A stretch of DNA of 61,678 nucleotides from a virus, in the IMG/VR virus record IMGVR_UViG_3300050821_010313, positions 1 to 61,678 of that record. One strand, 5' to 3'. This document shows, in pieces, positions 1 to 61,678 of the stretch (position 1 is the stretch's first letter; the number at the start of each line of letters is the position of its first letter). Below the pieces are notes generated by a model. That model had not been told where the DNA came from. It did not search any database and saw only the letters and a list, made by a program, of their open reading frames with translations. A program made the position numbers and the translations under genes.

Positions 1-293
1 CGTCGTACCGCTTGCCCGTCCCAGGTCCAACAGCTGTAGCTGTTCGGGAGCTTTTTTTCGTAGGTCGTCACCCGCCGCTCGCGATACCAGCCTCGGAGAA
101 TGATGGACAGAAAACTCACTGGGTGATCGTGCAGGAACGGCTCGACGTCAGGCTTCTTGATCCAGTGCAGGCACACGGCGAATAGCGGCGTTTTCACCAG
201 GTGCAGTCTAACGATGTACTGACTGTCGACCTCGGTCCAGCGCCAGAAGGCCCAAGTGCTGCCTGACTTGTAGGCGCGGTCTTTCAGGAACAT
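1..293 (-). CDS. Cupin-like phage protein (3' part missing at window edge)
   Basis: The frame opens with ATG at 293 and runs off the left edge without a stop. It carries an HDHP motif followed by a hydrophobic beta-strand and GWYRERR, the signature of a small cupin-fold family common in phages (typically H-D-H-P-W then S-x-I-L-R-G-x-Y). Such proteins bind metal through the two His; their function in phages is unknown. A weak AGGG lies about 12 bases upstream, so the start is only moderately supported. It follows the small gene at 325-510 with a 31-base gap. Inferred from motif resemblance only. Confidence 0.6.
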   Translation of the reverse strand, partial: MFLKDRAYKSGSTWAFWRWTEVDSQYIVRLHLVKTPLFAVCLHWIKKPDVEPFLHDHPVSFLSIILRGWYRERRVTTYEKKLPNSYSCWTWDGQAVR

Positions 294-324
294 GACCGTA
301 AGATGCCCTGGGTTGAAAAGAGTT

Positions 325-510
325 TCAAGACGTGAGCCAGAAGAACCAAGATCCTTCGTGAAAAGGCTGCACTTGCCGGGATGCTACGCCTTGCTGTAGA
401 GCCTCTAAGAGTGAGACCCAACCCCAAGCGCGCGGCGGTGGCGCCGGGTGATTCGGGCCGAGCCAATGCATTCGAAAACGCATCAGCTTACAGAAAGCCT
501 CGTCACTCAC
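325..510 (-). CDS. Small hypothetical protein
   Basis: A 61-residue protein starting with GTG that overlaps the polymerase stop codon as GTGA, the coupling used by almost every gene of this block. It contains a Pro-rich stretch (HPAPPP) and ends in an aromatic segment (HEGSWFFWLTS). I do not recognise the family. The support is the overlap architecture and the lack of a better frame; it could be a chance ORF. Confidence 0.45.
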   Translation of the reverse strand: MSDEAFCKLMRFRMHWLGPNHPAPPPRAWGWVSLLEALQQGVASRQVQPFHEGSWFFWLTS

Positions 511-2615
511 ACGCAAGCTGCCTCCCTATCCCGCGCCATCCAGGACAAGTCCGGCGCCCAGCTCCAATCGTCAGGCCACCAAGGATTCAACTTGCCTTTT
601 GAATCGCGGACGTCGCCAGCGTTCTTGAACCACCTTCGCATCAGCGCCGGCTTAGGCTTACAGGCCACGTCCGGGCACCAGTACCTCGCCGCCGCCTCGA
701 ACAGCCGCGCGTGCTCGTCAGCCGCAGCAGTGACGTTCAAGCTCTCGGGAATCTCCGTAATGCTTTCATCGTGCGCGAAGATGACCTGCCGGGAGCCAAA
801 CAACGGCGAATCTTTCTCGTAGTAGCAAGCTTTCGCTACGCGCCAGATTGCGTCCTTTGCGAGCCGGGCCGCGAGCCCCTGGAAGCGCAGATTCGCTGCC
901 TCGGTGAACTTTCTCCCGCGGACCCACATCACGGGCTCGTCGCCAGGGCCCCACACCTCGATCAGCGAGTTGCGCGGGTCCTCGCACTCCTCACCCACGC
1001 GTCTGTGGTAGCGGCGCATCTCGGGGAGCATTTCAAACCAAGCAGACCGGAACTTGTCCGCGACCTCGACACACGGACGGCATAGTGGCTTGCCGATCCG
1101 CTCGGAAACGTACGTGTCCTTGTTGTGCTCGTGCCCTTCGGTCTTGCAGAAGTTCACACCACCGTTCCCCGGTTGTCGGCAATAAACCACTAGCTTTTCC
1201 GCGGACATAGCGGCGCCCATTGCGTAATTTACGGGCTTAGACGCCTGTCGAAACAGTTTCATCCGTGCATCTTTTGCTCTATGTAGCGCGATCCCCTCCT
1301 CGTAAGAGATGCCCAACAAACCGCTCGCCAGGTTCACGTGCAGATCGCGCCCAGCGTTCAGCAGCTCAGCCAAGGCCGATTGTCCGAACATCCAGAGAAG
1401 GTTCTGCGCAAGCGTCACCAGCTCCAGCGACGGGTAGTCGACCGAGTTCCAAACGGAGTCGTAGGGGTCCCCAAAACGCGTGTGCCTCGCGACAAAGCAC
1501 TCACGCGAGCGCCCAATCCGGGGCAAATTCTGGATGTTGGGATCCCACGCCCCCGTGCGCAGCGTGCGCTTGATCGGGTCGTAATGGACGCAGATAGGGA
1601 CCCGCGTGCCTTGCTGGATGACGCGGAGGTATGTCTTGTACTCGGTCTCGCCCGCGCCCTGCTCGCCGAGCTTCATCAGCAGGGGATCGCCCGACTCCAG
1701 GAGGCTGTCCCGGTCGCAGCAGACCTCACCGCTGTCTGTCGAGGGGGGAGAGCCCTTGTAAGCCGCGGCGACCAGTGCTTTGAGGGCCCCTTGGTCTTTC
1801 GTGCCGACGTCGTTGGGCAGCCAGGGCCTCCAACAGCCGGGGCCGGCGAGGTGTGGCGCCTTCCCCTCGCACTGCTTCTTTCGTCGGCACCAGCCCTCGC
1901 CACGGTACACCCCTACCTCGGTGAACTTAGCGATCAGCCGCTCGTGCTGGGCCGTGGACTCCTTTACGACGTCCTCCACCATCTCGGGATCTGTGCGCGG
2001 TCCCCAGCAGGACATCAGGTGCAGTGCCCATGCTGCACGGTTCTCGCGTGGCTCAAGCTTCAGGTTGGCGATTCCGGGATCCGTCTCGGGGTCTCCATTA
2101 CCCTGGGCCTCGACCACGTCGTAGGTGCGCCGGGCGTCGCGCTTGGCGTAGGCCCGGTCTTCGTCGCTCCACATCTCGAAGGGGACGCCGTCCAGGTGCG
2201 CGTAATGCAGTCGCGGCGTGTCCTCTTTCGCCAGGTACAGGCCCAGGACCTTCTCGGAGACGCTGGCCAGGCTGTACGCCTCGATCGGCCGGCCCTGCGC
2301 GTCTTCCAACAGCGTGCCTCGGCCGAGGTCCAAGAGAGCTTGCCTTCGCGCGGCGTCGAGTATCTGCCCGCGCTCCAGCATCTCGAAGACGATGGGCACC
2401 AGCTCAGGGAACATGGCGCAGGCGACGCCTAAATCGAATGGTGCGTTGAAGAACGCAAGGATTTCACCAAACGCGTGGGCGTCGATCAGTGCCTGTCGAA
2501 ACTCTTTCGGGTGCAGCAAACGCTCAGATGTCTTGTCCGCGACCTGGCCGACGACCAGGCGCGGCGCCGCTCTCCCGGGAATTACAATGTACGTTTCGCT
2601 GTCCAGGGCTTTCAT
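507..2615 (-). CDS. DNA polymerase, family A, with 3'-5' exonuclease domain
   Basis: Replicative phage polymerase of about 702 residues. The N-terminal third is a DnaQ-like proofreading domain: Exo I LDSET (D5, E7), Exo II NAPFD (N57, D61), Exo III YAKRD (Y156, D160). The C-terminal half has the family A palm and fingers: motif A DYPSLEL near residue 390, motif B RQASKPVNYAMG near 455, and motif C as AHDES near 615. Motif A reads DYPSLEL where most Pol I enzymes have DYSQIEL, but the metal-binding Asp and the Glu are kept. No 5'-3' exonuclease domain is present, as usual in phages. Its start ATG overlaps the stop of the adenine methyltransferase gene (ATGA), so the two are probably translated together. 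Confidence 0.95.
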   Translation of the reverse strand: MKALDSETYIVIPGRAAPRLVVGQVADKTSERLLHPKEFRQALIDAHAFGEILAFFNAPFDLGVACAMFPELVPIVFEMLERGQILDAARRQALLDLGRGTLLEDAQGRPIEAYSLASVSEKVLGLYLAKEDTPRLHYAHLDGVPFEMWSDEDRAYAKRDARRTYDVVEAQGNGDPETDPGIANLKLEPRENRAAWALHLMSCWGPRTDPEMVEDVVKESTAQHERLIAKFTEVGVYRGEGWCRRKKQCEGKAPHLAGPGCWRPWLPNDVGTKDQGALKALVAAAYKGSPPSTDSGEVCCDRDSLLESGDPLLMKLGEQGAGETEYKTYLRVIQQGTRVPICVHYDPIKRTLRTGAWDPNIQNLPRIGRSRECFVARHTRFGDPYDSVWNSVDYPSLELVTLAQNLLWMFGQSALAELLNAGRDLHVNLASGLLGISYEEGIALHRAKDARMKLFRQASKPVNYAMGAAMSAEKLVVYCRQPGNGGVNFCKTEGHEHNKDTYVSERIGKPLCRPCVEVADKFRSAWFEMLPEMRRYHRRVGEECEDPRNSLIEVWGPGDEPVMWVRGRKFTEAANLRFQGLAARLAKDAIWRVAKACYYEKDSPLFGSRQVIFAHDESITEIPESLNVTAAADEHARLFEAAARYWCPDVACKPKPALMRRWFKNAGDVRDSKGKLNPWWPDDWSWAPDLSWMARDREAACV

Positions 2616-3334
2616 TTCACGAACCGATCATCATGCAGCCAACAAACTTCTACGTTCTTCTTTCCAGTCATTGCTGTGTTTGTCGTAGTCCAGGGAACAA
2701 ACGGCAACCACGTCGCGCCTTGATTTTCACAAACGATCACTTGACCCGCGCGCGCACGGCACCACGAACTCAACGCCGCGTAGTCTATCATCTTGCTAGA
2801 GCACTTGTAATAAACGCCAGCCTCCTGATAGGGAGGATCCACAAAATAGGTTGCTCTTACGTCTGGCGCTAAAGCGTAGTCTCCCTCGATCACCCTCCAA
2901 TGGCGAATGGAATCAACCTGAACAGCGACGCGTTCTCTTTGCGCTTCAGTCCACCCCCCGTATGCGTATCCCGCTACGTGTGCTTTTCGCATCCAGGGTG
3001 TTGTTCGCGCCTGTGGGGACGTCGCGCCGTTACGCATGCACATCCCGACCAGATAGCGGGGAGCGCCCTGCCACGCCGCGGGCAGGTCAGCGCAATCTTG
3101 TACGCACGGTATCCTACGCACTTCCGCCGCGCGGACCGCGATCAAGTAACGCCAAATTTCGGCGATCACCGGGTACTTCTCTACCAAAACCACGTTACGA
3201 TCTGGATAGCGCAGACTGTAGCCTGCTGCTCCCGCAAAGGGCTCAATGATCGTGCTGTGTGCTGGCGCGGGGTATAATGGCGCCGCGCGCCACTTGCCCC
3301 CGTAGTATTTCCAAAACGGTTTTAAGGCTTTCAT
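2612..3334 (-). CDS. DNA adenine N6-methyltransferase (Dam/D12 class)
   Basis: A 240-residue methyltransferase. N-terminal KYYGGKWR is the D12-class substrate loop, EPFAGAAGYS is the SAM-binding motif I, and FVDPPY is catalytic motif IV (DPPY), in the order expected for Dam/M.DpnII-type enzymes. It would methylate adenine N6 in the phage DNA, probably to evade host restriction. An AGGGGG Shine-Dalgarno stands before ATG, preceded by a stable hairpin (separate entry). An AAACGGTTT palindrome lies inside codons 5-8. The gene is coupled to the polymerase downstream. No restriction partner is visible, so it is an orphan enzyme. Confidence 0.93.
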   Translation of the reverse strand: MKALKPFWKYYGGKWRAAPLYPAPAHSTIIEPFAGAAGYSLRYPDRNVVLVEKYPVIAEIWRYLIAVRAAEVRRIPCVQDCADLPAAWQGAPRYLVGMCMRNGATSPQARTTPWMRKAHVAGYAYGGWTEAQRERVAVQVDSIRHWRVIEGDYALAPDVRATYFVDPPYQEAGVYYKCSSKMIDYAALSSWCRARAGQVIVCENQGATWLPFVPWTTTNTAMTGKKNVEVCWLHDDRFVK

Positions 3335-3345
3335 GGCATCCCCCT

Positions 3346-3373
3346 ACCCTCGGCCCGCGCAAGCGCCGAGGGT
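3346..3373 (-). promoter_or_regulatory. Hairpin in front of the dam-like gene
   Basis: A perfect 9-bp inverted repeat (ACCCTCGGC / GCCGAGGGT, loop 10) sits between the upstream gene and the ribosome-binding site of the adenine methyltransferase gene. No T-run follows, so it is not a classical terminator. It may act as a processing or attenuation stem that protects or partly hides the AGGGGG site next to it. Confidence 0.5.
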
Positions 3374-3391
3374 AAGTGAAAATGTAGCTGC

Positions 3392-4045
3392 CTACTCCAG
3401 CGCCCCAGCGAGTGGGTGCTCTTTGGGGAACGGGAGCGCCGTCCACTTCTCCTTGGTCACGGCCGTTTTGCCTTCCCGGTTCTTCAGCCACGCCTCGCAC
3501 TGCACCTCGATCCCGACCAGAGGGGAGGGGTACTTCGAGTTGCCGACCTGCAGCAGTTCCTCGAAAGCGATCCGCCCCGTCTCCGTACCGGCTTTGTGCA
3601 CGCCCGGCTTTCCGTCATCGTCCACGAAGTTCACGTCTTCCGTGTACATCTCCGGCACCGCCTGCCCGTCCGGTCCCGACTGCTTCACCAGATCCAACAG
3701 CTCCGTCACCGTCACGTGCGAGATGCTCGAAAGAGCGTCCATGAAGAGCCGGCACTTGTACTTGTCGGAGAGGTCGCACGCGAGGCTCGCCGTCGTACCG
3801 ACCGGGTTAGGCCACGTGTTTTTCTCCTTGTAGTACTCCTCCGACATCGTCGCTTTCATCGAGACCACCTCGAATTCGATCACGCCCTGAGTGTCCGACT
3901 TGTATCCCTTGAAGCACTTCGCGCCCGTCACCTTGAACCGATACACAGCCCCAGGATTGATCCACGCTCCGCCTCCAGTGTTCACCTCACGCCCCTTCTG
4001 CGCCGCCTTCCGAATCCGCTCTCTGATCGCCTCTGCCTCGCTCAT
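3392..4045 (-). CDS. Phage protein of unknown function (possible ssDNA-binding type)
   Basis: About 217 residues. I start it at the inner Met (AGGACAGGA Shine-Dalgarno) and not at an upstream Met at 4087. The N-terminus is a charged helix (EAEAIRERIRKAAQKG), followed by a beta-rich region (YRFKVTGAKCFKGYKS, IEFEVVSMKA) and a late strand pair (GIEVQCEAWLKN, KEKWTALPF). It sits between two methyltransferase genes and next to the polymerase. Beta content and position would fit a single-stranded DNA-binding protein, but no diagnostic motif or acidic tail supports that, so the role is left open. Confidence 0.7.
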   Translation of the reverse strand: MSEAEAIRERIRKAAQKGREVNTGGGAWINPGAVYRFKVTGAKCFKGYKSDTQGVIEFEVVSMKATMSEEYYKEKNTWPNPVGTTASLACDLSDKYKCRLFMDALSSISHVTVTELLDLVKQSGPDGQAVPEMYTEDVNFVDDDGKPGVHKAGTETGRIAFEELLQVGNSKYPSPLVGIEVQCEAWLKNREGKTAVTKEKWTALPFPKEHPLAGALE

Positions 4046-4104
4046 TGTGTCCTGTCCTTTTTCCTGTCCTGAAAACCCCTCAGACAATCCAAGGGGGCGC
4101 TACA

Positions 4105-5013
4105 CTACAGGTCTATCCCCATCACGGCGCGGATGAAGACTGCCGCGACTTGCGGGACGATCGCGTTGCCGTAGGCGCGCAGTCGTCCCACTCGGTTGGG
4201 AACCCCATGAGCCAGCGGGAAAAGTCCGGGTTGAGTTGACCGCGATTTGCCGTCTTGGCACTGGAGCCACTCGAGAGAAGACCACGGGCCATTTCTGGCG
4301 TCGTCGCGCGTCCTTGCATGCAACGCTTCAAGTTCGATTCGTGACTGCTGTTGTTGTTGTTCTCGTCGGACGCGCGCGGCGTCGGCCACGGAGCGAGCTG
4401 TGCTTGGTGCGCCAGACTGGTCACCGACACTCCCATCAACGACCCTCGGGCATTTGATCGCCGCTTGCGTTCCAGGTGTTGTTCCGCAGTCCCCCCCGGC
4501 TCCCGCGCCGCGGGCGTTGCCCACGGCCACGAAGAACAGTCGCTGTCTCCTGTGTGGCGCACCGACGCTCGCAGCGCACAGATCCGCCGCCCCGATGGCG
4601 TAGCCCGCTCCTTCCAGGTCAGAGAAAACAAGGTCGAGCCACTGGAGGCCGTCAGGGCTCGCAACCTGCTCTCCAAAAATGATTGGAGGTCGGCACTCCC
4701 GGATAAGTCTGAAGAATTCGGGCCAGAGGTGGCGGTCGTCGCTGAAGCCTCCGTGCTTTCCCGCTGCGCTGAAGGGCTGGCAGGGGCAGCTCCCGGTCCA
4801 CACGGGGAGGTCGGCGGGCCAGCCTGCGAGTCTGAGCGCGAGCGGCCAGCCTCCGATTCCGGCGAAGAAGTGCGAGACCGCTCCGCAATCCGCAGGTGCC
4901 ACATCCTGGATAGAGTGCTCATTGACCACACCCTCAGGCAAATGCCCCGCCTTGATTAGACTTCGCAGCCACTGCGCAGGATACGGTTCCCATTCGTTGT
5001 AAAAGACGCCCAT
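4105..5013 (-). CDS. DNA cytosine C5-methyltransferase
   Basis: Complete C5-methyltransferase: motif I FAGIGGW (SAM binding), motif IV GSCPCQPFS with the catalytic Cys, motif VI as GEQVAS in place of the usual ENV, motif VIII PHRRQRLFF, and motif X YGNAIVPQVAA. An extra N-terminal stretch with YPAQWLRSLI precedes motif I, a layout seen in many phage enzymes. ATG at 5013 has TAAGG four bases upstream; a GTG one codon earlier is the alternative. The target-recognition region between motifs VIII and X holds a QQQQQ run. It is an orphan modifying enzyme acting with the Dam-like enzyme on phage DNA. Confidence 0.93.
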   Translation of the reverse strand: MGVFYNEWEPYPAQWLRSLIKAGHLPEGVVNEHSIQDVAPADCGAVSHFFAGIGGWPLALRLAGWPADLPVWTGSCPCQPFSAAGKHGGFSDDRHLWPEFFRLIRECRPPIIFGEQVASPDGLQWLDLVFSDLEGAGYAIGAADLCAASVGAPHRRQRLFFVAVGNARGAGAGGDCGTTPGTQAAIKCPRVVDGSVGDQSGAPSTARSVADAARVRREQQQQQSRIELEALHARTRDDARNGPWSSLEWLQCQDGKSRSTQPGLFPLAHGVPNRVGRLRAYGNAIVPQVAAVFIRAVMGIDL

Positions 5014-5046
5014 CACGCCTTAGATGTGCCAGCCTGAAAGCCGTTT

Positions 5047-5325
5047 CTACTTCACTCTGCCCGCTTGCCGTTCCTCGCGAATGAACCGTTGAATCCGCGC
5101 ATGCTCTATATCAACCACACCTGACGCGCGCCGCGCTTTTTGCAAAGCCTCTAGGCGTCGCTCCAGAAAGTAGTCTCTCAGCGCCGGCCAGCCTGCGGCC
5201 CAAAGCATCACGAGGAGCGATAGGCACGCGAGGCCTAACGGCGCGGCCATGTAAAGCAGAGCCGAGGCGGGGTACTCTTCCAGCCCCTGCACAGCCTGCT
5301 GCGCAAAGATGTCTATAGGGGTCAA
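5047..5325 (-). CDS. Small single-pass membrane protein
   Basis: A 92-residue protein with one transmembrane helix (ALLYMAAPLGLACLSLLVML) followed by a charged, probably coiled-coil tail (LERRLEALQKARR). The start is TTG overlapping the previous stop as TTGA; longer in-frame starts would run deep into the upstream gene. No family recognised. The membrane helix plus cytoplasmic coiled coil is common among phage early proteins of unknown role. Confidence 0.6.
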   Translation of the reverse strand: MTPIDIFAQQAVQGLEEYPASALLYMAAPLGLACLSLLVMLWAAGWPALRDYFLERRLEALQKARRASGVVDIEHARIQRFIREERQAGRVK

Positions 5326-5579
5326 GGTGGATTTTTCGGCTTGAGAAGCCCGGCCGCTGTCAAATCGTCTACAGCGCGCTGCCCCAACCACTCGCGCATC
5401 TTGGGAATCTTGTCGAGCCCGACTGTTGCCGCGCGCGTAGGGACCGGCATCGCCCAACGTGCATCGTAGGTCTTCGCGCGTTCCACGAAAATCTCGTGCT
5501 CGTCTCCATAGAGGTCTTCAGCAAACACGAGCACCAGACCTACGCGCCGCAGCCACTTGTTGATTGTACAAAGTCTCAC
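5322..5579 (-). CDS. Hypothetical protein
   Basis: An 85-residue soluble protein whose ATG overlaps the helicase stop (ATGA) and whose stop overlaps the next gene (TTGA). It has an acidic patch (FAEDLYGDEHEIF) and a C-terminal helix (MREWLGQRAVDDLTAAGLL). I do not recognise it. Coupling to the helicase suggests co-translation and possibly an accessory part in the same process. Confidence 0.65.
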   Translation of the reverse strand: MRLCTINKWLRRVGLVLVFAEDLYGDEHEIFVERAKTYDARWAMPVPTRAATVGLDKIPKMREWLGQRAVDDLTAAGLLKPKNPP

Positions 5580-7477
5580 AGCCCAGCCCTCGCGAAAGAA
5601 TACTTGGCATAGCAGAGCTTCTGCTTTCCAGGCGTGACGCCCTCAACGAAGAGGGCCCGATCGCACGCCTTCTTGAATGAGCCTTTCAGCTCGGGCGTGT
5701 GAAGGTACAGCCACGCATGCACAGCTTCGCCCCGCTGCCCACGGCGATGCGTACGCCCCAAGAGCTGCTCCCACATGGCAGAACTGGGCGGCGCCTGGGT
5801 GAAAAGGTTTCGTGTGAACCGGGTCAAGTCCTTGTTCTTGTGGTGTGGCTTCATCGCGACCAGGACAGAGCGTTTGCCCGTCTCGCGCAAGAGTAGACCG
5901 CTCGCCTCCTCACCCTCGCCGTATACGGGGATGTCGAGCTTCTGTTCCTTGACCAGCGCCTCAAGCTTCCGCTCTAGCGCCTTGGAGGAGTACCAAACAA
6001 TCCCCGGCGCCTCCTGAGCCCAGGCCAACGCATCGCGAGCGACCCAGTCGCTAAGCCATTCTGTCTTGGTCTCGGGGATGACCTGTTTGTGGACTTCGAG
6101 CCAGGCGCGCAGTGCATACGTTGAGAGCACAGGCTTCTGCTCGGTCCCTTCCTCACCTTGCAAGTGGCGCAGCGCGGCCCGAGTAACGAGAAGAGGCGAG
6201 TCCATGTACTGGACGGGATGCTCTAGTGTCTCGCGTACTTCGCGATTCCAAGCCTGGCGCCGGGCAAACCATTCGTCGACCAGGTCTTTGTCCCGAGGGA
6301 ATTCGTTTTTCGGGAAAATCCATTTGTAGTAGAAACCCGCCGCGAGCTGGTGTAGGCAGCGGGCGCGGTCTGTCTCGCACTTGAACCATTCTAAGTCAGG
6401 GCGGCTACCGTTGCGCGCGACCTTCAGAGCGTCCTTGACGTTCTCCGGGGGCTCGGGGAGATCCCTCCTGTGCATGTAGAGGGGGATCTGCACCGCGCCC
6501 TCGGTCGTGTCGATGACGCCTAGAGTGTTCATTCGACGCCGCTTGAAGGCCGCGCGCGCGTCCTCCCCGGGGCGGCAGAGCTTCACGAGGGCCCCCATCA
6601 GTGCGGGCAGCTTATCTCCGCGGTACTCGTCAGGGTCCACCGCCGAGGCCCACTCCGACAACACATCCTCGTCGACGGGGTAGGGAGAGCCTGCACCTAA
6701 AGCCAAGGCGGCCAGGTGAGCGCACTCCTGGATTGAGCGTGTAGTGAGTGTGCCCGAACCCCAGACGAAGTGTGCGGCCGGATGATCCGCGCCGAAGGAC
6801 AACACGCGGCGCGTACGGACACTCTCCCGTCGGCAAAGGTTGTGCGCCTCATTCCCCATAACCAGCTCGGGCTGCCAGGCCGCGAGCGCTGCGGTGAACT
6901 TCTCGTGGCTCAGCTCCGAGTAGGCGATCACCTTCAGTCGTGGCAGGCCCGGCACAGGTACCGCGTGCCCCCCTACCAGGTTCGGCAACACCCAGTGCTG
7001 ACCGTAATACTCGCGGTCCATCTCCAGGGAATCACGCATATCCGTGGTAATGAAAAGGACAGCGGTAGACACCCCGGGCACGACAAGCGGCAGGAGCTGG
7101 AACACCAGCTCTTTCCCGTGGCCCACGCCTGCGGCCAGCAGCAGCCCCTCGGCGCGCGTCGCTTCGGAAAGAGCCTGGGCCTGGAGGGGCAGCAGCTCCT
7201 TGCAGCAGGGCCGTTGCATCTCCTCGCAGCGACAAGAGGTGACAGGCTTCTTGAGCCAGGAGAAGTTCAGGACCTCGACGTGCTCCCGAATAGGCAGCGC
7301 GGCAATCCTCGCCAGGTCCTCGGAGTGCTGCACCACGGGGCGCATGCGGGTGCTTATGGGGACTGCCTGATGCGCCACGGCCACGGGTCCCAGGCCCATG
7401 CGCGCGGTCAACGATGCCTGAGTGAAGCTAGGCTCCTCACGCTTCCTCAGCAAAAGAATTTTGGCAAGGACGCTCAC
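5576..7477 (-). CDS. SNF2-like superfamily 2 helicase/translocase with degenerate motifs
   Basis: About 633 residues. Superfamily 2 layout is visible: a P-loop at AAGVGHGKE, a DEAH-box equivalent at GNEAHNL, motif III at WGSGTLTT, and a motif VI LLGRTHRRGQRG, which is typical of SNF2/RAD54 proteins. Two deviations stand out: the Walker A ends GKE where GKT/S is normal, and the DEAH box reads NEAH, losing the first acidic residue. A Cys cluster (SCRCEEMQRPCC) near residue 80 may bind zinc. GTG at 7477 is chosen because it forms a GTGA overlap; the longer frame (7525) would overlap the upstream gene by 50 bases. Phage SNF2-like enzymes usually remodel DNA during replication or recombination; whether this one hydrolyses ATP is uncertain. 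Confidence 0.85.
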   Translation of the reverse strand: MSVLAKILLLRKREEPSFTQASLTARMGLGPVAVAHQAVPISTRMRPVVQHSEDLARIAALPIREHVEVLNFSWLKKPVTSCRCEEMQRPCCKELLPLQAQALSEATRAEGLLLAAGVGHGKELVFQLLPLVVPGVSTAVLFITTDMRDSLEMDREYYGQHWVLPNLVGGHAVPVPGLPRLKVIAYSELSHEKFTAALAAWQPELVMGNEAHNLCRRESVRTRRVLSFGADHPAAHFVWGSGTLTTRSIQECAHLAALALGAGSPYPVDEDVLSEWASAVDPDEYRGDKLPALMGALVKLCRPGEDARAAFKRRRMNTLGVIDTTEGAVQIPLYMHRRDLPEPPENVKDALKVARNGSRPDLEWFKCETDRARCLHQLAAGFYYKWIFPKNEFPRDKDLVDEWFARRQAWNREVRETLEHPVQYMDSPLLVTRAALRHLQGEEGTEQKPVLSTYALRAWLEVHKQVIPETKTEWLSDWVARDALAWAQEAPGIVWYSSKALERKLEALVKEQKLDIPVYGEGEEASGLLLRETGKRSVLVAMKPHHKNKDLTRFTRNLFTQAPPSSAMWEQLLGRTHRRGQRGEAVHAWLYLHTPELKGSFKKACDRALFVEGVTPGKQKLCYAKYSFARAGL

Positions 7478-7731
7478 CGTCGGGACAGGGCCTTCGCTGC
7501 TTCCTTTTTCAAGACGACATACCACAGTCCGCGTTCGACGATTCGCCGCCCGGTAGCCGGCTCAATCCGGACCAGCTCTCCTTTTTCGAGGTCAATGCTT
7601 TGATAATCGGTCACGACCTGGCCGCATTGATCGACGACCTCCGTCGTGATCGCGGGTGCCAGATGCAGACACTTGGCCTCCCTATTGAATGCCAGCACGA
7701 GATCATCCGGGCGCAGGGAGGTGATCTTCAC
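7474..7731 (-). CDS. Hypothetical protein
   Basis: An 85-residue protein with GTGA overlaps at both ends. It begins KITSLRPDDLVLAF and has alternating hydrophobic strands (ITTEVVDQCGQVV), so it is probably a small beta-barrel. A basic C-terminus (KKEAAKALSRR) could bind nucleic acid. It immediately precedes the helicase in the transcript. Function not recognised. Confidence 0.6.
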   Translation of the reverse strand: MKITSLRPDDLVLAFNREAKCLHLAPAITTEVVDQCGQVVTDYQSIDLEKGELVRIEPATGRRIVERGLWYVVLKKEAAKALSRR

Positions 7732-7925
7732 TCGCGGAGCCTTTTCTCGTCCCAACGCTCGCGGGGCTCTCTCGCGGTCGGAGGTCTGGGCATAGGCGTG
7801 ACTCCGGTGCAGAACTCGCGCAGCTCCTTGTTAAAGTACCACCAAGGGAGGTGCGGCCGCGCCATCGGATGCAGGTGCGTGCCTCGGCGACTCACTCGCT
7901 CCTTGTAGTTAGAAATGCGTCTCAT
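7728..7925 (-). CDS. Hypothetical basic protein
   Basis: A 65-residue Arg/Pro-rich protein (MRRISNYKERVSRRG, HPMARPHLPWWYF). ATG at 7925 has an ideal GAGGGTGG site, which itself lies in the downstream copy of a 28-bp duplication (see 7922-8005), and it overlaps the micro-ORF stop as ATGA. No family recognised. Confidence 0.6.
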   Translation of the reverse strand: MRRISNYKERVSRRGTHLHPMARPHLPWWYFNKELREFCTGVTPMPRPPTAREPRERWDEKRLRE

Positions 7926-7981
7926 GTTCCACCCTCGTTCAGGCTCTTGGTATGGGCTTTTGGAGCACTGAAAGGGATCAT
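7922..7981 (-). CDS. 19-codon micro-ORF created by a 28-bp duplication
   Basis: An ORF of 19 residues (MIPFSAPKAHTKSLNEGGT) lies exactly between two genes. Its ATG overlaps the stop of the upstream gene (ATGA) and its stop overlaps the ATG of the next gene (ATGA). Its last eight residues, KSLNEGGT, repeat the C-terminus of the upstream protein because a 28-bp segment is present twice. Whether the peptide has a function is unknown; the likeliest role is to keep ribosomes coupled across the inserted copy. Confidence 0.45.
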   Translation of the reverse strand: MIPFSAPKAHTKSLNEGGT

Positions 7982-8005
7982 GTTCCACCCTCGTTCAGGC
8001 TCTTG
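7922..8005 (-). repeat. 28-bp direct repeat pair carrying a ribosome-binding site
   Basis: The same 28 bp occurs at 7922-7949 and 7978-8005, 56 bp apart. Each copy encodes the end of an ORF (SLNEGGT), a GAGGGTGG Shine-Dalgarno and an ATGA stop/start. It is a short duplication that copied a translation-coupling junction and kept both copies working. Confidence 0.85.
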
Positions 8006-8199
8006 AGCAGGCGAGAGCATTCGCCCAGCTCCTCGGTCCGATCGATCAACTGCCCCACAGCCTCGGCCGTCAGCTGCACAGAACGCTGAAGCATCTCCTG
8101 ATCGCGTCCTTCCTGGAACCGCGCGCCGAGCATGAGTCCTGCGGCAAACGTGGGGATGACTGTACAACTCACCAGGGCCAGATTCCTGAGAAACGTCAT
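7978..8199 (-). CDS. Small membrane-anchored protein
   Basis: A 73-residue protein with an N-terminal hydrophobic helix (MTFLRNLALVSCTVIPTFAAGLM in the first 23 positions) and a helical C-terminus (AEAVGQLIDRTEELGECSRLL), probably a coiled coil. It has ATGA overlaps with both neighbours. The hydrophobic segment could be an uncleaved signal anchor. Function unknown. Confidence 0.6.
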   Translation of the reverse strand: MTFLRNLALVSCTVIPTFAAGLMLGARFQEGRDQEMLQRSVQLTAEAVGQLIDRTEELGECSRLLKSLNEGGT

Positions 8200-8378
8200 T
8201 TAGTCACTTCCTCTGAGGAGAGCACTGGCCCGGGGTAGTAGTCAAAGTCCGGGCGCGGGAGCATCTGGGGCGGGCCCTTGGTCTCGCACTCGTCGGAGCA
8301 GTACCAGGTTTCCAAGGGCTTCTCGCGCTTGGAAGTCTTGCCACAGCCCGAGGAGCACTGCACGAGATAGAGTTTCAC
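8196..8378 (-). CDS. Small zinc-finger-like protein
   Basis: About 60 residues, starting with GTG in a GTGA overlap. Cysteines are arranged as C-x3-C...C-x3-C (CSSGCGK then YCSDEC), suggesting a bound zinc ion, with a Pro-rich acidic tail. Several other tiny Cys-paired proteins occur in this genome; they are typical of phage host-takeover or regulatory factors, but nothing assigns this one. Confidence 0.6.
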   Translation of the reverse strand: MKLYLVQCSSGCGKTSKREKPLETWYCSDECETKGPPQMLPRPDFDYYPGPVLSSEEVTK

Positions 8379-8542
8379 GACACACACCTCTTAAGGCTCC
8401 ACTCTCGACGCTCCAGGGCTGGACTTATCAACCCTCGCACCTGGAGCACGCCGAGGATCTCCCGTGTGCGCTTCAGGTCCTCGGCCGGGGGTAGAGGCAG
8501 GGGCATCCAGCCCTGATCAATCTTGTTGAGGATCCAATTCAC
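8375..8542 (-). CDS. Small hypothetical protein
   Basis: A 55-residue protein starting at a GTG that overlaps the previous stop (GTGA); its own stop overlaps the next GTG. Sequence is mainly helical (EDLKRTREILGVLQVRGL). A longer Arg-rich frame upstream lies inside the neighbouring gene and was discarded. Function not recognised. Confidence 0.55.
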   Translation of the reverse strand: MNWILNKIDQGWMPLPLPPAEDLKRTREILGVLQVRGLISPALERREWSLKRCVS

Positions 8543-8898
8543 TTCGCCGGCTCCTCGGGCTTCTTCGTCTTCTTCGTGATGATGCGTGCGGCCTGAATGG
8601 CGAGCGGATCCCTGTAGAACAGGGCCTTGAACTTCCCTCGGATCTTCACCCTGCGCGGCGGGCCGGCGGGGCTCCTGTCCTTGATCGCGAACACGCGAAC
8701 CCACGGTTCCCGGCCGGTCGCGCCCTGCCACGCGTAGGCCTCCAGGTGCGTTGGACTCGACGCGCCCGGCGCGGGGGCGTGCGCGCCCGTGCGCTTGTCC
8801 GGGGGCAGCTCGAACGGGGGAGGGACAAGATGCGCCTTCCGCCACGCGCGGATGTTGCCGCGCAGGCGCTTCAGCTCCAGGGTGTGCATCTGAGACAT
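8539..8898 (-). CDS. Hypothetical basic protein
   Basis: A 119-residue, strongly basic protein (RLRGNIRAWRKAH at the start, IITKKTKKPEEPAK at the end) with a strong GGAGGAG Shine-Dalgarno 6-7 bases before ATG. Composition suggests nucleic-acid contact; no domain recognised. It opens a run of coupled small genes after a short 37-base gap containing a T-rich tract with three repeated TTTCTTTCA-like units. Confidence 0.6.
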   Translation of the reverse strand: MSQMHTLELKRLRGNIRAWRKAHLVPPPFELPPDKRTGAHAPAPGASSPTHLEAYAWQGATGREPWVRVFAIKDRSPAGPPRRVKIRGKFKALFYRDPLAIQAARIITKKTKKPEEPAK

Positions 8899-8935
8899 GG
8901 CAGGCTCCTCCTACAGCATTTCTTTCAGATTTCTT

Positions 8936-9085
8936 TCATATTTCTTTCAAGGTTTGAGCTGCGTCGAGCATCCAAAGCCCAGCGCTGTGCACCGCCCACA
9001 GACGCAAGGCCGGCGGAAGGAGCGGAGCGCTGGCCAACTCCAAACGAAGGCTTGCGACATAAAGCTGAAACAGTATGGCCATCAT
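8936..9085 (-). CDS. Small hydrophobic protein
   Basis: A 49-residue protein, mostly hydrophobic (MMAILFQLYVASLRLELASA and a second apolar stretch ALRLWAVHSAGLW), with ATG overlapping the upstream stop (ATGA). It may hold one or two membrane helices. No family recognised. Confidence 0.5.
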   Translation of the reverse strand: MMAILFQLYVASLRLELASAPLLPPALRLWAVHSAGLWMLDAAQTLKEI

Positions 9086-9360
9086 CGCAACGGCTCCGAC
9101 ACGGCCGTCAGGTGCGTCAGCAGCTTGATCAGCTCGTCCTCGTCGTGCGACGTCCCGAGCCACTGCTGCAGCCGGTACACGGCGTCGTTCACGTCGAAAA
9201 CCACACCCGCCGGCAAGAGCACAGCCTGATCCCCGGGAGCAAAGCCGCTCACGGTCACAGCCGCCTGTGCCGAGGTGCCGAGGTACCCGCGCAGGGACAA
9301 GGAGTCCTTCCTGCTCTCGGACTGGACAATCGTCAACCGAGCCATCTTCTTGCGGGACAT
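9082..9360 (-). CDS. Hypothetical protein
   Basis: A 92-residue protein with a near-perfect AAGGAGGTG ribosome-binding site before ATG at 9360. The middle is beta-rich (RLTIVQSESRKDSLSLRGY, AVTVSGFAPGDQAVLLPAG) and the end helical (DELIKLLTHLTAVSE). Overlaps the membrane gene before it by one base (TAATG) and the next by four. Function not recognised. Confidence 0.65.
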   Translation of the reverse strand: MSRKKMARLTIVQSESRKDSLSLRGYLGTSAQAAVTVSGFAPGDQAVLLPAGVVFDVNDAVYRLQQWLGTSHDEDELIKLLTHLTAVSEPLR

Positions 9361-9518
9361 TACGTCACCTCCTTGGGCTTTTGGGCCTCGTGGTACGCAA
9401 CGGCAACCATGAACACGATCCACGCCCCCATCACGGCCCAGCCCCAGCGCGAGAAGGCTGCGAGGTAGCCCAAACCAAAGAGCGCGAGGGAGTAAACGAA
9501 AGAGGCTGTGAATTTCAT
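9360..9518 (-). CDS. Small two-helix membrane protein
   Basis: A 52-residue protein with two short transmembrane segments (FVYSLALFGLGYLAAF and AVMGAWIVFMVAVAY) joined by a basic turn (SRWGW). AGAGGGGG precedes ATG, and the start overlaps the upstream stop (ATGA). It resembles small phage membrane proteins but lies in the replication block, so a lysis role is unlikely. Confidence 0.6.
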   Translation of the reverse strand: MKFTASFVYSLALFGLGYLAAFSRWGWAVMGAWIVFMVAVAYHEAQKPKEVT

Positions 9519-9700
9519 CTGGCCCCCTCTCGCCTCTTGTCCTCTCTCAACCCCTCTAGCACGCCTTCGAGCTGAGCGATTAGTCCCTCCATGAAATCGA
9601 TCGCGTTGTCGAGACTGCAGGGTTTCGAGATGGCCCGGCACACATCCTCGACGAAGTCGTCGATCGATCTGGAGGGTACTGAGGTATGGTCTGTCATCAT
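9515..9700 (-). CDS. Small hypothetical protein
   Basis: A 61-residue acidic, helical protein (IDDFVEDVCRAISKP, IDFMEGLIAQLEGVLEGL), probably a coiled-coil dimer. ATG overlaps the stop of the nuclease gene (ATGA). Function not recognised. Confidence 0.6.
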   Translation of the reverse strand: MMTDHTSVPSRSIDDFVEDVCRAISKPCSLDNAIDFMEGLIAQLEGVLEGLREDKRREGAR

Positions 9701-11751
9701 CTGGCCCCCCGAACAACAACCTCGGCCATGGGGATCAGCGTCTCGACCACGGTTTGCATGGGCGAGTCGAAACCGCTCACCATCGCGACGTACGTTCCCA
9801 TCGTCGGTGGGGCCGCACGGACCTCGGCCGCCAAAGCCCCCCTGCCGCTGATCGCCCCGCGTTCGGTAATCCGGAAGTCGACCACTTGGAGCAGCTCGCA
9901 GACCTTGGCCACGCGCGCCGCAACGTAGTAGTCGAGGAACTCGAAGCCAGCCTTTCCCTCGGACACAGGGAAGCAATTCACGTAGAGATGGATCGGCAGC
10001 TTGGCGCCCGGCGCGACGTAGGCCCGTTGAGCCTCTGTCTGCAGCAATTCCCCTGGGCTCGTCGACCCAGTAGCGGGGCTCGCAGACGGTACGCTCGGCC
10101 CAGGGGTTTCGCCACCCTTCGCCGCGCCCGAATCGTCTTGCGGCGGCCCCTCGGTTTGCGGCTTCGAGACTACCCCAGGAGCACGGCTCTCCGCGACCGG
10201 CGCAGCGGGAGCGACCCCTACGTTTGACGGTGCCGCGTCCTGGGAAATTGGAGAGTCCTTCTTCTTGCGCCCCTTGGGGGCAGGCACCGCGTTCGCGTCA
10301 TTTGGCGGCGCATCGGGTGGGAGGATCTGATTCGCGGCAGGACCCGCGATCTGTTGAGCAGAGGCAGCGGCAATCAACGCCCGCGCGTGCTCAAGCTCCT
10401 TGGGAGAGATCAACGTCTGTTGGACTGGAGCCTGAGGAGGCTGGGCAGGCGCCGTGGCCTCAAGCTTCCCCGGGTGCTCGCCCGTTCGCGAACCTGGGGC
10501 ACCGGGGAGCGGATCTGGCGTTTGCGGGCCCACGTCGGCGATCGGCAACTTCCGCGGCCCAAGCTTCTTGATGCAGTCCCCCGCCGCGTTGAAGAGCAGC
10601 CGGCTGCCGTCGGGCATCGGCTGCACCGAACCTCCCTCGGGGAGAGCGGCCTTGACTTCGGGGTCGTCCGCATTGGAGGGGGCGGGGGGGACAATCCCAG
10701 GCGCCGGCACTGTAGCTGCTGCAGAGGTCTGCGGCCCCTGCGGTTGCGCTGGTGCAGCCTGCTGCACGGGTGAAGCCCCCGCCGCAGGAGTGCCGCTCGC
10801 CTGGGAATTTTGATTCGCTAGCCGGATCTTTTCGAGGATGGTCATGCTTTTTTCTCCTGGTACCGCGTTAGATGCAGAGCCTTCAAAAAGGTTTCCACCG
10901 CCGAACGTCGAGGCTGCAAGGAGGTGCTCCCGGAGCCTTGCCGCGGGGGTGCGCTGGCAGGTCGCGAGGAAGTCGCATTGCCGTCCGTAGTACCGATGAC
11001 AGTAGCCCTTCGCCTGTCCCGTCGGTGCGATGTCCCGGGCGTCTTTGACACCTTCCAGCTCCTTGAGTCCACGCACCAAGTCTTCAGCGCGCGAAACAGT
11101 ATTGTAGATGTCATCGGGTGTCAACAGCACCTGGACTTCGTCCGTGAGAATCGGCCCTTTGGTCTGTGCGTACAGGTGCCCCACATCGACCGGCCCGGGG
11201 TTTTCCAGAGTCACCCACCAAGCATAAAGCCCGAGCTGCAGATCCTCTTTCAGTTGCTCAGGTGTGAGCGCATAACCCTCTCCGTCCTCGTCCGTGAACA
11301 GCTTGCCCCGAGTCTTGAGATCCCGAATCTTGGGAAGAGCGCCGTTCAAGAAAAGAAGGTCTAGGTAACCCTCCATAGGAATGTCGAGAAGCTGGGGCGC
11401 AAGGCTGTAATCAAACTCCCCCTTCTTGTGCGGGCGTCCGTCCGTACCTATCTCTGCAAACGCGAGCGGATCGGGGAGAACCTCGGGGTAGAACTTCCGC
11501 AGGCCTTTCAAACGATCCCCGAAAAGGTCCTGCCCCGTTTTCACCAGGTGATCCGAATGCTCGTGCATCTCGGTCCCGAGCTTCTGTTGTTTGGTGTAGA
11601 CCTGGGGCAGCTTGAGGATCTTAGCGAAGTAAGGCATCCGCCGGCAGTCCTCGAATTTCGATAGGAGGCTCGCCGAAACGTGGTGCCAGCGCCCCGTCTC
11701 TTTGTTAAAAGCCGCGGGGCCGAACTTCTCCTTTTTGATCTCCTCAGCCAT
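9697..11751 (-). CDS. RecB/Cas4-type PD-(D/E)XK nuclease with Fe-S cysteines and long linker
   Basis: A 684-residue protein in three parts. Residues 1-270 are a RecB-family nuclease: VSASLLSKFEDCRR (C36), GTEMHEH (H63), GYLDLL (D131), IRDLKT (D144, K146) and QLGLY (QxxxY motif). Three later cysteines (C251, C259, C265) plus C36 match the four-Cys iron-sulfur pattern of Cas4 and AddB. Residues about 310-580 are a Pro/Ala/Gln-rich, probably disordered linker. The last 100 residues are a separate folded domain (LPIHLYVNCFPVSEG...). It would act as a DNA exonuclease in phage recombination or replication. There is no CRISPR array or cas gene nearby, so a phage recombination nuclease is the better reading. 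AGGAG precedes ATG. Confidence 0.88.
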   Translation of the reverse strand: MAEEIKKEKFGPAAFNKETGRWHHVSASLLSKFEDCRRMPYFAKILKLPQVYTKQQKLGTEMHEHSDHLVKTGQDLFGDRLKGLRKFYPEVLPDPLAFAEIGTDGRPHKKGEFDYSLAPQLLDIPMEGYLDLLFLNGALPKIRDLKTRGKLFTDEDGEGYALTPEQLKEDLQLGLYAWWVTLENPGPVDVGHLYAQTKGPILTDEVQVLLTPDDIYNTVSRAEDLVRGLKELEGVKDARDIAPTGQAKGYCHRYYGRQCDFLATCQRTPAARLREHLLAASTFGGGNLFEGSASNAVPGEKSMTILEKIRLANQNSQASGTPAAGASPVQQAAPAQPQGPQTSAAATVPAPGIVPPAPSNADDPEVKAALPEGGSVQPMPDGSRLLFNAAGDCIKKLGPRKLPIADVGPQTPDPLPGAPGSRTGEHPGKLEATAPAQPPQAPVQQTLISPKELEHARALIAAASAQQIAGPAANQILPPDAPPNDANAVPAPKGRKKKDSPISQDAAPSNVGVAPAAPVAESRAPGVVSKPQTEGPPQDDSGAAKGGETPGPSVPSASPATGSTSPGELLQTEAQRAYVAPGAKLPIHLYVNCFPVSEGKAGFEFLDYYVAARVAKVCELLQVVDFRITERGAISGRGALAAEVRAAPPTMGTYVAMVSGFDSPMQTVVETLIPMAEVVVRGAR

Positions 11752-11787
11752 CAGTTCTCCTGAATGAATCCCGCAACTGTTTTGGGT

Positions 11788-12165
11788 TTAGTCTCCAAGT
11801 CCCAGATCCTCGGCCCAAATCCTGAGCACAGCAACGGCCATGCCGTGGCGGTTCACTTCTGGATCTCGATACGGAAAACCCCGAGCTTGAAACCCCAATG
11901 TTCGCTCCTTGGCCTCGTCAAGGTAGCGCCGATGTGCCGTGAGGCGTTGACCCAGCACAAAGGCCATGCCGCAGAGCGCAGACTCTAAGACCTCAGCTTG
12001 CGCCTTAGAGTCGGCGAGCGCGAAGTGCAGGCACTGCGCCTGCGTCACGCTATCGGACAGCAGGCTTTGGAGATCAGCCACGCGTCTCCTCGACCCCTCC
12101 AGATCGTCGAGGTCTTCGCTCAGGGTCCGGCCGATGCGCTCGCCCGTGTGCGGGTAGCGCGTCAC
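11788..12165 (-). CDS. Hypothetical coiled-coil protein
   Basis: A 125-residue, mainly helical protein with heptad-like runs (DDLEGSRRRVADLQSLL, KAQAEVLESALCG). GTG overlaps the stop of the next coiled-coil gene (GTGA), and a 36-base gap follows before the nuclease gene. The two neighbouring coiled-coil proteins may interact. Function unknown. Confidence 0.6.
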   Translation of the reverse strand: MTRYPHTGERIGRTLSEDLDDLEGSRRRVADLQSLLSDSVTQAQCLHFALADSKAQAEVLESALCGMAFVLGQRLTAHRRYLDEAKERTLGFQARGFPYRDPEVNRHGMAVAVLRIWAEDLGLGD

Positions 12166-12890
12166 GTCCGATAGCCTTTGACATACAACATTTCCGAGAT
12201 ATAGCGAAGAGACCCCTCGGCGTTGTCTCGGCTCTGTTCCGGCTCGGCGATCTCCTTCTCCTTGGCAGCCTTGAACGCTGTGCAGTCGTGCGCTGCGGCC
12301 GCCTGCTGGAGAACCTGGTAGTCGGCAGTCATCGTGTTGAGGCGCTCCAGGAGCTTGTCGTTTTCTCGGGCCGTGCGCTTGGACTCCTCAACCTCCTTGT
12401 TCAGGTTCTCGTGCAGGCGCATGACCTCGCCGGCACTTTCCTTGAGGCGATCCTGCAGGCCGTGGATCTGATCGTTTGAGAAGTCGAGCGCGGACCGAAG
12501 TCTCTTGCACTCGTCGACCTGATCGTTGAGTTCCCGCGCGATATTTCGTACCTGATCTAGCGTCGCGAAGTTCCGGCGCACGCGCAGCGAGTTTCCCCTT
12601 GGAGCTTCCGGAAGCTGAGGCTTGGTCGCTGCCCTCAGCGCAGAGAAACGGATCCGCAGGGCCTCGATCGCGTGCTTGTTGCTCTCACAGGAGCGGCAGA
12701 GTTTGCAAGCCGCGTCCTTCTCGAAGTACGGACGGCAACCTTCGCACGGCTTGAAGCCTAGATCGTTGGGGGGCGCGGGCACTGCAACCCCTGTGAGCTT
12801 ATCCTGCACGAGAGCTTCAAGGGCCGAGCCCTCGACCGGAGAGAGCACGGGCACGACACCCACACCATAACCAGATTGTTTGAAGATCAT
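12162..12890 (-). CDS. Zinc-ribbon plus coiled-coil protein
   Basis: A 242-residue protein. After about 48 residues comes a Cys cluster (CEGC...CKLCRSC), a probable zinc-binding knuckle, then a coiled coil of more than 100 residues (NDQVDECKRLRSALDF, RLKESAGEVMRLHENLNK). AAGGAGG lies six bases before ATG. The arrangement suggests a protein that bridges nucleic acid or a protein partner through zinc and oligomerises by its coiled coil. Family not recognised. Confidence 0.65.
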   Translation of the reverse strand: MIFKQSGYGVGVVPVLSPVEGSALEALVQDKLTGVAVPAPPNDLGFKPCEGCRPYFEKDAACKLCRSCESNKHAIEALRIRFSALRAATKPQLPEAPRGNSLRVRRNFATLDQVRNIARELNDQVDECKRLRSALDFSNDQIHGLQDRLKESAGEVMRLHENLNKEVEESKRTARENDKLLERLNTMTADYQVLQQAAAAHDCTAFKAAKEKEIAEPEQSRDNAEGSLRYISEMLYVKGYRT

Positions 12891-12899
12891 ATTTCCTCC

Positions 12900-13325
12900 T
12901 TACCTTCCCGGCGCCAAGCCACGAGCCCGAAGCCAGCCCTTCCACTCGTTGTTCTTGCAGCGCTTCCAGGCCTGGGCCAGGGTCTGCTTTCCTACCCACT
13001 CCAAGGCTTCGGAGCACGCGCCCAGGTTGACCAGGGACGCGACCAGAGGGTTTTCGAAGTTGAGTGTTCTTGACACTTGCGCGTTGCCGTACACTCGCGC
13101 GTTGCCGTACACTCGCGCGTCGCCGTACACTCGCGCGTCGCCGTACACTCGCGCGTCGCCGTACACTTGCGCGTCGCCGAACACTTGCGCGTTGCCGAAC
13201 ACTTGCGCGTTTTCACCAATATAGGCCGAGGCCTCGACAGTCGCCGAGTCAGCTACCACTCCGCCCCCGTGCGCGTGTTTGTGCGCGGGCACCGCGCCTC
13301 GTCCATCTTGAAAGTCAAAGGTCAT
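12900..13325 (-). CDS. Hexapeptide-repeat (left-handed beta-helix) protein
   Basis: A 141-residue protein whose middle contains about eight hexapeptide units of the type (N/D)A(Q/R)V(F/Y)G, the pattern of left-handed parallel beta-helices. The DNA shows the same as 18-bp tandem repeats. A short head with HKHAHGG and a C-terminal helical domain (VGKQTLAQAWKRCKNN) flank it. ATG at 13325 has GAGGAGAG upstream. Hexapeptide helices usually belong to acyltransferases, but this one is too short and lacks catalytic context; similar phage proteins have no known role. Confidence 0.7.
   Translation of the reverse strand: MTFDFQDGRGAVPAHKHAHGGGVVADSATVEASAYIGENAQVFGNAQVFGDAQVYGDARVYGDARVYGDARVYGNARVYGNAQVSRTLNFENPLVASLVNLGACSEALEWVGKQTLAQAWKRCKNNEWKGWLRARGLAPGR
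13074..13217 (-). repeat. 18-bp tandem repeat array (coding)
   Basis: Seven full 18-bp units plus a degenerate eighth, differing mainly at the wobble-like positions (tTG/tCG and GTA/GAA). Unit length is a multiple of three and each unit encodes one hexapeptide rung, so slippage would add or remove rungs without breaking the frame. Confidence 0.9.
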
Positions 13326-13336
13326 GTTTTCTCTCC

Positions 13337-15997
13337 TCATTCCTTTAGATGCTCAGCGCCCTTGATCGTTTCAACCCTCCACAATGCACCCTCTTCACCG
13401 TCCTGCCGGCGGAGCCTCATGCCTCCAAGGACAGTCTCTTTGTAACGCCCGAAGAGTTTGGATACGCGCTTGACGGAGATGTTCCCTCCATGGTCCCCAC
13501 ACAGCTCCTGCAAGGCCCCTCGCGCGGCGGCGTTCGCCGCGCCTGGCCCCCCGGCCTTCGCGCTGAAGGCTGCAGCGCCGCACCAGCCGTCCTTCGCAAT
13601 GTCCTTCAGCGCCTTCATAACGGCGATCATTTGCTCGCGCTCCGCGGGTGCGGCAGAAGCCCTCAGCCGGGCTCCGTCGGGTGAAGCGAGCCCAAGCCAC
13701 TCGACAGCGCCAAACACCAAGTCTTGCCAGCGCTCGAACGAGCCCCAGGGGACTGACTTGTGTTTGGGCGTCCCCGCAGCAAAGTAGCTTCGCCAGACAC
13801 GCAGGCAGGCCGCAACAAGCCTGGGCCGCTCGTCCAACACCCAGCGCTCGATATCCGCATGCCTGAACCCGCTGCGCTCGTACGGACGCTCAAGAGGGCT
13901 GACGAGCCGGACCTGGAGCACGCGCCGCACTAAGTCCCCCTCGTACTCGATATTGTTTCCTCCAGCGAACCAGCACGCGCGCAGCGGGGCTTGAGCTGTC
14001 CGGTTCTCACCTAGTACGCGTTCCTTCACGACGCCGGCCGTTAGAGCGGATTCAAGCGAAGGTGTCCCCAGCGCCCCGCGCACGTTGTCGAGCAGCACGC
14101 AATTCGTGCCCTCCAGCGCCACGGCGAGGAGGCGCTTGCGCATTTCGTCATCGTCCGTGGTGTTGGCCATCTTGGCGAGTACACGGCCCGAGCAGACCAA
14201 AGAGATCAGGTCAACGAGCTTCGTCTTCCCGGAGCCCTGGATGTTGGCATCGACAACGAACATCGGACAGAGCCCCTGCAAGTCCTGACGGACGAAAGGC
14301 GTTAACAGTCCACACAGCCAGGCAGAGCGCGCGACGTCATCCTCGAAAGGGAAATCCTCGACCACCTCCAACAGATCTTCAGAGGCCTCCTGTGCATCGT
14401 ATAGCGTCGGGGCGTTGGAGGGGACATAGAGCCCCTTGGGCGCGACGTAGTAGAGCCCGGTCGCTTCGTCATACCCCGGGCGCGAGATCAGTGAGCCATC
14501 ACGTCGGAACACGGGGGTCTCGGCGAAGCCCGTGAGCCGGCGCACGTGAGGCCAAAGGCTGTGCTCCTTCAAGGCGGACACTACACACCCGGGAGGCATC
14601 ACGGTGCGGGCCTCGCCTTCTTCAGCTGACAGCCACTGCGCATCGGTCGACAGCCACGCCCGAAGCGTCGCCTCGCCGAGCGGCGCCATGTGTGGCGCGT
14701 CGTTTCCCACGTCATCCATGAAGGGAAGGGCCTTGCCGGAAGTCCGGCATAGCCGCACGAGGGCGTTCGAGGCGCAGAACGCGCGCGGGTCTGCTGCCAG
14801 GGCTTCCTCAGCCAGCTCGACCATTTCCTCGATTACGGCAGATACCTGGATAATGGGGCGCTGCCAGGGATCCTCTGGGTCCTCCTCCACGCCGGGGGGC
14901 GGAGGGATGTCTAGGCCATCAGCCTGGAGCACAGCAGGGGGCCGGGGGGCGCCTTGCCGGAGACGCTGGGCCAATTTGTCTAGCCCCTTCTTCCTGGCAG
15001 CCTCCTCGCGCATCTCTTCGAGCCGGTGTTCCTGGGCGGGCTCGCGAAAGCGCCCAGCCTTATCCCAGAGTTTTTCAAGCTCGCGCTCGACGTTCGAGTC
15101 CCCATCACGTGAAACCATCTCGCCGAGCGATGGCAAGAACAAAGCCTCTAGCGTCGTGTCCTCGACCCAAGGCCATGCGCCTAGTACCTGTCCCACGAGC
15201 CCCGTAAAAGATACGTCGCGCTTACCGGCATCGGCGAAAGGCTTGCCTCGGGCGAGGAGTCGGGCACGTTCCTTCTTGTCCGGGTCTGGAGACTTCCATT
15301 GGAGCAGCGCCTCGCGCACCTCGTCGAGGGAGGGCGGAGATTCTGCAGGCACAGGTGTAGCGGGTGTTGAAGGCTTGGGGCGTGGTGCGTGTGCTGCAAA
15401 GTCTATCAGCTCCAGTTTGAGAAGTGCGCCCGGATGGTGCTCGAAAACGTTTTCTTCCAGGCCCTTTGTGGGGACGTAGAAAAAGCGGCAAGCGTCTTTC
15501 GTGTCGTCGACGATGTCGAAAATCCCCGCGTTCCTGAGAAAGTGCTCCCGAGTAGCCGGCCAGGGCGCTTCAGAAACCGTTTGGGCCAGGGGCAGGATTA
15601 TCCTGAAACAGTTTTTCTGTTTACTTGAGGTATGCGAAGCTGTGGAGTGGATCAGGTACTCGTAAGGCTCCACAGCCTCTAACACACGTTGCAGTTCGGG
15701 GGACGTGCGCTTGTCGATGTCCAGGCCGAGCAGGTACACGGCAGCAACGTTCTTGTTCAGGCGATGAAGCTGCCAGCCGCCGCAGTCGTACTTGTGTTCG
15801 AGCCCGTGACTCCGGCACACGGGCGGGCAAGGCTCCAGCGCGCACGGGCTCCACCCGGGAGCTGTGTTTTTGGGGCCGGTGTGCCAGCTTTCTTCTAGCA
15901 GCGCGCGCAGCTCGTCCCACGTCAGGGAGAAGACCTCAGCGATGGGCCTGGCGGTAGGACGGGCAAACCAGGAGACCTTCAGAGGTATGTTGGTCAC
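13337..15997 (-). CDS. Primase-helicase (AEP-like primase fused to SF3-like helicase)
   Basis: An 886-residue replication protein. The N-terminal part has the archaeo-eukaryotic primase look of phage primase-polymerases: LGLDIDKR with acidic metal ligands, then HSTASHTSSKQKNCFRI (the S-x-H region) and a Cys-His patch (CPPVCRSHGLEHKYDC). The C-terminal half is an ATPase: Walker A NIQGSGKTK, Walker B NCVLLDNV, and an arginine-rich segment RRVLQVRL further on. It would prime and unwind DNA at the phage origin, together with the family A polymerase. The start is a GTG with poor ribosome-binding support; an 80-base non-coding gap precedes it. Confidence 0.88.
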   Translation of the reverse strand: MTNIPLKVSWFARPTARPIAEVFSLTWDELRALLEESWHTGPKNTAPGWSPCALEPCPPVCRSHGLEHKYDCGGWQLHRLNKNVAAVYLLGLDIDKRTSPELQRVLEAVEPYEYLIHSTASHTSSKQKNCFRIILPLAQTVSEAPWPATREHFLRNAGIFDIVDDTKDACRFFYVPTKGLEENVFEHHPGALLKLELIDFAAHAPRPKPSTPATPVPAESPPSLDEVREALLQWKSPDPDKKERARLLARGKPFADAGKRDVSFTGLVGQVLGAWPWVEDTTLEALFLPSLGEMVSRDGDSNVERELEKLWDKAGRFREPAQEHRLEEMREEAARKKGLDKLAQRLRQGAPRPPAVLQADGLDIPPPPGVEEDPEDPWQRPIIQVSAVIEEMVELAEEALAADPRAFCASNALVRLCRTSGKALPFMDDVGNDAPHMAPLGEATLRAWLSTDAQWLSAEEGEARTVMPPGCVVSALKEHSLWPHVRRLTGFAETPVFRRDGSLISRPGYDEATGLYYVAPKGLYVPSNAPTLYDAQEASEDLLEVVEDFPFEDDVARSAWLCGLLTPFVRQDLQGLCPMFVVDANIQGSGKTKLVDLISLVCSGRVLAKMANTTDDDEMRKRLLAVALEGTNCVLLDNVRGALGTPSLESALTAGVVKERVLGENRTAQAPLRACWFAGGNNIEYEGDLVRRVLQVRLVSPLERPYERSGFRHADIERWVLDERPRLVAACLRVWRSYFAAGTPKHKSVPWGSFERWQDLVFGAVEWLGLASPDGARLRASAAPAEREQMIAVMKALKDIAKDGWCGAAAFSAKAGGPGAANAAARGALQELCGDHGGNISVKRVSKLFGRYKETVLGGMRLRRQDGEEGALWRVETIKGAEHLKE

Positions 15998-16077
15998 ACG
16001 AAGGACCCTGGGCGGGGAAAGTGCAAGGATTGGAACCCTACGCCTTAGATGCGTGAGGCGTCAAGGCGTTGCTCCTT

Positions 16078-16623
16078 TTAGAGGACGTGGTGTTTTGTAC
16101 GGTACTTCCTCTCTGTAATACGGATGCCCGCCTCGCGCCAGTTTACGTTCACTCGCTCGAAGGACAGTGCTAGGCCGGCTGCAGATGCACCACATAAACA
16201 GCAGGCACCCCTCGGAGTGTGGAACGCCCACTGTCTGCAGCAGGTGCAGGTGTGCACTGCAACATCTCCGCGGTAGCTTGAGTCCTTGCTGCACAGCACA
16301 CCTAGAAGTGTGCGTCCCCCGTCCTGTACGGGGCTTTGACCAAAGACAGCGTAGTCGCCTCCCCAACGTGACGAGCGAATCTGGTCCTCTACGTACTGGG
16401 GAATCGCCCACTCGTTTGGAAACTTGCCGGATCGGGCGAACGCACCTGCTTCGACGAGCAGCGGACTCGGGAAATCCAAAATGAACGAGGGGATGCACCC
16501 TTCGATCGGTGGATTGTACCTCCAAGGCCACTCGACCATGTCGAAGAACGCAGCCCATTGAGCTTCCAGCGTGAGGGAAAACCGTATTCTCTTGTAGAGC
16601 CCTTGATACTTCAGTGCGAACAT
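16078..16623 (-). CDS. Probable PD-(D/E)XK-like nuclease with zinc ribbon
   Basis: A 181-residue protein beginning FALKYQGLYKRIRFSLTLEAQWAAFFD, which resembles a phage family with the pattern R-S-x-x-E-A-x-W-A-x-F-F-D followed by a predicted nuclease core. The usual late EVK triad strand is not clear here (SPLLVEAGAF may replace it), so activity is uncertain. The C-terminal half has a zinc-ribbon set of cysteines (CTCC...CCLCG). AGGAGG stands ten bases before ATG. It lies just behind the presumed regulator at the head of the leftward operon. Confidence 0.6.
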   Translation of the reverse strand: MFALKYQGLYKRIRFSLTLEAQWAAFFDMVEWPWRYNPPIEGCIPSFILDFPSPLLVEAGAFARSGKFPNEWAIPQYVEDQIRSSRWGGDYAVFGQSPVQDGGRTLLGVLCSKDSSYRGDVAVHTCTCCRQWAFHTPRGACCLCGASAAGLALSFERVNVNWREAGIRITERKYRTKHHVL

Positions 16624-16628
16624 AGGAG

Positions 16629-17099
16629 TTACGCCTCCTGAGGAGCTGGGGTGCGGAGCCTCTTCAAATCCTCACGCTCCAGGTCCTCGCGCACGGCGCG
16701 CGCTACGGCGCAAACGACGTCTGCCGTAGTCTCCTGGCGCGGCAAGAGCACATACAACCCGCCGTGCACTTTCCTCTGCCACGCGAGCGTGGAGCCGTGG
16801 AGCCGACTCGCGAGCGGTTCTTCCCAGCGAAGGACGTCTGGCTGTAGACGCGACATGACCTGAGGCCAGGCGAGCCAACAGAAGCGCAGCTCTTCCCGGG
16901 GCAAGAGTCGAAACAGTTTGAAGTTCCGGTAACCCACAGAAACGTCGAGGCAGAAGCGCCCGCGGGTCGTGGCCCTGGACACGGCAGGGAGACTGAGTCC
17001 CGTCGCGCGCGAGATCTCTGTCGTGGAGTGCCAAGAGGCTAGCGCCGTGATGAAGGAGCACATCTCTTCGAGCATTTCGAGGTCATTTCGTCCGGACAT
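16629..17099 (-). CDS. Helix-turn-helix regulator, first gene of the leftward operon
   Basis: A 156-residue protein with a helix-turn-helix near residues 20-50 (TTEISRATGLSLPAVSRATT), of the winged-helix (IclR/MarR-like) kind, and a longer C-terminal domain without a recognised fold. It is the first gene left of the divergent control region and starts with ATG exactly 7 bases downstream of a good -10 box, so its mRNA probably has no leader. An AAACAGTTT palindrome lies inside the gene. Position and fold make it the best candidate for the phage repressor or early regulator; its operators would be the palindromes at 17635-17722 or the AAACNGTTT sites. Confidence 0.75.
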   Translation of the reverse strand: MSGRNDLEMLEEMCSFITALASWHSTTEISRATGLSLPAVSRATTRGRFCLDVSVGYRNFKLFRLLPREELRFCWLAWPQVMSRLQPDVLRWEEPLASRLHGSTLAWQRKVHGGLYVLLPRQETTADVVCAVARAVREDLEREDLKRLRTPAPQEA

Positions 17100-17105
17100 G
17101 TGCCC

Positions 17106-17134
17106 AGTATAAAGGCCCCGCTCGGAGGATGCAA
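17106..17134 (-). promoter_or_regulatory. Leftward sigma-70-like promoter
   Basis: Read on the minus strand: -35 TTGCAT, a 17-base spacer, -10 TATACT. The predicted start falls on or within a base of the ATG at 17099, giving a leaderless transcript for the HTH gene, as with lambda cI from PRM. Confidence 0.7.
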
Positions 17135-17369
17135 GCGGGAGACGTTAGAGGTCAAAAAGGGGGAACATGCTTTTTGGAGGCGTTATAGCAAAAACAGTAC
17201 CTTGTAAGAGGGGGGTCCAAAAAACACGTTCCCCTGATTCGAAAATAGCGTACCACAAAAATGGTTAAAGCCTGGTGCGAAAAACGGGGAACATCAGAGC
17301 GCCCTCGTTCCCGTAACATACTGTTTCGTGGTTCGACTTTTAGTCTTTATTGAGGCTTACAGGGGGACA

Positions 17370-17498
17370 TTTGAGTTGGGGTTAACCCTGGGGGGAAAAG
17401 TATAATCACATTCCCCTAAATTGTGGAGGTGTTTTCCGCACATACTAATTACCGGAACGCGATTGTACTTTTTCCTGTGGGAGCCACCCCAACTCAAA
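17370..17498. repeat. 13-bp inverted repeat, arms 103 bp apart
   Basis: TTTGAGTTGGGGT at 17370-17382 and its exact complement at 17486-17498, with flanking GGGGG runs that extend the match imperfectly to about 20 bases. It could bring initiator-protein sites together across the origin-like region. Confidence 0.7.
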
Positions 17499-17634
17499 AG
17501 CCCCCGTTTATGTTAGCGTAAAACCTAAAGGTTTGATCGAGAAACAAGAGGTTACCGGAACGTAGACCGTCACACTGTTCCCCTTTGTAAGGTTTCTATG
17601 CATTTTCCTCTTCGAGGCCCCGGCGCGGTTGAGG

Positions 17635-17722
17635 CTTGTAAAAAATTTACAAGAGATTTTGTAAATCTTGTCAATACAGCGGTGCTGTAAACTTTGTAAA
17701 TGATTTACAAGAGGTTTTGTAA
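17635..17722. promoter_or_regulatory. Operator array TTGTAAA-N3-TTTACAA
   Basis: A perfect 8-3-8 palindrome (CTTGTAAA/TTTACAAG, 17635-17653), a second palindrome (TTGTAAA-TGA-TTTACAA, 17694-17710), and a half-site TTTTGTAAATC after each. The last half-site contains the -35 box of the rightward promoter. This spacing is what a cooperative repressor or autoregulator needs to switch off rightward transcription. Confidence 0.75.
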
Positions 17723-17745
17723 ATCTGTCAACGCTTGTTTATCTT
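17717..17745 (+). promoter_or_regulatory. Rightward sigma-70-like promoter
   Basis: -35 TTGTAA, 17-base spacer, -10 TATCTT. Transcription would begin near 17752, at the AGGAGGAG sequence in front of the first rightward gene. The -35 overlaps an operator half-site, so it is probably repressible. Confidence 0.65.
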
Positions 17746-17775
17746 GACTCCAGGAGGAGCAGGCGCTTAGCCTCG

Positions 17776-18000
17776 GTGCCGGTGGAACAGATGACGAACG
17801 AGCCCCTCCAACGAAGTCTCCGGCGCAGGCATCCGTTCGTAGTCTGCGAGGGCAATGATGGGCCGGCCATCTACTGGAACGGATGCAGAGGACTCGTCCC
17901 CCTGTGGAACCGTAATTGGGACTTCGCGCGCAACAAGCAGATCATGGTGCTGGGTAGGCTCGCGCGAATCTCCATGTCGCAGGCGGCGTTCCTAGTCTAA
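17776..18000 (+). CDS. Hypothetical protein, first gene of the rightward operon
   Basis: A 74-residue, Arg-rich protein (LQRSLRRRHPFVVCEGNDG). GTG is used as start; AGGAGGAG lies 16 bases upstream, farther than ideal, and no better codon is in frame. Its TAA stop is part of an AAACAGTTT palindrome. Function unknown. Confidence 0.5.
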   Translation: MPVEQMTNEPLQRSLRRRHPFVVCEGNDGPAIYWNGCRGLVPLWNRNWDFARNKQIMVLGRLARISMSQAAFLV

Positions 18001-18009
18001 ACAGTTTCC

Positions 18010-18162
18010 ATGAATCGTTCAGTACGCAAGGTCGTCCGTGTTTGTGTCCGTGCCAGCTGGGCCACGCGAGCGCGTTACTTCAGGCCCTGGTCTTGGCTGC
18101 GTAGGCGTCCCCTGCGCAGGACCCTGAAGGCAACGTCCCCCAGGACCAGGAGGGGGCGTTGA
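18010..18162 (+). CDS. Possible small Arg-rich protein
   Basis: A 50-codon ORF from ATG to a TGA that overlaps the TTG of the next gene (TTGA). The product is extremely Arg-rich and has no visible domain, and no ribosome-binding site precedes it. Only the coupling overlap argues for a gene; chance is quite possible. Confidence 0.3.
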   Translation: MNRSVRKVVRVCVRASWATRARYFRPWSWLRRRPLRRTLKATSPRTRRGR

Positions 18163-18392
18163 GTTCTCCAAAACCTTTTCACATCGTCCTAGGGTGCCTT
18201 GCTGCGCTGGCTTTCGATTGGGTGCTGCTCGCATGCGCCGGCTGGAACCTGGGCGTATGCGTCGGCCCGCCAAACAGGAACGTCTCCGTGTGCGTGAGTC
18301 ACGACATTCCTGGGATGCAGCGGCACGAGGAGCAGAAAGACTTGACGCCCGATGCTGGGCCTGTAAACTCTGGATCTGTATGCTTTACTTGA
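18159..18392 (+). CDS. Small membrane-associated hypothetical protein
   Basis: A 77-residue protein with TTG start behind a good GGAGGGGG site. A hydrophobic helix near the N-terminus (IVLGCLAALAFDWVLLACAG) is followed by a polar, Cys-containing tail. The ALAFDW segment resembles GLAFDW in the next gene product, so the two may be diverged duplicates. Function unknown. Confidence 0.5.
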   Translation: MSSPKPFHIVLGCLAALAFDWVLLACAGWNLGVCVGPPNRNVSVCVSHDIPGMQRHEEQKDLTPDAGPVNSGSVCFT

Positions 18393-18416
18393 CGGCTGAC
18401 GCGGGATCGCTAAAAT
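18389..18416 (+). promoter_or_regulatory. Internal sigma-70-like promoter
   Basis: TTGACG, 16-base spacer, TAAAAT. The start would be only a few bases before ATG at 18427, again giving an almost leaderless message. Confidence 0.55.
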
Positions 18417-18426
18417 CTTCCTCTTT

Positions 18427-18636
18427 ATGAGCACACATCTCGATCACAGTGAAGCCCTCGTGATCCTTCCGGACGGCCGGCGCTTCTTCGTGGACGCTGT
18501 GCCTGACCCGAAGGATCATCACATGCACGACCACACGCCGTTGGTTGGGCAGGTGCTCTGCGGGCTCGCGTTCGACTGGGGTTGCCTCAAGCATTGGGGC
18601 TTTGCTTGGGAGATGCGCCAGGTCATGGATCCTTGA
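18427..18636 (+). CDS. Hypothetical protein
   Basis: A 69-residue His-rich protein (DPKDHHMHDHTP) with a hydrophobic second half (VLCGLAFDWGCLKHWGF). No Shine-Dalgarno is seen, consistent with the near-leaderless promoter just upstream. The His cluster may bind metal. Function unknown. Confidence 0.55.
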   Translation: MSTHLDHSEALVILPDGRRFFVDAVPDPKDHHMHDHTPLVGQVLCGLAFDWGCLKHWGFAWEMRQVMDP

Positions 18637-18749
18637 TGCTGCTTCGTCTCCAGCTCGGGCTTTGGCTCGTGGTAGCGGCCGTCGTTGTCGCTGTAGCGAT
18701 CATGATGCACTGTATGAAAGTCGAGTGGGAAAGGACGTTCAACACGTGA
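18636..18749 (+). CDS. Tiny single-pass membrane protein
   Basis: A 37-residue protein consisting mainly of one transmembrane helix (LWLVVAAVVVAVAIMM) with a short charged tail (KVEWERTFNT). ATG shares one base with the previous stop (TGATG), and the stop overlaps the next GTG (GTGA). Such overlaps on both sides make a real gene likely despite its length. Confidence 0.55.
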   Translation: MLLRLQLGLWLVVAAVVVAVAIMMHCMKVEWERTFNT

Positions 18750-19210
18750 CCGACCACGACGTAGCCGCGGACCTGCGCTGGTTCTATCGCGACAGCGAGG
18801 GGGCGATGGGTCTTCACTCGAACTTCAGTGCGATGATTGCTCAACTCGAAGGCGGGGGCTTTCATCCAGTTGCGTCCTACGAGGCCAATTACAGTGCCGT
18901 GCAGGCGGCTGCGCGGGCGCGGGAGATTGGCAAGGCCTTGGAGCGTTGCGCGGTCTGGGTGCGCGTCGTGCTCGGGCTCGCGTTCAGGCGCGCATCCGGG
19001 GAGCAGCGCTTGACGTGCGCTCTCGTCTCCGCGGTGCAGGAGCACAAGCGGAGCAAGAGTCGACGGCAGTTGCCCGATTGGCTGGAGAAACAGCGGACCT
19101 CAAAGGACCAGGCTAGGAAGCGAGCCTGGGCGAAGCTCCGTGCTGAGGCCCTGGGATTGATCAAGGAGGCCTCAACAGAGTACATACGGGCTGTGGAGAA
19201 AGTTGCGTGA
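18746..19210 (+). CDS. Hypothetical helical protein
   Basis: A 154-residue protein started at the GTG in a GTGA overlap; a longer upstream frame runs through other genes and was rejected. It is mostly alpha-helical with basic helices (QEHKRSKSRRQLPDWLEKQR, KRAWAKLRAEALGLI). Lies in the coupled early operon upstream of the terminase. No family recognised. Confidence 0.6.
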   Translation: MTDHDVAADLRWFYRDSEGAMGLHSNFSAMIAQLEGGGFHPVASYEANYSAVQAAARAREIGKALERCAVWVRVVLGLAFRRASGEQRLTCALVSAVQEHKRSKSRRQLPDWLEKQRTSKDQARKRAWAKLRAEALGLIKEASTEYIRAVEKVA

Positions 19211-19461
19211 GAGATCGTTCTGGCCGCCTGGAGCGTCGCGCGTACCTGACCCATGACCGCGGGGGAATGAAACCCTCCCTGATCGATCTCGTGATGATGC
19301 GCCGTGGAGAGGTGGCCGCGGTCTCGGGTCATTTCATCTCGGACCTGCCCGTGCGGCGGGTGAAGTCGATCGAGGACATCCCCCAAGGCCGTTGCTCGCC
19401 GGTCAGCACTTCTTCACCTGACGCGTACAATCTGATCACCAGGAAGAGACGGAGGAAGTAA
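19207..19461 (+). CDS. Hypothetical protein
   Basis: An 84-residue basic protein with GTG in a GTGA overlap. The C-terminus is very basic (LITRKRRRK). Contains a predicted strand-helix (IDLVMMRRGEVAAVSGHF). Function not recognised. Confidence 0.55.
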   Translation: MRDRSGRLERRAYLTHDRGGMKPSLIDLVMMRRGEVAAVSGHFISDLPVRRVKSIEDIPQGRCSPVSTSSPDAYNLITRKRRRK

Positions 19462-19462
19462 C

Positions 19463-19666
19463 TTGGCCTTGCGCGGTCTGAAACTGGTTTACAGTGTCCG
19501 TGAGCTGGCGGAGCTGGCGGGCGTGTCGCCGTACAGGATGCGCCACATCCTAGAGACGAACGAAGTGCCCACGAGCCGCTCGGGGAACCGGCAAATGGTC
19601 TACGCGTCCGCGCTCGCCTCGGCGCTGCCTGACCTGGCTGACTCGATCAAAATGAAGGTTGAGTGA
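19463..19666 (+). CDS. Excisionase/MerR-like HTH protein
   Basis: A 67-residue DNA-binding protein. YSVRELAELAGVSPYRMRHI is a clear helix-turn-helix of the MerR/excisionase (HTH_17) kind, followed by the wing (VPTSRSGNRQMVY). GGAGGAAG precedes the TTG start. Small proteins of this type act as recombination-directionality factors or as transcription regulators; with no integrase in view, the location just before terminase suggests a regulator or packaging-site helper. Confidence 0.7.
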   Translation: MALRGLKLVYSVRELAELAGVSPYRMRHILETNEVPTSRSGNRQMVYASALASALPDLADSIKMKVE

Positions 19667-20367
19667 TGACCCCTACCGAGGAAAATCTCTGTGACAGTTA
19701 CGCGAAGCGCTTGCGCTTGCAAAAGTATCGGCATGCCCCTGGGCGCTCCCTAGTTCGGAAGAGCCGGGCCGCGCTCCGGAGGGCGCTCTTCGTCGAGGAG
19801 TTCATTGCGGGCGGTTGTGCCTCAGCCTGCGCGGCAGCACGCCGGGCGGGGTTCTCAGAGGTCAGCGCAGGCCCGCGGGCCTGGTCCCTGATGCGAGACC
19901 CCGAGATCGCGGCGGAGATCGCGCGACGTGTGGACGATCGCCTTGCAAGGGTGTGTGTCACTGGGGATCGACTCGTGCGTGAGACTGCACAGATCGCGCT
20001 CGTCGATCCTACTAGCGTTATTGGCGCGGATGGCCGGTACAAGCCCGTCAGCGAATGGCCTGAGGACGTGCGCCGGGCCGTGTCCGCGTTGGAGATCGGC
20101 CACGAGAAAGCTCTGACCGCTGACTCGGGCGAAGAGGTGACTCTAGGCCGCGTCACGAGCGCCAAGTTCCATAACAAGATCGAGGCGATCAACCTGCTCG
20201 CGAAACTGCTTTCGATGGTTGTCGAGCGCAGCGAGGTCAAGACGGAGCTTTCCGGTCCGGGAGGCGGTCCGATTCAGGTGCAAGTTGCTGAGGCGCGTAA
20301 ATCGCTCATGGACAAGCTTGCGACGCTGCGTCCGGTCGAGGTAGTTGACGGAGAGGTGATCCCGTGA
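19666..20367 (+). CDS. terS: Terminase small subunit
   Basis: A 233-residue protein. The middle (LRRALFVEEFIAGGCASACAAARRAGFSE, residues about 40-70, followed by RDPEIAAEIARRVDDRL) matches the Terminase_2 pattern: an N-terminal HTH that recognises the packaging site, then a helical oligomerisation region. It is followed after two small genes by the large subunit. ATG at 19666 (TGATG) is chosen; a GTG one codon earlier is equally possible. It would bind the pac/cos site and feed DNA to TerL. Confidence 0.85.
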   Translation: MTPTEENLCDSYAKRLRLQKYRHAPGRSLVRKSRAALRRALFVEEFIAGGCASACAAARRAGFSEVSAGPRAWSLMRDPEIAAEIARRVDDRLARVCVTGDRLVRETAQIALVDPTSVIGADGRYKPVSEWPEDVRRAVSALEIGHEKALTADSGEEVTLGRVTSAKFHNKIEAINLLAKLLSMVVERSEVKTELSGPGGGPIQVQVAEARKSLMDKLATLRPVEVVDGEVIP

Positions 20368-20386
20368 CGGGCCAAATCTGTGAACG

Positions 20387-20629
20387 ATGAGAATGTGCAC
20401 GTGCAGACGGCAACCCTGTGCAAAGGTCGACGGGCTGGTGATCAAGACGTTCGACCCGAACCACTACGGGCTTTGGTACTGGCGTTTGTCGAGCTGGCCG
20501 CGTGCGGCTGTCTCTGCCTCTGGTTCATCCTCCCTCTCTACTTCTACCCGGAGCCCGTCGACGCCGCTCCCGCTTGTGGTGCACTACTTTGCGAAGCCGC
20601 CGCGCTCGGCGGAGAAGGGTAACGCATGA
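20387..20629 (+). CDS. Hypothetical protein
   Basis: An 80-residue protein with a Cys-rich start (MRMCTCRRQPCAKVDG) and an aromatic middle (FDPNHYGLWYWRLSSWP). Its stop overlaps the next ATG (ATGA), which favours this frame. An overlapping alternative frame encodes an apolar helix (LAACGCLCLWFILPLYF), so the reading is not certain. Confidence 0.45.
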   Translation: MRMCTCRRQPCAKVDGLVIKTFDPNHYGLWYWRLSSWPRAAVSASGSSSLSTSTRSPSTPLPLVVHYFAKPPRSAEKGNA

Positions 20630-21060
20630 CGGTCGATCAGGTCTATGCAAAGTTGGGTTGGGTGAGGCGCGAACCTCGCGAGGTGCAGCAGCTGAACGGT
20701 TTTCGAGCTGTCGCGTTCGACGTCCGCGATCGCTGCACGGGGCGCACGACGCGCATGCTCGTGAAGGCTGTGGCGCTCCTGTCCGAGGACGTGCCCGTGT
20801 GCGTTGTGACGTCCTGGCCGTGGAACAGGACCGATGCAGTAGCGCGCTTGCGCGAAATGGTTTCGCGCTGCAAGGTGGATGCGCGCCGACTCAATGTGAT
20901 CAGCCTGGAGCAGCATGAGCAGGTCCGAGGTTGGGGCGGGTGCATTCTCTTAGATCACACCTGCCGCGACGTGCGCGCCCCAGACATGTACCACGCCTAT
21001 GAGCAGGTATCTGAGCGTGCGACGTATTGCCCGAACGCTTGTGCGGAGTTCTGCAGGTGA
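20626..21060 (+). CDS. Phage protein with GRTTRML P-loop-like motif
   Basis: A 144-residue protein. DRCTGRTTRMLVKAVALL is a P-loop-like motif found in many phage proteins (TGRTTRML), followed by a VCVVTSWPW strand and a Walker-B-like GGCILLDH. The fold is probably a small nucleotide-binding Rossmann-type domain. It overlaps TerL as GTGA. Members of this kind occur beside packaging or replication genes but their role is unknown. Confidence 0.6.
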   Translation: MTVDQVYAKLGWVRREPREVQQLNGFRAVAFDVRDRCTGRTTRMLVKAVALLSEDVPVCVVTSWPWNRTDAVARLREMVSRCKVDARRLNVISLEQHEQVRGWGGCILLDHTCRDVRAPDMYHAYEQVSERATYCPNACAEFCR

Positions 21061-23660
21061 GGACTTTGGGCCTCTCACCGGCCCAGCTCTTCGCGCGCCG
21101 GCCCGAGGAGGAGCAGCGTCGTTTCCTCGACGGGCTCACGGCGCAGGAGCTGCTCGCGCTTCAATACCAGTGGCGCGAGTGGTGGGCGCGCCCGGCGCAG
21201 GTTGCTCCCCCGGGGCTGTGGTCCGTGTGGCTGATATTGGCTGGGAGAGGGTACGGGAAACTTCTAGACGTGAATACCAAGATCCCTGTACCCCGCGGCT
21301 GGAAGAATCTGAAGGATATTTGTGTTGGCGATGAGGTCTTTGACGAGTCAGGTCGTGTTTGTAGGGTGCTGAAGACTTTTGATGCGGTGCCGGCTGTGGC
21401 GTATCGACTGCATTTTTCAGACGGAACACACCTGGATGCTTGTGCGGATCATCAATGGGTGACGTGGACACATGCCGAGCGTAAGGCTTTTCTTCGGTCT
21501 CCTTATGAGCAAACGAATAGATTCCCTGAGGAGTGGCCCGCTTGGCGCCTGCGTCGGCGTCCTGGGTATCAATTACCTGAAAGTGTTTTGAATGAAGCTC
21601 TTGAGTTGGCCTCGAAGGGCCTATCTGCGCGCACTATCGGTAAGCGTTTAGGTGTGTGCCGACAGGCCCTCGCGCGGCACCTGAAGGCGGGTGCGCCTGT
21701 GCAACGCATTGCGAAGGTTTATGCGGATTCGCCAGGCCCTGAAATCCGTACTACTCAACAAGTTGTTGAGACGCTCACGTACGACGCGCGTGGGGATATA
21801 AATCACTGCGTGCCTGTATGCGGGGCTCTTGAGTTGCCTGACAGGCAACTGCCTCTGGACCCTTATGTGCTTGGACTCTGGCTGGGGGATGGGACTGCGC
21901 GAAACGGAGATATCACAGCGCACGAAACTGACCAGGCGCGCGTTCGCGCAGCGTTGCAGCGCGCGGGTTTTGTAACGACGCGCGTGAGTAGTCCTCAGCG
22001 CATCGGGACGCGCGGTTTATTCAGGGTACTAAGGTTGATGGGACTTTTAGGAAAAAAGTACGTACCTCCAGAGTACTTACGCGGTTCTGTGACTCAAAGA
22101 CTCGCGCTTCTGCAGGGGCTAATGGATACGGATGGGTACTGTAGGCCTGAAAACGGGCATGTGGAGTTCTGCAACACGAATCGCGCGCTCGTTGATGCGG
22201 TGGTCGAACTTGCGCGATCTCTGGGACAGAAGCCCGTATGCGCCGAGGGTCGCGCGCAGCTTTACGGACGGGATTGCGGGCCCAAGTGGCGCGTAACTTG
22301 GCGTCCCACGGTCGAGGTGTTCCGAATGCCTCGCAAGTTACGGAGGATCAAGACTTGCGCGCAAAGCCTTAGAAATCACCATCGCATGATCGTTCGCGCC
22401 GAACGCATTCTTCCAGCACCGATGCGCTGCCTAACTGTGGACAGCAGACATTCTATGTTCTTGGCGGGGGAGGCGATGATCCCCACGCACAATTCACGGA
22501 GCGGCGCCGAGTGGAGCATCGAGCAGGCGTTCACCCGGCCGGGCTCCCGCGGCGCGCTCGTGGGCGAGACGCCTGGTCAGGTCCGCTCCGTGATGCTCGA
22601 GGGCGACTCGGGGATCCTCACCGTGTCCCCGCCCTGGTTCCGTCCCACATACAATCCGAGCAAGTGCCTGCTCACGTGGCCCAACGGGAGCGTGGCTTCG
22701 ACTTACTCGGCCTTCAACTTCGAGGAGCTGCGTGGCCCTCAGCACCATTGGGGTTGGGCTGACGAACTGGCGAAGTGGAAGCACCTGGGTGAGGGCGAGG
22801 CGTGGGATCAGCTCATGCTGGGGATGCGCTTACCTCCACACGCGAACGTGTGCGTTACCACGACGCCGAGGCCCATCCCGCTGATCAAAACCCTTTTGAA
22901 GGATTCGCACACAGTCGTTACGCGTGGCACCACGTACGAGAATCTGCCCAACCTCGCGGACCTATTCCGTCAGCAAGTGCTCGCCAAGTACGAGGGGACG
23001 CGCCAGGGCCGGCAGGAGTTGAACGCCGAGGTGCTCGACGACGTCGAGGGCGCGCTGTGGACGCACGCGCGGTTCGAGGATCTGCGCGCCCCCAAGCCGG
23101 GGGCCTGGGAGCTGCGTCGGGTCGTGGTGGGCGTGGACCCCTCAGGCAGCAGCGGAGAGGAAGGCGACGCTCAGGGAATCATCGTCGCGGGCTTGTTGAA
23201 GGACGGCAACGAGGCGCGCGTACTCGACGACCTGACTTGCAAGCTCTCACCCGCGGGCTGGGGCGCGCGCGTGGTTGAGGCTGTGGTGAACCACTCCGCG
23301 GATTGCGTCGTGGCCGAGCGGAACTTTGGCGGTGAGATGGTGGAGCATGTAATCCAAGTCGCGGCCAGGGAAAAGAACGTCGCCGTGCGGGTCAAACTCG
23401 TGAATGCGTCCAGGGGCAAGGTGGTGCGCGCGGAGCCGATCGCAGGGCTCTATGAGCAGAAGCGCGTGCGCCACTGTGGCATGTTCTCGGATCTCGAAGA
23501 CGAGCTGTGCCTGTTCACGCCCTCGGGCTACCAGGGACCACGCTCACCGAATCATGCGGACGCGGCTGTGTGGACAATTTCGGAGCTGATGGGGAGTGCC
23601 GCGCCCGCGAGCTACAGTGGGCTGGACAAGAAGAAGGCGAGCTGGGGGAGAGGACGTTAG
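21057..23660 (+). CDS. terL: Terminase large subunit precursor containing an intein
   Basis: An 867-residue precursor that splices to a TerL of about 456 residues. Exteins: LAGRGYGK (first part of the Walker A) is interrupted directly after the Lys and resumes with SRSGAEW. Walker B/catalytic GWADELAK follows, then the coupling motif TTTPRP. The C-terminal RNase H-like nuclease has GVDPSG (Asp), VVAERNFGG (Glu) and NHADAA. The GTG start at 21057 overlaps the previous stop (GTGA); a longer TTG start at 21027 is less likely. TerL cuts concatemeric DNA and drives it into the prohead. Because the intein splits the ATP-binding loop, packaging must wait for splicing. Confidence 0.95.
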   Translation: MRTLGLSPAQLFARRPEEEQRRFLDGLTAQELLALQYQWREWWARPAQVAPPGLWSVWLILAGRGYGKLLDVNTKIPVPRGWKNLKDICVGDEVFDESGRVCRVLKTFDAVPAVAYRLHFSDGTHLDACADHQWVTWTHAERKAFLRSPYEQTNRFPEEWPAWRLRRRPGYQLPESVLNEALELASKGLSARTIGKRLGVCRQALARHLKAGAPVQRIAKVYADSPGPEIRTTQQVVETLTYDARGDINHCVPVCGALELPDRQLPLDPYVLGLWLGDGTARNGDITAHETDQARVRAALQRAGFVTTRVSSPQRIGTRGLFRVLRLMGLLGKKYVPPEYLRGSVTQRLALLQGLMDTDGYCRPENGHVEFCNTNRALVDAVVELARSLGQKPVCAEGRAQLYGRDCGPKWRVTWRPTVEVFRMPRKLRRIKTCAQSLRNHHRMIVRAERILPAPMRCLTVDSRHSMFLAGEAMIPTHNSRSGAEWSIEQAFTRPGSRGALVGETPGQVRSVMLEGDSGILTVSPPWFRPTYNPSKCLLTWPNGSVASTYSAFNFEELRGPQHHWGWADELAKWKHLGEGEAWDQLMLGMRLPPHANVCVTTTPRPIPLIKTLLKDSHTVVTRGTTYENLPNLADLFRQQVLAKYEGTRQGRQELNAEVLDDVEGALWTHARFEDLRAPKPGAWELRRVVVGVDPSGSSGEEGDAQGIIVAGLLKDGNEARVLDDLTCKLSPAGWGARVVEAVVNHSADCVVAERNFGGEMVEHVIQVAAREKNVAVRVKLVNASRGKVVRAEPIAGLYEQKRVRHCGMFSDLEDELCLFTPSGYQGPRSPNHADAAVWTISELMGSAAPASYSGLDKKKASWGRGR
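21261..22493 (+). mobile_element. Class-3-like intein with LAGLIDADG homing endonuclease
   Basis: A 411-residue in-frame insertion in the TerL P-loop. N-terminal block A LLDVNTKIPVPRGWKNL lacks the usual Cys/Ser at position 1 (Leu instead). Block B ends DHQW, block F is MRCLTVDSRHSMFLAGE and the end is IPTHN followed by Ser. The trio Trp (block B), Cys (block F) and Thr (block G) is the WCT signature of class 3 inteins, in which the block F Cys starts splicing. Two LAGLIDADG helices (LGLWLGDGT, LLQGLMDTDG) show a homing endonuclease, and an extra HTH (SARTIGKRLGVCRQALARH) lies before it. Base composition is visibly less GC-rich than the flanks, a sign of transfer. Confidence 0.92.
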
Positions 23661-23911
23661 GGCCGGCGCCAGTTCCTCACGGCGCGCGCAGATCGCCGCT
23701 GCGCTGAGGGCCTGCGGGCGGTCTTTCGCGGGGCCTTTGACTGCCTGCGGGCAGTCTTTCGCGGGGCCTTTGACTGCCTGCGGGCAGTCTTTCGCGGGGC
23801 CTTTGACTGCTTAGAGGCTGTCACGCCAAAGAACTCCAGCCGGCGCATTACAAAAGTCCCGCTACTGCTACCCCAGAAGAAGACGGCGTGGGCCTTGAAA
23901 GCCCGGTTCAA
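23657..23911 (-). CDS. Possible small basic repeat protein
   Basis: An 84-codon ORF whose TTG overlaps the stop of the upstream gene (TTGA), like its neighbours. The second half is three copies of QSKAPRKTARR followed by more Arg, so the protein would be extremely basic, recalling Lys/Arg-rich DNA-condensing tails. It ends over the terL stop codon. The same DNA could instead be a terminator array; an unambiguous ribosome-binding site is missing. Confidence 0.4.
   Translation of the reverse strand: MNRAFKAHAVFFWGSSSGTFVMRRLEFFGVTASKQSKAPRKTARRQSKAPRKTARRQSKAPRKTARRPSAQRRSARAVRNWRRP
23711..23809. repeat. Three 33-bp tandem repeats with internal hairpins
   Basis: Three head-to-tail 33-bp copies; between copies GACTGCC-TGCG-GGCAGTC forms a 7-bp stem followed by TTT. 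They lie at the convergence of the TerL operon (plus) and the cassette at 23657-25750 (minus), so they may stop transcription from one or both sides. On the minus strand the same bases encode an 11-residue repeat (see 23657-23911). Confidence 0.75.
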
Positions 23912-24282
23912 ATACAGCTCCCGGTCTTTTCCCGAAACTCTTTCAGTTTACGGGCGCGGAACTTCTCTAGCATCGTCTCGCGTGTGAGGCGTGAGCACTC
24001 CACGCACGCCTGTCCGGGGAACTTAGGGGGTCGACCGCGGCGGACCTTGCCGCAGCACCAGCACGTGTGCTTGACCTTGGGAGCGGGGGGCGGAGTCCCG
24101 GGGGCTAGGTGCCCCTCGACCAGGTCACCAAGCGCGTACCGGGTAGGCGTTACCTTGGGTGCGGGCTCGGGCCTGGCCCAGGTCTCATCGTAGCGACGGT
24201 AACGCTCGGCGCTGGGGTCGTAAGCGCGGGCCTGCTCCTCTTGGCGTTGACGGATGACTCGGCGAAGGAAGGCGTCAGGCAT
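23908..24282 (-). CDS. Hypothetical zinc-finger-like protein
   Basis: A 124-residue protein from ATG at 24282 behind GAGGA. The first half is helical and charged (LRRVIRQRQEEQARAY), the second has a zinc-finger-like set CWCCGKVRRGRPPKFPG...CVEC and a basic tail (LEKFRARKLKEFREK). The GRPPKFPG stretch resembles an AT-hook. It probably binds nucleic acid. The family looks like short phage zinc-finger proteins but is not assigned. Confidence 0.6.
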   Translation of the reverse strand: MPDAFLRRVIRQRQEEQARAYDPSAERYRRYDETWARPEPAPKVTPTRYALGDLVEGHLAPGTPPPAPKVKHTCWCCGKVRRGRPPKFPGQACVECSRLTRETMLEKFRARKLKEFREKTGSCI

Positions 24283-24284
24283 AC

Positions 24285-24494
24285 TTAGTCCTCGAAAAGA
24301 TCGGCAGGAGCGTCCAGGAACAGGTCGAACACGAACGTTGCCAACTTGCGCGCCTGAGGCGAGGTCATGGGCGGAAGGTTGTTCGTGTTGATCTCGTAGT
24401 AGGTCTTGCTTCGACGCTTGAGCCAGATCGCCTCGAAGAGATTGCACAGCGTCATGTAGATCTCGGCCTGCTTGTCGAGCTTTTTCTTGGTCAT
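24285..24494 (-). CDS. Hypothetical protein
   Basis: A 69-residue protein started at the inner ATG (TAAGG just upstream). Begins with Lys-rich MTKKKLDKQ and ends in a hydrophobic, acidic helix (LATFVFDLFLDAPADLFED). A 13-bp palindrome lies about 22 bases before its start. Function unknown. Confidence 0.6.
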   Translation of the reverse strand: MTKKKLDKQAEIYMTLCNLFEAIWLKRRSKTYYEINTNNLPPMTSPQARKLATFVFDLFLDAPADLFED

Positions 24495-24515
24495 GGCCCT
24501 TAGATGCTCCTTCCT

Positions 24516-24528
24516 TGAAACCGTTTCA
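24516..24528. promoter_or_regulatory. Palindrome TGAAACCGTTTCA (AAACNGTTT family)
   Basis: A perfect 13-bp palindrome that includes the stop codon of the upstream minus-strand gene. The core AAACNGTTT also occurs at 1251, 3314, 15574, 15606, 16911, 17999, 49712 and 59062, several at gene boundaries. It looks like the binding site of a dimeric phage regulator. Confidence 0.55.
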
Positions 24529-25206
24529 GATCTGATAGTCGGGCACGTGATCCGGCTCTTCAACCTCGACGAGGTCGCAGGGGCATCGAGGGTGATCGAC
24601 CGGGGGCATTTTCTGAAAGTACCCATACACGCACCGCGTCCCCTCGCGCGTGGGGTCGTACGTGTCGCGGGCGACGCCGTCGATGACCGCGACCAGGTGC
24701 CCGGACACGGAGCAGATCAGTCGGCCAGACGGCAGCTCCTCGGGCCTTAGGTGGACTCGACACCCTGTGCCAATCCACGCGTAACGGGGCGGGTTCGAGC
24801 CCTCGACTCGTGCACCACGTTTGAGGCCCATCGTTGGAACGAACTCCCAACCCATGCTCTCCAGGTAGGGCCGAAACACTTTCGGGAGCACGCCGAGGCG
24901 CGGGGACTTGTTCCGCTCCCTCTTCAGGCGCAGCTTCTGAGTCCTCTGGTACAGGGCCTCGTACACTTCCTCGTAGGGCAGCTCAGCCGCGATGGCAATC
25001 GCGCGCACGACGCAATCTCCGGTGTTGCCCTTGTACCCGGCCGCGGCCCGGCCTCCGTCGTCGTAGACCCATGGGGCCCAGATCTGCCCATTCGCCATGT
25101 GCAAGGTCACGGATCGTGGGATGCCTTCGTAGAAGCCGTCAAGGGTACGCGGGAAAAGGTCGCTCAACAGTTTCGCGGGCCAGTTGTGATCGGAGTCGTC
25201 GCTCAC
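24526..25206 (-). CDS. Papain-like cysteine hydrolase family phage protein
   Basis: A 226-residue protein begun at the GTG in a GTGA overlap; the upstream extension lies in another gene. It shows GNTGDCVVRAIAIA (candidate Cys nucleophile), then GVLPKVFRPYLESMGWEFV, then SVSGHLVAVIDGVARDTYD (His, then Asp), the order of a papain/C39-like Cys-His-Asp site. Phage relatives with this pattern (D-C-V-x-R-A-I, H-L-x-A-V-I-D-G, D-T-Y-D) are common and uncharacterised. It could be a peptidase or amidase acting on host protein. Confidence 0.7.
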   Translation of the reverse strand: MSDDSDHNWPAKLLSDLFPRTLDGFYEGIPRSVTLHMANGQIWAPWVYDDGGRAAAGYKGNTGDCVVRAIAIAAELPYEEVYEALYQRTQKLRLKRERNKSPRLGVLPKVFRPYLESMGWEFVPTMGLKRGARVEGSNPPRYAWIGTGCRVHLRPEELPSGRLICSVSGHLVAVIDGVARDTYDPTREGTRCVYGYFQKMPPVDHPRCPCDLVEVEEPDHVPDYQI

Positions 25207-25418
25207 GGATCTATCACCTCGCAGCGCAGTTCGTGACCCTGACGATTTTCGGGCCTCGGTAGCATGAAAACGTGAAAGCGACCGCCGAGCTTCGCAGGAT
25301 GCTTCTCGCCTGTGCAATAGGACGAGTGCATGTCTTCGAGGCCAAACGTGCACCCCAGCTCGCGGGCCTGGGCTCTCGCCCAGGTGACCGCCTCCTCGTA
25401 GGTGGAAAAGTTTCTCAC
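25203..25418 (-). CDS. Hypothetical protein
   Basis: A 71-residue protein with GTGA overlaps at both ends. An N-terminal helix (STYEEAVTWARAQARELG) is followed by Cys/His-containing strands and GGRFHVFMLP. Function not recognised. Confidence 0.6.
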   Translation of the reverse strand: MRNFSTYEEAVTWARAQARELGCTFGLEDMHSSYCTGEKHPAKLGGRFHVFMLPRPENRQGHELRCEVIDP

Positions 25419-25750
25419 GCGGTCTGCCGCTCGGCGTACTCGCGGGTCACGTGGGAGAGCCCCTCATAGTGGGCCATGTAGCAGCCGGCGGCGTCGAGCC
25501 CGTCGAGGCCGCGGACCTCGGGGCCGAAGGAGTGCTTCCACTTGCCGTCAACGACCGCGTAGCTCGTGATGATCGCGCCGTTCTGGAACTTGCGGCCGTG
25601 TCGAACGTTCAGGCGCACGCCGTCGAACCGGGTGGCCTTGGCTGCGAAGTTGAGGACGAAGCCGCGGACGTGCTCCCGGCTCGGGGTCTCGTCGAGCATC
25701 CAAGTCCCGCGGGCCACTACTTCGATCGTGTACATTTTGTTTGAGTTCAT
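25415..25750 (-). CDS. Hypothetical protein, first gene of the inverted cassette
   Basis: A 111-residue mixed alpha/beta protein (MYTIEVVARGTWML, VRLNVRHGRKFQNGAII). It starts with ATG 14 bases downstream of the sigma-54-like -12 element of module A, and no Shine-Dalgarno is seen, so translation is probably leaderless. Function unknown. Confidence 0.65.
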   Translation of the reverse strand: MNSNKMYTIEVVARGTWMLDETPSREHVRGFVLNFAAKATRFDGVRLNVRHGRKFQNGAIITSYAVVDGKWKHSFGPEVRGLDGLDAAGCYMAHYEGLSHVTREYAERQTA

Positions 25751-25885
25751 GCCCGGATACTAAGCAGACCCCGTGCCAGGCCCTGCTCTACTCCAAGTGC
25801 CTGTAATCCTTACCTTCTCCCCTTTACATTTTCTAGGCTTGTCCTGATTTTGGTCAATACCCCTGCGCGTGGATGCTCCAGTGCC
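25751..25885 (-). promoter_or_regulatory. Promoter module A (sigma-54-like)
   Basis: Minus strand, reading toward the gene: box 1 CACTGGAGCATCCACGCG, box 2 GAAAATGTAAAGG about 30 bases on, and box 3 TGGCACGGGGTCTGCTTAG, where GG and GC are exactly 10 bases apart as in -24/-12 promoters. Box 3 ends a few bases from ATG. Boxes 1 and 2 lie where activator sites of sigma-54 promoters usually are. This is one of four related modules (also 55617, 57215, 59012). Confidence 0.65.
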
Positions 25886-26077
25886 TTTTTCTCGGACAAC
25901 TGTTTTGCGCTTGGGAGGAGATGCCCGCCGCGTTGTGAAGCCCAGGCGGTTTACTGCAAGAAAATCAGCTACCCCTATGAGGGGTGCGCGAGTTCCTGAC
26001 TCTCGGCCATGCTGCGCGTTGTCCGGCTGGCATAGAGAGCAGGGAGCCTGGGCAGCGCGCGACCCTCACCTCTCCGC
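25886..26077. other. Gap before the portal gene
   Basis: About 190 bases between module A and the portal start. I see no convincing ORF; a GGGAGGAG followed by ATG leads to only five codons. A rightward late promoter would be expected here but no sigma-70 or sigma-54 consensus is evident. Confidence 0.4.
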
Positions 26078-27853
26078 GTGGAAACCTCCGACTTCTTCCA
26101 GCCAGGGCGCCCGACGATGCGGCGATACCTGGAGCTGCCGATCACCACGCGGCATGCCTGGGATTCGTATGCGGTAGTGGACAGCGCCCTGGAGCAGCTG
26201 GAGCAGGGCCAGTTCCTCGAGGCGAGCCTCCTCACTGATGCCGTCTACACGGACGATCGAGTGATAGGTTGCCTCAGCACCCGGATCAACGGACTGTTCG
26301 GGCTCCCGCTGGACTTCAAGTATCCAGGCCAGGACGACGCGCATGGCAGTGCCAAGCCAGCGGACGACGACCAGGGGCAAGACGTCGCGACCGTCAAGGT
26401 TGGCGAGGAAAAGGATCCTCCTGAGGTGCTGGCCCTCAAGAAGGAGATCTGCGAACTGGCGGAAAAGAACTGGGAGAAGATGGTCCCGGGCGCTGCGGCG
26501 CGGGAGCAGGTCCGCTGGGGGATCATGTTGAACGCTGGCGTGGGCCAGCTTGAATGGGACTGGGGCCGCGATGGGCTCCTTTGGCCAACGCTGAAGACCT
26601 GGAACTCGCAGTGGATTTTCTGGCGCTGGGACACGCGCAGTTACTGGCTCAACCACGCGGACGGCACGAGCGAGATTCACCCGGGGGACGGCTGCTGGGT
26701 CCTCTTCGCGCCCAACGGCCACAACCACGGCTGGCTCTACGGGCTGATCCGTGCACTCGGCAAGCTTTGGCTCGATCGCATCTTCACCGTACGCGACTGG
26801 GCCCGGGCCTCGGAGAAGTATTCGCTGGGCATCCTCAAAGCGAAGGTGCCGGCCGGCTCGAACGCGGACGACAAGAAAGACTTCGTAGCGACCGTCACGA
26901 ACATGCCGAACGAGACGGTCGTCCTCTTGCCCCAGGGCGAGAAGGACCAGGGCTCCTTTGACCTGGAGATGATGGAAACGGACGCGATGACGCATCCGGA
27001 TTTCTTCCAGCTCCGGATTCATCAGCTCGACGTGTCGATCGCCGTGTGTCTGCTCGGGCAGAACCTTTCGACCGAGATTGAGAAGGGCGGAAGCCGAGCA
27101 GCGGCCCAGGTTCACGACAACGTGCGCGGCGACTTCCTAAAGGCTGACGACGAGGTGTGGTCGTCTATGGTCCGCACACAGATCCTCACGCCTTGGGTGC
27201 GTCACAACTGGGGCGACATCATCGAGTCAATGGGTCGCGAGGTGACGGAGTTCGTTCCTGAGGTGTGTCACACGGTGGACCCGCCCGAGGACCTGCAGAA
27301 GAAGGCGGACGCCATCCTGAAGATTGGGCAGGCGATCGAAGGGCTCGCAGGCACCGAGGCGGACATTCACGCGCTGCTTCAGCAGCATGGAATTCCGACG
27401 CTCGACGAGAAGGCCACGCCGCAGCGTCCACCTCCAGGCGCGGACGTCAATGAGCGCCCGCCCGCGCCCGGCGGCGTGGGCACGCCCCAGGATGACCCCG
27501 CGACCGCGCCGGGGAACGGGGACAGAGGCGCGCAGGCGATGGTCGATACGTCGTTGCGTCGTGCTCGCGGACCCATCACGAAGCCTGGACAGCGCAAGGG
27601 TCGTGTCTTTGCGGACGATCTCGTGGACGCCGCTGTGAAGGCGGGGGCCGCCGCGGTCGAAAGCCGGAAAAAGGCTCTGCTGCACATCGTTCAGACGGCC
27701 CGCGACTTCGACGTGATGAAGGAGCAGATCAAGGCCCTGTACTTTGATGCTCCTCCGTCAGAGCTGCGCGGCGTCGTAGAGAAGGCGATCGCTGCGGCCC
27801 AGTTGCTCGGGCACGCCTCGGCGCGGGTTGACCACAGAGAGGCCGGGAAGTGA
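26078..27853 (+). CDS. Portal protein (Mu gp29-like, DUF935)
   Basis: A 591-residue portal. LLGQNLSTEIEKGGSRAA followed by VHDNVRGDFLKADDEVW is the hallmark segment of the Mu gp29/DUF935 family, and the N-terminal half (LTDAVYTDDRVIGCLSTRI) matches the family's opening. The C-terminal 130 residues are a Pro-rich linker and helices. It forms the dodecameric DNA gate at one vertex, docks TerL and later the tail. A GTG start is used without a strong ribosome-binding site. The gene heads the long structural operon. Confidence 0.92.
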   Translation: METSDFFQPGRPTMRRYLELPITTRHAWDSYAVVDSALEQLEQGQFLEASLLTDAVYTDDRVIGCLSTRINGLFGLPLDFKYPGQDDAHGSAKPADDDQGQDVATVKVGEEKDPPEVLALKKEICELAEKNWEKMVPGAAAREQVRWGIMLNAGVGQLEWDWGRDGLLWPTLKTWNSQWIFWRWDTRSYWLNHADGTSEIHPGDGCWVLFAPNGHNHGWLYGLIRALGKLWLDRIFTVRDWARASEKYSLGILKAKVPAGSNADDKKDFVATVTNMPNETVVLLPQGEKDQGSFDLEMMETDAMTHPDFFQLRIHQLDVSIAVCLLGQNLSTEIEKGGSRAAAQVHDNVRGDFLKADDEVWSSMVRTQILTPWVRHNWGDIIESMGREVTEFVPEVCHTVDPPEDLQKKADAILKIGQAIEGLAGTEADIHALLQQHGIPTLDEKATPQRPPPGADVNERPPAPGGVGTPQDDPATAPGNGDRGAQAMVDTSLRRARGPITKPGQRKGRVFADDLVDAAVKAGAAAVESRKKALLHIVQTARDFDVMKEQIKALYFDAPPSELRGVVEKAIAAAQLLGHASARVDHREAGK

Positions 27854-27857
27854 GCAC

Positions 27858-28580
27858 GTGGCTGGCGATGGCGACGAGCCGCTCGACGAGTTCGACGATG
27901 CTCCACCCCTTGACGATGAGGATTTCCTCACGTCCGTTGACGCAATGCTGCAGCACCTCAAAGAGCTGATCCCGATGCCCGCCGAAGAGTTTGCACGCTT
28001 GGAAGAGATCGCGCACCAGCGCGCTTTCACCGTTGCGAACGTGGCAGACCTCGACCTGGTCTCGGACGTGTGGGAAGCCATTGACGCGGCCGTGCGGAAC
28101 GGCGAGACGCTGGAAGACTTCCGGGAGCGCGTCGGGCAGAAGCTCGCGGACGCTTGGGGTGGAGAGGATCCCTCGCACCTGGAGACGATCTTCCGGACGA
28201 ACGTGCACAGCGCCTACAGCGCGGGGCGCGCGTATCAGAACTCGCGCGTGAAAGACACGCACCCGTACCTACATTATTCTGTTGTGGACGACGACCGTAC
28301 CTCTGAGATTTGCGAGGACCTGATCGGCGTCACGCTGCCGCAAGACGACCCGTTCATCGCGACACACCAGCCGCCCCTCCACTACCGCTGCAGGACTGAC
28401 GTCGTCGCGGTCACTGAGGAAGAGGCACGCGAGTACGGAATCGATGAGGTCGCGCCAGACGTGGAGCCTGACGAGGGCTTTGGCGGAGACCCGCTTGGGG
28501 AGTTTGAGCCGGACCTGTCTACGCGCCCGGCCGAAGTGGCTTCGATCTACGAGCTGAAGCTCATAAAGGAGACCCAGTGA
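27858..28580 (+). CDS. Head morphogenesis protein (Mu gpF-like)
   Basis: About 240 residues. ETIFRTNVHSAYSAGRAYQ, the VVDDDRTSEICEDL segment and HYRCRTDVVAV form the typical core of the Mu F / SPP1 gp7 minor head family. It follows the portal gene as in Mu. A GTG at 27858 with GGAAG upstream is chosen; a TTG at 27828 would add ten residues and overlap the portal gene. It is a minor head protein, probably associated with the portal and ejected or internal. Confidence 0.88.
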   Translation: MAGDGDEPLDEFDDAPPLDDEDFLTSVDAMLQHLKELIPMPAEEFARLEEIAHQRAFTVANVADLDLVSDVWEAIDAAVRNGETLEDFRERVGQKLADAWGGEDPSHLETIFRTNVHSAYSAGRAYQNSRVKDTHPYLHYSVVDDDRTSEICEDLIGVTLPQDDPFIATHQPPLHYRCRTDVVAVTEEEAREYGIDEVAPDVEPDEGFGGDPLGEFEPDLSTRPAEVASIYELKLIKETQ

Positions 28581-28975
28581 GCCCTACCCTGGGACTTTGT
28601 CGTGGCTGTGATGCGCCTTTGCAGCACGAGAACGGTAGCGTCGCGGACGGGTGCCCGTGCAACTCACCTCGTGGCGTCAATCACGGGCTCGTGCCCGCGT
28701 CGGTATGCACGTGCACTGCTTGTGATCCTGCACAGGGCGGGTTCTCACGAGGGACCGCTGATCAAGGAAGGTCAAGCATGAGCAAGGAAGAGTTTCAGGA
28801 GTTCGTGGAAGGCGCCGCGAGCGGTCACGCTGAAGTGGCCGACATGCGCGACTCGATGAAGCTGGCCGAGGTCGCGACCTTTGATCCGAAGCTCGCCGCG
28901 CTGGTCGAGGACGTTTTCGCGTCCGTTGAGCGCGTCGGCAACTACTGCTCGGCGAAGCTGGAGCGCCCCGCGTAA
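28577..28975 (+). CDS. Hypothetical protein with Cys-rich N-terminus
   Basis: A 132-residue protein with GTG in a GTGA overlap. Residues 8-50 carry many cysteines (CRGCDAPLQ, DGCPCNS, CTCTACDP), suggesting zinc binding. The second half is a helical domain (KEEFQEFVEGAASGH...). The internal ATG at 28778 has its own AAGGAAGG site and may give a second product without the Cys region. Unknown function between F-like and I-like genes. Confidence 0.6.
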   Translation: MSPTLGLCRGCDAPLQHENGSVADGCPCNSPRGVNHGLVPASVCTCTACDPAQGGFSRGTADQGRSSMSKEEFQEFVEGAASGHAEVADMRDSMKLAEVATFDPKLAALVEDVFASVERVGNYCSAKLERPA

Positions 28976-30510
28976 TGCCGGTCGATTTCACAGGCTACGC
29001 GGGCCTCCTCCTCGTAGACCTCAAGGGCGGCGCTGAGGATGTGCCCTTTGAACCGCCAACTGAGTTCTGCATTTTCCGGTTCGGTAAGATCGAAACGGAC
29101 AAAGGGACTTTCTACTTCGACGAGAAGTGTGCGGACATGATCGTGGCGGATCGCGCGCGGCGGAACGCGCGGGTTCAGATCGATTACGATCACCTGGCGA
29201 TCAAGTCTGAGAAGCCTGGCGACGGTATCGCCGCGGGCTGGTGCGACGTCGAGAAGCGCGCGAGCGGCCTGTGGGCCGTGCATGTGAAGTGGACGCCGAA
29301 GGCATCCGACTTCCTGAAAAATGGTGAGTACGCGTCGATCTCCCCCTTCTTTGGTGCGACGAAGGACAGCAAGAAAATCGTTTGCTTGATGAACGTCGCA
29401 ATCACGAACCTGCCCGCGACGATCAAGTCCGAGACGCTGGTCGCGGCTTCTCGCCTCTACTTCGAGACCCTCTCTGATGGTGAGCCGGTCGGCGGGGTCC
29501 AGGCCATGATCAAGCACGAGGGCGGGAAGTTCGTCCTCTACACGAAGGACGGCTCAAAGAAAATCCCCGGTGGTGAGCACGCCACCGAGGCAGAAGCGAA
29601 GAAGCACGAAGCGGCGATCAACATCAGCAAGGCTCGCGATGCGGGCCACAAGATTCCCAAGGAGAGCACGTCAATGGCCCACAAGCTCGGCGGTTACCTC
29701 GCAGCGCGGATGAAGAAGGACGGCATGAGCATGAAGGCTCTTGCCGAGAAGTGCGGACTCAGCGAAGAGCGGCTGCGCGCTCTGCACGATGGCGAGGATC
29801 CCACTCCCGAAGAGATGAAGTCGATCGGCATGAAGGGTTTCGGCATGAAGGACGGCGAGATCGAGGAGTCTGTCGACACGCATCGCGCCTCGACCCTCGA
29901 CAACGACGGCCTAGATGACGACGGGGACGACGACGAAGACGACGAGGAAGACGCCGCGGACAAGAAGAAGATCGCCGCCGCTCGCCGCCGGATCGAAGAG
30001 CGCAAGGCGCGCAAGCCGGCCGCTCGGGCCTCGCAGCGCAGGGAGCAGGACGACGAGCTGTCGCTGGATCTCGTGGAGCTGACCGGCACCACTGACCGCG
30101 ACGAGCAGCGCCGGAAGCTCGCGGGCGTGTTCGCGATGGCGGAGCAGTTCGCCCCCGTCAAGAAGCAGCTCGATCAGATCACGGCGAAGCACGAGGAGAC
30201 GAAGCGCGAGTCCCTGATCAAGCAGGGCAAGGAAGACGGCAAGCTGACGCCGAGCCTCCTGCGCTTCTGGGCCAAGCGCTCTCTCGCGGAGTTCGAGGAG
30301 TTCCTCAAGAGCGCCCCGATCCTCTCCGTGGAGAATCTCTCTCTGCGCGAGGCTGAGTCCAGCCAGGCCGCTGCAGTGCTCACGCACGAGGAGATCGAGG
30401 TTTGCCGGCTCAGCAACACGCCGGTCGACACTGTCGCCAAGTTCGTGCAGGACGAGCGCTCCGGGAAGAACCGGGACGACATCCTGAAGACCTACCTCGT
30501 CGGCGCGTAG
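28975..30510 (+). CDS. Prohead protease/scaffold (Mu gpI-like) with inserted HTH domain
   Basis: A 511-residue protein. Residues 1-160 match the phage I-like protease (QIDYDHLAIKS with the His, GWCDVEKRASGLWAVHVKWT, YASISPFFGA with the catalytic Ser). Next comes a small HEGGKFVLYTKDGSKK domain often seen in phage protease/head proteins, then an XRE-like helix-turn-helix (SMKALAEKCGLSEERLRAL), an acidic run of Asp/Glu, and a helical scaffold domain ending KTYLVGA. It would cleave itself and the capsid scaffold during head maturation. The HTH insertion is unusual in this family. One-base overlap (TAATG) with the gene before. Confidence 0.85.
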   Translation: MPVDFTGYAGLLLVDLKGGAEDVPFEPPTEFCIFRFGKIETDKGTFYFDEKCADMIVADRARRNARVQIDYDHLAIKSEKPGDGIAAGWCDVEKRASGLWAVHVKWTPKASDFLKNGEYASISPFFGATKDSKKIVCLMNVAITNLPATIKSETLVAASRLYFETLSDGEPVGGVQAMIKHEGGKFVLYTKDGSKKIPGGEHATEAEAKKHEAAINISKARDAGHKIPKESTSMAHKLGGYLAARMKKDGMSMKALAEKCGLSEERLRALHDGEDPTPEEMKSIGMKGFGMKDGEIEESVDTHRASTLDNDGLDDDGDDDEDDEEDAADKKKIAAARRRIEERKARKPAARASQRREQDDELSLDLVELTGTTDRDEQRRKLAGVFAMAEQFAPVKKQLDQITAKHEETKRESLIKQGKEDGKLTPSLLRFWAKRSLAEFEEFLKSAPILSVENLSLREAESSQAAAVLTHEEIEVCRLSNTPVDTVAKFVQDERSGKNRDDILKTYLVGA

Positions 30511-30548
30511 GCCGGCACATCCACCCTTTCAACCTGAGGAACTGACCA

Positions 30549-31022
30549 ATGGCAGCCCTTTCCGCAAACCGACCCACTGACAAGAGCGGCGACAAAACGC
30601 TGCAGCAGCGCGTCCAGATCCCGATCGCTGACAACGTCCACATCTACCAAGGTGCGCAGGTGCAGATCAACGCTGCCGGATACGCGACCCCCGCCGGGAC
30701 CGCGACTCAGGCAGACTCGCACACCTTCCTGGCGCTCGGCCGCGCGTTCGAGGAGTACGACAACACTGTGACGGGCCACGCACAGGGTGCGCTCACCTGT
30801 GAGATCGAGCAGGGGTGTTTCCTCTGGGACATCCTTGCGAGCGATCCCGTGGCTCAGGCAAACGTCGGCGCGACCGTCTATGCCGAGGACGATCACACGA
30901 TCCGCGCGACCTCGAACGGCACCACGCGCGCCAGCGCGGGCCGGTTGCTCGCGCTCGTCTCGGTGTCGGAGTATTCCCCGGCGCTGCAGGCGCTCGTTCA
31001 GACCGTGGTCGGCGTTCCGTAG
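30549..31022 (+). CDS. Probable head decoration/cement protein
   Basis: A 157-residue protein with beta-rich, Gly/Ala-rich sequence (VHIYQGAQVQINAAGYATP, GATVYAEDDHTI), resembling DUF2190-type capsid cement proteins that lie between protease/scaffold and major capsid genes. GAGGAAC lies seven bases before ATG. The identification rests on position and style, not on a decisive motif. Confidence 0.6.
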   Translation: MAALSANRPTDKSGDKTLQQRVQIPIADNVHIYQGAQVQINAAGYATPAGTATQADSHTFLALGRAFEEYDNTVTGHAQGALTCEIEQGCFLWDILASDPVAQANVGATVYAEDDHTIRATSNGTTRASAGRLLALVSVSEYSPALQALVQTVVGVP

Positions 31023-31064
31023 GCCGACTGACGATCCCCATCCCCGAACTGAGGACAAACTCAA

Positions 31065-32018
31065 ATGGAACTCACCCCCGGCAATCTCTCTGCGCTGCGC
31101 ACCAAGTACAGCCAGATCTTCCAATCGACATTCATCAACACGAACATCGTGTGGCCGAAGCTCGCGCAGCTCGTGCAGAGCGGCGCCGAGTCCGAGACCC
31201 ACGTGTGGGAAGATCGCATCCCGCAAGTTCGCCAGTGGGTCGGCGATCGCATCATCCGGAACGCCTCGCTGCGCTCCTACGTCCTGGCCAACCTCCCGTT
31301 CGAGCACACGCTCGGGCTGGACGTGTTCAAGGTGAAGGACAACAAGATCAACGCATTCGAGCCCACGGTTCGCATGCAGGCGATGGCGGCGAAGAAGTGG
31401 CCTGACATCCTGATCTTCGACAGCGTGAAGGGTGTGCTGGCGCAGGGGGCGACCTCAGCGGCCGTCACCTACGACAACGTGCCGTTCTTCTCGCAGTCGC
31501 ACCCCGTCAACATGGACAACCCCGCGAGCGCGCTGCAGAGCAACTACTACCCGAGCGGGTTCCCGCTCACGCACGCGAACTTCTCCGCGGTGCGCGAAGG
31601 CCAGCGCGCGCTGGTCGGCGCTGACGGGCTGCCGCTCGGCGTCAATCCGAACGTGCTGATCGTCGGTCCCGAGAACGAGCAGGCTGGGAAGCAGATCCTC
31701 GAAGCCGAGTGGATCACCCCTACCGGCACCTTTGCCGCGACCGGGAACCAAGGCCCCAGCCAGAACGTGCTGAAGGGCACCGCCGAGCTGCTGGTGGTCG
31801 ACGAGCTGGCGGGCAACGGCGGTCAGTGGTACCTGGCCGACTACAAGAAGCCGGTCAAGCCGCTGATCTTCCAGCTCCGCGAGGCTGCGCAGTTCGTGAT
31901 GCGCGTTCGGCCGGATGATGAGCCGGTGTTCGCGCGGCACGAGTTCCAGTACGGCGTCACCATGCGAGGCAACGCGGGGTATGGCCCGTGGTTCCTCATG
32001 GCCGCCGCGCATCCGTAG
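31065..32018 (+). CDS. Major capsid protein (Mu gpT-like)
   Basis: A 317-residue protein. Characteristic stretches of the Mu gpT family are present: WEDRIPQVRQWVGDRI near residue 50, FEHTLGLDVFKVKDN, FFSQSHPVNMDNP (cleaved or processed region), and RPDDEPVFARHEFQYGV near the end. It follows protease and cement genes as in Mu-like phages and builds the icosahedral head. GAGGACA precedes ATG. Confidence 0.93.
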   Translation: MELTPGNLSALRTKYSQIFQSTFINTNIVWPKLAQLVQSGAESETHVWEDRIPQVRQWVGDRIIRNASLRSYVLANLPFEHTLGLDVFKVKDNKINAFEPTVRMQAMAAKKWPDILIFDSVKGVLAQGATSAAVTYDNVPFFSQSHPVNMDNPASALQSNYYPSGFPLTHANFSAVREGQRALVGADGLPLGVNPNVLIVGPENEQAGKQILEAEWITPTGTFAATGNQGPSQNVLKGTAELLVVDELAGNGGQWYLADYKKPVKPLIFQLREAAQFVMRVRPDDEPVFARHEFQYGVTMRGNAGYGPWFLMAAAHP

Positions 32019-32092
32019 GCGACCGCTGACCAAGAACCTTGGGGCGTCGCCGGTACGCGGGCGCCCTCCTCGAACAAGAAGGAACACCTACC

Positions 32093-32644
32093 ATGAAACG
32101 GATCATCTTCCTCGCAGTTCTCGCGCTCGGCATGTTCGCTTACGCAAGCGACTACATGGCCGCGACATTTTCCCAGGTCGGGGCCGGCACTAACGGGATG
32201 ACCTCGGCTGCGCCCGCACTGGCTACCGACGGCATCGCGGTGCAATCGAAGCTCAACACCGTCTCCACGGACGGTCGCTGCTCCGCGCTCCTGGCTATCG
32301 TCACGGTTGAGGCTTCGTCTGGAAACAAGTTCGTCACTTCCGCGACTCAGGGTTACGAGCGCGGTTGGGTCTACTTGCCGAACCCTGACGGTGGTGCAGC
32401 TGCGTGGTCGGCGATGCCCTCGATGGACATCGCGATCGATGCCGGCACTCTCGGCGGGCAGGGTGGGGCATCCAGCATCTCGATCCCTGTCGTGCTCTCT
32501 TCGCTGCAGAGTGGTCGAGTTGTGGCGCTGCAAGGTGCCGGAGCCCGCGTGATGTGGCAGGCCGAGAATATTTCCCAGAGCAACACCCTTGACGCCGGAA
32601 CGTTCCTGGGCGTCCAGTTGTTCGCCCCCTCTTCCTGCCCGTAG
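32093..32644 (+). CDS. Exported hypothetical protein within the head module
   Basis: A 183-residue protein beginning with a typical Sec signal peptide (MKRIIFLAVLALGMFAYA then SDYMAA). The remainder is beta-rich and Gly/Ser-rich, with two Cys. AAGGAA precedes ATG; a longer upstream frame was rejected. A signal peptide on a protein encoded directly behind the major capsid gene is unusual; it may instead be a head protein with a hydrophobic start. Two other genes in the tail region share the feature. Confidence 0.7.
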   Translation: MKRIIFLAVLALGMFAYASDYMAATFSQVGAGTNGMTSAAPALATDGIAVQSKLNTVSTDGRCSALLAIVTVEASSGNKFVTSATQGYERGWVYLPNPDGGAAAWSAMPSMDIAIDAGTLGGQGGASSISIPVVLSSLQSGRVVALQGAGARVMWQAENISQSNTLDAGTFLGVQLFAPSSCP

Positions 32645-32666
32645 GCAGAGAAAGCAAGGTCCAGCA

Positions 32667-33311
32667 ATGGACGCCAAACAGATCCCAACTCGCGAAGAGT
32701 TTGTCTTGCAGGGACACTCCGCGGAACTTTACGACAACTTCGTTGCCGAGCTTCAGGAGAGGCTCGCGGCTGACGTGATGGCCGAGGCTGAGAAGCGCGC
32801 CGGGGCCGTCAAGAAGATCCGGGTGAAGGGCGGGGCCGGGAAGTGGCGCACGGGGCAGACGCACTACGTCATCCCGTCCGAGGCGCCGGTTGATCGGCGG
32901 ATCCCGTTCCTGGAGCGGCCCAAGCACACGGGCGCGCCGGGGCTCCGGCTGCCGATCGGGCTCGTCTCCGCGGTGCCGATCCGCGATGAACGGCACCTGG
33001 ATTGCCTGAGGGGAGACCCCAACCTAGAGTTCCTCCCCGACGAGACGCCCTCTCACGAGGACGAAAAGCGGGAGCTGGCCAAGGCTCAGGCGGCTGCCGC
33101 GCAGAAGGCGAAGGACGCCAAGGCCGAGCAAGAGAAGCAGGCTGCAGAGTCTGCCAAGAAGATGCAGGCCGAGGCTCTCGCGAAGGTGAAGGCTGACGCG
33201 GGTGCGCCGAAGCCCGCGGCAAAGCCGGCGCCTGTGGCCAAGCCCGAGCCCAAGGCCGCTGAGGCGGACGACGACGACGTGCCCCCGAGCGAGCGCAAGC
33301 CCAAGGCGTAG
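32667..33311 (+). CDS. Hypothetical structural-module protein with Ala/Lys-rich coiled coil
   Basis: A 214-residue protein. N-terminal globular part (GHSAELYDNFVAELQERLAA, then GLRLPIGLVSAVPIRDE) and a C-terminal coiled coil of alternating Ala, Lys, Glu (EDEKRELAKAQAAAAQKAK) followed by a Pro/Ala-rich tail. Sits where Mu has its gene 35-like protein. Function unknown. Confidence 0.65.
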   Translation: MDAKQIPTREEFVLQGHSAELYDNFVAELQERLAADVMAEAEKRAGAVKKIRVKGGAGKWRTGQTHYVIPSEAPVDRRIPFLERPKHTGAPGLRLPIGLVSAVPIRDERHLDCLRGDPNLEFLPDETPSHEDEKRELAKAQAAAAQKAKDAKAEQEKQAAESAKKMQAEALAKVKADAGAPKPAAKPAPVAKPEPKAAEADDDDVPPSERKPKA

Positions 33312-33314
33312 TCC

Positions 33315-33776
33315 GTGCCCTACGTCTCGACTAGCACGCCGTACGCGACCCCGGAAGACCTCGCGAACACGGTGGCGGCTGCCGCGCTCACACACCCGTC
33401 GGTGTCCCCGACTGCGGTGCAGAGTGCGGCGCTGCTTCGCGCGAGTACGTTCGCGGATGGCTTTTTCCGGGATCAGTTCGAGACGCCGCTCGTGCAGTGG
33501 GGCGCGGACGTGGTGCAGGCCGTCTGTGACATCGCAGCCTACAGGCTGATCTGTCTTCGAGGCTTCAACCCGGAGCTTGATGGGCAGTTCCTGGAAAACT
33601 ACGATCGCGCCGTCGCGTGGCTGAAGTACGTTTCAGAAGGCAAGGCGGTTCCGGATCTGATCGGGGCGAACTCGGGAGGCGTCGGCCAGGCCGCGCCCGA
33701 GGCCAAGCCGACCGTCTACACGCCGCACAGGATCAACAGCACGGGCACGGCAACGCGCGGGACTTGGCGGCGATGA
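33315..33776 (+). CDS. Mu gp36-like protein (DUF1320)
   Basis: A 153-residue helical protein with the DUF1320 pattern: ATPEDLANTV at the start, ASTFADGFFRDQF in the middle, QAVCDIAAYRL and NYDRAVAWLKYVSEGKAVPDL after it. These head-completion proteins follow the capsid gene in Mu-like phages. GTG start. Confidence 0.85.
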   Translation: MPYVSTSTPYATPEDLANTVAAAALTHPSVSPTAVQSAALLRASTFADGFFRDQFETPLVQWGADVVQAVCDIAAYRLICLRGFNPELDGQFLENYDRAVAWLKYVSEGKAVPDLIGANSGGVGQAAPEAKPTVYTPHRINSTGTATRGTWRR

Positions 33777-34273
33777 TCTCCGGCAACGGACAAGAGGAGC
33801 TGCGCAAGCTGATCGGCCAGCTCAATGAGCTGGGCAAGGGTCGCGCGATGGCGCCCCTGACCACGGCAGTCGCGCACGAGGCCATCGTGCGGATCAAGGG
33901 CTGCTTCGACAGGAGCACGGACCCCTACGGCGAGGCCTGGGCGCCTACAATGCGCGGCGGCCGCATTCAGTTGGACACGGCACGCCTGCGCAACGCTTTC
34001 CTCGACAACTCGCGCCCGGGCGTAGTCGAGATCAACAATCCGACGAAGTACGCGGCACAGCGTAATTACGGCGGGCGGATCGAGGCGAAGAGCCGGCCCT
34101 ATCTCCGTTTTCAGTACGGGCCCCGGGGCTCGCAGAAGTGGGCTCAGAAGAAGAGCGTGTTTCAGCCGGCGCGCAAGTTCATCCCGGACGAGCGCGGATT
34201 GCCCGCGGACTGGGAGAGACGCTTCGAGGCCGTGGCGCGATTGACCCTTGAAAAAGTTTATGGGCTCAAGTGA
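33773..34273 (+). CDS. Virion morphogenesis protein (Mu gpG-like)
   Basis: A 166-residue protein started at the ATG in an ATGA overlap. DPYGEAWAPTMRGGRI followed by LDTARLRNAF is the conserved core of the phage virion morphogenesis (Mu G / P2 S) family, which completes the tail terminus. Genes before and after agree with that order. Confidence 0.85.
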   Translation: MISGNGQEELRKLIGQLNELGKGRAMAPLTTAVAHEAIVRIKGCFDRSTDPYGEAWAPTMRGGRIQLDTARLRNAFLDNSRPGVVEINNPTKYAAQRNYGGRIEAKSRPYLRFQYGPRGSQKWAQKKSVFQPARKFIPDERGLPADWERRFEAVARLTLEKVYGLK

Positions 34274-35121
34274 TCCGGGACATCGTCAACGCCGTTCAGA
34301 CGGCGGTAGCCAATGTGCTGCCTGTGGGCGTGTCGGGGATTACCCCCGCGTCCAGCAACACGGGCTCGGGCAGCGTGACGTTCGACAGCTCGACGTCGAG
34401 CCCGGCACTGGGGCACTTCTTCGGCCTGTTGGAAATCCTCACGTCCGGAGCGCCGGGGACAGCCACAGCCAGGCTCGCGCTGGACGCTCTGCCCTGGCTC
34501 AACCCGGGCAGCTTGGCGACACCGCCCACGCAACCCAACTTCGATCAGGCATTCACGCTCCCGGCCACGGTGCCGGGGTACACGGTGCCCCTGCCGGCCA
34601 TCTCGCCCGGCCTTGCCTCCCCGGCCCGCTCGGGGCTGGTGCTGAACTTCTCCGGCAACTTCAACGCCGGAGATGTCTTCTTCTTCTCGGTCGTTCCGCC
34701 GATCACGTTCCTGGTAGGCGAGGAGGAGACGTCAGCGCAGGATACGTTGTTTCCGCGCGTCATCTTCGTGCCGGCGCACTCGGATTTCGAGGGGACGTCA
34801 GACTACGCCCAGCGGCGCGATCAGCGGACCCAGCCGCGGTCAATCCTGACCGACGTAGCGCACTTCGAAATGCACTGCTGGGGCTTCGACTACGACCGGA
34901 CGGAAATCCTCCGAGACTTGGTCGTTAACGGCGTCTGGTTCGCGCTCCAGGCTGTCTCGAAGGAGCTGCACGGGACCTGGGTCAACGCCGGACCCGTAGG
35001 TAACGCAGGCAAGCTGTACGTTTTGAAGTGGAACGTGATGAAGCCAATCCCCGTTCAAAGCCTCGATACGATCCCCGTCCCGCCGCCCTTTACCGCCACC
35101 ATCACGCCACAGGCGCACTGA
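34270..35121 (+). CDS. Tail/neck protein with reused beta-domain
   Basis: A 283-residue protein with a GTG in a GTGA overlap. After a short N-terminal helix the sequence is beta-rich; the segment GTATARLALDALP...LVLNFSGNFNAGDVFFFS is like modules in the sheath and baseplate J proteins (ALDGG/LTFAG-x-F-x-A-T-D type). The second half (SDYAQRRDQRTQP, FEMHCWGFDYD) resembles tail-completion proteins. Probably a tail terminator or neck protein in the position of Mu gp37. Confidence 0.6.
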   Translation: MIRDIVNAVQTAVANVLPVGVSGITPASSNTGSGSVTFDSSTSSPALGHFFGLLEILTSGAPGTATARLALDALPWLNPGSLATPPTQPNFDQAFTLPATVPGYTVPLPAISPGLASPARSGLVLNFSGNFNAGDVFFFSVVPPITFLVGEEETSAQDTLFPRVIFVPAHSDFEGTSDYAQRRDQRTQPRSILTDVAHFEMHCWGFDYDRTEILRDLVVNGVWFALQAVSKELHGTWVNAGPVGNAGKLYVLKWNVMKPIPVQSLDTIPVPPPFTATITPQAH

Positions 35122-35141
35122 ACTCCTCAAAGGCCAGGCCC

Positions 35142-35477
35142 ATGAACTCTTTCGCACCGACTCGCTTCCAGAAGCTCCCGGCGCTCTCTGACAAGGAGCA
35201 GGCCAAGCTTTCGCCCGTGGATCGCATGGCGTACCGTTCCGCGAAGGCGCACGAAGACGCGTGGGGGCATCTTCCGCCGAACGTCTCCGCGAAGTTGTGC
35301 GGGGTGGCGCAGCTCGCGCCGAACGCCGTCGAGAATCACGCCAAGGCACAGGGAACTGATCCCGTGCATTTCGCCGCGGCGCGCGCGGCCCTCAAGTGGC
35401 CCCTCGGCAAGGAAATGAGCGCGGAAGAGTTCAGCGCAGCGATCGAGCAAGTCTGCAGCGCGGCGCACGGCTTCTAG
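35142..35477 (+). CDS. Hypothetical protein
   Basis: A 111-residue Ala/Lys-rich helical protein (LSDKEQAKLSPVDRMAYRSA, ENHAKAQGTDPVHFAAARAAL). AAAGG lies a few bases before ATG. Occupies the place of Mu gene 38, between neck and sheath. Function unknown. Confidence 0.6.
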   Translation: MNSFAPTRFQKLPALSDKEQAKLSPVDRMAYRSAKAHEDAWGHLPPNVSAKLCGVAQLAPNAVENHAKAQGTDPVHFAAARAALKWPLGKEMSAEEFSAAIEQVCSAAHGF

Positions 35478-35487
35478 GAGAACCTCC

Positions 35488-37503
35488 ATGCCGATTCCAA
35501 GTGTCAATCTGACAGTGCAGGACGGGGCTTTGAACTCCGTACCCGCGAACGTCTCCAAGGTCTGCGTCAAGATGGGGATTTGCTCCGGCGCGATCGCCTC
35601 CGTTGCCGCGGCCGCGTTCGTTTCCTCGACCACGTCGCCCGACGGCGTGCAGTTCACGGCGAAGACGGTTGGTGCACAGGGCAACCTGATCAACATCACG
35701 TACACGACCGGCAGCGCTACTGAAGCGCCCGTCATCTCCGTTTCCGGCAACAGCATCACGGTGCAGATCAAAGTCGGCACCACGTTGAACAGCGACATCG
35801 TCACGGCCATTGGAGCCAACGCGCAAGCTAACGCGCTCGTGGGCGCCGTTGCGACCGGGCCCTCTGACGTGGCCGTTGCTACGACTCAGGTTTACTTGAG
35901 CATGGGGACCCTGTTCGCTCCTTCGGCCACGCCCGGGGACGGCGTGCAATTCTCTGCGAAGACCGCGGCGGGCGCGTCGATCCATATCACCACGGGAGGC
36001 AGCGTCGAGGCCCCCGTCGTCTCGGTTGTGGGCACGGCGATCACCATCCAGATCAAGTCTGGCACCACGCTGAATTCTGACGTCGTGACGGGCGTGCAGG
36101 GCAGCGGCCCCGCGAACGCTCTCGTTGGAGTCGTGGCGACGGGTGCGACGGATCAGGCGGCTGCACTCTCGGTCACGTCTTTGACCAGTGGTACCCTGGG
36201 CGTGTCGGGGACCATCAACACGATGATCCCAGAGACCAATCCAACGCAGGCGGTTTCAGACCTCGGCTACGGGCCTTTGACTGAGGCGGTCTGTCACGCG
36301 CTCGACGTCGCGGGCGGAGTCGTCTACGCGATGCCACTGAATCCCAGCAACGCGGGCACGGCGTCGGCCGTGTCCCAGGCGGGCAGCGGCCCTGCGGTCA
36401 CTGTAGCGGGCACGCCCAACGACGCCTATCAGATGCAGGTCAAGGTGGTCCTCGGGGGCGCGCTAGGTGTTGGGCAGTTCCAGTTCAGCCAAGACGGCGG
36501 GCAGACGTTCTCCGCAACGTTCCTGATCCCCTCGGGGGGCAGCTTTGCCGTCCCTAATACGGGGCTCACCCTGACCTTCGCCTCTGGAACGTACGTGCTC
36601 GGCACCCTCTATACGTTCTCCTGCACCGCGTCCTCGTATACGGTGACGGACGTTCAGAACGGCTGGGCCGCGATGATCGCTTCGGGTATCCCGTTCGGCT
36701 TCGTGCATCTCGTAGGCACGGCTTCGTCCGTGGCGAACTCCGCGGCGATGGCTGCGGCGCTTGAGGTGCTCGCGCTCTCTGCGGCCAGTGTGAGCTTTAT
36801 TTACACGCACGTTGACATGGAGTGCGCGCAGGATACGGACGCCAACATTGCCGCGGCGTTCGCCTCGACGGTGTGCACGCGCGTCGACGTGTGCGCCGGC
36901 TTCGAGACGCTCTCGTCCAGCATCCCTGGCTCGGGCGACATCACGCGGAACATCGGGATTTCTGTCGCTGCGCGCGAGGCGCTCGTGCCCGAGCAGAACG
37001 ATCTTGGCCGCGTGCTAGATGGGCCGTTGCCGGGGGTTCTCTCGATCCTGCGCAATGAGGCAAACTCTCCAGGGCTCGATGCGCTTAACTTCACCACGGC
37101 GCGGAACCTCAAAGGCAAGACTGGTTTCTTCATCACGACTGGACACATGCTGGAGTCCCCGGGCTCGGACTTCGCGCTGTCTCAGAACCGGCGCGTGATG
37201 GACCTCGCGTGCACGATTGCCTACCCGGCAACGCTGCAGTTTCTCAACGACACGTTGCGGGTCAACAATAACGGCACCATTGCCGACTCTCAAGCCACGA
37301 CCATCGAGAATCAGGTCGAGGGTCAGCTCGCTTCAGGCGTCGTGGCACCGGGCTCGGCTGTGGCAACGTCCGTAGTCATCGACCGCACGAACAACGTTCT
37401 CGCGACGAAGAACGTCAACGAGATCGTTCGGATCCTGCCTAACGGCTACAGCAAAACTATTTCAATGAGCATCGGCTTCCAGAATCCGAATCTGGCCCCG
37501 TAG
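35488..37503 (+). CDS. Tail sheath protein with two inserted beta-domains
   Basis: A 671-residue contractile-tail sheath of the Mu gpL/DUF2586 kind. The C-terminal third carries the conserved sheath core (GKTGFFITTGHMLESPGSDF, RRVMDLACTIAYPATLQFL, ending SIGFQNP). Near the N-terminus are two tandem, diverged copies of an about 85-residue beta-domain (DGVQF-T/S-AKT ... GTTLNSD-I/V-VT ... ANALVG-x-VATG), and later a third kind of beta insert (FQFSQDGGQTFSATFLIPSGG). Inserts in sheath proteins commonly decorate the tail surface. This gene is the strongest evidence for a contractile tail. Confidence 0.9.
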   Translation: MPIPSVNLTVQDGALNSVPANVSKVCVKMGICSGAIASVAAAAFVSSTTSPDGVQFTAKTVGAQGNLINITYTTGSATEAPVISVSGNSITVQIKVGTTLNSDIVTAIGANAQANALVGAVATGPSDVAVATTQVYLSMGTLFAPSATPGDGVQFSAKTAAGASIHITTGGSVEAPVVSVVGTAITIQIKSGTTLNSDVVTGVQGSGPANALVGVVATGATDQAAALSVTSLTSGTLGVSGTINTMIPETNPTQAVSDLGYGPLTEAVCHALDVAGGVVYAMPLNPSNAGTASAVSQAGSGPAVTVAGTPNDAYQMQVKVVLGGALGVGQFQFSQDGGQTFSATFLIPSGGSFAVPNTGLTLTFASGTYVLGTLYTFSCTASSYTVTDVQNGWAAMIASGIPFGFVHLVGTASSVANSAAMAAALEVLALSAASVSFIYTHVDMECAQDTDANIAAAFASTVCTRVDVCAGFETLSSSIPGSGDITRNIGISVAAREALVPEQNDLGRVLDGPLPGVLSILRNEANSPGLDALNFTTARNLKGKTGFFITTGHMLESPGSDFALSQNRRVMDLACTIAYPATLQFLNDTLRVNNNGTIADSQATTIENQVEGQLASGVVAPGSAVATSVVIDRTNNVLATKNVNEIVRILPNGYSKTISMSIGFQNPNLAP

Positions 37504-37514
37504 GAGACTGATCC

Positions 37515-38036
37515 ATGTCGACGAACCCTCAGCCGATCCTGTACCCGCTGGTTTCGGGGCGTAGGTGGGATTTCACCTCTGTCTCTTTCGTTCTCAGCGG
37601 CGCCCCTCTGCCTGGACTCGTGGCCATCGACTACTCGCAAGAGCTGAAGGCTGGAGAGGTTTACGCTAACGGGAGCGCGCAGAAGATCGGCGCCACCCGC
37701 GGGCAGCTCAAGCCCGCCGCGTCCTTCGACATCCTCGCTGAGGAGTACGAAAACCTCGTGCTTGCGCTCTGTCTGTTGAACGGCACCCCCGGCTCGGGCT
37801 ACATGGAAGTCCGTTGGGATCTACAGGTCGCGAAGCAGGACGGTCAGGGCCTCAACCTCGGGCCCCTATTCGTCGATACGCTGCGCGGGTGCAAGCTCAA
37901 CAAGGTTTCGAAAGGCTACAAGACCGGGCCCGAAGGCTTGCTGACGAAATGCGAGCTGGATCTCTTCTACATCCAGGAGAACGGCCAGGCCCCGATCGCA
38001 ATCAACACGGCCAACTCTCAGTTCGTGGTCGGGTAG
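37515..38036 (+). CDS. Tail tube protein
   Basis: A 173-residue protein directly behind the sheath gene. The pattern SVSFVLSGAPLPGLVAIDYSQ, GQLKPAASFDILAEEYENL and LRGCKLNKVSKGYKTG fits Mu gpM-like tube proteins. It forms the inner tube hexamers. Moderate ribosome-binding site (GAGAC). Confidence 0.85.
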   Translation: MSTNPQPILYPLVSGRRWDFTSVSFVLSGAPLPGLVAIDYSQELKAGEVYANGSAQKIGATRGQLKPAASFDILAEEYENLVLALCLLNGTPGSGYMEVRWDLQVAKQDGQGLNLGPLFVDTLRGCKLNKVSKGYKTGPEGLLTKCELDLFYIQENGQAPIAINTANSQFVVG

Positions 38037-38078
38037 TAAGCGCCGCGCCCGCCCTCGGCGCGAGAAAGCAGTTTGCAC

Positions 38079-38402
38079 ATGGCACTCACGGAGACGCAGA
38101 TCGCGCAGCTCAAGACGGACAACGCCGGCCGAGAGCTGGTCACGCTGTCCTCGAAGTCTGGCATCGAAATCGTGGCCAAGGTCCCCGGGCTCGTCGAAAT
38201 GGCGGAGCTGCGTAACCGGCTCAACGACAAAGCCAAGAGCGGCGGCGCTATGGAGTGGCTGGTGCGTTCCTGTGTCGTGTTCCCCTCGCGCGAGCAACTG
38301 AACGAGATTCTGCAGCGCAAGCCGGTCCTCATCGAGAAGATGTACCAGAAGCTGGAGGCTGAGGCTGGCGGCGCTGAGGAATTGGAGCTGGGAAAATTGT
38401 AG
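38079..38402 (+). CDS. Tail assembly chaperone (short form)
   Basis: A 107-residue protein between tube and tape measure genes, the position of Mu gp41/lambda G. Helical (LVEMAELRNRLNDKAKSGG, QLNEILQRKPVLIEKMYQK). A GGGAAAA slippery heptamer lies six bases before its stop, allowing an extended -1 product. Confidence 0.8.
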   Translation: MALTETQIAQLKTDNAGRELVTLSSKSGIEIVAKVPGLVEMAELRNRLNDKAKSGGAMEWLVRSCVVFPSREQLNEILQRKPVLIEKMYQKLEAEAGGAEELELGKL

Positions 38403-38548
38403 GGCTTGCTCGGGGACACAATCCCCTGGAGCGAGCCCGTTGCCTGGCAGCACTGTTCCGCGGCGAAGATTCGCGCGAGGCCCTGGCCGGCGCCTTGCGC
38501 TTGGATGATTTCATTTCGGCCTTCGTGAAGTACAAGTCCAATGTCTAA
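38390..38548 (+). CDS. -1 frameshift extension of the tail chaperone (G-T type)
   Basis: At G-GGA-AAA (38390-38396) a canonical -1 slippery site, ribosomes that slip would read an open frame of 50 more codons (starting IVGLARGHNPLERARCL) ending at TAA 38546-38548, which overlaps the start of the tape measure gene. The extension has no start codon of its own and keeps GC-rich third positions. The full product would be about 156 residues, as in lambda gpGT and Mu gp41/gp41'. Confidence 0.8.
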   Translation, partial: GKIVGLARGHNPLERARCLAALFRGEDSREALAGALRLDDFISAFVKYKSNV

Positions 38549-39980
38549 CCCCCTGCGCTGGGTCTTTGAATTACAAGACCACATGTCTGCCTCGGCGAAG
38601 ACCATCGCCGGCAGCCTCGGCGAGGTGCAGGAAGGCGCCGAGAAAGCCAGCAGCTCGATCCTGGAGTTCGCCGAGGGCGTTGGTCTGGAGCGCATCGCCG
38701 AGAAGGCGTTGGACCTCGGCAAGCAGTTTGCCTCGGCCGTGTTCGAGGCAAATCGTTTCGCGACCGAGACTAAGATTGCATTCGACGTGCTCGCCGGCAG
38801 CCAGGAGAAGGGCTCCGAGATGTTCGAGCGTGTGCGCAACTTCGCGATCAACGCGGGCGCCCCGCTAGAGAGCGTGGCCGCGTCTTATAAGGCGTTGCTC
38901 CTTGGGGGCGTTGCCGAAAACCAGATCCTCGCCATCGCCAACGCGACGAGCAGCCTCGCGGCGCTCGGGCCCAAAGGCGTGAGCATGGAGAGCTGGGCGC
39001 AAGCTTTCGCGGACATCGCGAGCCGTGGCGAGCTGTCGGGGCGCGCGCTAATGCAGTTCAAAGGCGTCCTCGACTTCAAGGTGTTGGCGAAAGAGCTGGG
39101 TCATGCGGGCGAGGGTGCTCGACAACTGATGACGACGCTCAACAGCACACCCGTCACGGCGGACAAGGGGATCAACGCTATCCTTCTCGCGCTGCAGGCG
39201 AAGGAGGGTGGGATCCTCGGCGAGACGCGCGCCAAGCTCGCGGACACCTTCCACGGCACGATCGAGAGCATCAAGACGGAGCTGCTCTCTCTGTTCGAGT
39301 TCAACACGGGGGATTCCCCGATCCTGGAGTTCTTGCACGGCCTGCGCGACGCGTTGCGCCCCGGCAGCCCACTGATTACCGAGGTAAAGGCCGGCGCTGC
39401 GGCGTTCTTGGAAGGGCTGGGCGCGTTCCAGGGCCCGGGCGGGCTCGACTCCTTCCTTGCCTCGCTGCGGAACGGCACAGTGTTCGGTGAGAATTTCCGG
39501 GCCACAATGAAAGAGATCGGCGAGACGGTTCGAGCTGTGGCCGACGCTGTCGTCTCGTTGGGGCACGCGCTCGCGACCGCGGCCCACTACTATAACGAAT
39601 TCAAGGGCTCGGCCGTCGGCAAAGCGATACAGATTCAGCAAGACGTTTTCACCGGGAGAGCCTTCTTGCCGGGGTCAGCCGCGCAGACGGAGATCGGGGC
39701 CGCGACGGGCGCGATTGGAGATCTCCTCCCGCACTTCGCCGAGGGCGGCCACGTTGACGGCCCGACGCTGGCCGTGGTTGGTGAAGGCGGCGAGGGGGAG
39801 TCCATCGTCCCGGACAGCAAGGCCGGAGCGCGGCTGCATGCTCCGATTCACCAAGAGATCCACGTGCACGGCGTCCAGGCTACGGACATGCAGACTCTCG
39901 CCAAGATGATTCACGATCTCGGCCTCGGGGAGCTGCAGGGCGCGCTCGATACGCTCGCTCAAGGTATGGGGGTCAACTAA
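38541..39980 (+). CDS. Tape measure protein
   Basis: A 479-residue protein. The first 45 residues (VFELQDHMSASAKTIAGSL) and then a long helical body match tape measure N-termini; LPHFAEGGHVDGPTLAVVGEGGEG is the typical TMP C-terminal AEGG-x-V-x-x-P-T-x-x-x-V-G-E-G-G motif. It sets tail length; for a contractile phage it is short. It overlaps the chaperone extension by eight bases. Confidence 0.9.
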   Translation: MSNPLRWVFELQDHMSASAKTIAGSLGEVQEGAEKASSSILEFAEGVGLERIAEKALDLGKQFASAVFEANRFATETKIAFDVLAGSQEKGSEMFERVRNFAINAGAPLESVAASYKALLLGGVAENQILAIANATSSLAALGPKGVSMESWAQAFADIASRGELSGRALMQFKGVLDFKVLAKELGHAGEGARQLMTTLNSTPVTADKGINAILLALQAKEGGILGETRAKLADTFHGTIESIKTELLSLFEFNTGDSPILEFLHGLRDALRPGSPLITEVKAGAAAFLEGLGAFQGPGGLDSFLASLRNGTVFGENFRATMKEIGETVRAVADAVVSLGHALATAAHYYNEFKGSAVGKAIQIQQDVFTGRAFLPGSAAQTEIGAATGAIGDLLPHFAEGGHVDGPTLAVVGEGGEGESIVPDSKAGARLHAPIHQEIHVHGVQATDMQTLAKMIHDLGLGELQGALDTLAQGMGVN

Positions 39981-40705
39981 TGGGCACGCCTCCATTTCCG
40001 CTCGGCGCAACGCCTTGGGTGAAGGCTGGGCAGTCCCAGCAGAACCTGCCGAATGACACGCCCCCGGGCACGCGCGCGTACTCACTTCAGACGACGAGCG
40101 ATAATCAGATCGTTCCGTTCTGGGGAGACGCGCCGCAGACGCTCGACCCAGGCAACGGGCAGCTCTCGCCTTGGGACGTCGTGATTCTCGCGGGGCAGAC
40201 CCTGCCGGGTATCTGCACCGTCACAGGGAAGCGCGGTAGCCGGTTCGACATCAAGAAGTCCAAGGGCCTGAACTTTGCCACCATCACGCGCCAGGGGTAT
40301 GACCCCGCGCGGATCAGGATCGTAGAGAAGATCTGGACGCCGCAGCAGCTCGACACGCTGTGGTTCCTCCTCCCCTTACTCGAAGCGCCCCCGGCGACCA
40401 ACTACCAAGGCAAGCTGCTCGCTGTTGACGTCTATCACCCGGCGCTGGCGATTCGTGGGATCTCTCGTGTGCTGATCGACAGCATTGGGCTGCTCAAGCC
40501 CACTGCAGTTCGCGACGTTTGGGAGCACGAGATTGACCTGATCGAGTACGTCACCCCCGTACCAAAACAGAATCAGACCGCGACGGCTAACGGCTCGCTT
40601 AACGTGGCAATCTCTGACTCCCCTCAGAACCAGATCCGGGGCATTCCCCTGCAGCCCCCGGCGCTCCCAGGCGCTTCGATGGCTGCGTCGACGGGACCTC
40701 AGTAA
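39980..40705 (+). CDS. Tail/baseplate protein (Mu gp43-like position)
   Basis: A 241-residue protein overlapping the tape measure stop by one base (TAATG). Beta-rich with LPGICTVTGKRGSRFDIKKSKG and a C-terminal strand set; the SRFDIKKSKG section recalls small DNA-circulation/tail-hub proteins. No certain motif. Position corresponds to Mu gene 43 (N). Confidence 0.65.
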   Translation: MGTPPFPLGATPWVKAGQSQQNLPNDTPPGTRAYSLQTTSDNQIVPFWGDAPQTLDPGNGQLSPWDVVILAGQTLPGICTVTGKRGSRFDIKKSKGLNFATITRQGYDPARIRIVEKIWTPQQLDTLWFLLPLLEAPPATNYQGKLLAVDVYHPALAIRGISRVLIDSIGLLKPTAVRDVWEHEIDLIEYVTPVPKQNQTATANGSLNVAISDSPQNQIRGIPLQPPALPGASMAASTGPQ

Positions 40706-41386
40706 ATGGCCAACTCGACGCTTAACGGATTCCCTGTGATGCAGGCGCGGATCTCGCGTCCACGCGTCGGCAACTGGGTCGCGGAGCTTGCGCTTGACGC
40801 ACAAGCCGCCTCGCAGCTCCCCGCGGGAGCGTCCGGAACGCTCGTCACGGACGGCGGTGCTCTCACATTCCAAGGCATCATCCTTCCCGGGCGCGCGGAC
40901 GCGTACGCACAGAACGTCACTCTGCGTATGGTCGGGGGCTCAAACGGGCTCGGCAATTTGACTACGCCACGCTTCTACGCGGGCGTGAGCGTCTCGCAGC
41001 CCCTTGGGGACGTTCTCAAAGATGCGCAACTGTCCTTGTCCTCGACCGCCTCCTCGGGGGCCCTGAGCACGGCGCTGCAGTTCTGGGCGCTCGTCAAGCA
41101 CGCGGCGGCGTTGGCGCTGACGAACCTTGCTGATGCGGTTGGCGGCGGTTGTGTGTGGCGCGTGCTGCCGGACGGTTCCGTGTTCTTTGGCGTGGACACT
41201 TTCCAGGCTTCGGCGCTCGTGGACTTCGAGCTGATCGACTACATGCCCCTGGAAGGGTTGCAGGTCATCTCCTCGGAAGCGCCGGACGTGAATCCAGGGG
41301 AGAGCTTCAACGGGCGCAACGTTTCGACCGTCGTGCACGAGATCAACGCGGACGGTTCCAGAATCAAGCTGTGGTATGAGCCATGA
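40706..41386 (+). CDS. Baseplate hub-like protein (Mu gp44-like position)
   Basis: A 226-residue protein with beta-rich sequence (MQARISRPRVGNWVAELAL, ALTFQGIILPGRADAY) and GRNVSTVVHEINADGSRIKLWYEP near its end, as in late control D/gp44-type hub proteins. Coupled to the spike gene (ATGA). Confidence 0.65.
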   Translation: MANSTLNGFPVMQARISRPRVGNWVAELALDAQAASQLPAGASGTLVTDGGALTFQGIILPGRADAYAQNVTLRMVGGSNGLGNLTTPRFYAGVSVSQPLGDVLKDAQLSLSSTASSGALSTALQFWALVKHAAALALTNLADAVGGGCVWRVLPDGSVFFGVDTFQASALVDFELIDYMPLEGLQVISSEAPDVNPGESFNGRNVSTVVHEINADGSRIKLWYEP

Positions 41387-42030
41387 TCCTTGACCGCCAG
41401 AAAGAGAGCCTCGCGGCGTTCGTCAGGGCTCAATTCCCGGAGGACCTCTACGTGCGCGAGTGGCCGGGCGTGGTCGTCTCCCAAGGTGGCGCCAACGCTT
41501 TCGACTTCCAGCCGGACGACTCACGCGTCCCAGGCATGAGCGGCATCCCGCTCGCCCTCCCCTTCCCGGGATTCGCTTTGACGATCAACCCGGGCGACAC
41601 CCCGCGCGCGCGGGTTGGGTTCAGGGGAGGCAACCCGGCAACGCCGGAGCTGCGCCTGTGGGACTCGCCGGGGCTGTCGACCTTGAACGTGACGGCGGAG
41701 CAAAGCATCACGGCTGCGGCGCCCTCAGTGAACCTCGGTAACCCGGCGACTGATCCGCTGATCAAAGGCGAGCAGTTCCTGACGGTCGCCACGACGCCCT
41801 TTGTGCAGGCTACAGTCGCGTTTCAGACGGCGCTCGCGCAGTTCCTGCAGGCGCTCAACACGTACGCGCAAGGCATCCAAGCGAACGCCGATCCCTCGAA
41901 CACTGCCACGCCGGACCTGCAGAGCGCGATCGGCACGTTCACGTCCGCGTCAGCCGAGATGATCGCGCAAGCCGAAGCGTACCAGGTCGAAGTGCAGACC
42001 TCTCTTTCTGCTGTGTCGAAGACCGCCTGA
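41383..42030 (+). CDS. Baseplate spike/assembly protein (gpV-like position)
   Basis: A 215-residue protein. DLYVREWPGVVVSQGGANAF starts an OB-fold-like region, then PRARVGFRGGNPATPELRLWD; the C-terminal part is a helical coiled region. Equivalent place and size to Mu gp45, the puncturing spike. No metal-binding tip HxH is seen, so the call is positional. Confidence 0.65.
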   Translation: MILDRQKESLAAFVRAQFPEDLYVREWPGVVVSQGGANAFDFQPDDSRVPGMSGIPLALPFPGFALTINPGDTPRARVGFRGGNPATPELRLWDSPGLSTLNVTAEQSITAAAPSVNLGNPATDPLIKGEQFLTVATTPFVQATVAFQTALAQFLQALNTYAQGIQANADPSNTATPDLQSAIGTFTSASAEMIAQAEAYQVEVQTSLSAVSKTA

Positions 42031-42031
42031 C

Positions 42032-42532
42032 ATGCCTACTTTCCCCGCCCCGCTCCCAGCGTTTGACTTCGGCCCTTCGGGTCCGTCATTCGGCCTGCCC
42101 GCGTCGACCGCGGCGAACGCCACGACGGGCCTCGTCAATGGGGTTGACCTCGGCCAGGACTTCGCTTTCTTGTCCACGCTGGATCCAAACTTCAACCTCG
42201 TAGGTGGCACGGCCAACCTCGGGCAAGCGCTCGCGCACCGGCTAGAGACGCCACGCGGGGGCCTCTTCTACGATCCCAACTACGGCACGGACATCCGCGA
42301 CTGGCTCAACGATGCTATGACGCCGCGCCGTCTGGCGCAGGCCGCGGCCGCCATTCAGAGCGAATGTATGAAGGACGAGCGCGTGCTGTCGTGCACGGCG
42401 AGCGTCCAGTTTGTCTTCTCGACGACGACCCTCAACGTCGTGTTGAACGTGTCCACGGCCGCGGGTCCGTTCCAATACATCCTCGCCGTGACGTCCGTGT
42501 CCGTCTCTCTGTTGAGTATCGGGGGGAGCTGA
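42032..42532 (+). CDS. Baseplate wedge protein (gp25/gpW-like)
   Basis: A 166-residue protein with the gp25-like signature NLGQALAHRLETPRGGLFYD followed by PNYGTDIRDWLNDAMTP. It is the wedge lysozyme-like fold without activity. It fits between spike and baseplate J. Confidence 0.85.
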   Translation: MPTFPAPLPAFDFGPSGPSFGLPASTAANATTGLVNGVDLGQDFAFLSTLDPNFNLVGGTANLGQALAHRLETPRGGLFYDPNYGTDIRDWLNDAMTPRRLAQAAAAIQSECMKDERVLSCTASVQFVFSTTTLNVVLNVSTAAGPFQYILAVTSVSVSLLSIGGS

Positions 42533-42533
42533 A

Positions 42534-44234
42534 ATGTCCGTCACCCTCGCGCAGTTGCTCCCTCCCGTTACGTCTGACGAAGCGAAGGCGCTCCTATTGG
42601 AGACTTTGCAGGGCATTGGCCCGGTTCAGCAGATCGGCCTGGGGGCTGGCGTGCTCGTCGTCACGGGCGCGCCTGCCGCGGCATATGACGCCATCGTGCA
42701 GATCGCTTTAGGTGGAGCGCCGGGGACTGCAACGTTCAACTACTCGCTCGACGACGGAAACACTTTCTCAGGGCCGTTCTCCGTGCCGGGGGGTGGACAG
42801 TACATCATCTTTGGCAGCGGACTGACGCTGAATTTCGCAGGCGTGTTCAACGCGACGGATCAGTACCTGTTCCAGACCATCTATCCAGCGTTCCCCGTCA
42901 CGGATTGGGAGAGCGGCAGCGGCGGGCGCACGCTCGTCGAGGCGGACGCAGCCACCATCGCGGACCTTTCGGGCACGGCACTCCCGAACATTGCGGCGGG
43001 CGGGCTCGTTAGCTACGCGTCAGGGGACTGGCTCACGCTGCTGTCTGACCAGGTCTACGAGCAGGATCGTTTCGCGGCCGCGGGCACCATCGGGATCGTG
43101 CAACTGACGCTGGCCGCTACGGCGCCCGCGCTCACGATCAACCCCGGCGACATCGTTGTCTCGAACAGCTCAGGGAGTGGGGTTAACGTATTAACGTATA
43201 GCAACATGACGGGTACGACGATCATGCCAGGAACGTCGGTCGTGCTCGCGTTCCAGGCATTGGCACCAGGCGCTTTGTTCAACGTCTCGAACGGGACGCT
43301 GATCGTCCTCAAGACTCCGAAGCCCGGGCTCACGGCGAACAACCCCGCGCCGGGGACCTCAAGCGTTACGCACGTTGGAGGCGGCGGGGGGACTGTCGCG
43401 GTCACGGGCTCGCCGAATGGCAATTACTCGGTAGTCGTGCGCGTGACGACGAGCGGCGGTCTCGGGGTTGGCGCTGTGCAGATCTCCCTCGATGGCGGAA
43501 ACAACTACGCCTCGCCGTTCACCATCCCAGCGAGCGGGAGCTATCAGGTGCCCGTGCTGAACGGGCTTGCGCAAACGGGACTGACGTTGACGTTCGCGGG
43601 CTCGTTTGTAGCCACGGACACGTACAGTTTCACGGCCTACAATTCCTGGATCACCACGCCCGGGCGCAACGCGGAGACGGATTCGGCGCTGCAGAGTCGG
43701 GACATCGCTCAATGGACGGGGCTCGGCTACGGCGGGGGCACTGACAAGACGTTTGATTACCTGTGCCGGACCACGCCAAGCGGGGGCAGCGAGGTGACGA
43801 AGACGCAGACGCTCCCGGACACGAGCATCGCGGGACAGATCGACATCACGGTCGCGGGCGCCAACGGGCCGATATCGACGAGCGCGCTCGCGGCGATCAC
43901 CTCCTACGTGAAAGCGCGGATCGGCATCTGCAATAGCGTCTCCATTGCGAACGCGACGGTTGACACGATCTCCGTCACGGCCCAGGTGTTCTGCCCCTCG
44001 CAGGCGCTGGCCGCTGTGCAGGCGGCGATCTCCACGGCGTTCGCGACGCTCGTGGCGAACACGCCGATCGGTGGAGTCGTTACCTGGGCGAGCATTGAGG
44101 ACGCGCTCTATCAGACGCAGGCAGGCGTCACGGATCTGTACCTCACTGTGCCCGCGCCGAACACGGATACGCAGCTTCCTGCAAGCAACGTCGTCGCGTT
44201 CAACCTCGCAGGCGTTTCCTACGTACTCTCTTAG
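42534..44234 (+). CDS. Baseplate J-like protein with two beta-domain insertions
   Basis: A 566-residue protein. The J core is visible: DWESGSGGRTLVEADAATIADL at residue 120, ASGDWLTLLSDQVYEQDR, and WTGLGYGGGTDKTFDYLCR with VTVAGANGPIS near the end. Two copies of a beta-domain (LDDGNTFSGPF...LTLNFAGVFNATDQYLF and LDGGNNYASPF...LTLTFAGSFVATDTYSF) are embedded, the same module as in the sheath and in the gene at 34270. It links wedge to fibre network. Confidence 0.9.
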   Translation: MSVTLAQLLPPVTSDEAKALLLETLQGIGPVQQIGLGAGVLVVTGAPAAAYDAIVQIALGGAPGTATFNYSLDDGNTFSGPFSVPGGGQYIIFGSGLTLNFAGVFNATDQYLFQTIYPAFPVTDWESGSGGRTLVEADAATIADLSGTALPNIAAGGLVSYASGDWLTLLSDQVYEQDRFAAAGTIGIVQLTLAATAPALTINPGDIVVSNSSGSGVNVLTYSNMTGTTIMPGTSVVLAFQALAPGALFNVSNGTLIVLKTPKPGLTANNPAPGTSSVTHVGGGGGTVAVTGSPNGNYSVVVRVTTSGGLGVGAVQISLDGGNNYASPFTIPASGSYQVPVLNGLAQTGLTLTFAGSFVATDTYSFTAYNSWITTPGRNAETDSALQSRDIAQWTGLGYGGGTDKTFDYLCRTTPSGGSEVTKTQTLPDTSIAGQIDITVAGANGPISTSALAAITSYVKARIGICNSVSIANATVDTISVTAQVFCPSQALAAVQAAISTAFATLVANTPIGGVVTWASIEDALYQTQAGVTDLYLTVPAPNTDTQLPASNVVAFNLAGVSYVLS

Positions 44235-44246
44235 ACGCTTCATGCG

Positions 44247-45011
44247 ATGAGCAACTACCGCACTGCAAAGCCGGCCCTGATGCCGACCGCGCTTCAGGAC
44301 CCCTACGGGCAGTCCTTTGAGCGGGCTCAGGGTATTGTTTTCGACTACTACGCCCAGCAGGCGCGCGTCGCGGTGCAGCAACGCTTCCCCCAGTTTGCGG
44401 CCGCGGATTCGCTCGGCGCGCTTGGCCAAGAGCGACTGATCGATCAAGGCAACGACATCCAGCTTTCGTCTCCAGAGACGGCCGTCAATTACGCGGCCCG
44501 GTTGCGCGATGCGTGGAACCTCTGGCAGCTCGGGGGCTCGGCCTGGGGGATGCTGAAGGCGTTTGCGGCGCAGGGCTACTTTCCGCAGATCATGTGCCAA
44601 AACGGACTGAGCTACCAGGTTGACAGCATGCTCAACCTGACGATCACGGTCGGGGGTCCGCTCACGTTCCCGCTGTGGTCTGAGTTCTTCGTGTACTTCG
44701 CCACGCCTCCCAGCTCGTGGTCTTCGATGGTCAGCCCGCCGACGCCGTCGAGCGTGCCGAGCATTTACGAACTGCGCCGGCTGCGTAAAATCATTTTGAA
44801 CCGCTGGAAACCGGGCTGGACCGTGTGCGTGGGGATAGCGGTCATCACGTCTGGCAGCCCTGGAATTTGGGGAGCCCCGGGCGCGGTTTGGGGAACGGGG
44901 ACATGGGGGGGTACGGTCCTCTGGTACTCAGCGACTGACGATTTGACGTGGTCTTTTCCTCCGAGCTACACGTGGGGCATGTCTGGCCTGACGTGGGGCG
45001 CACAGGTGTAG
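44247..45011 (+). CDS. Tail protein I/Mu gp48-like baseplate protein
   Basis: A 254-residue protein behind J. AVNYAARLRDAWNLWQLGGSAW fits phage tail protein I/gp48-type proteins (fibre attachment). The C-terminus is Trp/Gly-rich (GIWGAPGAVWGTGTWGG). Probably joins fibres to the baseplate. Confidence 0.75.
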   Translation: MSNYRTAKPALMPTALQDPYGQSFERAQGIVFDYYAQQARVAVQQRFPQFAAADSLGALGQERLIDQGNDIQLSSPETAVNYAARLRDAWNLWQLGGSAWGMLKAFAAQGYFPQIMCQNGLSYQVDSMLNLTITVGGPLTFPLWSEFFVYFATPPSSWSSMVSPPTPSSVPSIYELRRLRKIILNRWKPGWTVCVGIAVITSGSPGIWGAPGAVWGTGTWGGTVLWYSATDDLTWSFPPSYTWGMSGLTWGAQV

Positions 45012-45023
45012 AAGGAGCTTCCG

Positions 45024-45926
45024 ATGCCGGCGAGCTACAATGGTAATGCGTCCAACGCGACGGGCAGCCAAGTCACGATCAGTGAGCCAGTAGACGGAGA
45101 TGCGCTGACCGCAGCCTCTGAAACGATCGGCACGCATCTGCTCGCAGACTGGGCGCAGCGCTTGATCAACTACGCGCTCAACGCCGCCGCGTTCGCGCTC
45201 GGCATCACGGTCACGAACTCGACGCTCAACGGCAAGGGCGTCAACTCGACCGGCAACGGGAACGGCACGGGCGTCCAAGGCACGGGCGGATCTTCCAGCG
45301 GAACAGGCGTCGCGGGTATTGGTGGCGCCCCCAACGGTTGGGGCGTCATCGGCCAGGGCCCCGGTACTGGCCCGGGCGTCATCGGTACGAACATCGGGAC
45401 GGGTCCGGGCGGGCAGTTTCAAGCGATGGGCACGGGCCAAGGCGCCGTCAACCTCGTGCCGATGGCCACACCCTCGTCCCCTGCCGCGGGAGACATGTGG
45501 ATCGACACGTCCGGCAACCTCAACGCGGACGGGGCCGCAGGCGTCCTCACCCTCGCACCCGCTACGACGCCCGTCACGGTCGGGGCAGGGGGCGGCGCGC
45601 CCGCCTATCAGAACAGCTGGACGTTCTGCTCCACGCACGGGCGCAAGCTCCGGTACTGGAGAGACCCGATCGGTGTGGTGCACCTCGACGGGGGGATCAA
45701 CGGTGCAGGAGAGTCGGCGCCGCTGGTGTTCACGCTGCCCGCAGGCTTTCGTCCGGCGGCACTGACAGGCGGCGACGGGCTCGTTTACGAGCAGGCCATG
45801 TACATCGGCGGCGCCGCGGATGAGGCACAAGTCGAAGTGTCGATCGACTCCTCGGGCAACGTATCGTGCTACGGTACGGGGAACCATGATTTCTCGTTCG
45901 ACGGCATCACATTCTCGACCTTCTAG
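45024..45926 (+). CDS. Tail fibre protein
   Basis: A 300-residue protein. Gly/Thr/Ser-rich repeats (NGKGVNSTGNGNGTGVQGTG, GTGPGVIGTNIGTGPG), then GDMWIDTSGNLNADGAAG, a common fibre shaft motif, and a C-terminal beta domain (RKLRYWRDPIGVVHLDGGI...). The first 60 residues (ASYNGNASNATGSQVTISEP) resemble fibre attachment domains. It likely binds the host surface. Confidence 0.8.
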   Translation: MPASYNGNASNATGSQVTISEPVDGDALTAASETIGTHLLADWAQRLINYALNAAAFALGITVTNSTLNGKGVNSTGNGNGTGVQGTGGSSSGTGVAGIGGAPNGWGVIGQGPGTGPGVIGTNIGTGPGGQFQAMGTGQGAVNLVPMATPSSPAAGDMWIDTSGNLNADGAAGVLTLAPATTPVTVGAGGGAPAYQNSWTFCSTHGRKLRYWRDPIGVVHLDGGINGAGESAPLVFTLPAGFRPAALTGGDGLVYEQAMYIGGAADEAQVEVSIDSSGNVSCYGTGNHDFSFDGITFSTF

Positions 45927-45936
45927 GAGCGCACCC

Positions 45937-46419
45937 ATGAAAAAGGTATTTCTCGGACTTCTCCTTCTGGCAGGCGCGGCCGCGCTCGCGCAGAGCGCAG
46001 CGTCCCCCTCGGGGCAGATCTCCAAGACGGAGGTGCAGTCCACTACGCGCGCGGCGCCGGATGGGGGCTGTGACTGCAAGATCGTCAGCGGCAACCTGGG
46101 CATGTGCCTGCAAGGTGTCGTCTCGCTGCACGCAGTCGTTGCCTGCACGGACAGCAGCGAGATTGACGGGGGTAGCTTGGTTTCCTGGTACTGCTCACCT
46201 GCCGTGGGTCAATGGATGCCCGCGCAGACTTATAACAATTTCACGGTGCCCGTAGTGTCCGCGCAAAACGCGGACGGCGGCTACAGGCCCAGCGTGGGTC
46301 CCGAGCTACAAGTCACCAACCCGTTCGGGCGATTCTTGTACGCCACCTCGGCCGTGGCCTGTGCCGGGGCCTCGTGGGATGGCGGAGTGCAGGTGACTTT
46401 GGAAGGTGCACAGCAATGA
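45937..46419 (+). CDS. Exported Cys-rich protein within the tail fibre region
   Basis: A 160-residue protein with a clear Sec signal peptide (MKKVFLGLLLLAGAAALAQS). The mature part has paired cysteines (GGCDCK, WYCSP) and DGG repeats, typical of proteins from myxobacterial envelopes. AGGAG lies seven bases before ATG. A longer upstream frame is the shadow of the fibre gene. Its role at the tail is unclear; it may be made for export by the host and act on the envelope or on superinfecting phage. Confidence 0.65.
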   Translation: MKKVFLGLLLLAGAAALAQSAASPSGQISKTEVQSTTRAAPDGGCDCKIVSGNLGMCLQGVVSLHAVVACTDSSEIDGGSLVSWYCSPAVGQWMPAQTYNNFTVPVVSAQNADGGYRPSVGPELQVTNPFGRFLYATSAVACAGASWDGGVQVTLEGAQQ

Positions 46420-47117
46420 GACGCGTACTTCTAGGGCTGTTGCTGGCCACAGCTGCAGCAGCACAGACGATTCCGACACCGTCGCCTACTGCACAAAGCA
46501 TCGCGGCGGTGTCCGCACCTTTGTCGTTGCTGAATCAGACGCTCACTTGCGCTTCGTGCGTCTCGGCGCTGGGCGCTGTGGGTTCGTCTCCGAGTGCAAA
46601 CGGGGCCAGCCTCACGGGTAACACGCTCACGCTGCAGCCGGCGGACGGGACGCACCCCGGGTTGCTCACGTCAGGGACGCAAACGATCGGCGGTGCCAAG
46701 ACGTTCAGCAGCACTGTATCCGCTCCAACATTCGATAACGTGGGGGGTACGACGACACTCGGCGAGGGTGGGCAATACACAGTCATGCCCGGAACGGTCG
46801 ACATCACCGGGACGGGGACCCATACCGTCGCCGGTCCATGGTGCCCGAGTAGCAGCGGTGCCGTGGGGCTCGGACTTTCGAGCGACCCGTGGGGGTACAA
46901 CTTTGGACTAATCTGGGCGTACCGCCCGCACGTGCTCGACACGTGCAGCTCGACGACCGAGGGCTATGTCGAATGGGACACGAACTCCGGGGTCAACACT
47001 GGGCACCGGACGCGCCTGTGCATCTGCCGGTCGGACGGCTCGGGCACGTACACCTGGCAGAACCTCGCAGGCTCTTCACTGACTGACTTAGGCACCGCCA
47101 CTACCTGCCCGGACTGA
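46416..47117 (+). CDS. Exported fibre-like protein
   Basis: A 233-residue protein with a signal-peptide-like start (MRRVLLGLLLATAAAAQT) in an ATGA overlap with the gene before. The body is beta-rich with GLLTSGTQTIGGAKTFSST, a motif common in tail fibre shafts, and Cys pairs (CASC, CICR) near the end. Fibre-like sequence with a signal peptide is unusual; it may be an exported, fibre-derived protein. Confidence 0.65.
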   Translation: MRRVLLGLLLATAAAAQTIPTPSPTAQSIAAVSAPLSLLNQTLTCASCVSALGAVGSSPSANGASLTGNTLTLQPADGTHPGLLTSGTQTIGGAKTFSSTVSAPTFDNVGGTTTLGEGGQYTVMPGTVDITGTGTHTVAGPWCPSSSGAVGLGLSSDPWGYNFGLIWAYRPHVLDTCSSTTEGYVEWDTNSGVNTGHRTRLCICRSDGSGTYTWQNLAGSSLTDLGTATTCPD

Positions 47118-47126
47118 GGTCGATCG

Positions 47127-49265
47127 ATGAGTGCGTATGACGGTGTTCCGAATCTCCCAAGCGCCAAAACCGACTCGGCAACACCTTCGCCTGCACCTGC
47201 GGGCGAGACGTGGCATGCCGCGGAGTGGAACGCTCTCGTAACCGCCGTCGCTGACCTGCGCGCTGCGCTAGCAGGAGGCACGCCGTCCGAGGGCGGTGCC
47301 GGGAACTTTTTCACGCTCGCGAAAAACCTGAGCCCGCCGAGCGGTGCCGCGAACGCGGCAAGTCTGTTCACGGACGGGGTCAAAGCGCTGGTCAACGCGA
47401 ACGCCGATCGTCCCCGGGAATTCAAACCGCGGCGGTACAACGTGAAGGACTACGGCGCGAAGGGCGACGGGACGACCGACGACACGGCGGCGATCAATGC
47501 GTGCATGGTCGACGCCTTCAGCCAACAGCTCTCGCAGGCCGCGACCTCGGTCACAATGTACTCGCGGCCGATCGTCCTGTTTCCCGACGGCATCTACAAA
47601 GTCTCGGACGTGATCAACATCGCGTACGCGTTCGACATCACCGGAGAGAACGCGGTGATCCACGGGTCAAACAGCGCGAAGGACATCTTCCACTTTAATC
47701 CGGGCGGCAACGCGAAGTACACGATCCACGGCATTACCTTCGTTGGTGGCCAGAACCAACTCTGGTACGACTCGGGTGGCGTCAACTCGACGTACATCGG
47801 TATCACATCCTGCATGTTCATAAATCCGTCTGTCGCCGGGATTCACGCTGGGCCGACGCACAGTGGCGTGATGGTCTGCCAGGACTCTTTCTTTTTCGTC
47901 TTCGACACAAGCGCCTCGGTCGCCTACCTCGAAGGCGGGGATGATAACATTTTCGCCCACTGCAACGCAGGTGTGAGCGACGCGTCCGCGTCCTTCTACG
48001 CGACGGGGCAATGCGGCCTGAAGCTCTACAACGTTTTCGGGGCGCCCAGCGCGAACGGCGGCGGCGGCGCGTGGATTCGGACCGCTGGCGCACTCGGTCC
48101 GCAGGTTGTGGCTTACCGTTGCCGGCTCGGCGGCGAGGGCTCGATGCCTTGCGTTGATTGGCACGCGACTGGGGGGCAGCTCGTCTACGACAAAATGAGT
48201 GCGTATTCCCCGAGTGGGCAGACCTTCAAGTTCTACGACGTCCCCGACTTTTGTGAACTCGATGTAATGGACGGCGACGGAACGGGTATCTGGTTCGACC
48301 CGTCGATGTCCGCTGCGCGGAAGGCGTACCTCGGAAGCATTCTGTTCAAGAGCCCCGGGACGGATCCCCGGGGGATCGAGACCCAAGGCGTCGCGCTGCC
48401 GTACCCCGCGGACACCGTCGGGAGCGACGCGCTATGCTTGCTTCAGGCAACGCTGAATCCACAATCCGGCGCGCAGGGGCATCTCGTCCAGACGTCCGAC
48501 TTTCTGTTTGGAATAGACCCCGGTTTCGTCGGTTACGGAGAAGACACCAGTTTTAGCAACGCGTCTGGTGCGAACGGGACGAACCTGTTCGGCGGAGCGA
48601 ACCAGACGTGGGCCGCGACCGCCGACGGCGGAAATGTGAGCTTCGACTGGCCGCTCGCGATGACGGGGGCACCTCAAGGCTCGTATACGCTCGTCGTCGA
48701 CTGCACCTGCACCGTGCCGCTGATGTTGACGCTGACCGCCGGAGTCACGAGCCGGCGCTTTCTGTTGAACCCGGGAGACCCTTCGCCGAGAATGATCTTT
48801 AATCAGGACACGGCGGGGTCGATCGGCCCCGACATCGGAGTGAACTTCGCGACGCTGCGGAACACGGGACAGTTCACGATCAACCGTATCCGCGTCTTCG
48901 CGGGCCGGCAGCAGATTCCCGACGAGCGGACGATTGTGTGGGGCTCCGGCAATCCGATTACCGGGACGTGGCAGCCGGGAGATGAGTGGTTGCTCGCGCC
49001 TCCGGCTGCAGGAACTTCGCCCGGTTCGGTCTGCACTACTGGTGGGATTCCAATCAAGGGTGCGTGGGTGACACTCACAGGCTACACGTGGGGTGACCAG
49101 GTATCATTTTCTGGCAACGTCTATCGATGCGTCCAGACTGGAACATCGGGGGCGAGCGGTCCGACGTTCGGTACGACCGTCAGTACTGACGGGACGGTCA
49201 AGTGGCTCTACATGGGCGCCGTGGGCGCTCCGACATGGAAGGCGAAGGCAGCCCTCGCTGCATAA
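47127..49265 (+). CDS. Tailspike with pectate-lyase-like beta-helix and carbohydrate-binding tail
   Basis: A 712-residue protein. Residues about 100-130 contain NVKDYGAKGDGTTDDTAAIN, the entry motif of Pectate_lyase_3 beta-helices; a long beta-helix follows. The last 90 residues include VTLTGYTWGDQVSFSGNVYR and GPTFGTTVSTDGTVKWLYMG, a domain often found at the end of phage fibres that binds polysaccharide. It probably degrades or binds host capsule or slime polysaccharide. The catalytic residues cannot be named from sequence alone. Confidence 0.85.
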   Translation: MSAYDGVPNLPSAKTDSATPSPAPAGETWHAAEWNALVTAVADLRAALAGGTPSEGGAGNFFTLAKNLSPPSGAANAASLFTDGVKALVNANADRPREFKPRRYNVKDYGAKGDGTTDDTAAINACMVDAFSQQLSQAATSVTMYSRPIVLFPDGIYKVSDVINIAYAFDITGENAVIHGSNSAKDIFHFNPGGNAKYTIHGITFVGGQNQLWYDSGGVNSTYIGITSCMFINPSVAGIHAGPTHSGVMVCQDSFFFVFDTSASVAYLEGGDDNIFAHCNAGVSDASASFYATGQCGLKLYNVFGAPSANGGGGAWIRTAGALGPQVVAYRCRLGGEGSMPCVDWHATGGQLVYDKMSAYSPSGQTFKFYDVPDFCELDVMDGDGTGIWFDPSMSAARKAYLGSILFKSPGTDPRGIETQGVALPYPADTVGSDALCLLQATLNPQSGAQGHLVQTSDFLFGIDPGFVGYGEDTSFSNASGANGTNLFGGANQTWAATADGGNVSFDWPLAMTGAPQGSYTLVVDCTCTVPLMLTLTAGVTSRRFLLNPGDPSPRMIFNQDTAGSIGPDIGVNFATLRNTGQFTINRIRVFAGRQQIPDERTIVWGSGNPITGTWQPGDEWLLAPPAAGTSPGSVCTTGGIPIKGAWVTLTGYTWGDQVSFSGNVYRCVQTGTSGASGPTFGTTVSTDGTVKWLYMGAVGAPTWKAKAALAA

Positions 49266-49270
49266 ACCGC

Positions 49271-49531
49271 ATGCCCCTTTCTAAACTGAAAAGCTCCCTG
49301 CTTCTCCTCGCTCCTATCGTCTCCGGTGCAGCTACGGGAGGCGGCATCTGGGCTTCGACCTCAGCGAGGATCTCCGCTGTGGAGAGCGCTCACGCGGAGA
49401 CCCGGTCAAGAATCGAGAAGGTCGAGCCCGTCGTCGCGCAGCACGACACGGGGATTGCTGTGCTCAACGCCAAGGTTGACGGCGTCAAGGACAGCCTCGA
49501 ACGGATCGAAAACAAGCTGGGGACGAAGTGA
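49271..49531 (+). CDS. Membrane protein with coiled coil, XhlA-like
   Basis: An 86-residue protein with an N-terminal apolar helix (SSLLLLAPIVSGAATGGGIW) and a coiled-coil C-terminus (VLNAKVDGVKDSLERIENKL), close to the hemolysin XhlA repeat pattern but with the membrane helix first. No clear Shine-Dalgarno. As it opens the lysis region it may be a holin or its partner. Confidence 0.6.
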   Translation: MPLSKLKSSLLLLAPIVSGAATGGGIWASTSARISAVESAHAETRSRIEKVEPVVAQHDTGIAVLNAKVDGVKDSLERIENKLGTK

Positions 49532-49683
49532 TCCAGCAGTTCCTGCAGCAAAGCCCAGGCTGGCAGATTTTCGAGCTAGCGCTCTTCCTGGCGTACATCC
49601 TCCCGGCGCTTTTCATGTTCCTGTTCGCTGCTTGCATCTGTGAGATTCGTTGGCTGGTCAAGCCCCGCAGAAAGAGATCTTGA
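49528..49683 (+). CDS. Small holin-like membrane protein
   Basis: A 51-residue protein with one apolar helix (ELALFLAYILPALFMFLFAAC) and a basic tail (KPRRKRS), the class-III-like layout of short holins. GTG overlaps the previous stop (GTGA) and its stop is directly in front of the peptidoglycan enzyme gene. Confidence 0.6.
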   Translation: MIQQFLQQSPGWQIFELALFLAYILPALFMFLFAACICEIRWLVKPRRKRS

Positions 49684-49684
49684 A

Positions 49685-50077
49685 ATGTTCGCCTACTCAA
49701 TCTCATCCGGGAAACTGTTTTTCGATGGCGCGTTGAGAGGCCAGGGCTATGCAGGCGCCCCGTCGGGAAAAAACAATCCGCTGATGTGCCCGATCCACAA
49801 CGTGGGGCCCATCCCCTGCGGCGCGTGGACGATCGAAGGCCCTCCCCAGGACACGCCGACTCACGGCCCCTTCGTTTTGCACCTGGAGCCCAAGGCGGGC
49901 ACGAACACTTTTGGCCGCGCCGGCTTCCTCATGCACGGCGACAACATGAGCGATCCCGGTAACGGGTCTGAGGGCTGCATCGTGATGGCTCGTCCTGTGC
50001 GTGAGTTCGTTTGGAGTTCGGGATGTGCTGATCTCCTCGTTGTCGCCTCAGATGACCAGTTGCCTAGCGCGTGCTAG
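49685..50077 (+). CDS. Tlde1-type peptidoglycan enzyme (DUF2778), probable endolysin
   Basis: A 130-residue protein. SISSGKLFFDG, YAGAPSGKNNPLM, GPIPCGAWTIEGPP, GRAGFLMHGDNMSD and SEGCIVMAR follow the order of Tlde1/DUF2778 domains, whose L,D-transpeptidase-like site uses the His in MHGD and the Cys in GCIVM. Bacterial Tlde1 toxins act on peptidoglycan; here behind a holin-like gene it is the best endolysin candidate, an uncommon one. An AAACTGTTT palindrome overlaps codons 10-13. No strong ribosome-binding site; it may depend on coupling. Confidence 0.8.
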   Translation: MFAYSISSGKLFFDGALRGQGYAGAPSGKNNPLMCPIHNVGPIPCGAWTIEGPPQDTPTHGPFVLHLEPKAGTNTFGRAGFLMHGDNMSDPGNGSEGCIVMARPVREFVWSSGCADLLVVASDDQLPSAC

Positions 50078-50089
50078 AAGGGCTTGGAC

Positions 50090-50311
50090 ATGGGACTTTT
50101 TGCATCGACATCTCTGGACGCGAACCTGCTGCAGCTGATCAACTTGATCGCTGGGGCGTTGGTCACGACTCCCGGGGGTAGCACCCCGGTCACGGCTGTA
50201 GACGTCTCTGAATCCGTTTCGGCGCAAGATGTCGACTGCACCGCGCTGACGCTCGCCATCTCGGCGCCTGCCGTGGGCGCTCCCCTTGACTCGGGCGCGG
50301 GGGCTCGTTAG
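50090..50311 (+). CDS. Hypothetical protein
   Basis: A 73-residue protein with AAGGG before ATG. N-terminal apolar segment (NLLQLINLIAGALVTT), then a Ser/Val/Ala-rich stretch. Could be a small virion or membrane-active protein. Function unknown. Confidence 0.55.
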   Translation: MGLFASTSLDANLLQLINLIAGALVTTPGGSTPVTAVDVSESVSAQDVDCTALTLAISAPAVGAPLDSGAGAR

Positions 50312-50347
50312 TCTCCTTCACCTCTTTTCGGAAAGGAAGTTCCTCAC

Positions 50348-50743
50348 ATGGCAACCGCAACGGCAGCTGCACACGTCTCTCTGCAGATCGCGACTGGGCT
50401 CGGGGGCGCGGCCGTGCTCGCGCTCGGCATCGTCGGCAAGAACTCCACGCAGGCCGTGCTCGGCGCCTCGATGCTGATGGCAGCGCTAGCGGGTAGCCAC
50501 GTGGGGCAGTTCGTGCAGTCCAAGGCGGGCGCCATTCAGGCGGACGTGTCCAAGGCCGAGCAGTTCCTGCCGATCCTCCTGCCCTTGCTTCCGCCCGCTG
50601 TCCAGGCCGCGGTTAAGACGGGCGACGCCGCTCTCGACTCCGTGCTCGCGGCCGTCGTTACGGCAGCTACCCAGGGCCAGGGCGCTGCAGCCGGCCAGGC
50701 CGCTGCCAAGGCTCCCGCGGCTGGCGGACCGTCGCAGGCGTGA
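50348..50743 (+). CDS. Hydrophobic protein, possible holin
   Basis: A 131-residue protein. Two apolar stretches (IATGLGGAAVLALGIVG and QAVLGASMLMAALAG) are followed by an amphipathic helical region and an Ala/Gly-rich tail. AAAGGAAG precedes ATG. The Ala-rich helices could form a pore, but the segments are weak for transmembrane helices; a phasin-like or virion role is possible. Confidence 0.5.
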   Translation: MATATAAAHVSLQIATGLGGAAVLALGIVGKNSTQAVLGASMLMAALAGSHVGQFVQSKAGAIQADVSKAEQFLPILLPLLPPAVQAAVKTGDAALDSVLAAVVTAATQGQGAAAGQAAAKAPAAGGPSQA

Positions 50744-51324
50744 GAGACGACGCACAGCGCGAGAAGCACCGCCAGTACATGCGTCAATGGCGTGCAACGC
50801 ATCCCGAGCAGTGCGCAGCGTACCGTCGAAAAGCGTACGCGCGGGATCCTCAAAAGTCCCTGAATGCGACGCGTTCGTGGAAGACTCGAAACCCTGAAAA
50901 GGTTCGCGATTGGCGCATTCGCAACAAGGAACGGATTGCTGCGAGCGCGCGTCGCGGGCGCGTCGTGCACCGGGATGTGCTCAGAGCGCGCGTGTATGCG
51001 TGGCGCCGTCAACACCCTGAAAGGGTGAATGATCTTTCGCGAAAGAGTCGGGCACGGCACCCCGAAACAGCGCGCGCAGGCTCTCAACGGCGACGTGCAC
51101 GTAATCGGGGGGCTTCCGGGAAATGGCGCGAGGGTGATATTCACCAGCTGTTGATCGCGCAGTTTGGACTATGCGCACTTTGCGGCAAGCCTCTGGGTCC
51201 GGACTTTCACCGGGATCACATCACGCCTTTAGCCAAGGGCGGAAGCAATTGGCCCTCAAACATCCAGCTTACACATGGACACTGTAACCAGATGAAAGGG
51301 GCGCGATGCGTAGCTTCTGTCTGA
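50740..51324 (+). CDS. HNH endonuclease (free-standing homing type)
   Basis: A 194-residue protein starting with GTG in a GTGA overlap. The N-terminal 110 residues are Arg/Lys-rich repeats of W-R/K-x-x-x-P-E-x (ATHPEQCAAYRR, TRNPEKVRDWRI), a common DNA-binding segment of phage HNH proteins. The C-terminal HNH has C-A-L-C-G, FHRDHITPLAKGG, NIQLTHGHCN. Codons are less GC-rich than those of its neighbours, suggesting recent transfer. It lies in the lysis region and may be a selfish nuclease. Confidence 0.85.
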   Translation: MRDDAQREKHRQYMRQWRATHPEQCAAYRRKAYARDPQKSLNATRSWKTRNPEKVRDWRIRNKERIAASARRGRVVHRDVLRARVYAWRRQHPERVNDLSRKSRARHPETARAGSQRRRARNRGASGKWREGDIHQLLIAQFGLCALCGKPLGPDFHRDHITPLAKGGSNWPSNIQLTHGHCNQMKGARCVASV

Positions 51325-51716
51325 TCATACTGTGCTGCGCGATTCCAGCTTTTGCACAGGATGCAGGTGCTGCCGTGGACGCTGGTTTAGCTGAGAACAC
51401 GCTTGTTTTCAGTTTGTACGACGATTACAGGTGTCCGCCCGCGCCCCCGTGCGAGCGCTCGGACGCCGGCACCTGGATTTGCTCGGACGCGCGGATCTCC
51501 CGAGAAAACTGCGGCCTCGCGGGCGCGAATGTCGAGGTTCATTCCTGGCGTGACAGAGAGATGGCGCGGGCAAGCTCGGGCTTCCAGCTGCTACCCTCGC
51601 ACGGCGTACTGGCGCTGATCGGCGCAGTGCTCACAGCAGAGATCGCTGTGATCAAGTCCCGTGCAAGCCAGGGATGCCGCGCCGTCGCCAATCCGTTTGC
51701 GTCAACTTGCCACTAG
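51306..51716 (+). CDS. Exported Asp/Ala-rich, Cys-containing membrane protein
   Basis: A 136-residue protein with a signal peptide (MRSFCLIILCCAIPAFAQ then DAGAAVDAG). The DAG-x-DAG stretch is typical of myxobacterial secreted proteins. Two Cys pairs (CPPAPPC, CSDAR) and a late apolar helix (GVLALIGAVLTAEIAVI) suggest a membrane-anchored periplasmic protein, possibly spanin-like. It overlaps the HNH gene by 19 bases, so it is probably older than the HNH insertion or was joined to it. Confidence 0.6.
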   Translation: MRSFCLIILCCAIPAFAQDAGAAVDAGLAENTLVFSLYDDYRCPPAPPCERSDAGTWICSDARISRENCGLAGANVEVHSWRDREMARASSGFQLLPSHGVLALIGAVLTAEIAVIKSRASQGCRAVANPFASTCH

Positions 51717-51726
51717 GAGATCCCCC

Positions 51727-52212
51727 GTGCTCGTCTCCGCAGGCTTCAGCAAGGACAACTCAGCCCCCTCTCGAATCATCCGCGACGTGACCGGGGCGCC
51801 GTGCAGCCACGCATTCTTGATCCTAGACGTGGCGGAGTTTGGCCAGGAAGTGGTCTGGGAGGCGAGTGCGTTCGGGCTCAGGCAAATCACCCTGGCGCGG
51901 TTCCTCGCAGCGAACACCCTGGTCGACCGCGTGTCATTCGGCACGGCTTTGCAGCCTGGGATCCGATGGGCTATCGACGAGCTGGGGGACCGTTACTCCT
52001 TCCTGAAGCTGTTCGGGATGGGCGTCGTCTACGCGGGTCGCGCGCTTAAGAAGAAGTGGGACAACCCAGCACACTCAGCGCACTCGATGTTCTGCTCGGA
52101 GCTGGTGACGACAGTTCTGCAGAAGTCTGGAGTACCCGCAGTCGTGGGGCTTGTCCCTGAGGACACGTCTCCGGGCGATCTGCTGGCGGTTCTGCAACGT
52201 TCCGTGTCCTGA
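51727..52212 (+). CDS. Permuted NlpC/P60-like cysteine hydrolase
   Basis: A 161-residue protein started at GTG behind AGGAGAT. CSHAFLILDV (candidate His) precedes FCSELVTTVL (candidate Cys), the permuted order of YiiX/LRAT-like NlpC/P60 enzymes. These act on peptide or lipid amide bonds, often in peptidoglycan. Its place in the lysis region suggests help with wall degradation or release. Confidence 0.75.
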   Translation: MLVSAGFSKDNSAPSRIIRDVTGAPCSHAFLILDVAEFGQEVVWEASAFGLRQITLARFLAANTLVDRVSFGTALQPGIRWAIDELGDRYSFLKLFGMGVVYAGRALKKKWDNPAHSAHSMFCSELVTTVLQKSGVPAVVGLVPEDTSPGDLLAVLQRSVS

Positions 52213-52227
52213 GGCATCTAAGACCAT

Positions 52228-53598
52228 ATGGCGAAATGTTCGAGACTGGAGTGTACGCGCGAAACGGTCCCCCCTTTCAGGAAGTGTCCGCGCTGTAGGG
52301 AGATCTCGCGGACGTGGCTGAGCGCACGCCGCAAGAAGCTCCGCGAGGCTCAGGCGAAACTCTTCTCCCCTGAGAACGCCCCGGAGAAGCCCCTCACCCT
52401 AGGCGACGCGCTCCAGGCGTTGGGCGTGTCGGGGGCTGCGCCCGAGATTCCTGAGTTCGAGATCACGGAGGTAGCCCCTTCGGCCCCCCCGCCCCCGCCC
52501 GCCTCTCTTGAGCCCGCAGTTCCCCCGCCCACTCGCGAAGAGCGGACGCGTGAACAGCTCCTGATCGCGCGCCTGAAGCAAGAGAAGGCCCAGCTCGCGG
52601 AGCGCGTCCGGGACCTGGAGCAGCTCGCTCTTTCTGGTGATAGCGTGCGCGAGTTCGTCGGCTCCCTCGGTGCCCCGAACGTTCAAGCTAACCCCGACTG
52701 GCTCAAAGGCGCATCCGAGAAACGCAGCGTCACAGGCACGGCTGTACTGTTCATCTCAGACATTCACTTTGACGAGGTAGTGTCGCGTGCGCAGGTCAAC
52801 GGCTCGAACGAGTACAATCGCGAAATTGCCGTGCGGCGGATCAAGAACACTTTCCGTTCCGCGATTGTCCTGCTGAAAGCCTTTATGGCCTCACCCCGGT
52901 ACGAAGGCATCGTCTGTCCACTCGGCGGGGACTTGCTCTCCGGGAACATCCACGAAGAGCTGCAAATGACGAACGAGGCGCCGATCCAGGTCTCGGCGAT
53001 GGCTTTAGAGCCACTGCTGATCGAAGGCCTGGGCGGGCTCGCCGACGAGTTCGGCCGCGTGCACGTGCCGTGTGTGACGGGCAACCACGGGCGCATGACG
53101 CGCAAACCCCAGGCGAAGAACCGAGCCTTTGAGAATTTCGAGTGGCCGATCTACCAGCGCTTGGCGGCCTACTTCGCGAAGGATCCTCGGTTCACGTTCG
53201 ACATCCCCGCGGGGCCTGACGCGTTCTTCAACGTCTACGACAAACGTTTCTGCTTGAGCCACGGGGACCAGGCCAAGGGCGGCGACGGCGTCGGCGGTAT
53301 CGCCGTGCCCCTCGGGCGCTGGCTCTTGCGCAAGCAGATGAAGCAGCAGGCGATGGGGGATCCCTTCGACATCCTCATGTGCGGCCACTGGCACACGCTG
53401 ATGCACCTTTCGAACTTGATCGTCAACGGCTCAATCAAAGGAACCGACGAGTGGTCATCCGCGATGAACTTTGCGCACCAGGAGCCGGAACAAGCGCTCT
53501 TCGTCGTGCACCCCGAAATGGGTGTAACCGCGCGCTGGCCGATCAAATGCGACAGAGAAGGCGGCAAGGCCCGAGCTTTGCGCGAGGCAGGCACGTAA
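52228..53598 (+). CDS. Metallophosphoesterase with zinc-ribbon N-terminus
   Basis: A 456-residue protein. First 30 residues: CSRLECTRET...CPRC, a zinc ribbon. Then a Pro-rich linker, a coiled coil (QEKAQLAERVRDLEQLAL), and a calcineurin-like phosphoesterase: ISDIHFDE, PLGGDLLSG, GNHGRM, SHGD, CGHWHT are the five metal-site motifs in order. Related phage enzymes act on nucleic acids or nucleotides. The zinc ribbon suggests a nucleic-acid substrate. No neighbour is obviously related. Confidence 0.88.
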   Translation: MAKCSRLECTRETVPPFRKCPRCREISRTWLSARRKKLREAQAKLFSPENAPEKPLTLGDALQALGVSGAAPEIPEFEITEVAPSAPPPPPASLEPAVPPPTREERTREQLLIARLKQEKAQLAERVRDLEQLALSGDSVREFVGSLGAPNVQANPDWLKGASEKRSVTGTAVLFISDIHFDEVVSRAQVNGSNEYNREIAVRRIKNTFRSAIVLLKAFMASPRYEGIVCPLGGDLLSGNIHEELQMTNEAPIQVSAMALEPLLIEGLGGLADEFGRVHVPCVTGNHGRMTRKPQAKNRAFENFEWPIYQRLAAYFAKDPRFTFDIPAGPDAFFNVYDKRFCLSHGDQAKGGDGVGGIAVPLGRWLLRKQMKQQAMGDPFDILMCGHWHTLMHLSNLIVNGSIKGTDEWSSAMNFAHQEPEQALFVVHPEMGVTARWPIKCDREGGKARALREAGT

Positions 53599-53622
53599 CC
53601 CCAAGGTGTCGAGGTGTCCCCC

Positions 53623-53919
53623 ATGATCCGAAGTCTGTTCTTTGTGCTCTGTCTCGGCCTGGCTGTCCAGGAAAGCGGCGGCTGTGGCTGTGCGACCGTG
53701 CCCCCTCCCGTGCCAGAGGGCCGGCTCGTGCGTGTGAAAATCAAGCCGGGCGCGGACAAGGTTCCCGCATTGGCCTGTGACGTGCGCGAGGAGCCTTGGC
53801 TTTGCGTCTCCTACGGGAGCACGATCGCGCTCACGCTCGCGCACCTGAGCGACGACCGTCTCTCGGACCTGCTCGAAGAAGTCTCGGAGTTGCGCCAGGC
53901 TCAGAAGGAGGCGCCGTGA
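53623..53919 (+). CDS. Small exported/membrane protein, possible spanin part
   Basis: A 98-residue protein with an N-terminal signal segment (SLFFVLCLGLAVQESGGCGCA), possibly a lipobox Cys, a short Pro-rich linker and a C-terminal helix (DRLSDLLEEVSELRQAQ) that resembles coiled-coil spanin tails. The next gene also encodes a lipoprotein, so a spanin pair is conceivable. The homology is not clear. Confidence 0.55.
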   Translation: MIRSLFFVLCLGLAVQESGGCGCATVPPPVPEGRLVRVKIKPGADKVPALACDVREEPWLCVSYGSTIALTLAHLSDDRLSDLLEEVSELRQAQKEAP

Positions 53920-54476
53920 TGCGCCGGCTTCTCGCAGCACTTTTGCTCTGCACGAGCTGTGCGTCTCTGCCGCAGGCGGCACCCCAGCTCTTGCCCAAGG
54001 CCCCACCCCCCTACGCAAAAGCTCGGTGCGTCACGGCCTGTGGCCTGCGCGGCGACTTCGACCCGGGACAGTGTGCGGCCCTGAACGGTGCAGAGGCCCG
54101 GGTGATTCAGATCTACGCCCAGCACGTTTCCGAGTTCCGGCCCGGATATGCGAGCTGCATGGCCCTCGACGGTTGGACCGTCAAGATTGTTTCCGTGGAC
54201 AAGAAGCGTGACGCTAAGTGCCCGGCCATCGCGTGGCAGGATCTGATCCTCGGTTGCGTCCTCGGGGAGACGCACCCGGACACCAAGACGATCGAACTGC
54301 GGGACGACGTGTTTACCTTCAACGCCTTCGCCCATGAGATCGGCCACGTCCTCGATGCGCACTACGGCACCGAGCAGGGCGTAGAGCATTGCGGCTGGAC
54401 TCCGCGCGGGCTCAAGACAGCCATCCTCAAAGCGACCGGGGAGCCTGACCGTTCCCCGGAAAACTGCGCGCTCTAG
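53919..54476 (+). CDS. Secreted lipoprotein with HExxH zinc-metallopeptidase motif
   Basis: A 185-residue protein. Signal peptide ends in a lipobox-like LLLCTSC, giving a membrane lipoprotein. Mature part holds CVTACGLRGDFDPG and, near residue 145, AFAHEIGHVLDAHYG, the HExxH zinc site of zincin peptidases, with the third ligand possibly the later E/H. ATG overlaps the previous stop by one base (TGATG). A phage-encoded exported metallopeptidase is rare; it could help lysis or cleave a host surface protein. Confidence 0.75.
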   Translation: MRRLLAALLLCTSCASLPQAAPQLLPKAPPPYAKARCVTACGLRGDFDPGQCAALNGAEARVIQIYAQHVSEFRPGYASCMALDGWTVKIVSVDKKRDAKCPAIAWQDLILGCVLGETHPDTKTIELRDDVFTFNAFAHEIGHVLDAHYGTEQGVEHCGWTPRGLKTAILKATGEPDRSPENCAL

Positions 54477-55025
54477 CCCCATTGCTCGGCCATTGCTTGC
54501 GCGATGCCGGGTAGCGTGCGAGACCTTCTCTTCCAGCGGTCAGGTCCGGGGGCTTCCCAGAACACGCGGGGCTCGCGTCCTTTGACGATGTTCGTAGGCT
54601 GAAGCAACGGCAGGTTCTTCAGCCACAGTGACGTTGCCTTCGTCTCGCCATGCCCGAACTGCCAAGGCTGGATAGTTTGATCTGCCTTGCGTATTGCTGT
54701 GCCGATTTTTCCTGGCGGGTTTTCCAGTGCAATGCGCGGGATCGGTGCGGCGAGGAGCAAGCGTACGAAGTCTAACGACTCCTCCTGCTCTCTCTCTCTC
54801 TCTCCCTTTCCACCAACGCGCGCCGGCACGGGTCAACAACGTGCACGGCGGATGCACGATCATTAGGTCCCAACCGAGCCCGAGCACCAAGCGAACGTCA
54901 GTCTGGTAGTGGAACAACGGGTCCCCTTCTGAGGGCAGGAGATCACAGGAGTAGGCGTTATGCCCCCGTGCTCGGAACGCGTCGCGCACTTTAGCAGAGA
55001 ACTCGCATCCAACAAGAACTCTCAC
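54473..55025 (-). pseudogene. C5-methyltransferase-like gene, frame broken at an (AG)8 tract
   Basis: Two frames together give one protein. The upstream frame reads VRVLVGCEFSAKVRDAFRARG (C-x-x-F-S, SAM-loop like) and HPPCTLLTRAGARWW, with the PPC motif of cytosine methyltransferase-like proteins; the downstream frame continues ESLDFVRLLLAAPIPRIALEN, WQFGHGETKATSLWL, FPGIAQAMAEQWG-like end. The switch lies at an (AG)8 tract (CT on plus, 54788-54803). One more AG would restore the frame. It is therefore either phase variable or a mutation or sequencing error. GTG start in a GTGA overlap. Confidence 0.7.
54788..54803 (-). repeat. (AG)8 dinucleotide tract in a coding region
   Basis: Sixteen bases of alternating A and G (CT on the plus strand) at the junction of two frames of one gene. 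Lengths of 6 or 9 units would keep the full-length frame. Such tracts are hot spots of slipped-strand mutation. Confidence 0.9.
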
Positions 55026-55213
55026 AGTCTGCCATCCCCCAGCAGAATCACCTCGGGCAGGGCTGTACGCACCTTCTCCGCCTCGACCGCCTCCAAGGTG
55101 AGCAACACGCACAGCTCATAGACGGCGTCCGTGTTGGTGAGGTCCTTCATCAACTCTCGAGCAGCGCGGACCACGGCAGCCTGAGCGGCCGCGTGGCTTT
55201 CCTGGAGGCTCAC
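55022..55213 (-). CDS. Small hypothetical protein
   Basis: A 63-residue helical protein (AAVVRAARELMKDLTNTDAVYE, LLTLEAVEAEKVRTAL). GTGA overlaps on both sides. Function unknown. Confidence 0.6.
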   Translation of the reverse strand: MSLQESHAAAQAAVVRAARELMKDLTNTDAVYELCVLLTLEAVEAEKVRTALPEVILLGDGRL

Positions 55214-55422
55214 GGCGTCTCCTTCCCTTCCAAGGCCCGGCACACCTTCACTCGTTGCCAGCCGATGGCATCGGCCGCGAGCGCCAGTACGCCCGTGGGG
55301 ATGTCCGAGGGAAGCTCGGAAGCCGCCTTTATCAGGTCAGCGAGGATCCGCGCCTCGCGCGCGGCCTCGTGGTTCGTCTCCTTCAGGAGCTTGCCCAGGA
55401 TGGGGAGGGTTATGTCGTTCAC
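55210..55422 (-). CDS. Small hypothetical protein
   Basis: A 70-residue helical protein (LGKLLKETNHEAAREARIL, ADAIGWQRVKVCRALEG). GTG start with GAGGAG nine bases upstream, in the end of the preceding gene. Function not recognised. Confidence 0.6.
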   Translation of the reverse strand: MNDITLPILGKLLKETNHEAAREARILADLIKAASELPSDIPTGVLALAADAIGWQRVKVCRALEGKETP

Positions 55423-55424
55423 GG

Positions 55425-55616
55425 TCAGATCTCCTCGCCCTTCGGGCAATAGACGTTGGTGGCGCGCAGGCAACGGCCGCCTTGCGGGCGGTCGTGGTCG
55501 CGCATAAAGCCGTTGTAATCGCGGTTCCACGTGACGGCTCCACAGAACTGGCAGCGGCTGCGGTCGTCCTTCCCGTTCGGGTTTCCTTGAAGCACGGTGT
55601 GATTGTTCTTGTTCAT
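55425..55616 (-). CDS. Small zinc-binding protein, first gene behind module B
   Basis: A 63-residue protein with CQFCGAVTWNRDY, then a C and a YCPK set, a C-x2-C...C...C arrangement that should bind zinc. It starts MNKNN, 14 bases after the -12 element of module B, and has no ribosome-binding site. Function unknown. Confidence 0.65.
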   Translation of the reverse strand: MNKNNHTVLQGNPNGKDDRSRCQFCGAVTWNRDYNGFMRDHDRPQGGRCLRATNVYCPKGEEI

Positions 55617-55750
55617 GCCCGTACCTAAAGCACTCCTCGTGCCGTGTGCCCAAAACAGTTAAGGCACTGGATCTCCTCAAGCATTCCCTTTACAGTTTCG
55701 GGTCGCTGTCCCGGTCTTGAACAAACACCCCGCGCGCGGATGCTCCAGTG
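55617..55750 (-). promoter_or_regulatory. Promoter module B (sigma-54-like)
   Basis: Same three boxes as module A: CACTGGAGCATCCGCGCGC, then CCGAAACTGTAAAGGG, then ACGGCACGAGGAGTGCTTTA (GG-N10-GC) close to ATG. An AACTGTTTT half-palindrome lies between boxes 2 and 3. Confidence 0.7.
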
Positions 55751-55762
55751 TTCTAACCCAGG

Positions 55763-56134
55763 TCACTTTGCCCGGACAGCTCCTCCGGTCTCGGAATTGC
55801 ACCGGGCGCAGGCCGGGCGGATGTTGTCGCGCGTGTACCGGCCCCCGCGGCAGCCGGGGATGATCCGGTCGACGGTCATCTCGACGAGCGTCAGCAGCTT
55901 GCCACAGCGCCAGCAGCGTACGGCGTCAAGGTCCATGGCGACGGGATTGTAGAAGTTCCAGCGCCGAGCCCGACGGTTCGCGCGCCAGTTCTTCAGCAAC
56001 CACAGCCGGCGCGCCAGCCTGTCGCGTGTGTTGCCCCGGACGTTCCTATTTGAGGTGCCCCTCAGGACAGCACCAGGTGCACTAGGTTGGCCAGGGCCGT
56101 GCCTACCATCAGGCCGATGCACAGGCCCAGCCAC
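55763..56134 (-). CDS. HNH endonuclease
   Basis: About 120 residues; the N-terminus is uncertain (GTG at 56134 has no ribosome-binding site, and a CTG nearer TSNRNVRGNTRD may be used). HNH motif: CWRCGKLL, EMTVDRIIPGCRGG, NIRPACARCNSETGG. The conserved TVDRIIPG and CNSETGG are typical of short phage HNH proteins next to terminase or replication genes. It could nick DNA in packaging or be a homing nuclease. Confidence 0.75.
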   Translation of the reverse strand: MAGPVHRPDGRHGPGQPSAPGAVLRGTSNRNVRGNTRDRLARRLWLLKNWRANRRARRWNFYNPVAMDLDAVRCWRCGKLLTLVEMTVDRIIPGCRGGRYTRDNIRPACARCNSETGGAVRAK

Positions 56135-56169
56135 AGCTCGAAGCGCCTCGGGTCAGCGAAAGTCTTCAT
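56062..56169 (-). CDS. Tiny membrane protein
   Basis: A 35-residue protein, a single helix (WLGLCIGLMVGTALANLV) with a charged N-terminus (MKTFADPRRFE). GGAGG lies seven bases before ATG, and its start is directly behind the previous gene. It overlaps the presumed start of the HNH gene. Confidence 0.55.
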   Translation of the reverse strand: MKTFADPRRFELWLGLCIGLMVGTALANLVHLVLS

Positions 56170-56392
56170 AGGCATCCTCCTGGGCCTCGTCAACGAGCGT
56201 GTCCGTGTGGTCTCCCGCAGCTGCACAGGCAGAGCATGTGACGAAGTAGGCGCCTTCTTGGGACTCGTCTTTCACGGGCTCGCCGCAGTTGCTGCACGTC
56301 AACTCGACTTTGCGGGGCCTGTACCGCGCGAGGCGGTCCTCGTGGTTCTCGATGATGTCCCCGATCGGGCCCAAGGGGTTGTAAGGGTTCAC
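56153..56392 (-). CDS. Small zinc-ribbon protein
   Basis: A 79-residue protein starting with GTG in a GTGA overlap. ELTCSNCGEPVKDESQ and FVTCSACAAAGD give a C-x2-C...C-x2-C ribbon; the tail is acidic (DEAQEDAYEDF). Likely binds zinc and nucleic acid or protein. Not assigned. Confidence 0.65.
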   Translation of the reverse strand: MNPYNPLGPIGDIIENHEDRLARYRPRKVELTCSNCGEPVKDESQEGAYFVTCSACAAAGDHTDTLVDEAQEDAYEDFR

Positions 56393-56628
56393 GGCAGTTT
56401 GCTCCTCGCCGCAGCGTCGCGGCCCTCGGGGGTGATCTTCGCAACTCGCCCGACGACTCCGGGCCACGTGGTCTTGACGTAGCCACGCGCCTCCAGGACC
56501 TTGACCGTGCGCGCCCAGCTCGACCAGCGCTGATTTGCTTGCGTGGGTGTGTCGATTCCCCAGGCGTTGGATGCGGCCCGGCGAAGCAGGGAGACTTGGG
56601 GGCGGGTGAGGGGCTTGGGGGCTTTCAT
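56389..56628 (-). CDS. Probable winged-helix protein
   Basis: A 79-residue protein from ATG in an ATGA overlap. LTRPQVSLLRRAASN, RWSSWARTVKVLEARGYVKTT and VAKITPEGRDAA follow a winged-helix pattern (recognition helix TVKVLEARGYV, wing TPEG). Possible small DNA-binding regulator; resembles many phage proteins. Confidence 0.6.
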   Translation of the reverse strand: MKAPKPLTRPQVSLLRRAASNAWGIDTPTQANQRWSSWARTVKVLEARGYVKTTWPGVVGRVAKITPEGRDAAARSKLP

Positions 56629-56978
56629 CGCAGAGGCTCCGTTGACCCGTAGGAGCACGGGGGCACGACCGAGAGCGGTTCGGTCAAAGGGCGCACGGCG
56701 TCTTCCCAGGTCAGATTCTCGCAGACCCAGTGCGCGGGTACGCGGCTGTGCCAGTCGCGCGGGCTGATCTTGTCCAGCATCTTGAAAATCTGGGCATCGA
56801 CGCGGCGAATTGCGGAGCGCTTGCGGTCAAGCGCTTTGCGCTCCGTGTTCGATATCCACGAATCCCAGCCGGGCGCCCAACCATAGCGGCTTCCTAGGGT
56901 GCGCTCCAGCGATCCGAACGCATCCGCTGCCGAGTCTTTACGTGCGTGCAGCGCGTCCCAGCGCTCGCGGGCGTTCAT
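56625..56978 (-). CDS. Conserved phage protein of unknown function
   Basis: A 117-residue protein (MNARERWDALHARKDSAADAF... ISPRDWHSRVPAHWVCENLTWEDAV). The ISPRDW...P-x-H-W motif and the C-terminal VPPCSYGST are features of a widespread phage family without known function. Overlaps the genes on both sides as ATGA. Confidence 0.7.
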   Translation of the reverse strand: MNARERWDALHARKDSAADAFGSLERTLGSRYGWAPGWDSWISNTERKALDRKRSAIRRVDAQIFKMLDKISPRDWHSRVPAHWVCENLTWEDAVRPLTEPLSVVPPCSYGSTEPLR

Positions 56979-57214
56979 CGCGTGAAACCCTGCCACGAGC
57001 AAGCGGCGCCGGTCAGGTCGCGGCGGAAGCCCTCGGCCCCGCTACGGTCGCACCGAACCCAGCCGGTCAGCGCCAGGTTCTGGTGCACGCCCGCGCCGCA
57101 AGCCGGGCACTTGTTTGAGGTCACAGCCTGGCACGCTTCAGCTTGCGCCGCCGCGATCCGCGCCGCCGAAGCCTTCCGATCCGCCGCTCGCTGCCGTCTG
57201 GTTTGAAGGTCCAT
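56975..57214 (-). CDS. Small zinc-binding protein, first gene behind module C
   Basis: A 79-residue protein with an Arg/Ala-rich helix (RRQRAADRKASAARIAAAQ) and cysteines CPACGAG, C, C that may form a zinc site. It starts 14 bases after the -12 element of module C; a longer ORF upstream is part of the promoter region. Function unknown. Confidence 0.65.
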   Translation of the reverse strand: MDLQTRRQRAADRKASAARIAAAQAEACQAVTSNKCPACGAGVHQNLALTGWVRCDRSGAEGFRRDLTGAACSWQGFTR

Positions 57215-57350
57215 GTCCAGAGATAAAGCACTCCTCGTGCCAAAGTCCAAAATAGTTTAAGTGCCTGAATCTTCTAGGACGGATCCTTTACATTTTCCGG
57301 AACTGTTTCAGGAGAGGACGAAGCCCCCTGCGCCTCCCTGCTCCAGTGTC
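57215..57350 (-). promoter_or_regulatory. Promoter module C (sigma-54-like)
   Basis: Boxes as in A, B and D: CACTGGAGCAGGGAGGCGC (most diverged), CGGAAAATGTAAAGG, and TTGGCACGAGGAGTGCTTTA (GG-N10-GC). A near palindrome AAACTATTT lies between boxes 2 and 3. Confidence 0.7.
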
Positions 57351-57356
57351 CTGAAA

Positions 57357-57716
57357 TCAAACAATCTTGGCGCCTCTGGCCAAAGGTGCCCCGGCCGCCT
57401 CCAGCTCTTCCTGAGCCAAAGCGAGGGCACGCCAGGCAACCTTTACAGAGTGGAGAACGCCGTCTGTATCCCGCGTGCCCCGGTCCATCAAATGCCGCAC
57501 AATGCAGTCTGCGTGATCAGTGCTCTTCCCCCGCGCGTGGTGTAGGGGCTCACCCGGGTTGTGCTGCTCGTTGCCCACTCGGGACAGTTCGGCAACTGCG
57601 GCCAAAGCCGCTGGGAAATAGTCCAAAACCCCGCGCACGATCGGGATGTCCTTCCGGGCCTTGGGGTCCTCAGGGAGGGCGTGCTCCTTTTTGGGGCTGA
57701 CATGTTTCTTTTTCAT
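57357..57716 (-). CDS. dATP/dGTP diphosphohydrolase-like protein (DUF5664)
   Basis: A 119-residue protein. RKDIPIVRGVLDYFPAALAAV, followed by VAELSRVGNEQHNPGEPL, HARGKSTDHADCIVRHLMD and VKVAWRALALAQEEL, matches the N-terminal domain pattern of phage dATP/dGTP diphosphohydrolases (DUF5664), a MazG-like helical fold. It would adjust dNTP pools during phage DNA synthesis. ATG at 57716 is in an ATGA overlap. Confidence 0.75.
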   Translation of the reverse strand: MKKKHVSPKKEHALPEDPKARKDIPIVRGVLDYFPAALAAVAELSRVGNEQHNPGEPLHHARGKSTDHADCIVRHLMDRGTRDTDGVLHSVKVAWRALALAQEELEAAGAPLARGAKIV

Positions 57717-57823
57717 CGAGCACGCTCTCTCGCCGGGGCCGTCAGCCACTCGGCGAGCTTGGGGTTTGTGAAACAGAAACTGTTCACCATCTGGTGGAAT
57801 CGTCGCACGGTATAGGGGATCAC
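57713..57823 (-). CDS. Small hypothetical protein
   Basis: A 36-residue protein (GTG start; ends PAPARERAR-like). It is locked between two neighbours by a GTGA and an ATGA overlap, which is why I accept it. Contains TVRRFHQMVNSFCFTNPKLA. Function unknown. Confidence 0.5.
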   Translation of the reverse strand: MIPYTVRRFHQMVNSFCFTNPKLAEWLTAPARERAR

Positions 57824-58560
57824 GACGCCGCCTTGACGAGTTTGCCTTGATCGTTGAGCTTGTACTTCGTGTTGGGTAGAACGCCGTCCTCACCGACGTA
57901 GAAAACACCGATCCGGTAACGCTTTCCGTCCCACCACCGAAGCGTCAGGATTCCCGCCTCGCCCGCGGTCGCCGTGCCGTAGTTGCCCGCGGTCGCCGTG
58001 CCCGCGTAGCCCGCGGTCGCCGTGCCTCTGTCGCCCGCGGTCGCCGTGCCGTAGTTGCCCGCGGTCGCCGTGCCGTAGTTGCCCGCGGTCGCCGTGCCCG
58101 CGTAGCCCGCGGTCGCCGTGCCCGCGTAGCCCGCGGTCGCCGTACCCGCGTAGCCCGCGGTCGCCGTACCCGCGACGATGATCGTCCCTGTCGGTGCGCG
58201 CGCGGCGACCATCTTCACGGCGTCGTCTCGCTTGCCGCAGAAGACCACTGTCCCGCGCGGGAACTTGACCTTCTGATCGTCGATCTTCACGACCTCGGAA
58301 GTGAGCACCTCGACGACGAGCCAGCGCGCGTCCTCGCTCCAGTTCAAGAGGTTTCCCGCGCCCGCGCCCCAGAGGAGCCCGTGCAGGCCGTGCCCGCACT
58401 CGGGCTTTGGGTCCCAGTCGAGGGCCCTAACCTCACCCTTCTCGGGCCACTGGAAACCGTTGAAAGACTTTCCTTCCGCGTCCGTCGTCCGGAGAATGAG
58501 AACAGTTGCCGGCTTCTTTTTCGAAGTCTTTTTCACAGGAACTCCCTTGGAGAGTTTCAC
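57820..58560 (-). CDS. Phage repeat protein (DUF7666-like, GTATAG repeats)
   Basis: A 246-residue protein. Residues about 15-120 resemble the phage domain with SFNGFQWPEKGEVRALDWD, GHGLHGLLWGAG and VVEVLTSEVVKIDDQKV. A block of nine 8-residue repeats GTATAG(Y/N/D/E)(A/Y/R) follows, then a C-terminal strand set (ILTLRWWDGKRYRIGVFYV). GTG in a GTGA overlap. Repeats of this kind occur in phage proteins that may coat surfaces, but a role is not known. Confidence 0.7.
   Translation of the reverse strand: MKLSKGVPVKKTSKKKPATVLILRTTDAEGKSFNGFQWPEKGEVRALDWDPKPECGHGLHGLLWGAGAGNLLNWSEDARWLVVEVLTSEVVKIDDQKVKFPRGTVVFCGKRDDAVKMVAARAPTGTIIVAGTATAGYAGTATAGYAGTATAGYAGTATAGNYGTATAGNYGTATAGDRGTATAGYAGTATAGNYGTATAGEAGILTLRWWDGKRYRIGVFYVGEDGVLPNTKYKLNDQGKLVKAAS
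57961..58176 (-). repeat. 24-bp tandem repeat array (coding)
   Basis: Nine 24-bp units encoding eight-residue GTATAG-x-x repeats. The first 17-18 bases of each unit are nearly identical and the rest vary, as expected for a slippage-driven array under protein-level selection. Confidence 0.9.
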
Positions 58561-58778
58561 GCCGCACCCACCCTTGCCCGAACCACGCGCCCCTCTACCT
58601 CGACCTGCCAGCCGATTTGGGAGAAGAAGCACGCCAGCTCCAGCGCATCCTCGTCGCGGAGCATCTTGATACGGGTCTCGGCGTCGACCCAGCCGCAGGA
58701 GAGGGACTCGAAGAAGAGGCCCAGCTCTTTGAGCTTGGCGGCGATCATTTGAGCGGCGGGGGATTGGGGGCTGGTCAT
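58557..58778 (-). CDS. Hypothetical protein
   Basis: A 73-residue protein, ATGA/GTGA overlaps on both sides. Helix (AAKLKELGLFFESL), a DAETRIKMLRDEDALELA section and a beta end (QVEVEGRVVRARV). Function unknown. Confidence 0.6.
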   Translation of the reverse strand: MTSPQSPAAQMIAAKLKELGLFFESLSCGWVDAETRIKMLRDEDALELACFFSQIGWQVEVEGRVVRARVGAA

Positions 58779-59011
58779 GGGGTCTCCCTACGAAAGTTTG
58801 CGTTCAGCTCGCGGACCTTCTCCAGCACGTGGTGCATGTCTCCCACGTGCCCGTAATGAATCTTCGCGAGCTTCCCGTCGGGCATTGCGCCGTGCGCTTT
58901 CACGTGGAGGACCAGCTCCTCGATTGCGTGCAGCGCCTCTGTCTTCGCTGTAGCGTAAGCAGCCGCAGCTGGGCGAGTGATGCCGGATCCTGGTTTTTGG
59001 GTCGAGTTCAT
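58775..59011 (-). CDS. Hypothetical protein, first gene behind module D
   Basis: A 78-residue protein with helices (AYATAKTEALHAIEELVLHV, HHVLEKVRELNANF) and several His. It starts MNSTQK, 15 bases after the -12 element of module D, without a ribosome-binding site. Function unknown. Confidence 0.65.
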   Translation of the reverse strand: MNSTQKPGSGITRPAAAAYATAKTEALHAIEELVLHVKAHGAMPDGKLAKIHYGHVGDMHHVLEKVRELNANFRRETP

Positions 59012-59146
59012 AACTAGAGTACTAAGCAGCCCTCGTGCCACGGTCGCTAGTGCGTAGACCTAAACAGTTTCGGGCGCTTACCTCTTTACATTTTCCCGGG
59101 GTGTCTCAGGTTAGGACGGACACCCCGCGCGCAGATGCTCCACTGT
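59012..59146 (-). promoter_or_regulatory. Promoter module D (sigma-54-like)
   Basis: The same three boxes: CAGTGGAGCATCTGCGCGC, CGGGAAAATGTAAAGAGG, and CGTGGCACGAGGGCTGCTTA (GG-N10-GC). Contains a perfect AAACTGTTT palindrome at 59062-59070 between boxes 2 and 3. Confidence 0.7.
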
Positions 59147-59164
59147 CCAGGTTAAGGACAGTGG
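59140..59164. terminator. Hairpin at the end of the gene before module D
   Basis: CCACTGTCC and GGACAGTGG form a perfect 9-bp stem with a 7-base loop, spanning the stop codon of the upstream minus-strand gene and box 1 of module D. No T-run follows, so termination is only suggested. Confidence 0.45.
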
Positions 59165-59421
59165 TCCGAGTCCTTGCTTCCGGGTCGTCTGAAGCAGAAG
59201 AACACCACAGCCAGCAGGAGCAGGAGAGGGATCGCGTCAACCCACGTGAAATCAGGCAGGGGGTTCACGCGCACAGCCAGGTCGCGCAAGCGCTTCGCCT
59301 CCGTATCCTTGCCAACCTGGAAAAGATCCGTGGCCTTCGCCCGAAGCATTCGCGCAGCAGAGCCTAGACCCTCGCTGCGGCCGTGGCGCTTTCCCTCTTG
59401 GTAGTGCTCCTGACCGCTCAC
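59152..59421 (-). CDS. Membrane protein with C-terminal helix
   Basis: An 89-residue protein. After a charged helical region (AKATDLFQVGKDTEAKRLRDL) comes one C-terminal transmembrane helix (AIPLLLLLAVVFFCF) with a basic tail. GTGA overlap with the upstream gene. Topology suggests a cytoplasmic domain anchored by its C-terminus. Function unknown. Confidence 0.6.
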   Translation of the reverse strand: MSGQEHYQEGKRHGRSEGLGSAARMLRAKATDLFQVGKDTEAKRLRDLAVRVNPLPDFTWVDAIPLLLLLAVVFFCFRRPGSKDSDHCP

Positions 59422-59624
59422 TGAGGGATCACCCACATCGCCGACTCGGAGCCGCGCTTGCCCTGGCGCACGCACACAGACGACGGACACGCCCCCACCT
59501 TGCGGAGCCGGCGCAGGGCCGTTGCCGCGGTGCCGCCGAACTTCTCGGACACCTCGCGGGCGCTGTGAGGGGAACGGAGAAAGGACTTCAGGAGCCACGG
59601 AAGATATTTGTCTGGACGTTGCAT
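59418..59624 (-). CDS. Small winged-helix/HTH protein
   Basis: A 68-residue protein (LPWLLKSFLRSPHSAREVSEKF, TAATALRRLRKVGACPSSVCV). The SAREVSEKF...ATALRRLRKVG order is a winged helix with a recognition helix. AAAGGTG precedes ATG. Possible regulator of the adjoining genes. Confidence 0.6.
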   Translation of the reverse strand: MQRPDKYLPWLLKSFLRSPHSAREVSEKFGGTAATALRRLRKVGACPSSVCVRQGKRGSESAMWVIPQ

Positions 59625-59635
59625 GGAACACCTTT

Positions 59636-60151
59636 CTAGGTGGAAGAGTACACCCTTTCAAACTCGAACCGCCCCACAGCCTTCAGGGCGATTCCAATAG
59701 CGGCATAAACGTTATGCTGAAACCTTTTCGCAGGCAAGATTAGCCTAGTCTTCTCGTGTGGATCCAATCTCTCTTGGACATGGGCACAGTACGTGCCCCG
59801 GCCCTTGGCCGAGCCTCGCCATTGCGTCGGGAAGAAGCCCACGTGCTCGGCCTGGGGAAAGAGCGCGCACACCCAAACGCTGACCGCAAGCAGGCCCATG
59901 ATGGTTAGAAGTTTGGCGGGGTCGTCGTCGCCTCTTGGATGCATACGCTCGAACGCAACGGCAGTTATCCTTTCTTCACGTAGTTCCTGGACCGTCGCCC
60001 AGTTCTTCACGATCTCCGCCATCGCCCGCCAGCCCCGCGGCCCGTTCTCTAGCCTGTGTGGCGCCTGCAGCCAGGTCGCCTCAACTAGACGTTTGTTTCG
60101 CAGCACGGACACGCCACAGTCGGACTGCCCGGGATCAAGACCTAGGAGCAC
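59636..60151 (-). CDS. RuvC-like Holliday-junction resolvase
   Basis: A 171-residue protein. LLGLDPGQSDCGVSVL (first Asp), VAFERMHPRG (Glu), and HNVYAAIGIALKAV (last acidic position replaced or shifted: HNVYAA where RuvC has HxxDA). The substitution of the final Asp by Asn/Tyr-type residues should be noted, as it may change activity. The GTG at 60151 has AAGGAAGG upstream. It would cut replication/recombination junctions before packaging. Confidence 0.75.
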   Translation of the reverse strand: MLLGLDPGQSDCGVSVLRNKRLVEATWLQAPHRLENGPRGWRAMAEIVKNWATVQELREERITAVAFERMHPRGDDDPAKLLTIMGLLAVSVWVCALFPQAEHVGFFPTQWRGSAKGRGTYCAHVQERLDPHEKTRLILPAKRFQHNVYAAIGIALKAVGRFEFERVYSST

Positions 60152-60459
60152 AGGCCTTCCTTTTGAGCAACGGCCTCGATCGCGGCGTCCGCTGCGTTGT
60201 GCCAAGATTCCGATGGGCTCTTGTCGTCGCACTGTCCGACGCGGTATGTGGCCCACACCGCGCGTTGAATGCCTCGCGGTACCATGCGCCAGTGCCTAAG
60301 ACACATCAGCATCTCGGGCTTGCACTGAGTTACACAGCCGCGCGCGTGGCAGCGGTGCGCCGCCGGCAGCCTGTGGTTTGTTGCTGGGAAGTGCCCGGGC
60401 TCTAAAGCACACTGTTCGCCCGTGCGCGAGTCTAGCTCTTGACAGCGCTTAGGGTCCAT
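60142..60459 (-). CDS. Conserved phage Cys/His protein
   Basis: A 105-residue protein. CQELDSRTGEQCALEPGHF, CHARGCVTQCKPEMLMCLRHW and MVPRGIQRAVWATYRVGQ belong to a widespread phage family with a CHARGC...LMC-x-x-H-W zinc-binding head and the IQRAVWA-x-YR helix. Function unknown. GGAGGTG lies six bases before ATG. Confidence 0.75.
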   Translation of the reverse strand: MDPKRCQELDSRTGEQCALEPGHFPATNHRLPAAHRCHARGCVTQCKPEMLMCLRHWRMVPRGIQRAVWATYRVGQCDDKSPSESWHNAADAAIEAVAQKEGLCS

Positions 60460-60592
60460 AATCCCACCTCCCCACCCCAAGAGCCTTCAGCATCTCCCAG
60501 GCCAGCACATTGCCTCTTGCAGCCTCACTCACCAAAAGGGACAACACGCCCCGTGTCAGGTCGATCGACGTCTTGGGCTCGGGGCGGCTCAT
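60449..60592 (-). CDS. Small hypothetical protein
   Basis: A 47-residue helical protein (LTRGVLSLLVSEAARGN, AWEMLKALGVGRW). ATG in an ATGA overlap with the HD gene; the long upstream frame is a shadow of that gene. Function unknown. Confidence 0.55.
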   Translation of the reverse strand: MSRPEPKTSIDLTRGVLSLLVSEAARGNVLAWEMLKALGVGRWDYGP

Positions 60593-61251
60593 TCTTTGTA
60601 ATCCGGAAACAGTTGCTTGAACCGCTCCAGCAGGAACCAGCGCGCTGTGCGGGGGTCCCACATTCGGATCTTCACAGACTTGAGAGGCTCGACGTAGCTT
60701 TTCGTCGTCTCTTCCGGCCCGCTGAGCCCGTGCACTTTGAGGCGCTCCGTCCAGTACAGCTCGTTGTCTGCAACGTCCACCTCGGGCGGGCACGTGCTCA
60801 GCTCTCCCAAGCCGAGCCGTTCTGCGATGACGGACAGCACACCGTGTTCGATCTTCTTGTACGCTTCCAGCCCAGGCGCGCTTTTCAGCGGCGAGTTCAG
60901 GTCAGCGCAGTACGCTTCGGCCCAATCGTGCACGAGGCCCCACTTTGCGCAAAGCAAATCCTTTTGATCCCAAACCGGGGCATTGATCCAGTCCAGGGGC
61001 CTTTTCGAGCGAGACAGCTCCTCAGATCTGAAGCTGACGTGCCAACAGTGCTCCGCGACGCTGTAGAGGTCATCGCTCGCGTACTGGCCAGTGAAGCGAC
61101 AGAGCTTCGAGAGCGCGTAGGCAATATCGCTGACGCGAACGTCCGCGGCCTTGGGAGTCAGGAGATCGAAGGGTTTCCCTGACGCTGTGCGGATCCAACT
61201 CTTCGTAGAAGCTACCTGGTAGGGGTGCTCGGTCTCAGACGAGTGACTCAT
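60589..61251 (-). CDS. HD-domain nucleotide phosphohydrolase (YfbR/DatZ-like)
   Basis: A 220-residue protein. VSDIAYALSKLCRFTGQ, YSVAEHCWHVS (His), LVHDWAEAYCADLNSPLK (HD) and later VDVADNELYW match HD enzymes of the YfbR kind, which dephosphorylate deoxynucleotides, and phage DatZ-like dATPases. Together with the DUF5664 protein it should shape the dNTP pool. Overlaps the neighbour as ATGA. Confidence 0.8.
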   Translation of the reverse strand: MSHSSETEHPYQVASTKSWIRTASGKPFDLLTPKAADVRVSDIAYALSKLCRFTGQYASDDLYSVAEHCWHVSFRSEELSRSKRPLDWINAPVWDQKDLLCAKWGLVHDWAEAYCADLNSPLKSAPGLEAYKKIEHGVLSVIAERLGLGELSTCPPEVDVADNELYWTERLKVHGLSGPEETTKSYVEPLKSVKIRMWDPRTARWFLLERFKQLFPDYKE

Positions 61252-61502
61252 AGCCCACACTCCTCTAACGTCGGGGTCTCGCAGGTCCCGTGCCTGTTCT
61301 CGCAGTAGATTTTGTACACGCGGTCGATCTCATCCGCGGTCAGTTTCCGCCCGACGCACGTGCTCGTGAGCGCGCCCTCCAACCCGCCGCAGACCGCGCA
61401 CAACGCCAAGCCCCCATCACAGAGCATGCACCCCGGACAGTCCGGTGCCGTGCAATTCCGCCACACGTGACCGCCCCAGCCTGGTGCAGTTGGGTCTTTC
61501 AT
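61248..61502 (-). CDS. Small Cys-rich zinc-binding protein
   Basis: An 84-residue protein. CTAPDCPGCMLCDGGLALCAVCGG shows many paired Cys in its first 45 positions, then a helical end. ATG in an ATGA overlap with the methyltransferase. Function unknown. Confidence 0.65.
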   Translation of the reverse strand: MKDPTAPGWGGHVWRNCTAPDCPGCMLCDGGLALCAVCGGLEGALTSTCVGRKLTADEIDRVYKIYCENRHGTCETPTLEECGL

Positions 61503-61678
61503 TTGTACTTCTCCCATGCCCCAATCCTCGCCCGGGCAATGTTCGCGTGCTCTTCCAGCATCTCGATCCCGATGAAGTCTTTCCCCTCCAGGCAGGCCGC
61601 GATCCCGGTCGTGCCGCTGCCCGCGAACGGGTCCAGCACGACGCCGCCCGGCGGGGTGACGAGACGCACGAGCCAGCG
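61499..61678 (-). CDS. DNA N4/N6-methyltransferase, C-terminal part (5' end outside window)
   Basis: The last 59 residues of a site-specific methyltransferase: LVTPPGGVVLDPFAGSGTTG is the SAM-binding motif with DPFAGSGTTG, followed by GKDFIGIE and a helix. This is the class in which the catalytic DPPY comes first and the SAM motif last. The N-terminal part is beyond the right edge. It is the third DNA methyltransferase of the window besides the two intact ones, or the fourth counting the interrupted gene at 54473. Confidence 0.9.
   Translation of the reverse strand, partial: RWLVRLVTPPGGVVLDPFAGSGTTGIAACLEGKDFIGIEMLEEHANIARARIGAWEKYK

Follow-up and report, generated by a model that had tools for sequence, protein, structure and literature searches.

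The closest described counterparts of the element reported here are inteins that interrupt the P-loop of the phage large terminase subunit (TerL) and of the helicase DnaB. In mycobacteriophages, the TerL1-a inteins separate the invariant Lys of the P-loop from its Thr, and TerL inteins of class 3 have been described in these phages (Kelley et al. 2016, PMC5050341). The five mycobacteriophage TerL inteins that were tested spliced in a reporter, and the two that were tested cut intein-free TerL DNA (PMC5050341). That TerL1-a is of class 3 was read by us from the sequence of phage Henry, whose gp9 TerL intein reads as class 3 at GK↓T (the arrow marks the splice junction). Class 3 DnaB inteins splice through a branch at Cys(F:4) (PMC5222942), and the model of the class 3 mechanism comes from the DnaB and IcmO inteins (PMC5222942, PMC6195587, PMC7664689). 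The arrangement is thus an established one and occurs commonly in phages, class 3 inteins at the GK↓S/T of TerL being present in cultured phages. With the locus analyzed here, the class 3 P-loop inteins on record come to include one from a Terminase_6 phage that is not a mycobacteriophage.

The window is a viral stretch of 61,678 nucleotides (IMG/VR record IMGVR_UViG_3300050821_010313, positions 1 to 61,678), for which the initial annotation had proposed a class 3 intein in the Walker A loop of TerL. Like the window's intein, that of Henry gp9 occupies the Walker A site (ARKNGK↓A...THN↓TELLAG), has no nucleophile at position 1, carries the Trp, Cys and Thr (WCT) residues and contains a LAGLIDADG domain; the two are 43% identical over intein residues 159-411. 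Henry differs in that its terminase belongs to a family other than Terminase_6, in the lack of a helix-turn-helix (HTH) module and in having Ser instead of Cys at position 7 of block B (B:7). The TerL inteins of SOVA965, RcTiptonus, CMP1 and Vibrio 489E54-1 likewise combine a GK↓S/T site and a non-nucleophilic residue 1 with W/C/T and LAGLIDADG, but they reside in other TerL types, lack the HTH module and share 35-39% identity with the window's intein. The DnaB inteins M. smegmatis DnaBi1 (6bs8) and M. chimaera DnaB1 (6rix, 6riy) have in common with it the WCT residues, the block B His, a P-loop GK↓S site and Ser+1; they are, however, mini-inteins in a helicase, whereas the window's intein carries both an endonuclease and an HTH module.

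The insert in the Walker A loop of TerL

The open frame at 21027-23660 (877 codons) encodes a phage TerL of the Terminase_6 type that is split by an in-frame insert; it starts at TTG 21027 or GTG 21057 and its stop codon lies at 23658-23660. Both large-terminase domains are recognized by Pfam, the ATPase (Terminase_6N, PF03237, E=9.4e-14) and the RNase H-like nuclease (Terminase_6C, PF17289, E=7.4e-12). The insert comprises 411 residues, L1 to N411, with GRGYGK before and SRSGAEW after it, and it separates the Lys and Ser of Walker A (Table 1). The element itself had been identified correctly, but the interval assigned to it, 21057-23660, is that of the whole TerL gene; the intein occupies 21261-22493. 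Genes for portal, protease and major head proteins follow downstream.

Table 1. Position of the intein, its motifs and the flanking TerL sequences in the window
Feature	Position	Strand	Basis
Terminase small subunit, upstream of TerL	19663..20367	+	phrog_51, E=2.8e-18
TerL N-extein up to and including Walker A GRGYGK (21243-21260)	21057..21260	+	Aligned to LILAGRGFGK of intein-free TerLs
Class 3 intein, L1-N411	21261..22493	+	Boundaries by alignment to relatives and empty sites
Block A (LLDVNTKIPVPRG), with the non-nucleophilic Leu at position 1	21261..21299	+	Alignment; C/S/T never residue 1 in 101 relatives
C61, block B position 7 (CxxH replacing TxxH/DxxH)	21441..21443	+	Cys 33/101, Asp 59/101
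W66 (B:12), first residue of WCT; H64 two codons upstream	21456..21458	+	Invariant, 101 relatives
Accessory HTH module, intein residues ~101-157	21561..21731	+	HTH_38, E=0.005; modelled helices
LAGLIDADG motif 1, LGLWLGDG, catalytic D210	21867..21893	+	Alignment; I-DmoI and PI-SceI fold matches
LAGLIDADG motif 2, LLQGLMDTDG, catalytic D291	22107..22136	+	Alignment; Pfam LAGLIDADG_3, E=1.6e-7
C390 (F:4), predicted initiating nucleophile	22428..22430	+	Invariant in 101; corresponds to Cys118 of DnaBi1
T409-H410-N411, block G, C-terminal splice junction	22485..22493	+	T 100/101, H 99/101, N 101/101
Ser+1, second splicing nucleophile and Walker A Ser of mature TerL	22494..22496	+	Ser/Thr at +1 in 101/101
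TerL C-extein with the remaining ATPase domain, the RNase H-like nuclease and the stop codon	22494..23660	+	Pfam Terminase_6N, E=2.2e-14; Terminase_6C, E=4.3e-12

In a phmmer search, the closest solved sequences were the mycobacterial class 3 DnaB inteins 6rix (E=7.8e-16), 6riy and 6bs8, with matches at the two ends of the insert but none in its middle; a search of NCBIfam returned weak matches only. An AlphaFold2 model of the insert with five residues on each side has a mean pLDDT of 91.6 and a pTM of 0.86. The top Foldseek match to this model, PI-SceI, extends across the whole chain (TM ~0.6), and further matches include TliVMA, PhoVMA, PI-PfuI, the endonuclease I-DmoI and the class 3 DnaB inteins, the last superposing at ~1.0 Å across 68 columns with 37% identity. 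The predicted fold is thus that of a Hint splicing domain joined to a LAGLIDADG endonuclease.

We then compared the insert with relatives gathered from IMG/VR and GTDB genomes, the class 3 criteria being taken from published work (PMC5050341, PMC5222942, PMC6195587, PMC7664689). The alignment contains 101 non-redundant inteins, the window's included. H64, W66, C390 and N411 are present in all of them, T409 in 100 and the penultimate His in 99, and the +1 residue is Ser in 63 and Thr in 38. Since the patterns used for collection partly select for W or C, the fair subset consists of 34 genome loci chosen on a block B motif with Trp only; in it the Cys is found in 34 and the Thr in 33, and phages found by pattern-free tblastn carry W, C and T likewise. 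The window's intein starts with LLDVNT and has the DHQW, MRCLTV and PTHN motifs, so that the Trp, Cys and Thr singled out as a WCT signature in the initial annotation are W66 (B:12), C390 (F:4) and T409 (G:5). Together with Leu1, H64, H410, N411 and Ser+1, they make up a complete class 3 sequence signature. A chance match of the WCT residues was discarded as an explanation in view of the phmmer E-value, the invariance of the catalytic residues in the 101 inteins and the pLDDT of the model.

The absence of the normal nucleophile, also proposed at the outset, was examined with regard to an overlooked block A residue. Among the 101 inteins, position 1 is occupied by L, M, E, Q, A, D or G and never by C, S or T, and the alignment of block A is free of gaps (LLDVNT against A-L-x-x-x-T). 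Intein-free TerLs read AGRG[FW]GK↓TR[TSA]G and align without a gap at the junction; they come from the Brevundimonas phages Polewnik and Strzyga, the Desulfofustis phage LS06-2018-MD02, the Siphoviridae isolate ctuI7215, the Microcystis phage Mae-JY09, the Roseobacter phage CRP-6 and the IMG/VR contig L175. These seamless empty sites in related TerLs (GRGFGK↓T) fix the intein boundary between K and S. Neither the alignment nor the empty-site boundary revealed a Cys, Ser or Thr nucleophile at position 1, and a hidden nucleophile at the N-terminal junction was therefore dropped as a candidate. Had the N-terminal boundary been misplaced or a nucleophile gone unnoticed, the intein might belong to class 1 or class 2; such a reading would also have to accommodate a complete WCT set and a +1 residue that is Ser, not Cys, and we consider it scarcely credible. 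No intein-free close allele (above ~50% TerL identity) was found, a query with the TerL C-extein giving only two IMG/VR relatives.

On this evidence, we hold with high confidence that the insert in the Walker A loop of this Terminase_6-type phage TerL is a class 3 intein that bears a homing endonuclease and an accessory HTH. As the empty sites are seamless, Ser+1 would have two roles, as the second nucleophile in splicing and as the Walker A Ser of mature TerL. With the P-loop cut between its Lys and Ser, unspliced TerL should be without a working P-loop, and the ATPase activity of TerL would thus require splicing. A practical consequence is that such TerL genes are easily misread if the intein is missed.

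Proposed splicing pathway and variation of the active site

Splicing of the window's intein is predicted from the class 3 model. In the proposed pathway, C390 of block F would form a protease-like triad with H64 and T409 and, thus activated, attack the Lys(-1)-Leu1 bond to give a thioester branch. The N-extein acyl group would then move to Ser+1, cyclization of N411 would release the 411-residue intein, and an O-to-N shift would restore the P-loop GRGYGKS. ATP binding and DNA packaging would be carried out only by the spliced TerL.

The class 3 intein DnaBi1 differs from that of the window at three positions of interest: DnaBi1 has Ala1, Cys48 and Asp62 (B:7), the window's intein Leu1, Ala47 and Cys61 (B:7). 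Among the 101 inteins, Cys47 occurs with Asp61 in 45 and a residue other than Cys at 47 with Cys61 in 32, while a single intein has both Cys. In an enlarged set of 191 inteins the corresponding numbers are 109, 44 and 1; the loci added were partly chosen on the B:7 motif, and the extraction kept only inteins whose residue 1 is not a nucleophile, for which reason this set was used solely for the association between 47 and 61. The coupling is strong in raw counts. On the tree of the 191 inteins, each of the two positions has changed 13-14 times, and the supported independent pairs that differ at 47/61 all point in the same direction, though they are too few for significance. A large residue 1 (L, M) tends to accompany Cys61. 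The presence of Cys at B:7 without Cys47, the opposite of the studied mycobacterial form, is a new point and may surprise the specialist.

In DnaBi1, all tested substitutions of Cys48 abolished splicing (PMC6195587), which means that the window's clade, where Ala47 is found in 21 of 26 inteins, must manage without that Cys. The Ala at a position where DnaBi1 requires Cys (PMC6195587) could be taken to mean that the class 3 intein has decayed, has lost splicing and leaves TerL dead, and a class 3 intein of Arthrobacter FB24, in Arth_1007, is on record as a pseudogene (PMC3196547). Ala47 is nevertheless the usual residue of the clade, and its loss of Cys is probably compensated. Moreover, the frame is open and all catalytic residues are in place, and TerL adjoins the genes for small terminase, portal, protease and capsid. 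Between the window's intein and that of L016, codon positions 1, 2 and 3 differ by 30, 24 and 64%, respectively, which indicates purifying selection on the intein; the comparison is given by codon position, without a dN/dS ratio, as dS is saturated. The open frame and the codon-position pattern support the view that the intein is intact, and decay strikes us as very improbable.

The Cys at B:7 allows two further proposals, both of low probability. The first is that the active site of class 3 inteins comes in two forms, one, already studied, with Ala1, Cys47 and Asp at B:7 and another, shared by the window's intein and many phage relatives, often with a bulky Leu or Met at position 1, without Cys47 and with Cys at B:7, whose extra thiol near C390 might serve catalysis or a redox switch that times packaging; we put this forward as a doubtful conjecture. 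The second, which is compatible with the preferred reading and which we rate as somewhat more doubtful still, is that the intein has been kept as a conditional switch, oxidation of C390 and C61 or metal binding holding TerL unspliced until packaging is favoured. A disulfide between C48 and C118 pauses splicing in DnaBi1 (PMC6195587), and C61 is present in 33 of the 101 inteins, to the exclusion of Cys47 in all but one. Against such a switch, the TerL inteins that were tested splice readily (PMC5050341), and the endonuclease has kept both of its catalytic Asp residues, as would fit simple selfish homing without benefit to the host gene. The intein family, with its variation at positions 1, 47 and B:7 and in the HTH, offers a natural series for the residue requirements of class 3 splicing and for the role of the HTH in homing.

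Several loci depart from the common arrangement. In L050 (GK↓ALALGTPVPVTYRDPMIDEST) and L036 (GK↓LVEAGEPVLTACRCKANVPCMLASDT), 15-20 extra residues stand between GK and block A and are possibly a partly duplicated block A. The class 3 intein in the terminase-like frame of L006 ends in PTCN↓S, with Cys where the others have the penultimate His.

Endonuclease, HTH module and mobility of the intein family

The LAGLIDADG motifs and the additional HTH seen in the initial annotation were recovered by Pfam, in the model helices and in the fold matches, with the reservation that the HTH_38 match (E=0.005) is below the Pfam gathering cutoff. Each of the two LAGLIDADG motifs has its catalytic Asp (D210, D291). 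Once freed, the intein is predicted to act as a LAGLIDADG homing endonuclease of the kind with two motifs; it would cut intein-free P-loop-coding DNA, after which the element would be copied into the cut site. Some relatives, L029 among them, have lost a catalytic Asp, from which it appears that the endonuclease decays easily. The TerL of L012 has at the Walker A site a 160-residue class 3 mini-intein from which the endonuclease has been lost.

The HTH consists of three confidently modelled helices (intein residues 107-118, 123-130 and 134-143) and is present in five of the 101 inteins, those of the window, L016, L017, L018 and L028. It is cleanly missing from L003/L029, otherwise 67% identical, and so appears to be acquired or lost in one piece. 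An HTH accessory domain on a Hint and LAGLIDADG intein is also found in the TliVMA intein and PI-TkoII, where it is thought to tune DNA recognition (PMC8966425); those inteins are archaeal, and the likeness is one of architecture. The module probably adds DNA contacts.

The residues at -2 and -1 are GK in 91 of the 101 inteins. The genes that carry the GK site encode unrelated P-loop ATPases, namely several terminase families, DnaB-like helicases, FtsK and a type II/IV secretion ATPase. One scan of IMG/VR yielded 452 confirmed relatives, and the main site among the best-matching of these is the GK↓S/T of many unrelated P-loop ATPases. Inteins of the same class 3 family are also carried by the portal genes of L032 and L034 and of L009, L010 and L119, where the sites are GDSQHR↓T, which is no P-loop, and, in Mu-like portals, PEGR↓S, which resembles GK↓S.

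Lower GC had been taken as the mark of a newcomer. The drop is real: the intein has a GC of 0.562 and a GC3 of 0.56, against a GC of 0.66-0.69 and a GC3 of 0.82 in the two exteins, and the GC3 gap of 0.27 is the sixth largest of the 101. However, GC3 is below that of the exteins in 89 of the 101 family members (mean gap 0.087), so that the lower GC is a weak mark of a newcomer and supports that reading only in part. The intein tree places the window with L016, L029 and L017. The TerL data do not reject a group of the window, L016 and L029 (p=0.57) but reject the addition of L017 (p=2.6e-5). For the TerL clades tested, the intein data give no rejection (p=0.08-0.24). A group of the window, L086 and L040 is rejected by the intein data (p=0.0013); this group, favoured by the first TerL tree, is insecure, as the window falls with L016 in a TerL tree of better score. 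Identities of intein and TerL are decoupled across the family (58% against 36% for L095, 47% against 52% for L028), which, together with the tree tests, indicates that the family is mobile. Tree incongruence was set aside as proof of a recent transfer of the window's copy; a recent arrival is plausible and not proved.

Some TerL genes contain more than one intein. The 1578-residue TerL frame of L079 (IMGVR_UViG_3300020027_000006) has three: at Walker A (GRGWGK↓T) a class 3 intein that carries an HTH, another class 3 intein (ALDINTEIPTP...VTSN↓SAEEPERLRGPQ) and, ahead of the Walker B region, a class 1-like Hint (AW↓CLIGETPV...VHN↓CDELAAW). The TerLs of L029/L003, L044 and L046 have two, the class 3 intein at Walker A and a class 1-like Hint directly before CDE[LA]A.

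Elsewhere in the window, a frame of 239 residues at 2612-3334 on the minus strand had no match in a Pfam search and has a GC3 of 0.59, a low value like that of the intein, compared with 0.7-0.9 in the other large frames checked; it is possibly another acquired gene. On the plus strand, 26078-53598 holds a Mu-like structural module with Portal_Mu, a Mu-like protease, DUF2586, a tape measure protein and Baseplate_J. Within this module, 47127-49265 encodes a pectate-lyase-like protein with CBM_5_12, which is probably a tail spike.

Follow-up and report, generated by a model that had tools for sequence, protein, structure and literature searches.

Four related intergenic modules (positions 25751-25885, 55617-55750, 57215-57350 and 59012-59146), all on the minus strand, precede the starts of minus-strand genes in a 61.7-kb viral contig (61,678 nt; referred to here, at its full length, as the window). 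A first-pass annotation had described these modules as σ54-like promoters; their existence was confirmed, and they were found nowhere else in the window. The best-supported reading of their sequence is that of a -24/-12 promoter, and host RpoN, together with an activator, probably switches on four small phage operons from four copies of this one promoter. More tentatively, the four operons may constitute a regulon that relies wholly on RpoN and an enhancer-binding protein of the host, senses the physiological state of the host, and is coupled to near-leaderless mRNAs.

Phages usually rely on σ70-like promoters or on promoters recognised by polymerases or sigma factors of their own, and a limited search of the open-access literature turned up no description of σ54-driven phage operons. 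If real, σ54-type promoters would represent an unusual route for a phage to activate a gene set, which only experiments can show. RpoN dependence would tie the expression of phage operons to ATP-driven, signal-gated host activators, and could make the phage responsive to nitrogen status, membrane stress or development. Near-leaderless starts, if true, would offer a natural system for testing leaderless translation under σ54.

Architecture of the four modules

Each module lies between the ATG of a minus-strand ORF and either a stop codon or the portal gene at 26078, which is divergent (Table 1). When a separate weight matrix for each box was run over the whole window, box 1 scored 33-37 bits at the four modules versus 19 at the next match, box 2 scored 24-27 versus 15, and box 3 scored 24-27 versus 12. 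The 15-bit box 2 match is a second AAACTGTTTAGG within module 4, the only module that also contains a GGGGTGTC...GACACCCC inverted repeat. The sequence GAAAATGTAAAGG, allowing up to two mismatches, occurs at four sites versus 0.40 expected, and none of 100 shuffles reached four. Spacing within the modules is constant to within 1-2 bp across approximately 150 bp, even though the spacers themselves have diverged over much of their length. In three of the four, the ATGAAC(TC) at the gene start belongs to the conserved block; the encoded proteins are unrelated. The modules are present at the coordinates originally assigned to them but extend 13-15 bp past the ends given, to about 150 bp upstream of the ATG, because an imperfect TGTCC-N7-GGACA dyad sits there. 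No module matched a known RNA family in Rfam at the gathering threshold.

Table 1. Positions of the module elements and first genes in the window
Feature	Module	Coordinates	Strand	Description
Box 1 core	1	25859..25885	-	TGGAGCA-N5-GCGC-N-GGGG, between the two dyads; weight matrix
Box 1 core	2	55726..55752	-	weight matrix
Box 1 core	3	57324..57350	-	weight matrix
Box 1 core	4	59121..59147	-	weight matrix
Box 2	1	25821..25833	-	GAAAATGTAAAGG, between putative activator sites and promoter
Box 2	2	55687..55699	-	GAAACTGTAAAGG
Box 2	3	57285..57297	-	GAAAATGTAAAGG
Box 2	4	59083..59095	-	GAAAATGTAAAGA
Box 3	1	25762..25778	-	TGGCACGGGGTCTGCTT, -24/-12-like
Box 3	2	55628..55644	-	CGGCACGAGGAGTGCTT, weakest match
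Box 3	3	57226..57242	-	TGGCACGAGGAGTGCTT
Box 3	4	59024..59040	-	TGGCACGAGGGCTGCTT
Dyad 1	1	25882..25898	.	TGTCC-N7-GGACA type; centre -140 from ATG
Dyad 2	1	25840..25856	.	centre -98 from ATG
Dyad 1	2	55749..55765	.	centre -141 from ATG
Dyad 2	2	55707..55723	.	centre -99 from ATG
Dyad 1	3	57347..57363	.	centre -141 from ATG
Dyad 2	3	57304..57320	.	weak, 3 mismatches; centre -98 from ATG
Dyad 1	4	59144..59160	.	perfect TGTCC-N7-GGACA; centre -141 from ATG
Dyad 2	4	59102..59118	.	centre -99 from ATG
First gene	1	25415..25750	-	111 aa, no family
First gene	2	55425..55616	-	63 aa, cysteine-rich
First gene	3	56975..57214	-	79 aa, CxxC zinc-ribbon-like
First gene	4	58775..59011	-	78 aa; followed by 58557-58778, 57820-58560 and 57357-57725

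Box 3 as a probable -24/-12 element

The GG-N10-GC register ascribed to box 3 is kept in all four modules and, as was also reported, the C of the -12 GC precedes the A of the ATG by 14, 14, 14 and 15 bases. The TGGCACG said to begin every copy is present in modules 1, 3 and 4; the copy at 55628-55644 (module 2) reads CGGCACG instead. The bases GGCACG and TGC are invariant in the four copies, as is a GG at box 3 positions 9-10. The variable columns (the bases before the GG, base 8, and bases 11-12) are mostly those that vary in known σ54 sites; in the σ54 motif, positions 3, 4, 14, 15 and 16 are important and positions 1, 8, 9, 10 and 12 unimportant (PMC4591121).

Modules 1, 3 and 4 differ from the sequence TGGCACG-N4-TTGCW by one mismatch and module 2 by two. 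Sites with at most one mismatch are expected 0.74 times over both strands of the entire window, or 1.8e-4 times per 30 upstream positions. An independent weight matrix was derived from 42 intergenic E. coli σ54 ChIP sites. With this matrix modules 3, 1 and 4 ranked second, fourth and fifth among approximately 123,000 window positions, with scores of 12-13 bits; the top-ranked site is a non-module position, and only modules 1, 3 and 4 among the top five have an ATG just downstream. These scores fall under the 10th percentile of the E. coli sites (14.0), a shortfall due in part to GC-rich spacers, and module 2, at 5.1 bits, falls under all 42 training sites (minimum 8.4). The σ54 assignment of the first-pass annotation is partly upheld, by the spacing, the conserved bases and the matrix rank of three of the four copies; the score of module 2 counts against it. 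The four copies share ancestry and therefore count as one, rather than four independent, resemblances to a σ54 promoter. A GCAC-GAGGA-GTGC hairpin in box 3 was rejected, as only the sequences of modules 2 and 3 could form it.

Upstream dyads, predicted starts and a putative activator

In every module box 1 is flanked, at the same two offsets, by a pair of imperfect TGTCC-N7-GGACA dyads with centres at about -141 and -98 from the ATG and a spacing of 42-43 bp. Seven of the eight have no more than two mismatches to TGTCCN7GGACA, a degree of similarity expected at 28.8 sites per 61.7 kb; of 200 column shuffles, 32 equalled the symmetry of the best dyad, and the symmetry of a single dyad is not significant by itself. 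Activator sites lie mostly 70-150 bp upstream of σ54 promoters (PMC3844500), and the presence of the putative sites at such a distance adds weight to the -24/-12 reading.

The predicted +1, read on the sequence, is a purine 2-3 nt before the ATG in all four modules, so that the first gene of each operon would be translated from a nearly leaderless mRNA; we infer such transcripts and their translation at the four first genes from this geometry alone. No conserved Shine-Dalgarno sequence precedes these genes, in line with the earlier observation that none is seen, and Shine-Dalgarno cores are present before the downstream operon genes 58557, 57820, 56389, 56153 and 55210. The predicted distance from start to ATG is atypical, since the E. 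coli σ54 promoters listed for protein genes in Table 1 of PMC4591121 keep a distance of 18 nt or more. The four first genes are mutually unrelated, and the modules thus look like a four-operon regulon; the gene cassette of module 1 lies between the terminase and portal genes.

A gene for an AAA+ enhancer-binding protein, whose presence had been proposed as a check, was not found in the contig, nor was an RpoN gene, and no Sigma54_activat, sigma-54 or sigma-70 region-2 domain was detected there. Genes are cut at both contig ends, and an activator gene could therefore lie outside the contig. PF00940 (T7-like RNA polymerase) gave no match in the contig and none in control genomes. A candidate HTH protein (16629-17099; weak HTH_24/HTH_IclR match, E about 0.1) heads the early region. 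No σ70-like site was found in 54000-61678, and module 1 contains a TTGACC-N18-GAAAAT site (9/12) over dyad 2 and box 2. A σ70 reading of box 2, or of a TAGTAT in module 1, was discarded as not common to all modules.

In the mechanism that we propose, host RNA polymerase containing σ54 would bind box 3, and an activator, which most likely comes from the host since the phage contig yielded none, would occupy the two dyads, about four helical turns apart, and drive open-complex formation by looping. The box 1 core and box 2 may be additional protein-binding elements. Transcription would start at the purine before each ATG, several downstream genes would use their Shine-Dalgarno sites, and the four modules would be co-regulated.

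Alternative explanations and known systems

The main rival, which we consider unlikely, is a phage-specific regulatory repeat in which boxes 1-3 and the dyads would be the sites of a phage or host regulator acting with another polymerase form, for example σ70 with a phage activator, and box 3 would only resemble a -24/-12 element. Conservation is strongest in boxes 1 and 2, which are dispensable for σ54, the invariant GG of box 3 has no σ54 reason, and start-associated repeats without known function occur in phages (SAS/ESAS of Cluster K, PMC3203893); the candidate HTH protein and the σ70-like site of module 1 would also fit such a repeat. The latter site is missing from the other three modules, however, the chance of a -24/-12 site with one mismatch or fewer arising in 30 upstream positions is about 2e-4, and three copies also score well with the E. 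coli matrix relative to the rest of the window.

It is considerably less probable that the modules are σ54 promoters with the real start codons situated further into the genes, or with a later start by the polymerase, ATGAAC being part of the initially transcribed promoter region and the mRNAs not near-leaderless. ATGAAC(TC), conserved among unrelated proteins, could be promoter rather than coding sequence, the first genes have weak coding scores, and a gene caller that relies on coding signal placed the starts of genes 1 and 4 further downstream and left 56975-57214 uncalled; yet the only alternatives close by (codon 6 of gene 1; GTG at 58903) differ between modules, and no conserved Shine-Dalgarno sequence precedes any of them. 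Very improbable indeed is a recently duplicated non-promoter sequence, such as a recombination hot spot or a mobile insertion with cargo genes, that resembles a promoter by chance. Module 1 does lie in a cassette of uncharacterised genes, as expected of a mobile cassette, but each of the four copies, all oriented alike, stops precisely at an ATG and retains its spacing although much of the sequence in between has diverged, and neither a downstream nor a terminal repeat to match was noticed.

The suggested search for the same boxes in related phages revealed no close relative and no second phage with the module, which is absent from about 400 viral or prophage loci. It is absent from capsid-based relatives (G002-G007 and others), from prophages in GTDB genomes, and from 80 loci reached via gene 57357-57725. 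Megablast of positions 36000-60000 against INPHARED phages gave no match, and viral-contig scans with box 1, strict box 1, boxes 2 and 3, or box 3 and ATG returned chance matches only. Two perfect -24/-12 sites before an ATG were dropped: that in L065 is inside an ORF, and that in L184 (an 88.8-kb contig) is the sole perfect match there and likewise falls within an ORF, one that can be read from a GTG upstream.

Myxococcus phage Mx4 (OK085710) resembles this phage in its collinear, Mu-like contractile-tail structural genes (identity of 33% for portal, 39% for capsid and 36% for sheath), but lacks the module and has no site within one mismatch of module box 3. The SAS/ESAS elements of Cluster K mycobacteriophages are likewise repeated, conserved and located directly before the starts of unrelated small phage genes, approximately half of them with further inverted-repeat elements upstream (PMC3203893). 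Their upstream layout is unlike that of the modules, and the SAS sequence, GGGATAGGAGCCC, has three two-mismatch sites in the window versus 1.6 expected, which is chance level, and none in the modules. The nearest known system is the bacterial σ54 promoter, with its TGGCACG-N4-TTGCW consensus and upstream activator sites (PMC4591121, PMC3844500). The modules differ from it in being phage-borne, in four copies, on a contig without an activator gene and with a predicted start 2-3 nt before the ATG, and in having a box 1 core and a box 2 that are invariant among them but not shared by known σ54 promoters; they resemble it in the GG-N10-GC register, the TGGCAC and TGC(T/A) bases, the purine at the predicted +1 and, as putative activator sites, the two upstream dyads 42-43 bp apart.

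Architecture of the four modules

The four minus-strand modules described in the first-pass annotation were borne out when the regions were read and aligned, and within the window the matrices built for the individual boxes match at these four places only. The first genes of the operons are not paralogous in sequence beyond an initial ATGAAC; at 54.5-59 kb, modules 2-4 divide one small operon from the next, and the cassette served by module 1 is an insertion between the terminase and portal genes. Different genes are thus preceded by one and the same control sequence.

Coordinates of the modules and of other features in the window
Feature	Position	Strand	Detail
Module 1	near 25751-25885	-	first gene 25415-25750; predicted +1 G, 2 nt before ATG
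Module 2	near 55617-55750	-	first gene 55425-55616; predicted +1 G, 2 nt before ATG
Module 3	near 57215-57350	-	first gene 56975-57214; predicted +1 A, 2 nt before ATG
Module 4	near 59012-59146	-	first gene 58775-59011; predicted +1 G, 3 nt before ATG
Tandem-repeat protein	12900-13292	-	short repeat GNAQVFGDAQVYGDARVYG
HTH gene	16629-17099	-	start reads TTGCAT-N17-TATACT-N6-ATG
Upstream of HTH gene	17100-17800		AT-richer, noncoding; two 33-nt copies of TTGTAAAnnATTTACAAGAGnTTTTGTAAATCT; repeated GGGGAACAT
Terminase large subunit	21027-23660	+	intein-like insert near N-terminus
Mu-like prohead protease	28975-30510	+	C-terminal Cro/C1-type HTH similarity, residues about 205-283 (PHROG 7241, E 2.9e-5)
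Tlde1-domain protein	49685-50077	+	E 2.2e-8; after tail genes
Gene shared with L224	57357-57725		83% identity
Tandem-repeat protein	57820-58536	-	short repeat GTATAGYAGTATAGNYG

Counted from the A of ATG, the first G of the GG in box 3, the gene-proximal element, lies at -27/-28, TGTAAAG of box 2 begins at -78/-79, and imperfect TGTCC-N7-GGACA dyads, present in all modules, are centred at -98/-99 and -140/-141, 42-43 bp or about four helical turns apart. Box 2 and the core of box 1, between the dyads, are conserved equally with box 3, and the spacing is constant within 1-2 bp across about 150 bp despite much divergence between the elements. σ54 promoters often have their activator sites about 70-150 bp upstream (PMC3844500). 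Seven of the eight dyads carry at most two mismatches; since single-dyad symmetry was matched in 32 of 200 column shuffles, which is not significant, the dyads are only suggestive, and the constant spacing is more striking.

Box 3 as a putative promoter

The GG-N10-GC register of box 3 is kept in all four copies. A first-order Markov model with the window's composition predicts sites with at most one mismatch to TGGCACGN4TTGCW 0.74 times per whole window (both strands) and 1.8e-4 times per 30 positions ahead of a start codon. Because the four copies are related, the resemblance counts as one event; after allowing for about ten recognisable promoter types, we estimate its chance at roughly one in a hundred. 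In a module-independent matrix built from 42 intergenic, sense-oriented E. coli σ54 ChIP sites (PMC4591121), modules 3, 1 and 4 rank second, fourth and fifth in the window, and they alone among the top five have an ATG just downstream. In register, consensus match and the rank of three modules the sequence fits the -24/-12 assignment of the first-pass annotation; module 2, with C in place of T ahead of GG, reaches 5.1 bits and on its own would go uncalled. A σ54 promoter is the best available reading and, in our judgement, a somewhat probable one.

Sequence offsets (+1 twelve bases past the C of GC) put the predicted start 2-3 nt before ATG, as proposed, and the module genes would be nearly leaderless. 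E. coli σ54 sites of protein genes lie at least 18 nt from the gene (PMC4591121, Table 1). As previously noted, Shine-Dalgarno sequences are missing: a core of at least four bases occurs at none of the four module genes (chance about 0.1, weak), at 14 of 32 confident phage genes versus 2 in control positions, and at several genes inside the module-headed operons. The HTH gene would likewise be leaderless, from a sigma-70-like promoter; the region upstream of it is possibly an operator or origin.

Genome context and search for an activator

The window covers an entire IMG/VR viral record, 61,678 bases long, linear and without end repeats. Plus-strand genes at 26-46 kb, baseplate proteins included, are collinear with those of Myxococcus phage Mx4 (OK085710; portal 33%, head morphogenesis 39%, protease 41%, capsid 39% and sheath 36% identical), which indicates a phage with a contractile tail and a Mu-like head. 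Capsid genes in genomes reach at most 37% identity, the nearest ones coming from many phyla. The minus strand carries replication genes at 0.5-16 kb (DNA polymerase A, a helicase-primase-like protein, a PD-(D/E)XK nuclease, methyltransferases) and small genes of no known function at 54.5-61.7 kb. The terminase insert lies in the Walker A region (LLDVNTKIPV...AMIPTHN, then S), matches LAGLIDADG_3 (E 1.6e-7) and apparently begins with Leu, not Cys. The HTH similarity of the protease is odd for a head protein. Tlde1 is a family related to L,D-transpeptidases, and the Tlde1-domain gene is possibly lysis-related.

The contig ends do not match up, since position 61678 truncates a methyltransferase gene and position 1 another gene, so part of the sequence is missing. 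The first-pass annotation had identified no activator gene, and no frame of the contig encodes a Sigma54_activat, Sigma54_DBD or Sigma70_r2 domain; if the promoter is of σ54 type, its activator would be a host protein or lie in the missing sequence. A search of the contig for a T7-type polymerase, run without a positive control, found none.

Comparison with other phages

Among about 400 loci and records of viral or prophage origin, none carries the module. Their 10.2 million strand-bases hold 86 sites with at most one mismatch to the consensus, three of them, excluding loci fetched by the box 3 pattern, with an ATG at near-leaderless distance and an ORF of at least 40 codons; one of these, in viral/prophage locus L065, was dropped as located inside an ORF. 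Clusters of TGGCA(C/T)-like...TTGC(A/T) sites occur on both strands of two unrelated viral contigs (G014:C1:23677-24810 and G015:C1:190263-195108, contigs of L187 and L189). Locus L224 shares early genes with the window, among them the polymerase (34%), but has an unrelated repeated palindrome in place of the modules, GCCGAT-N9-ATCGGC, in seven copies (at most two mismatches) at 712-15345. If the modules are of σ54 type, the promoter class is a known one, and what is new is a variant in an unexpected place.
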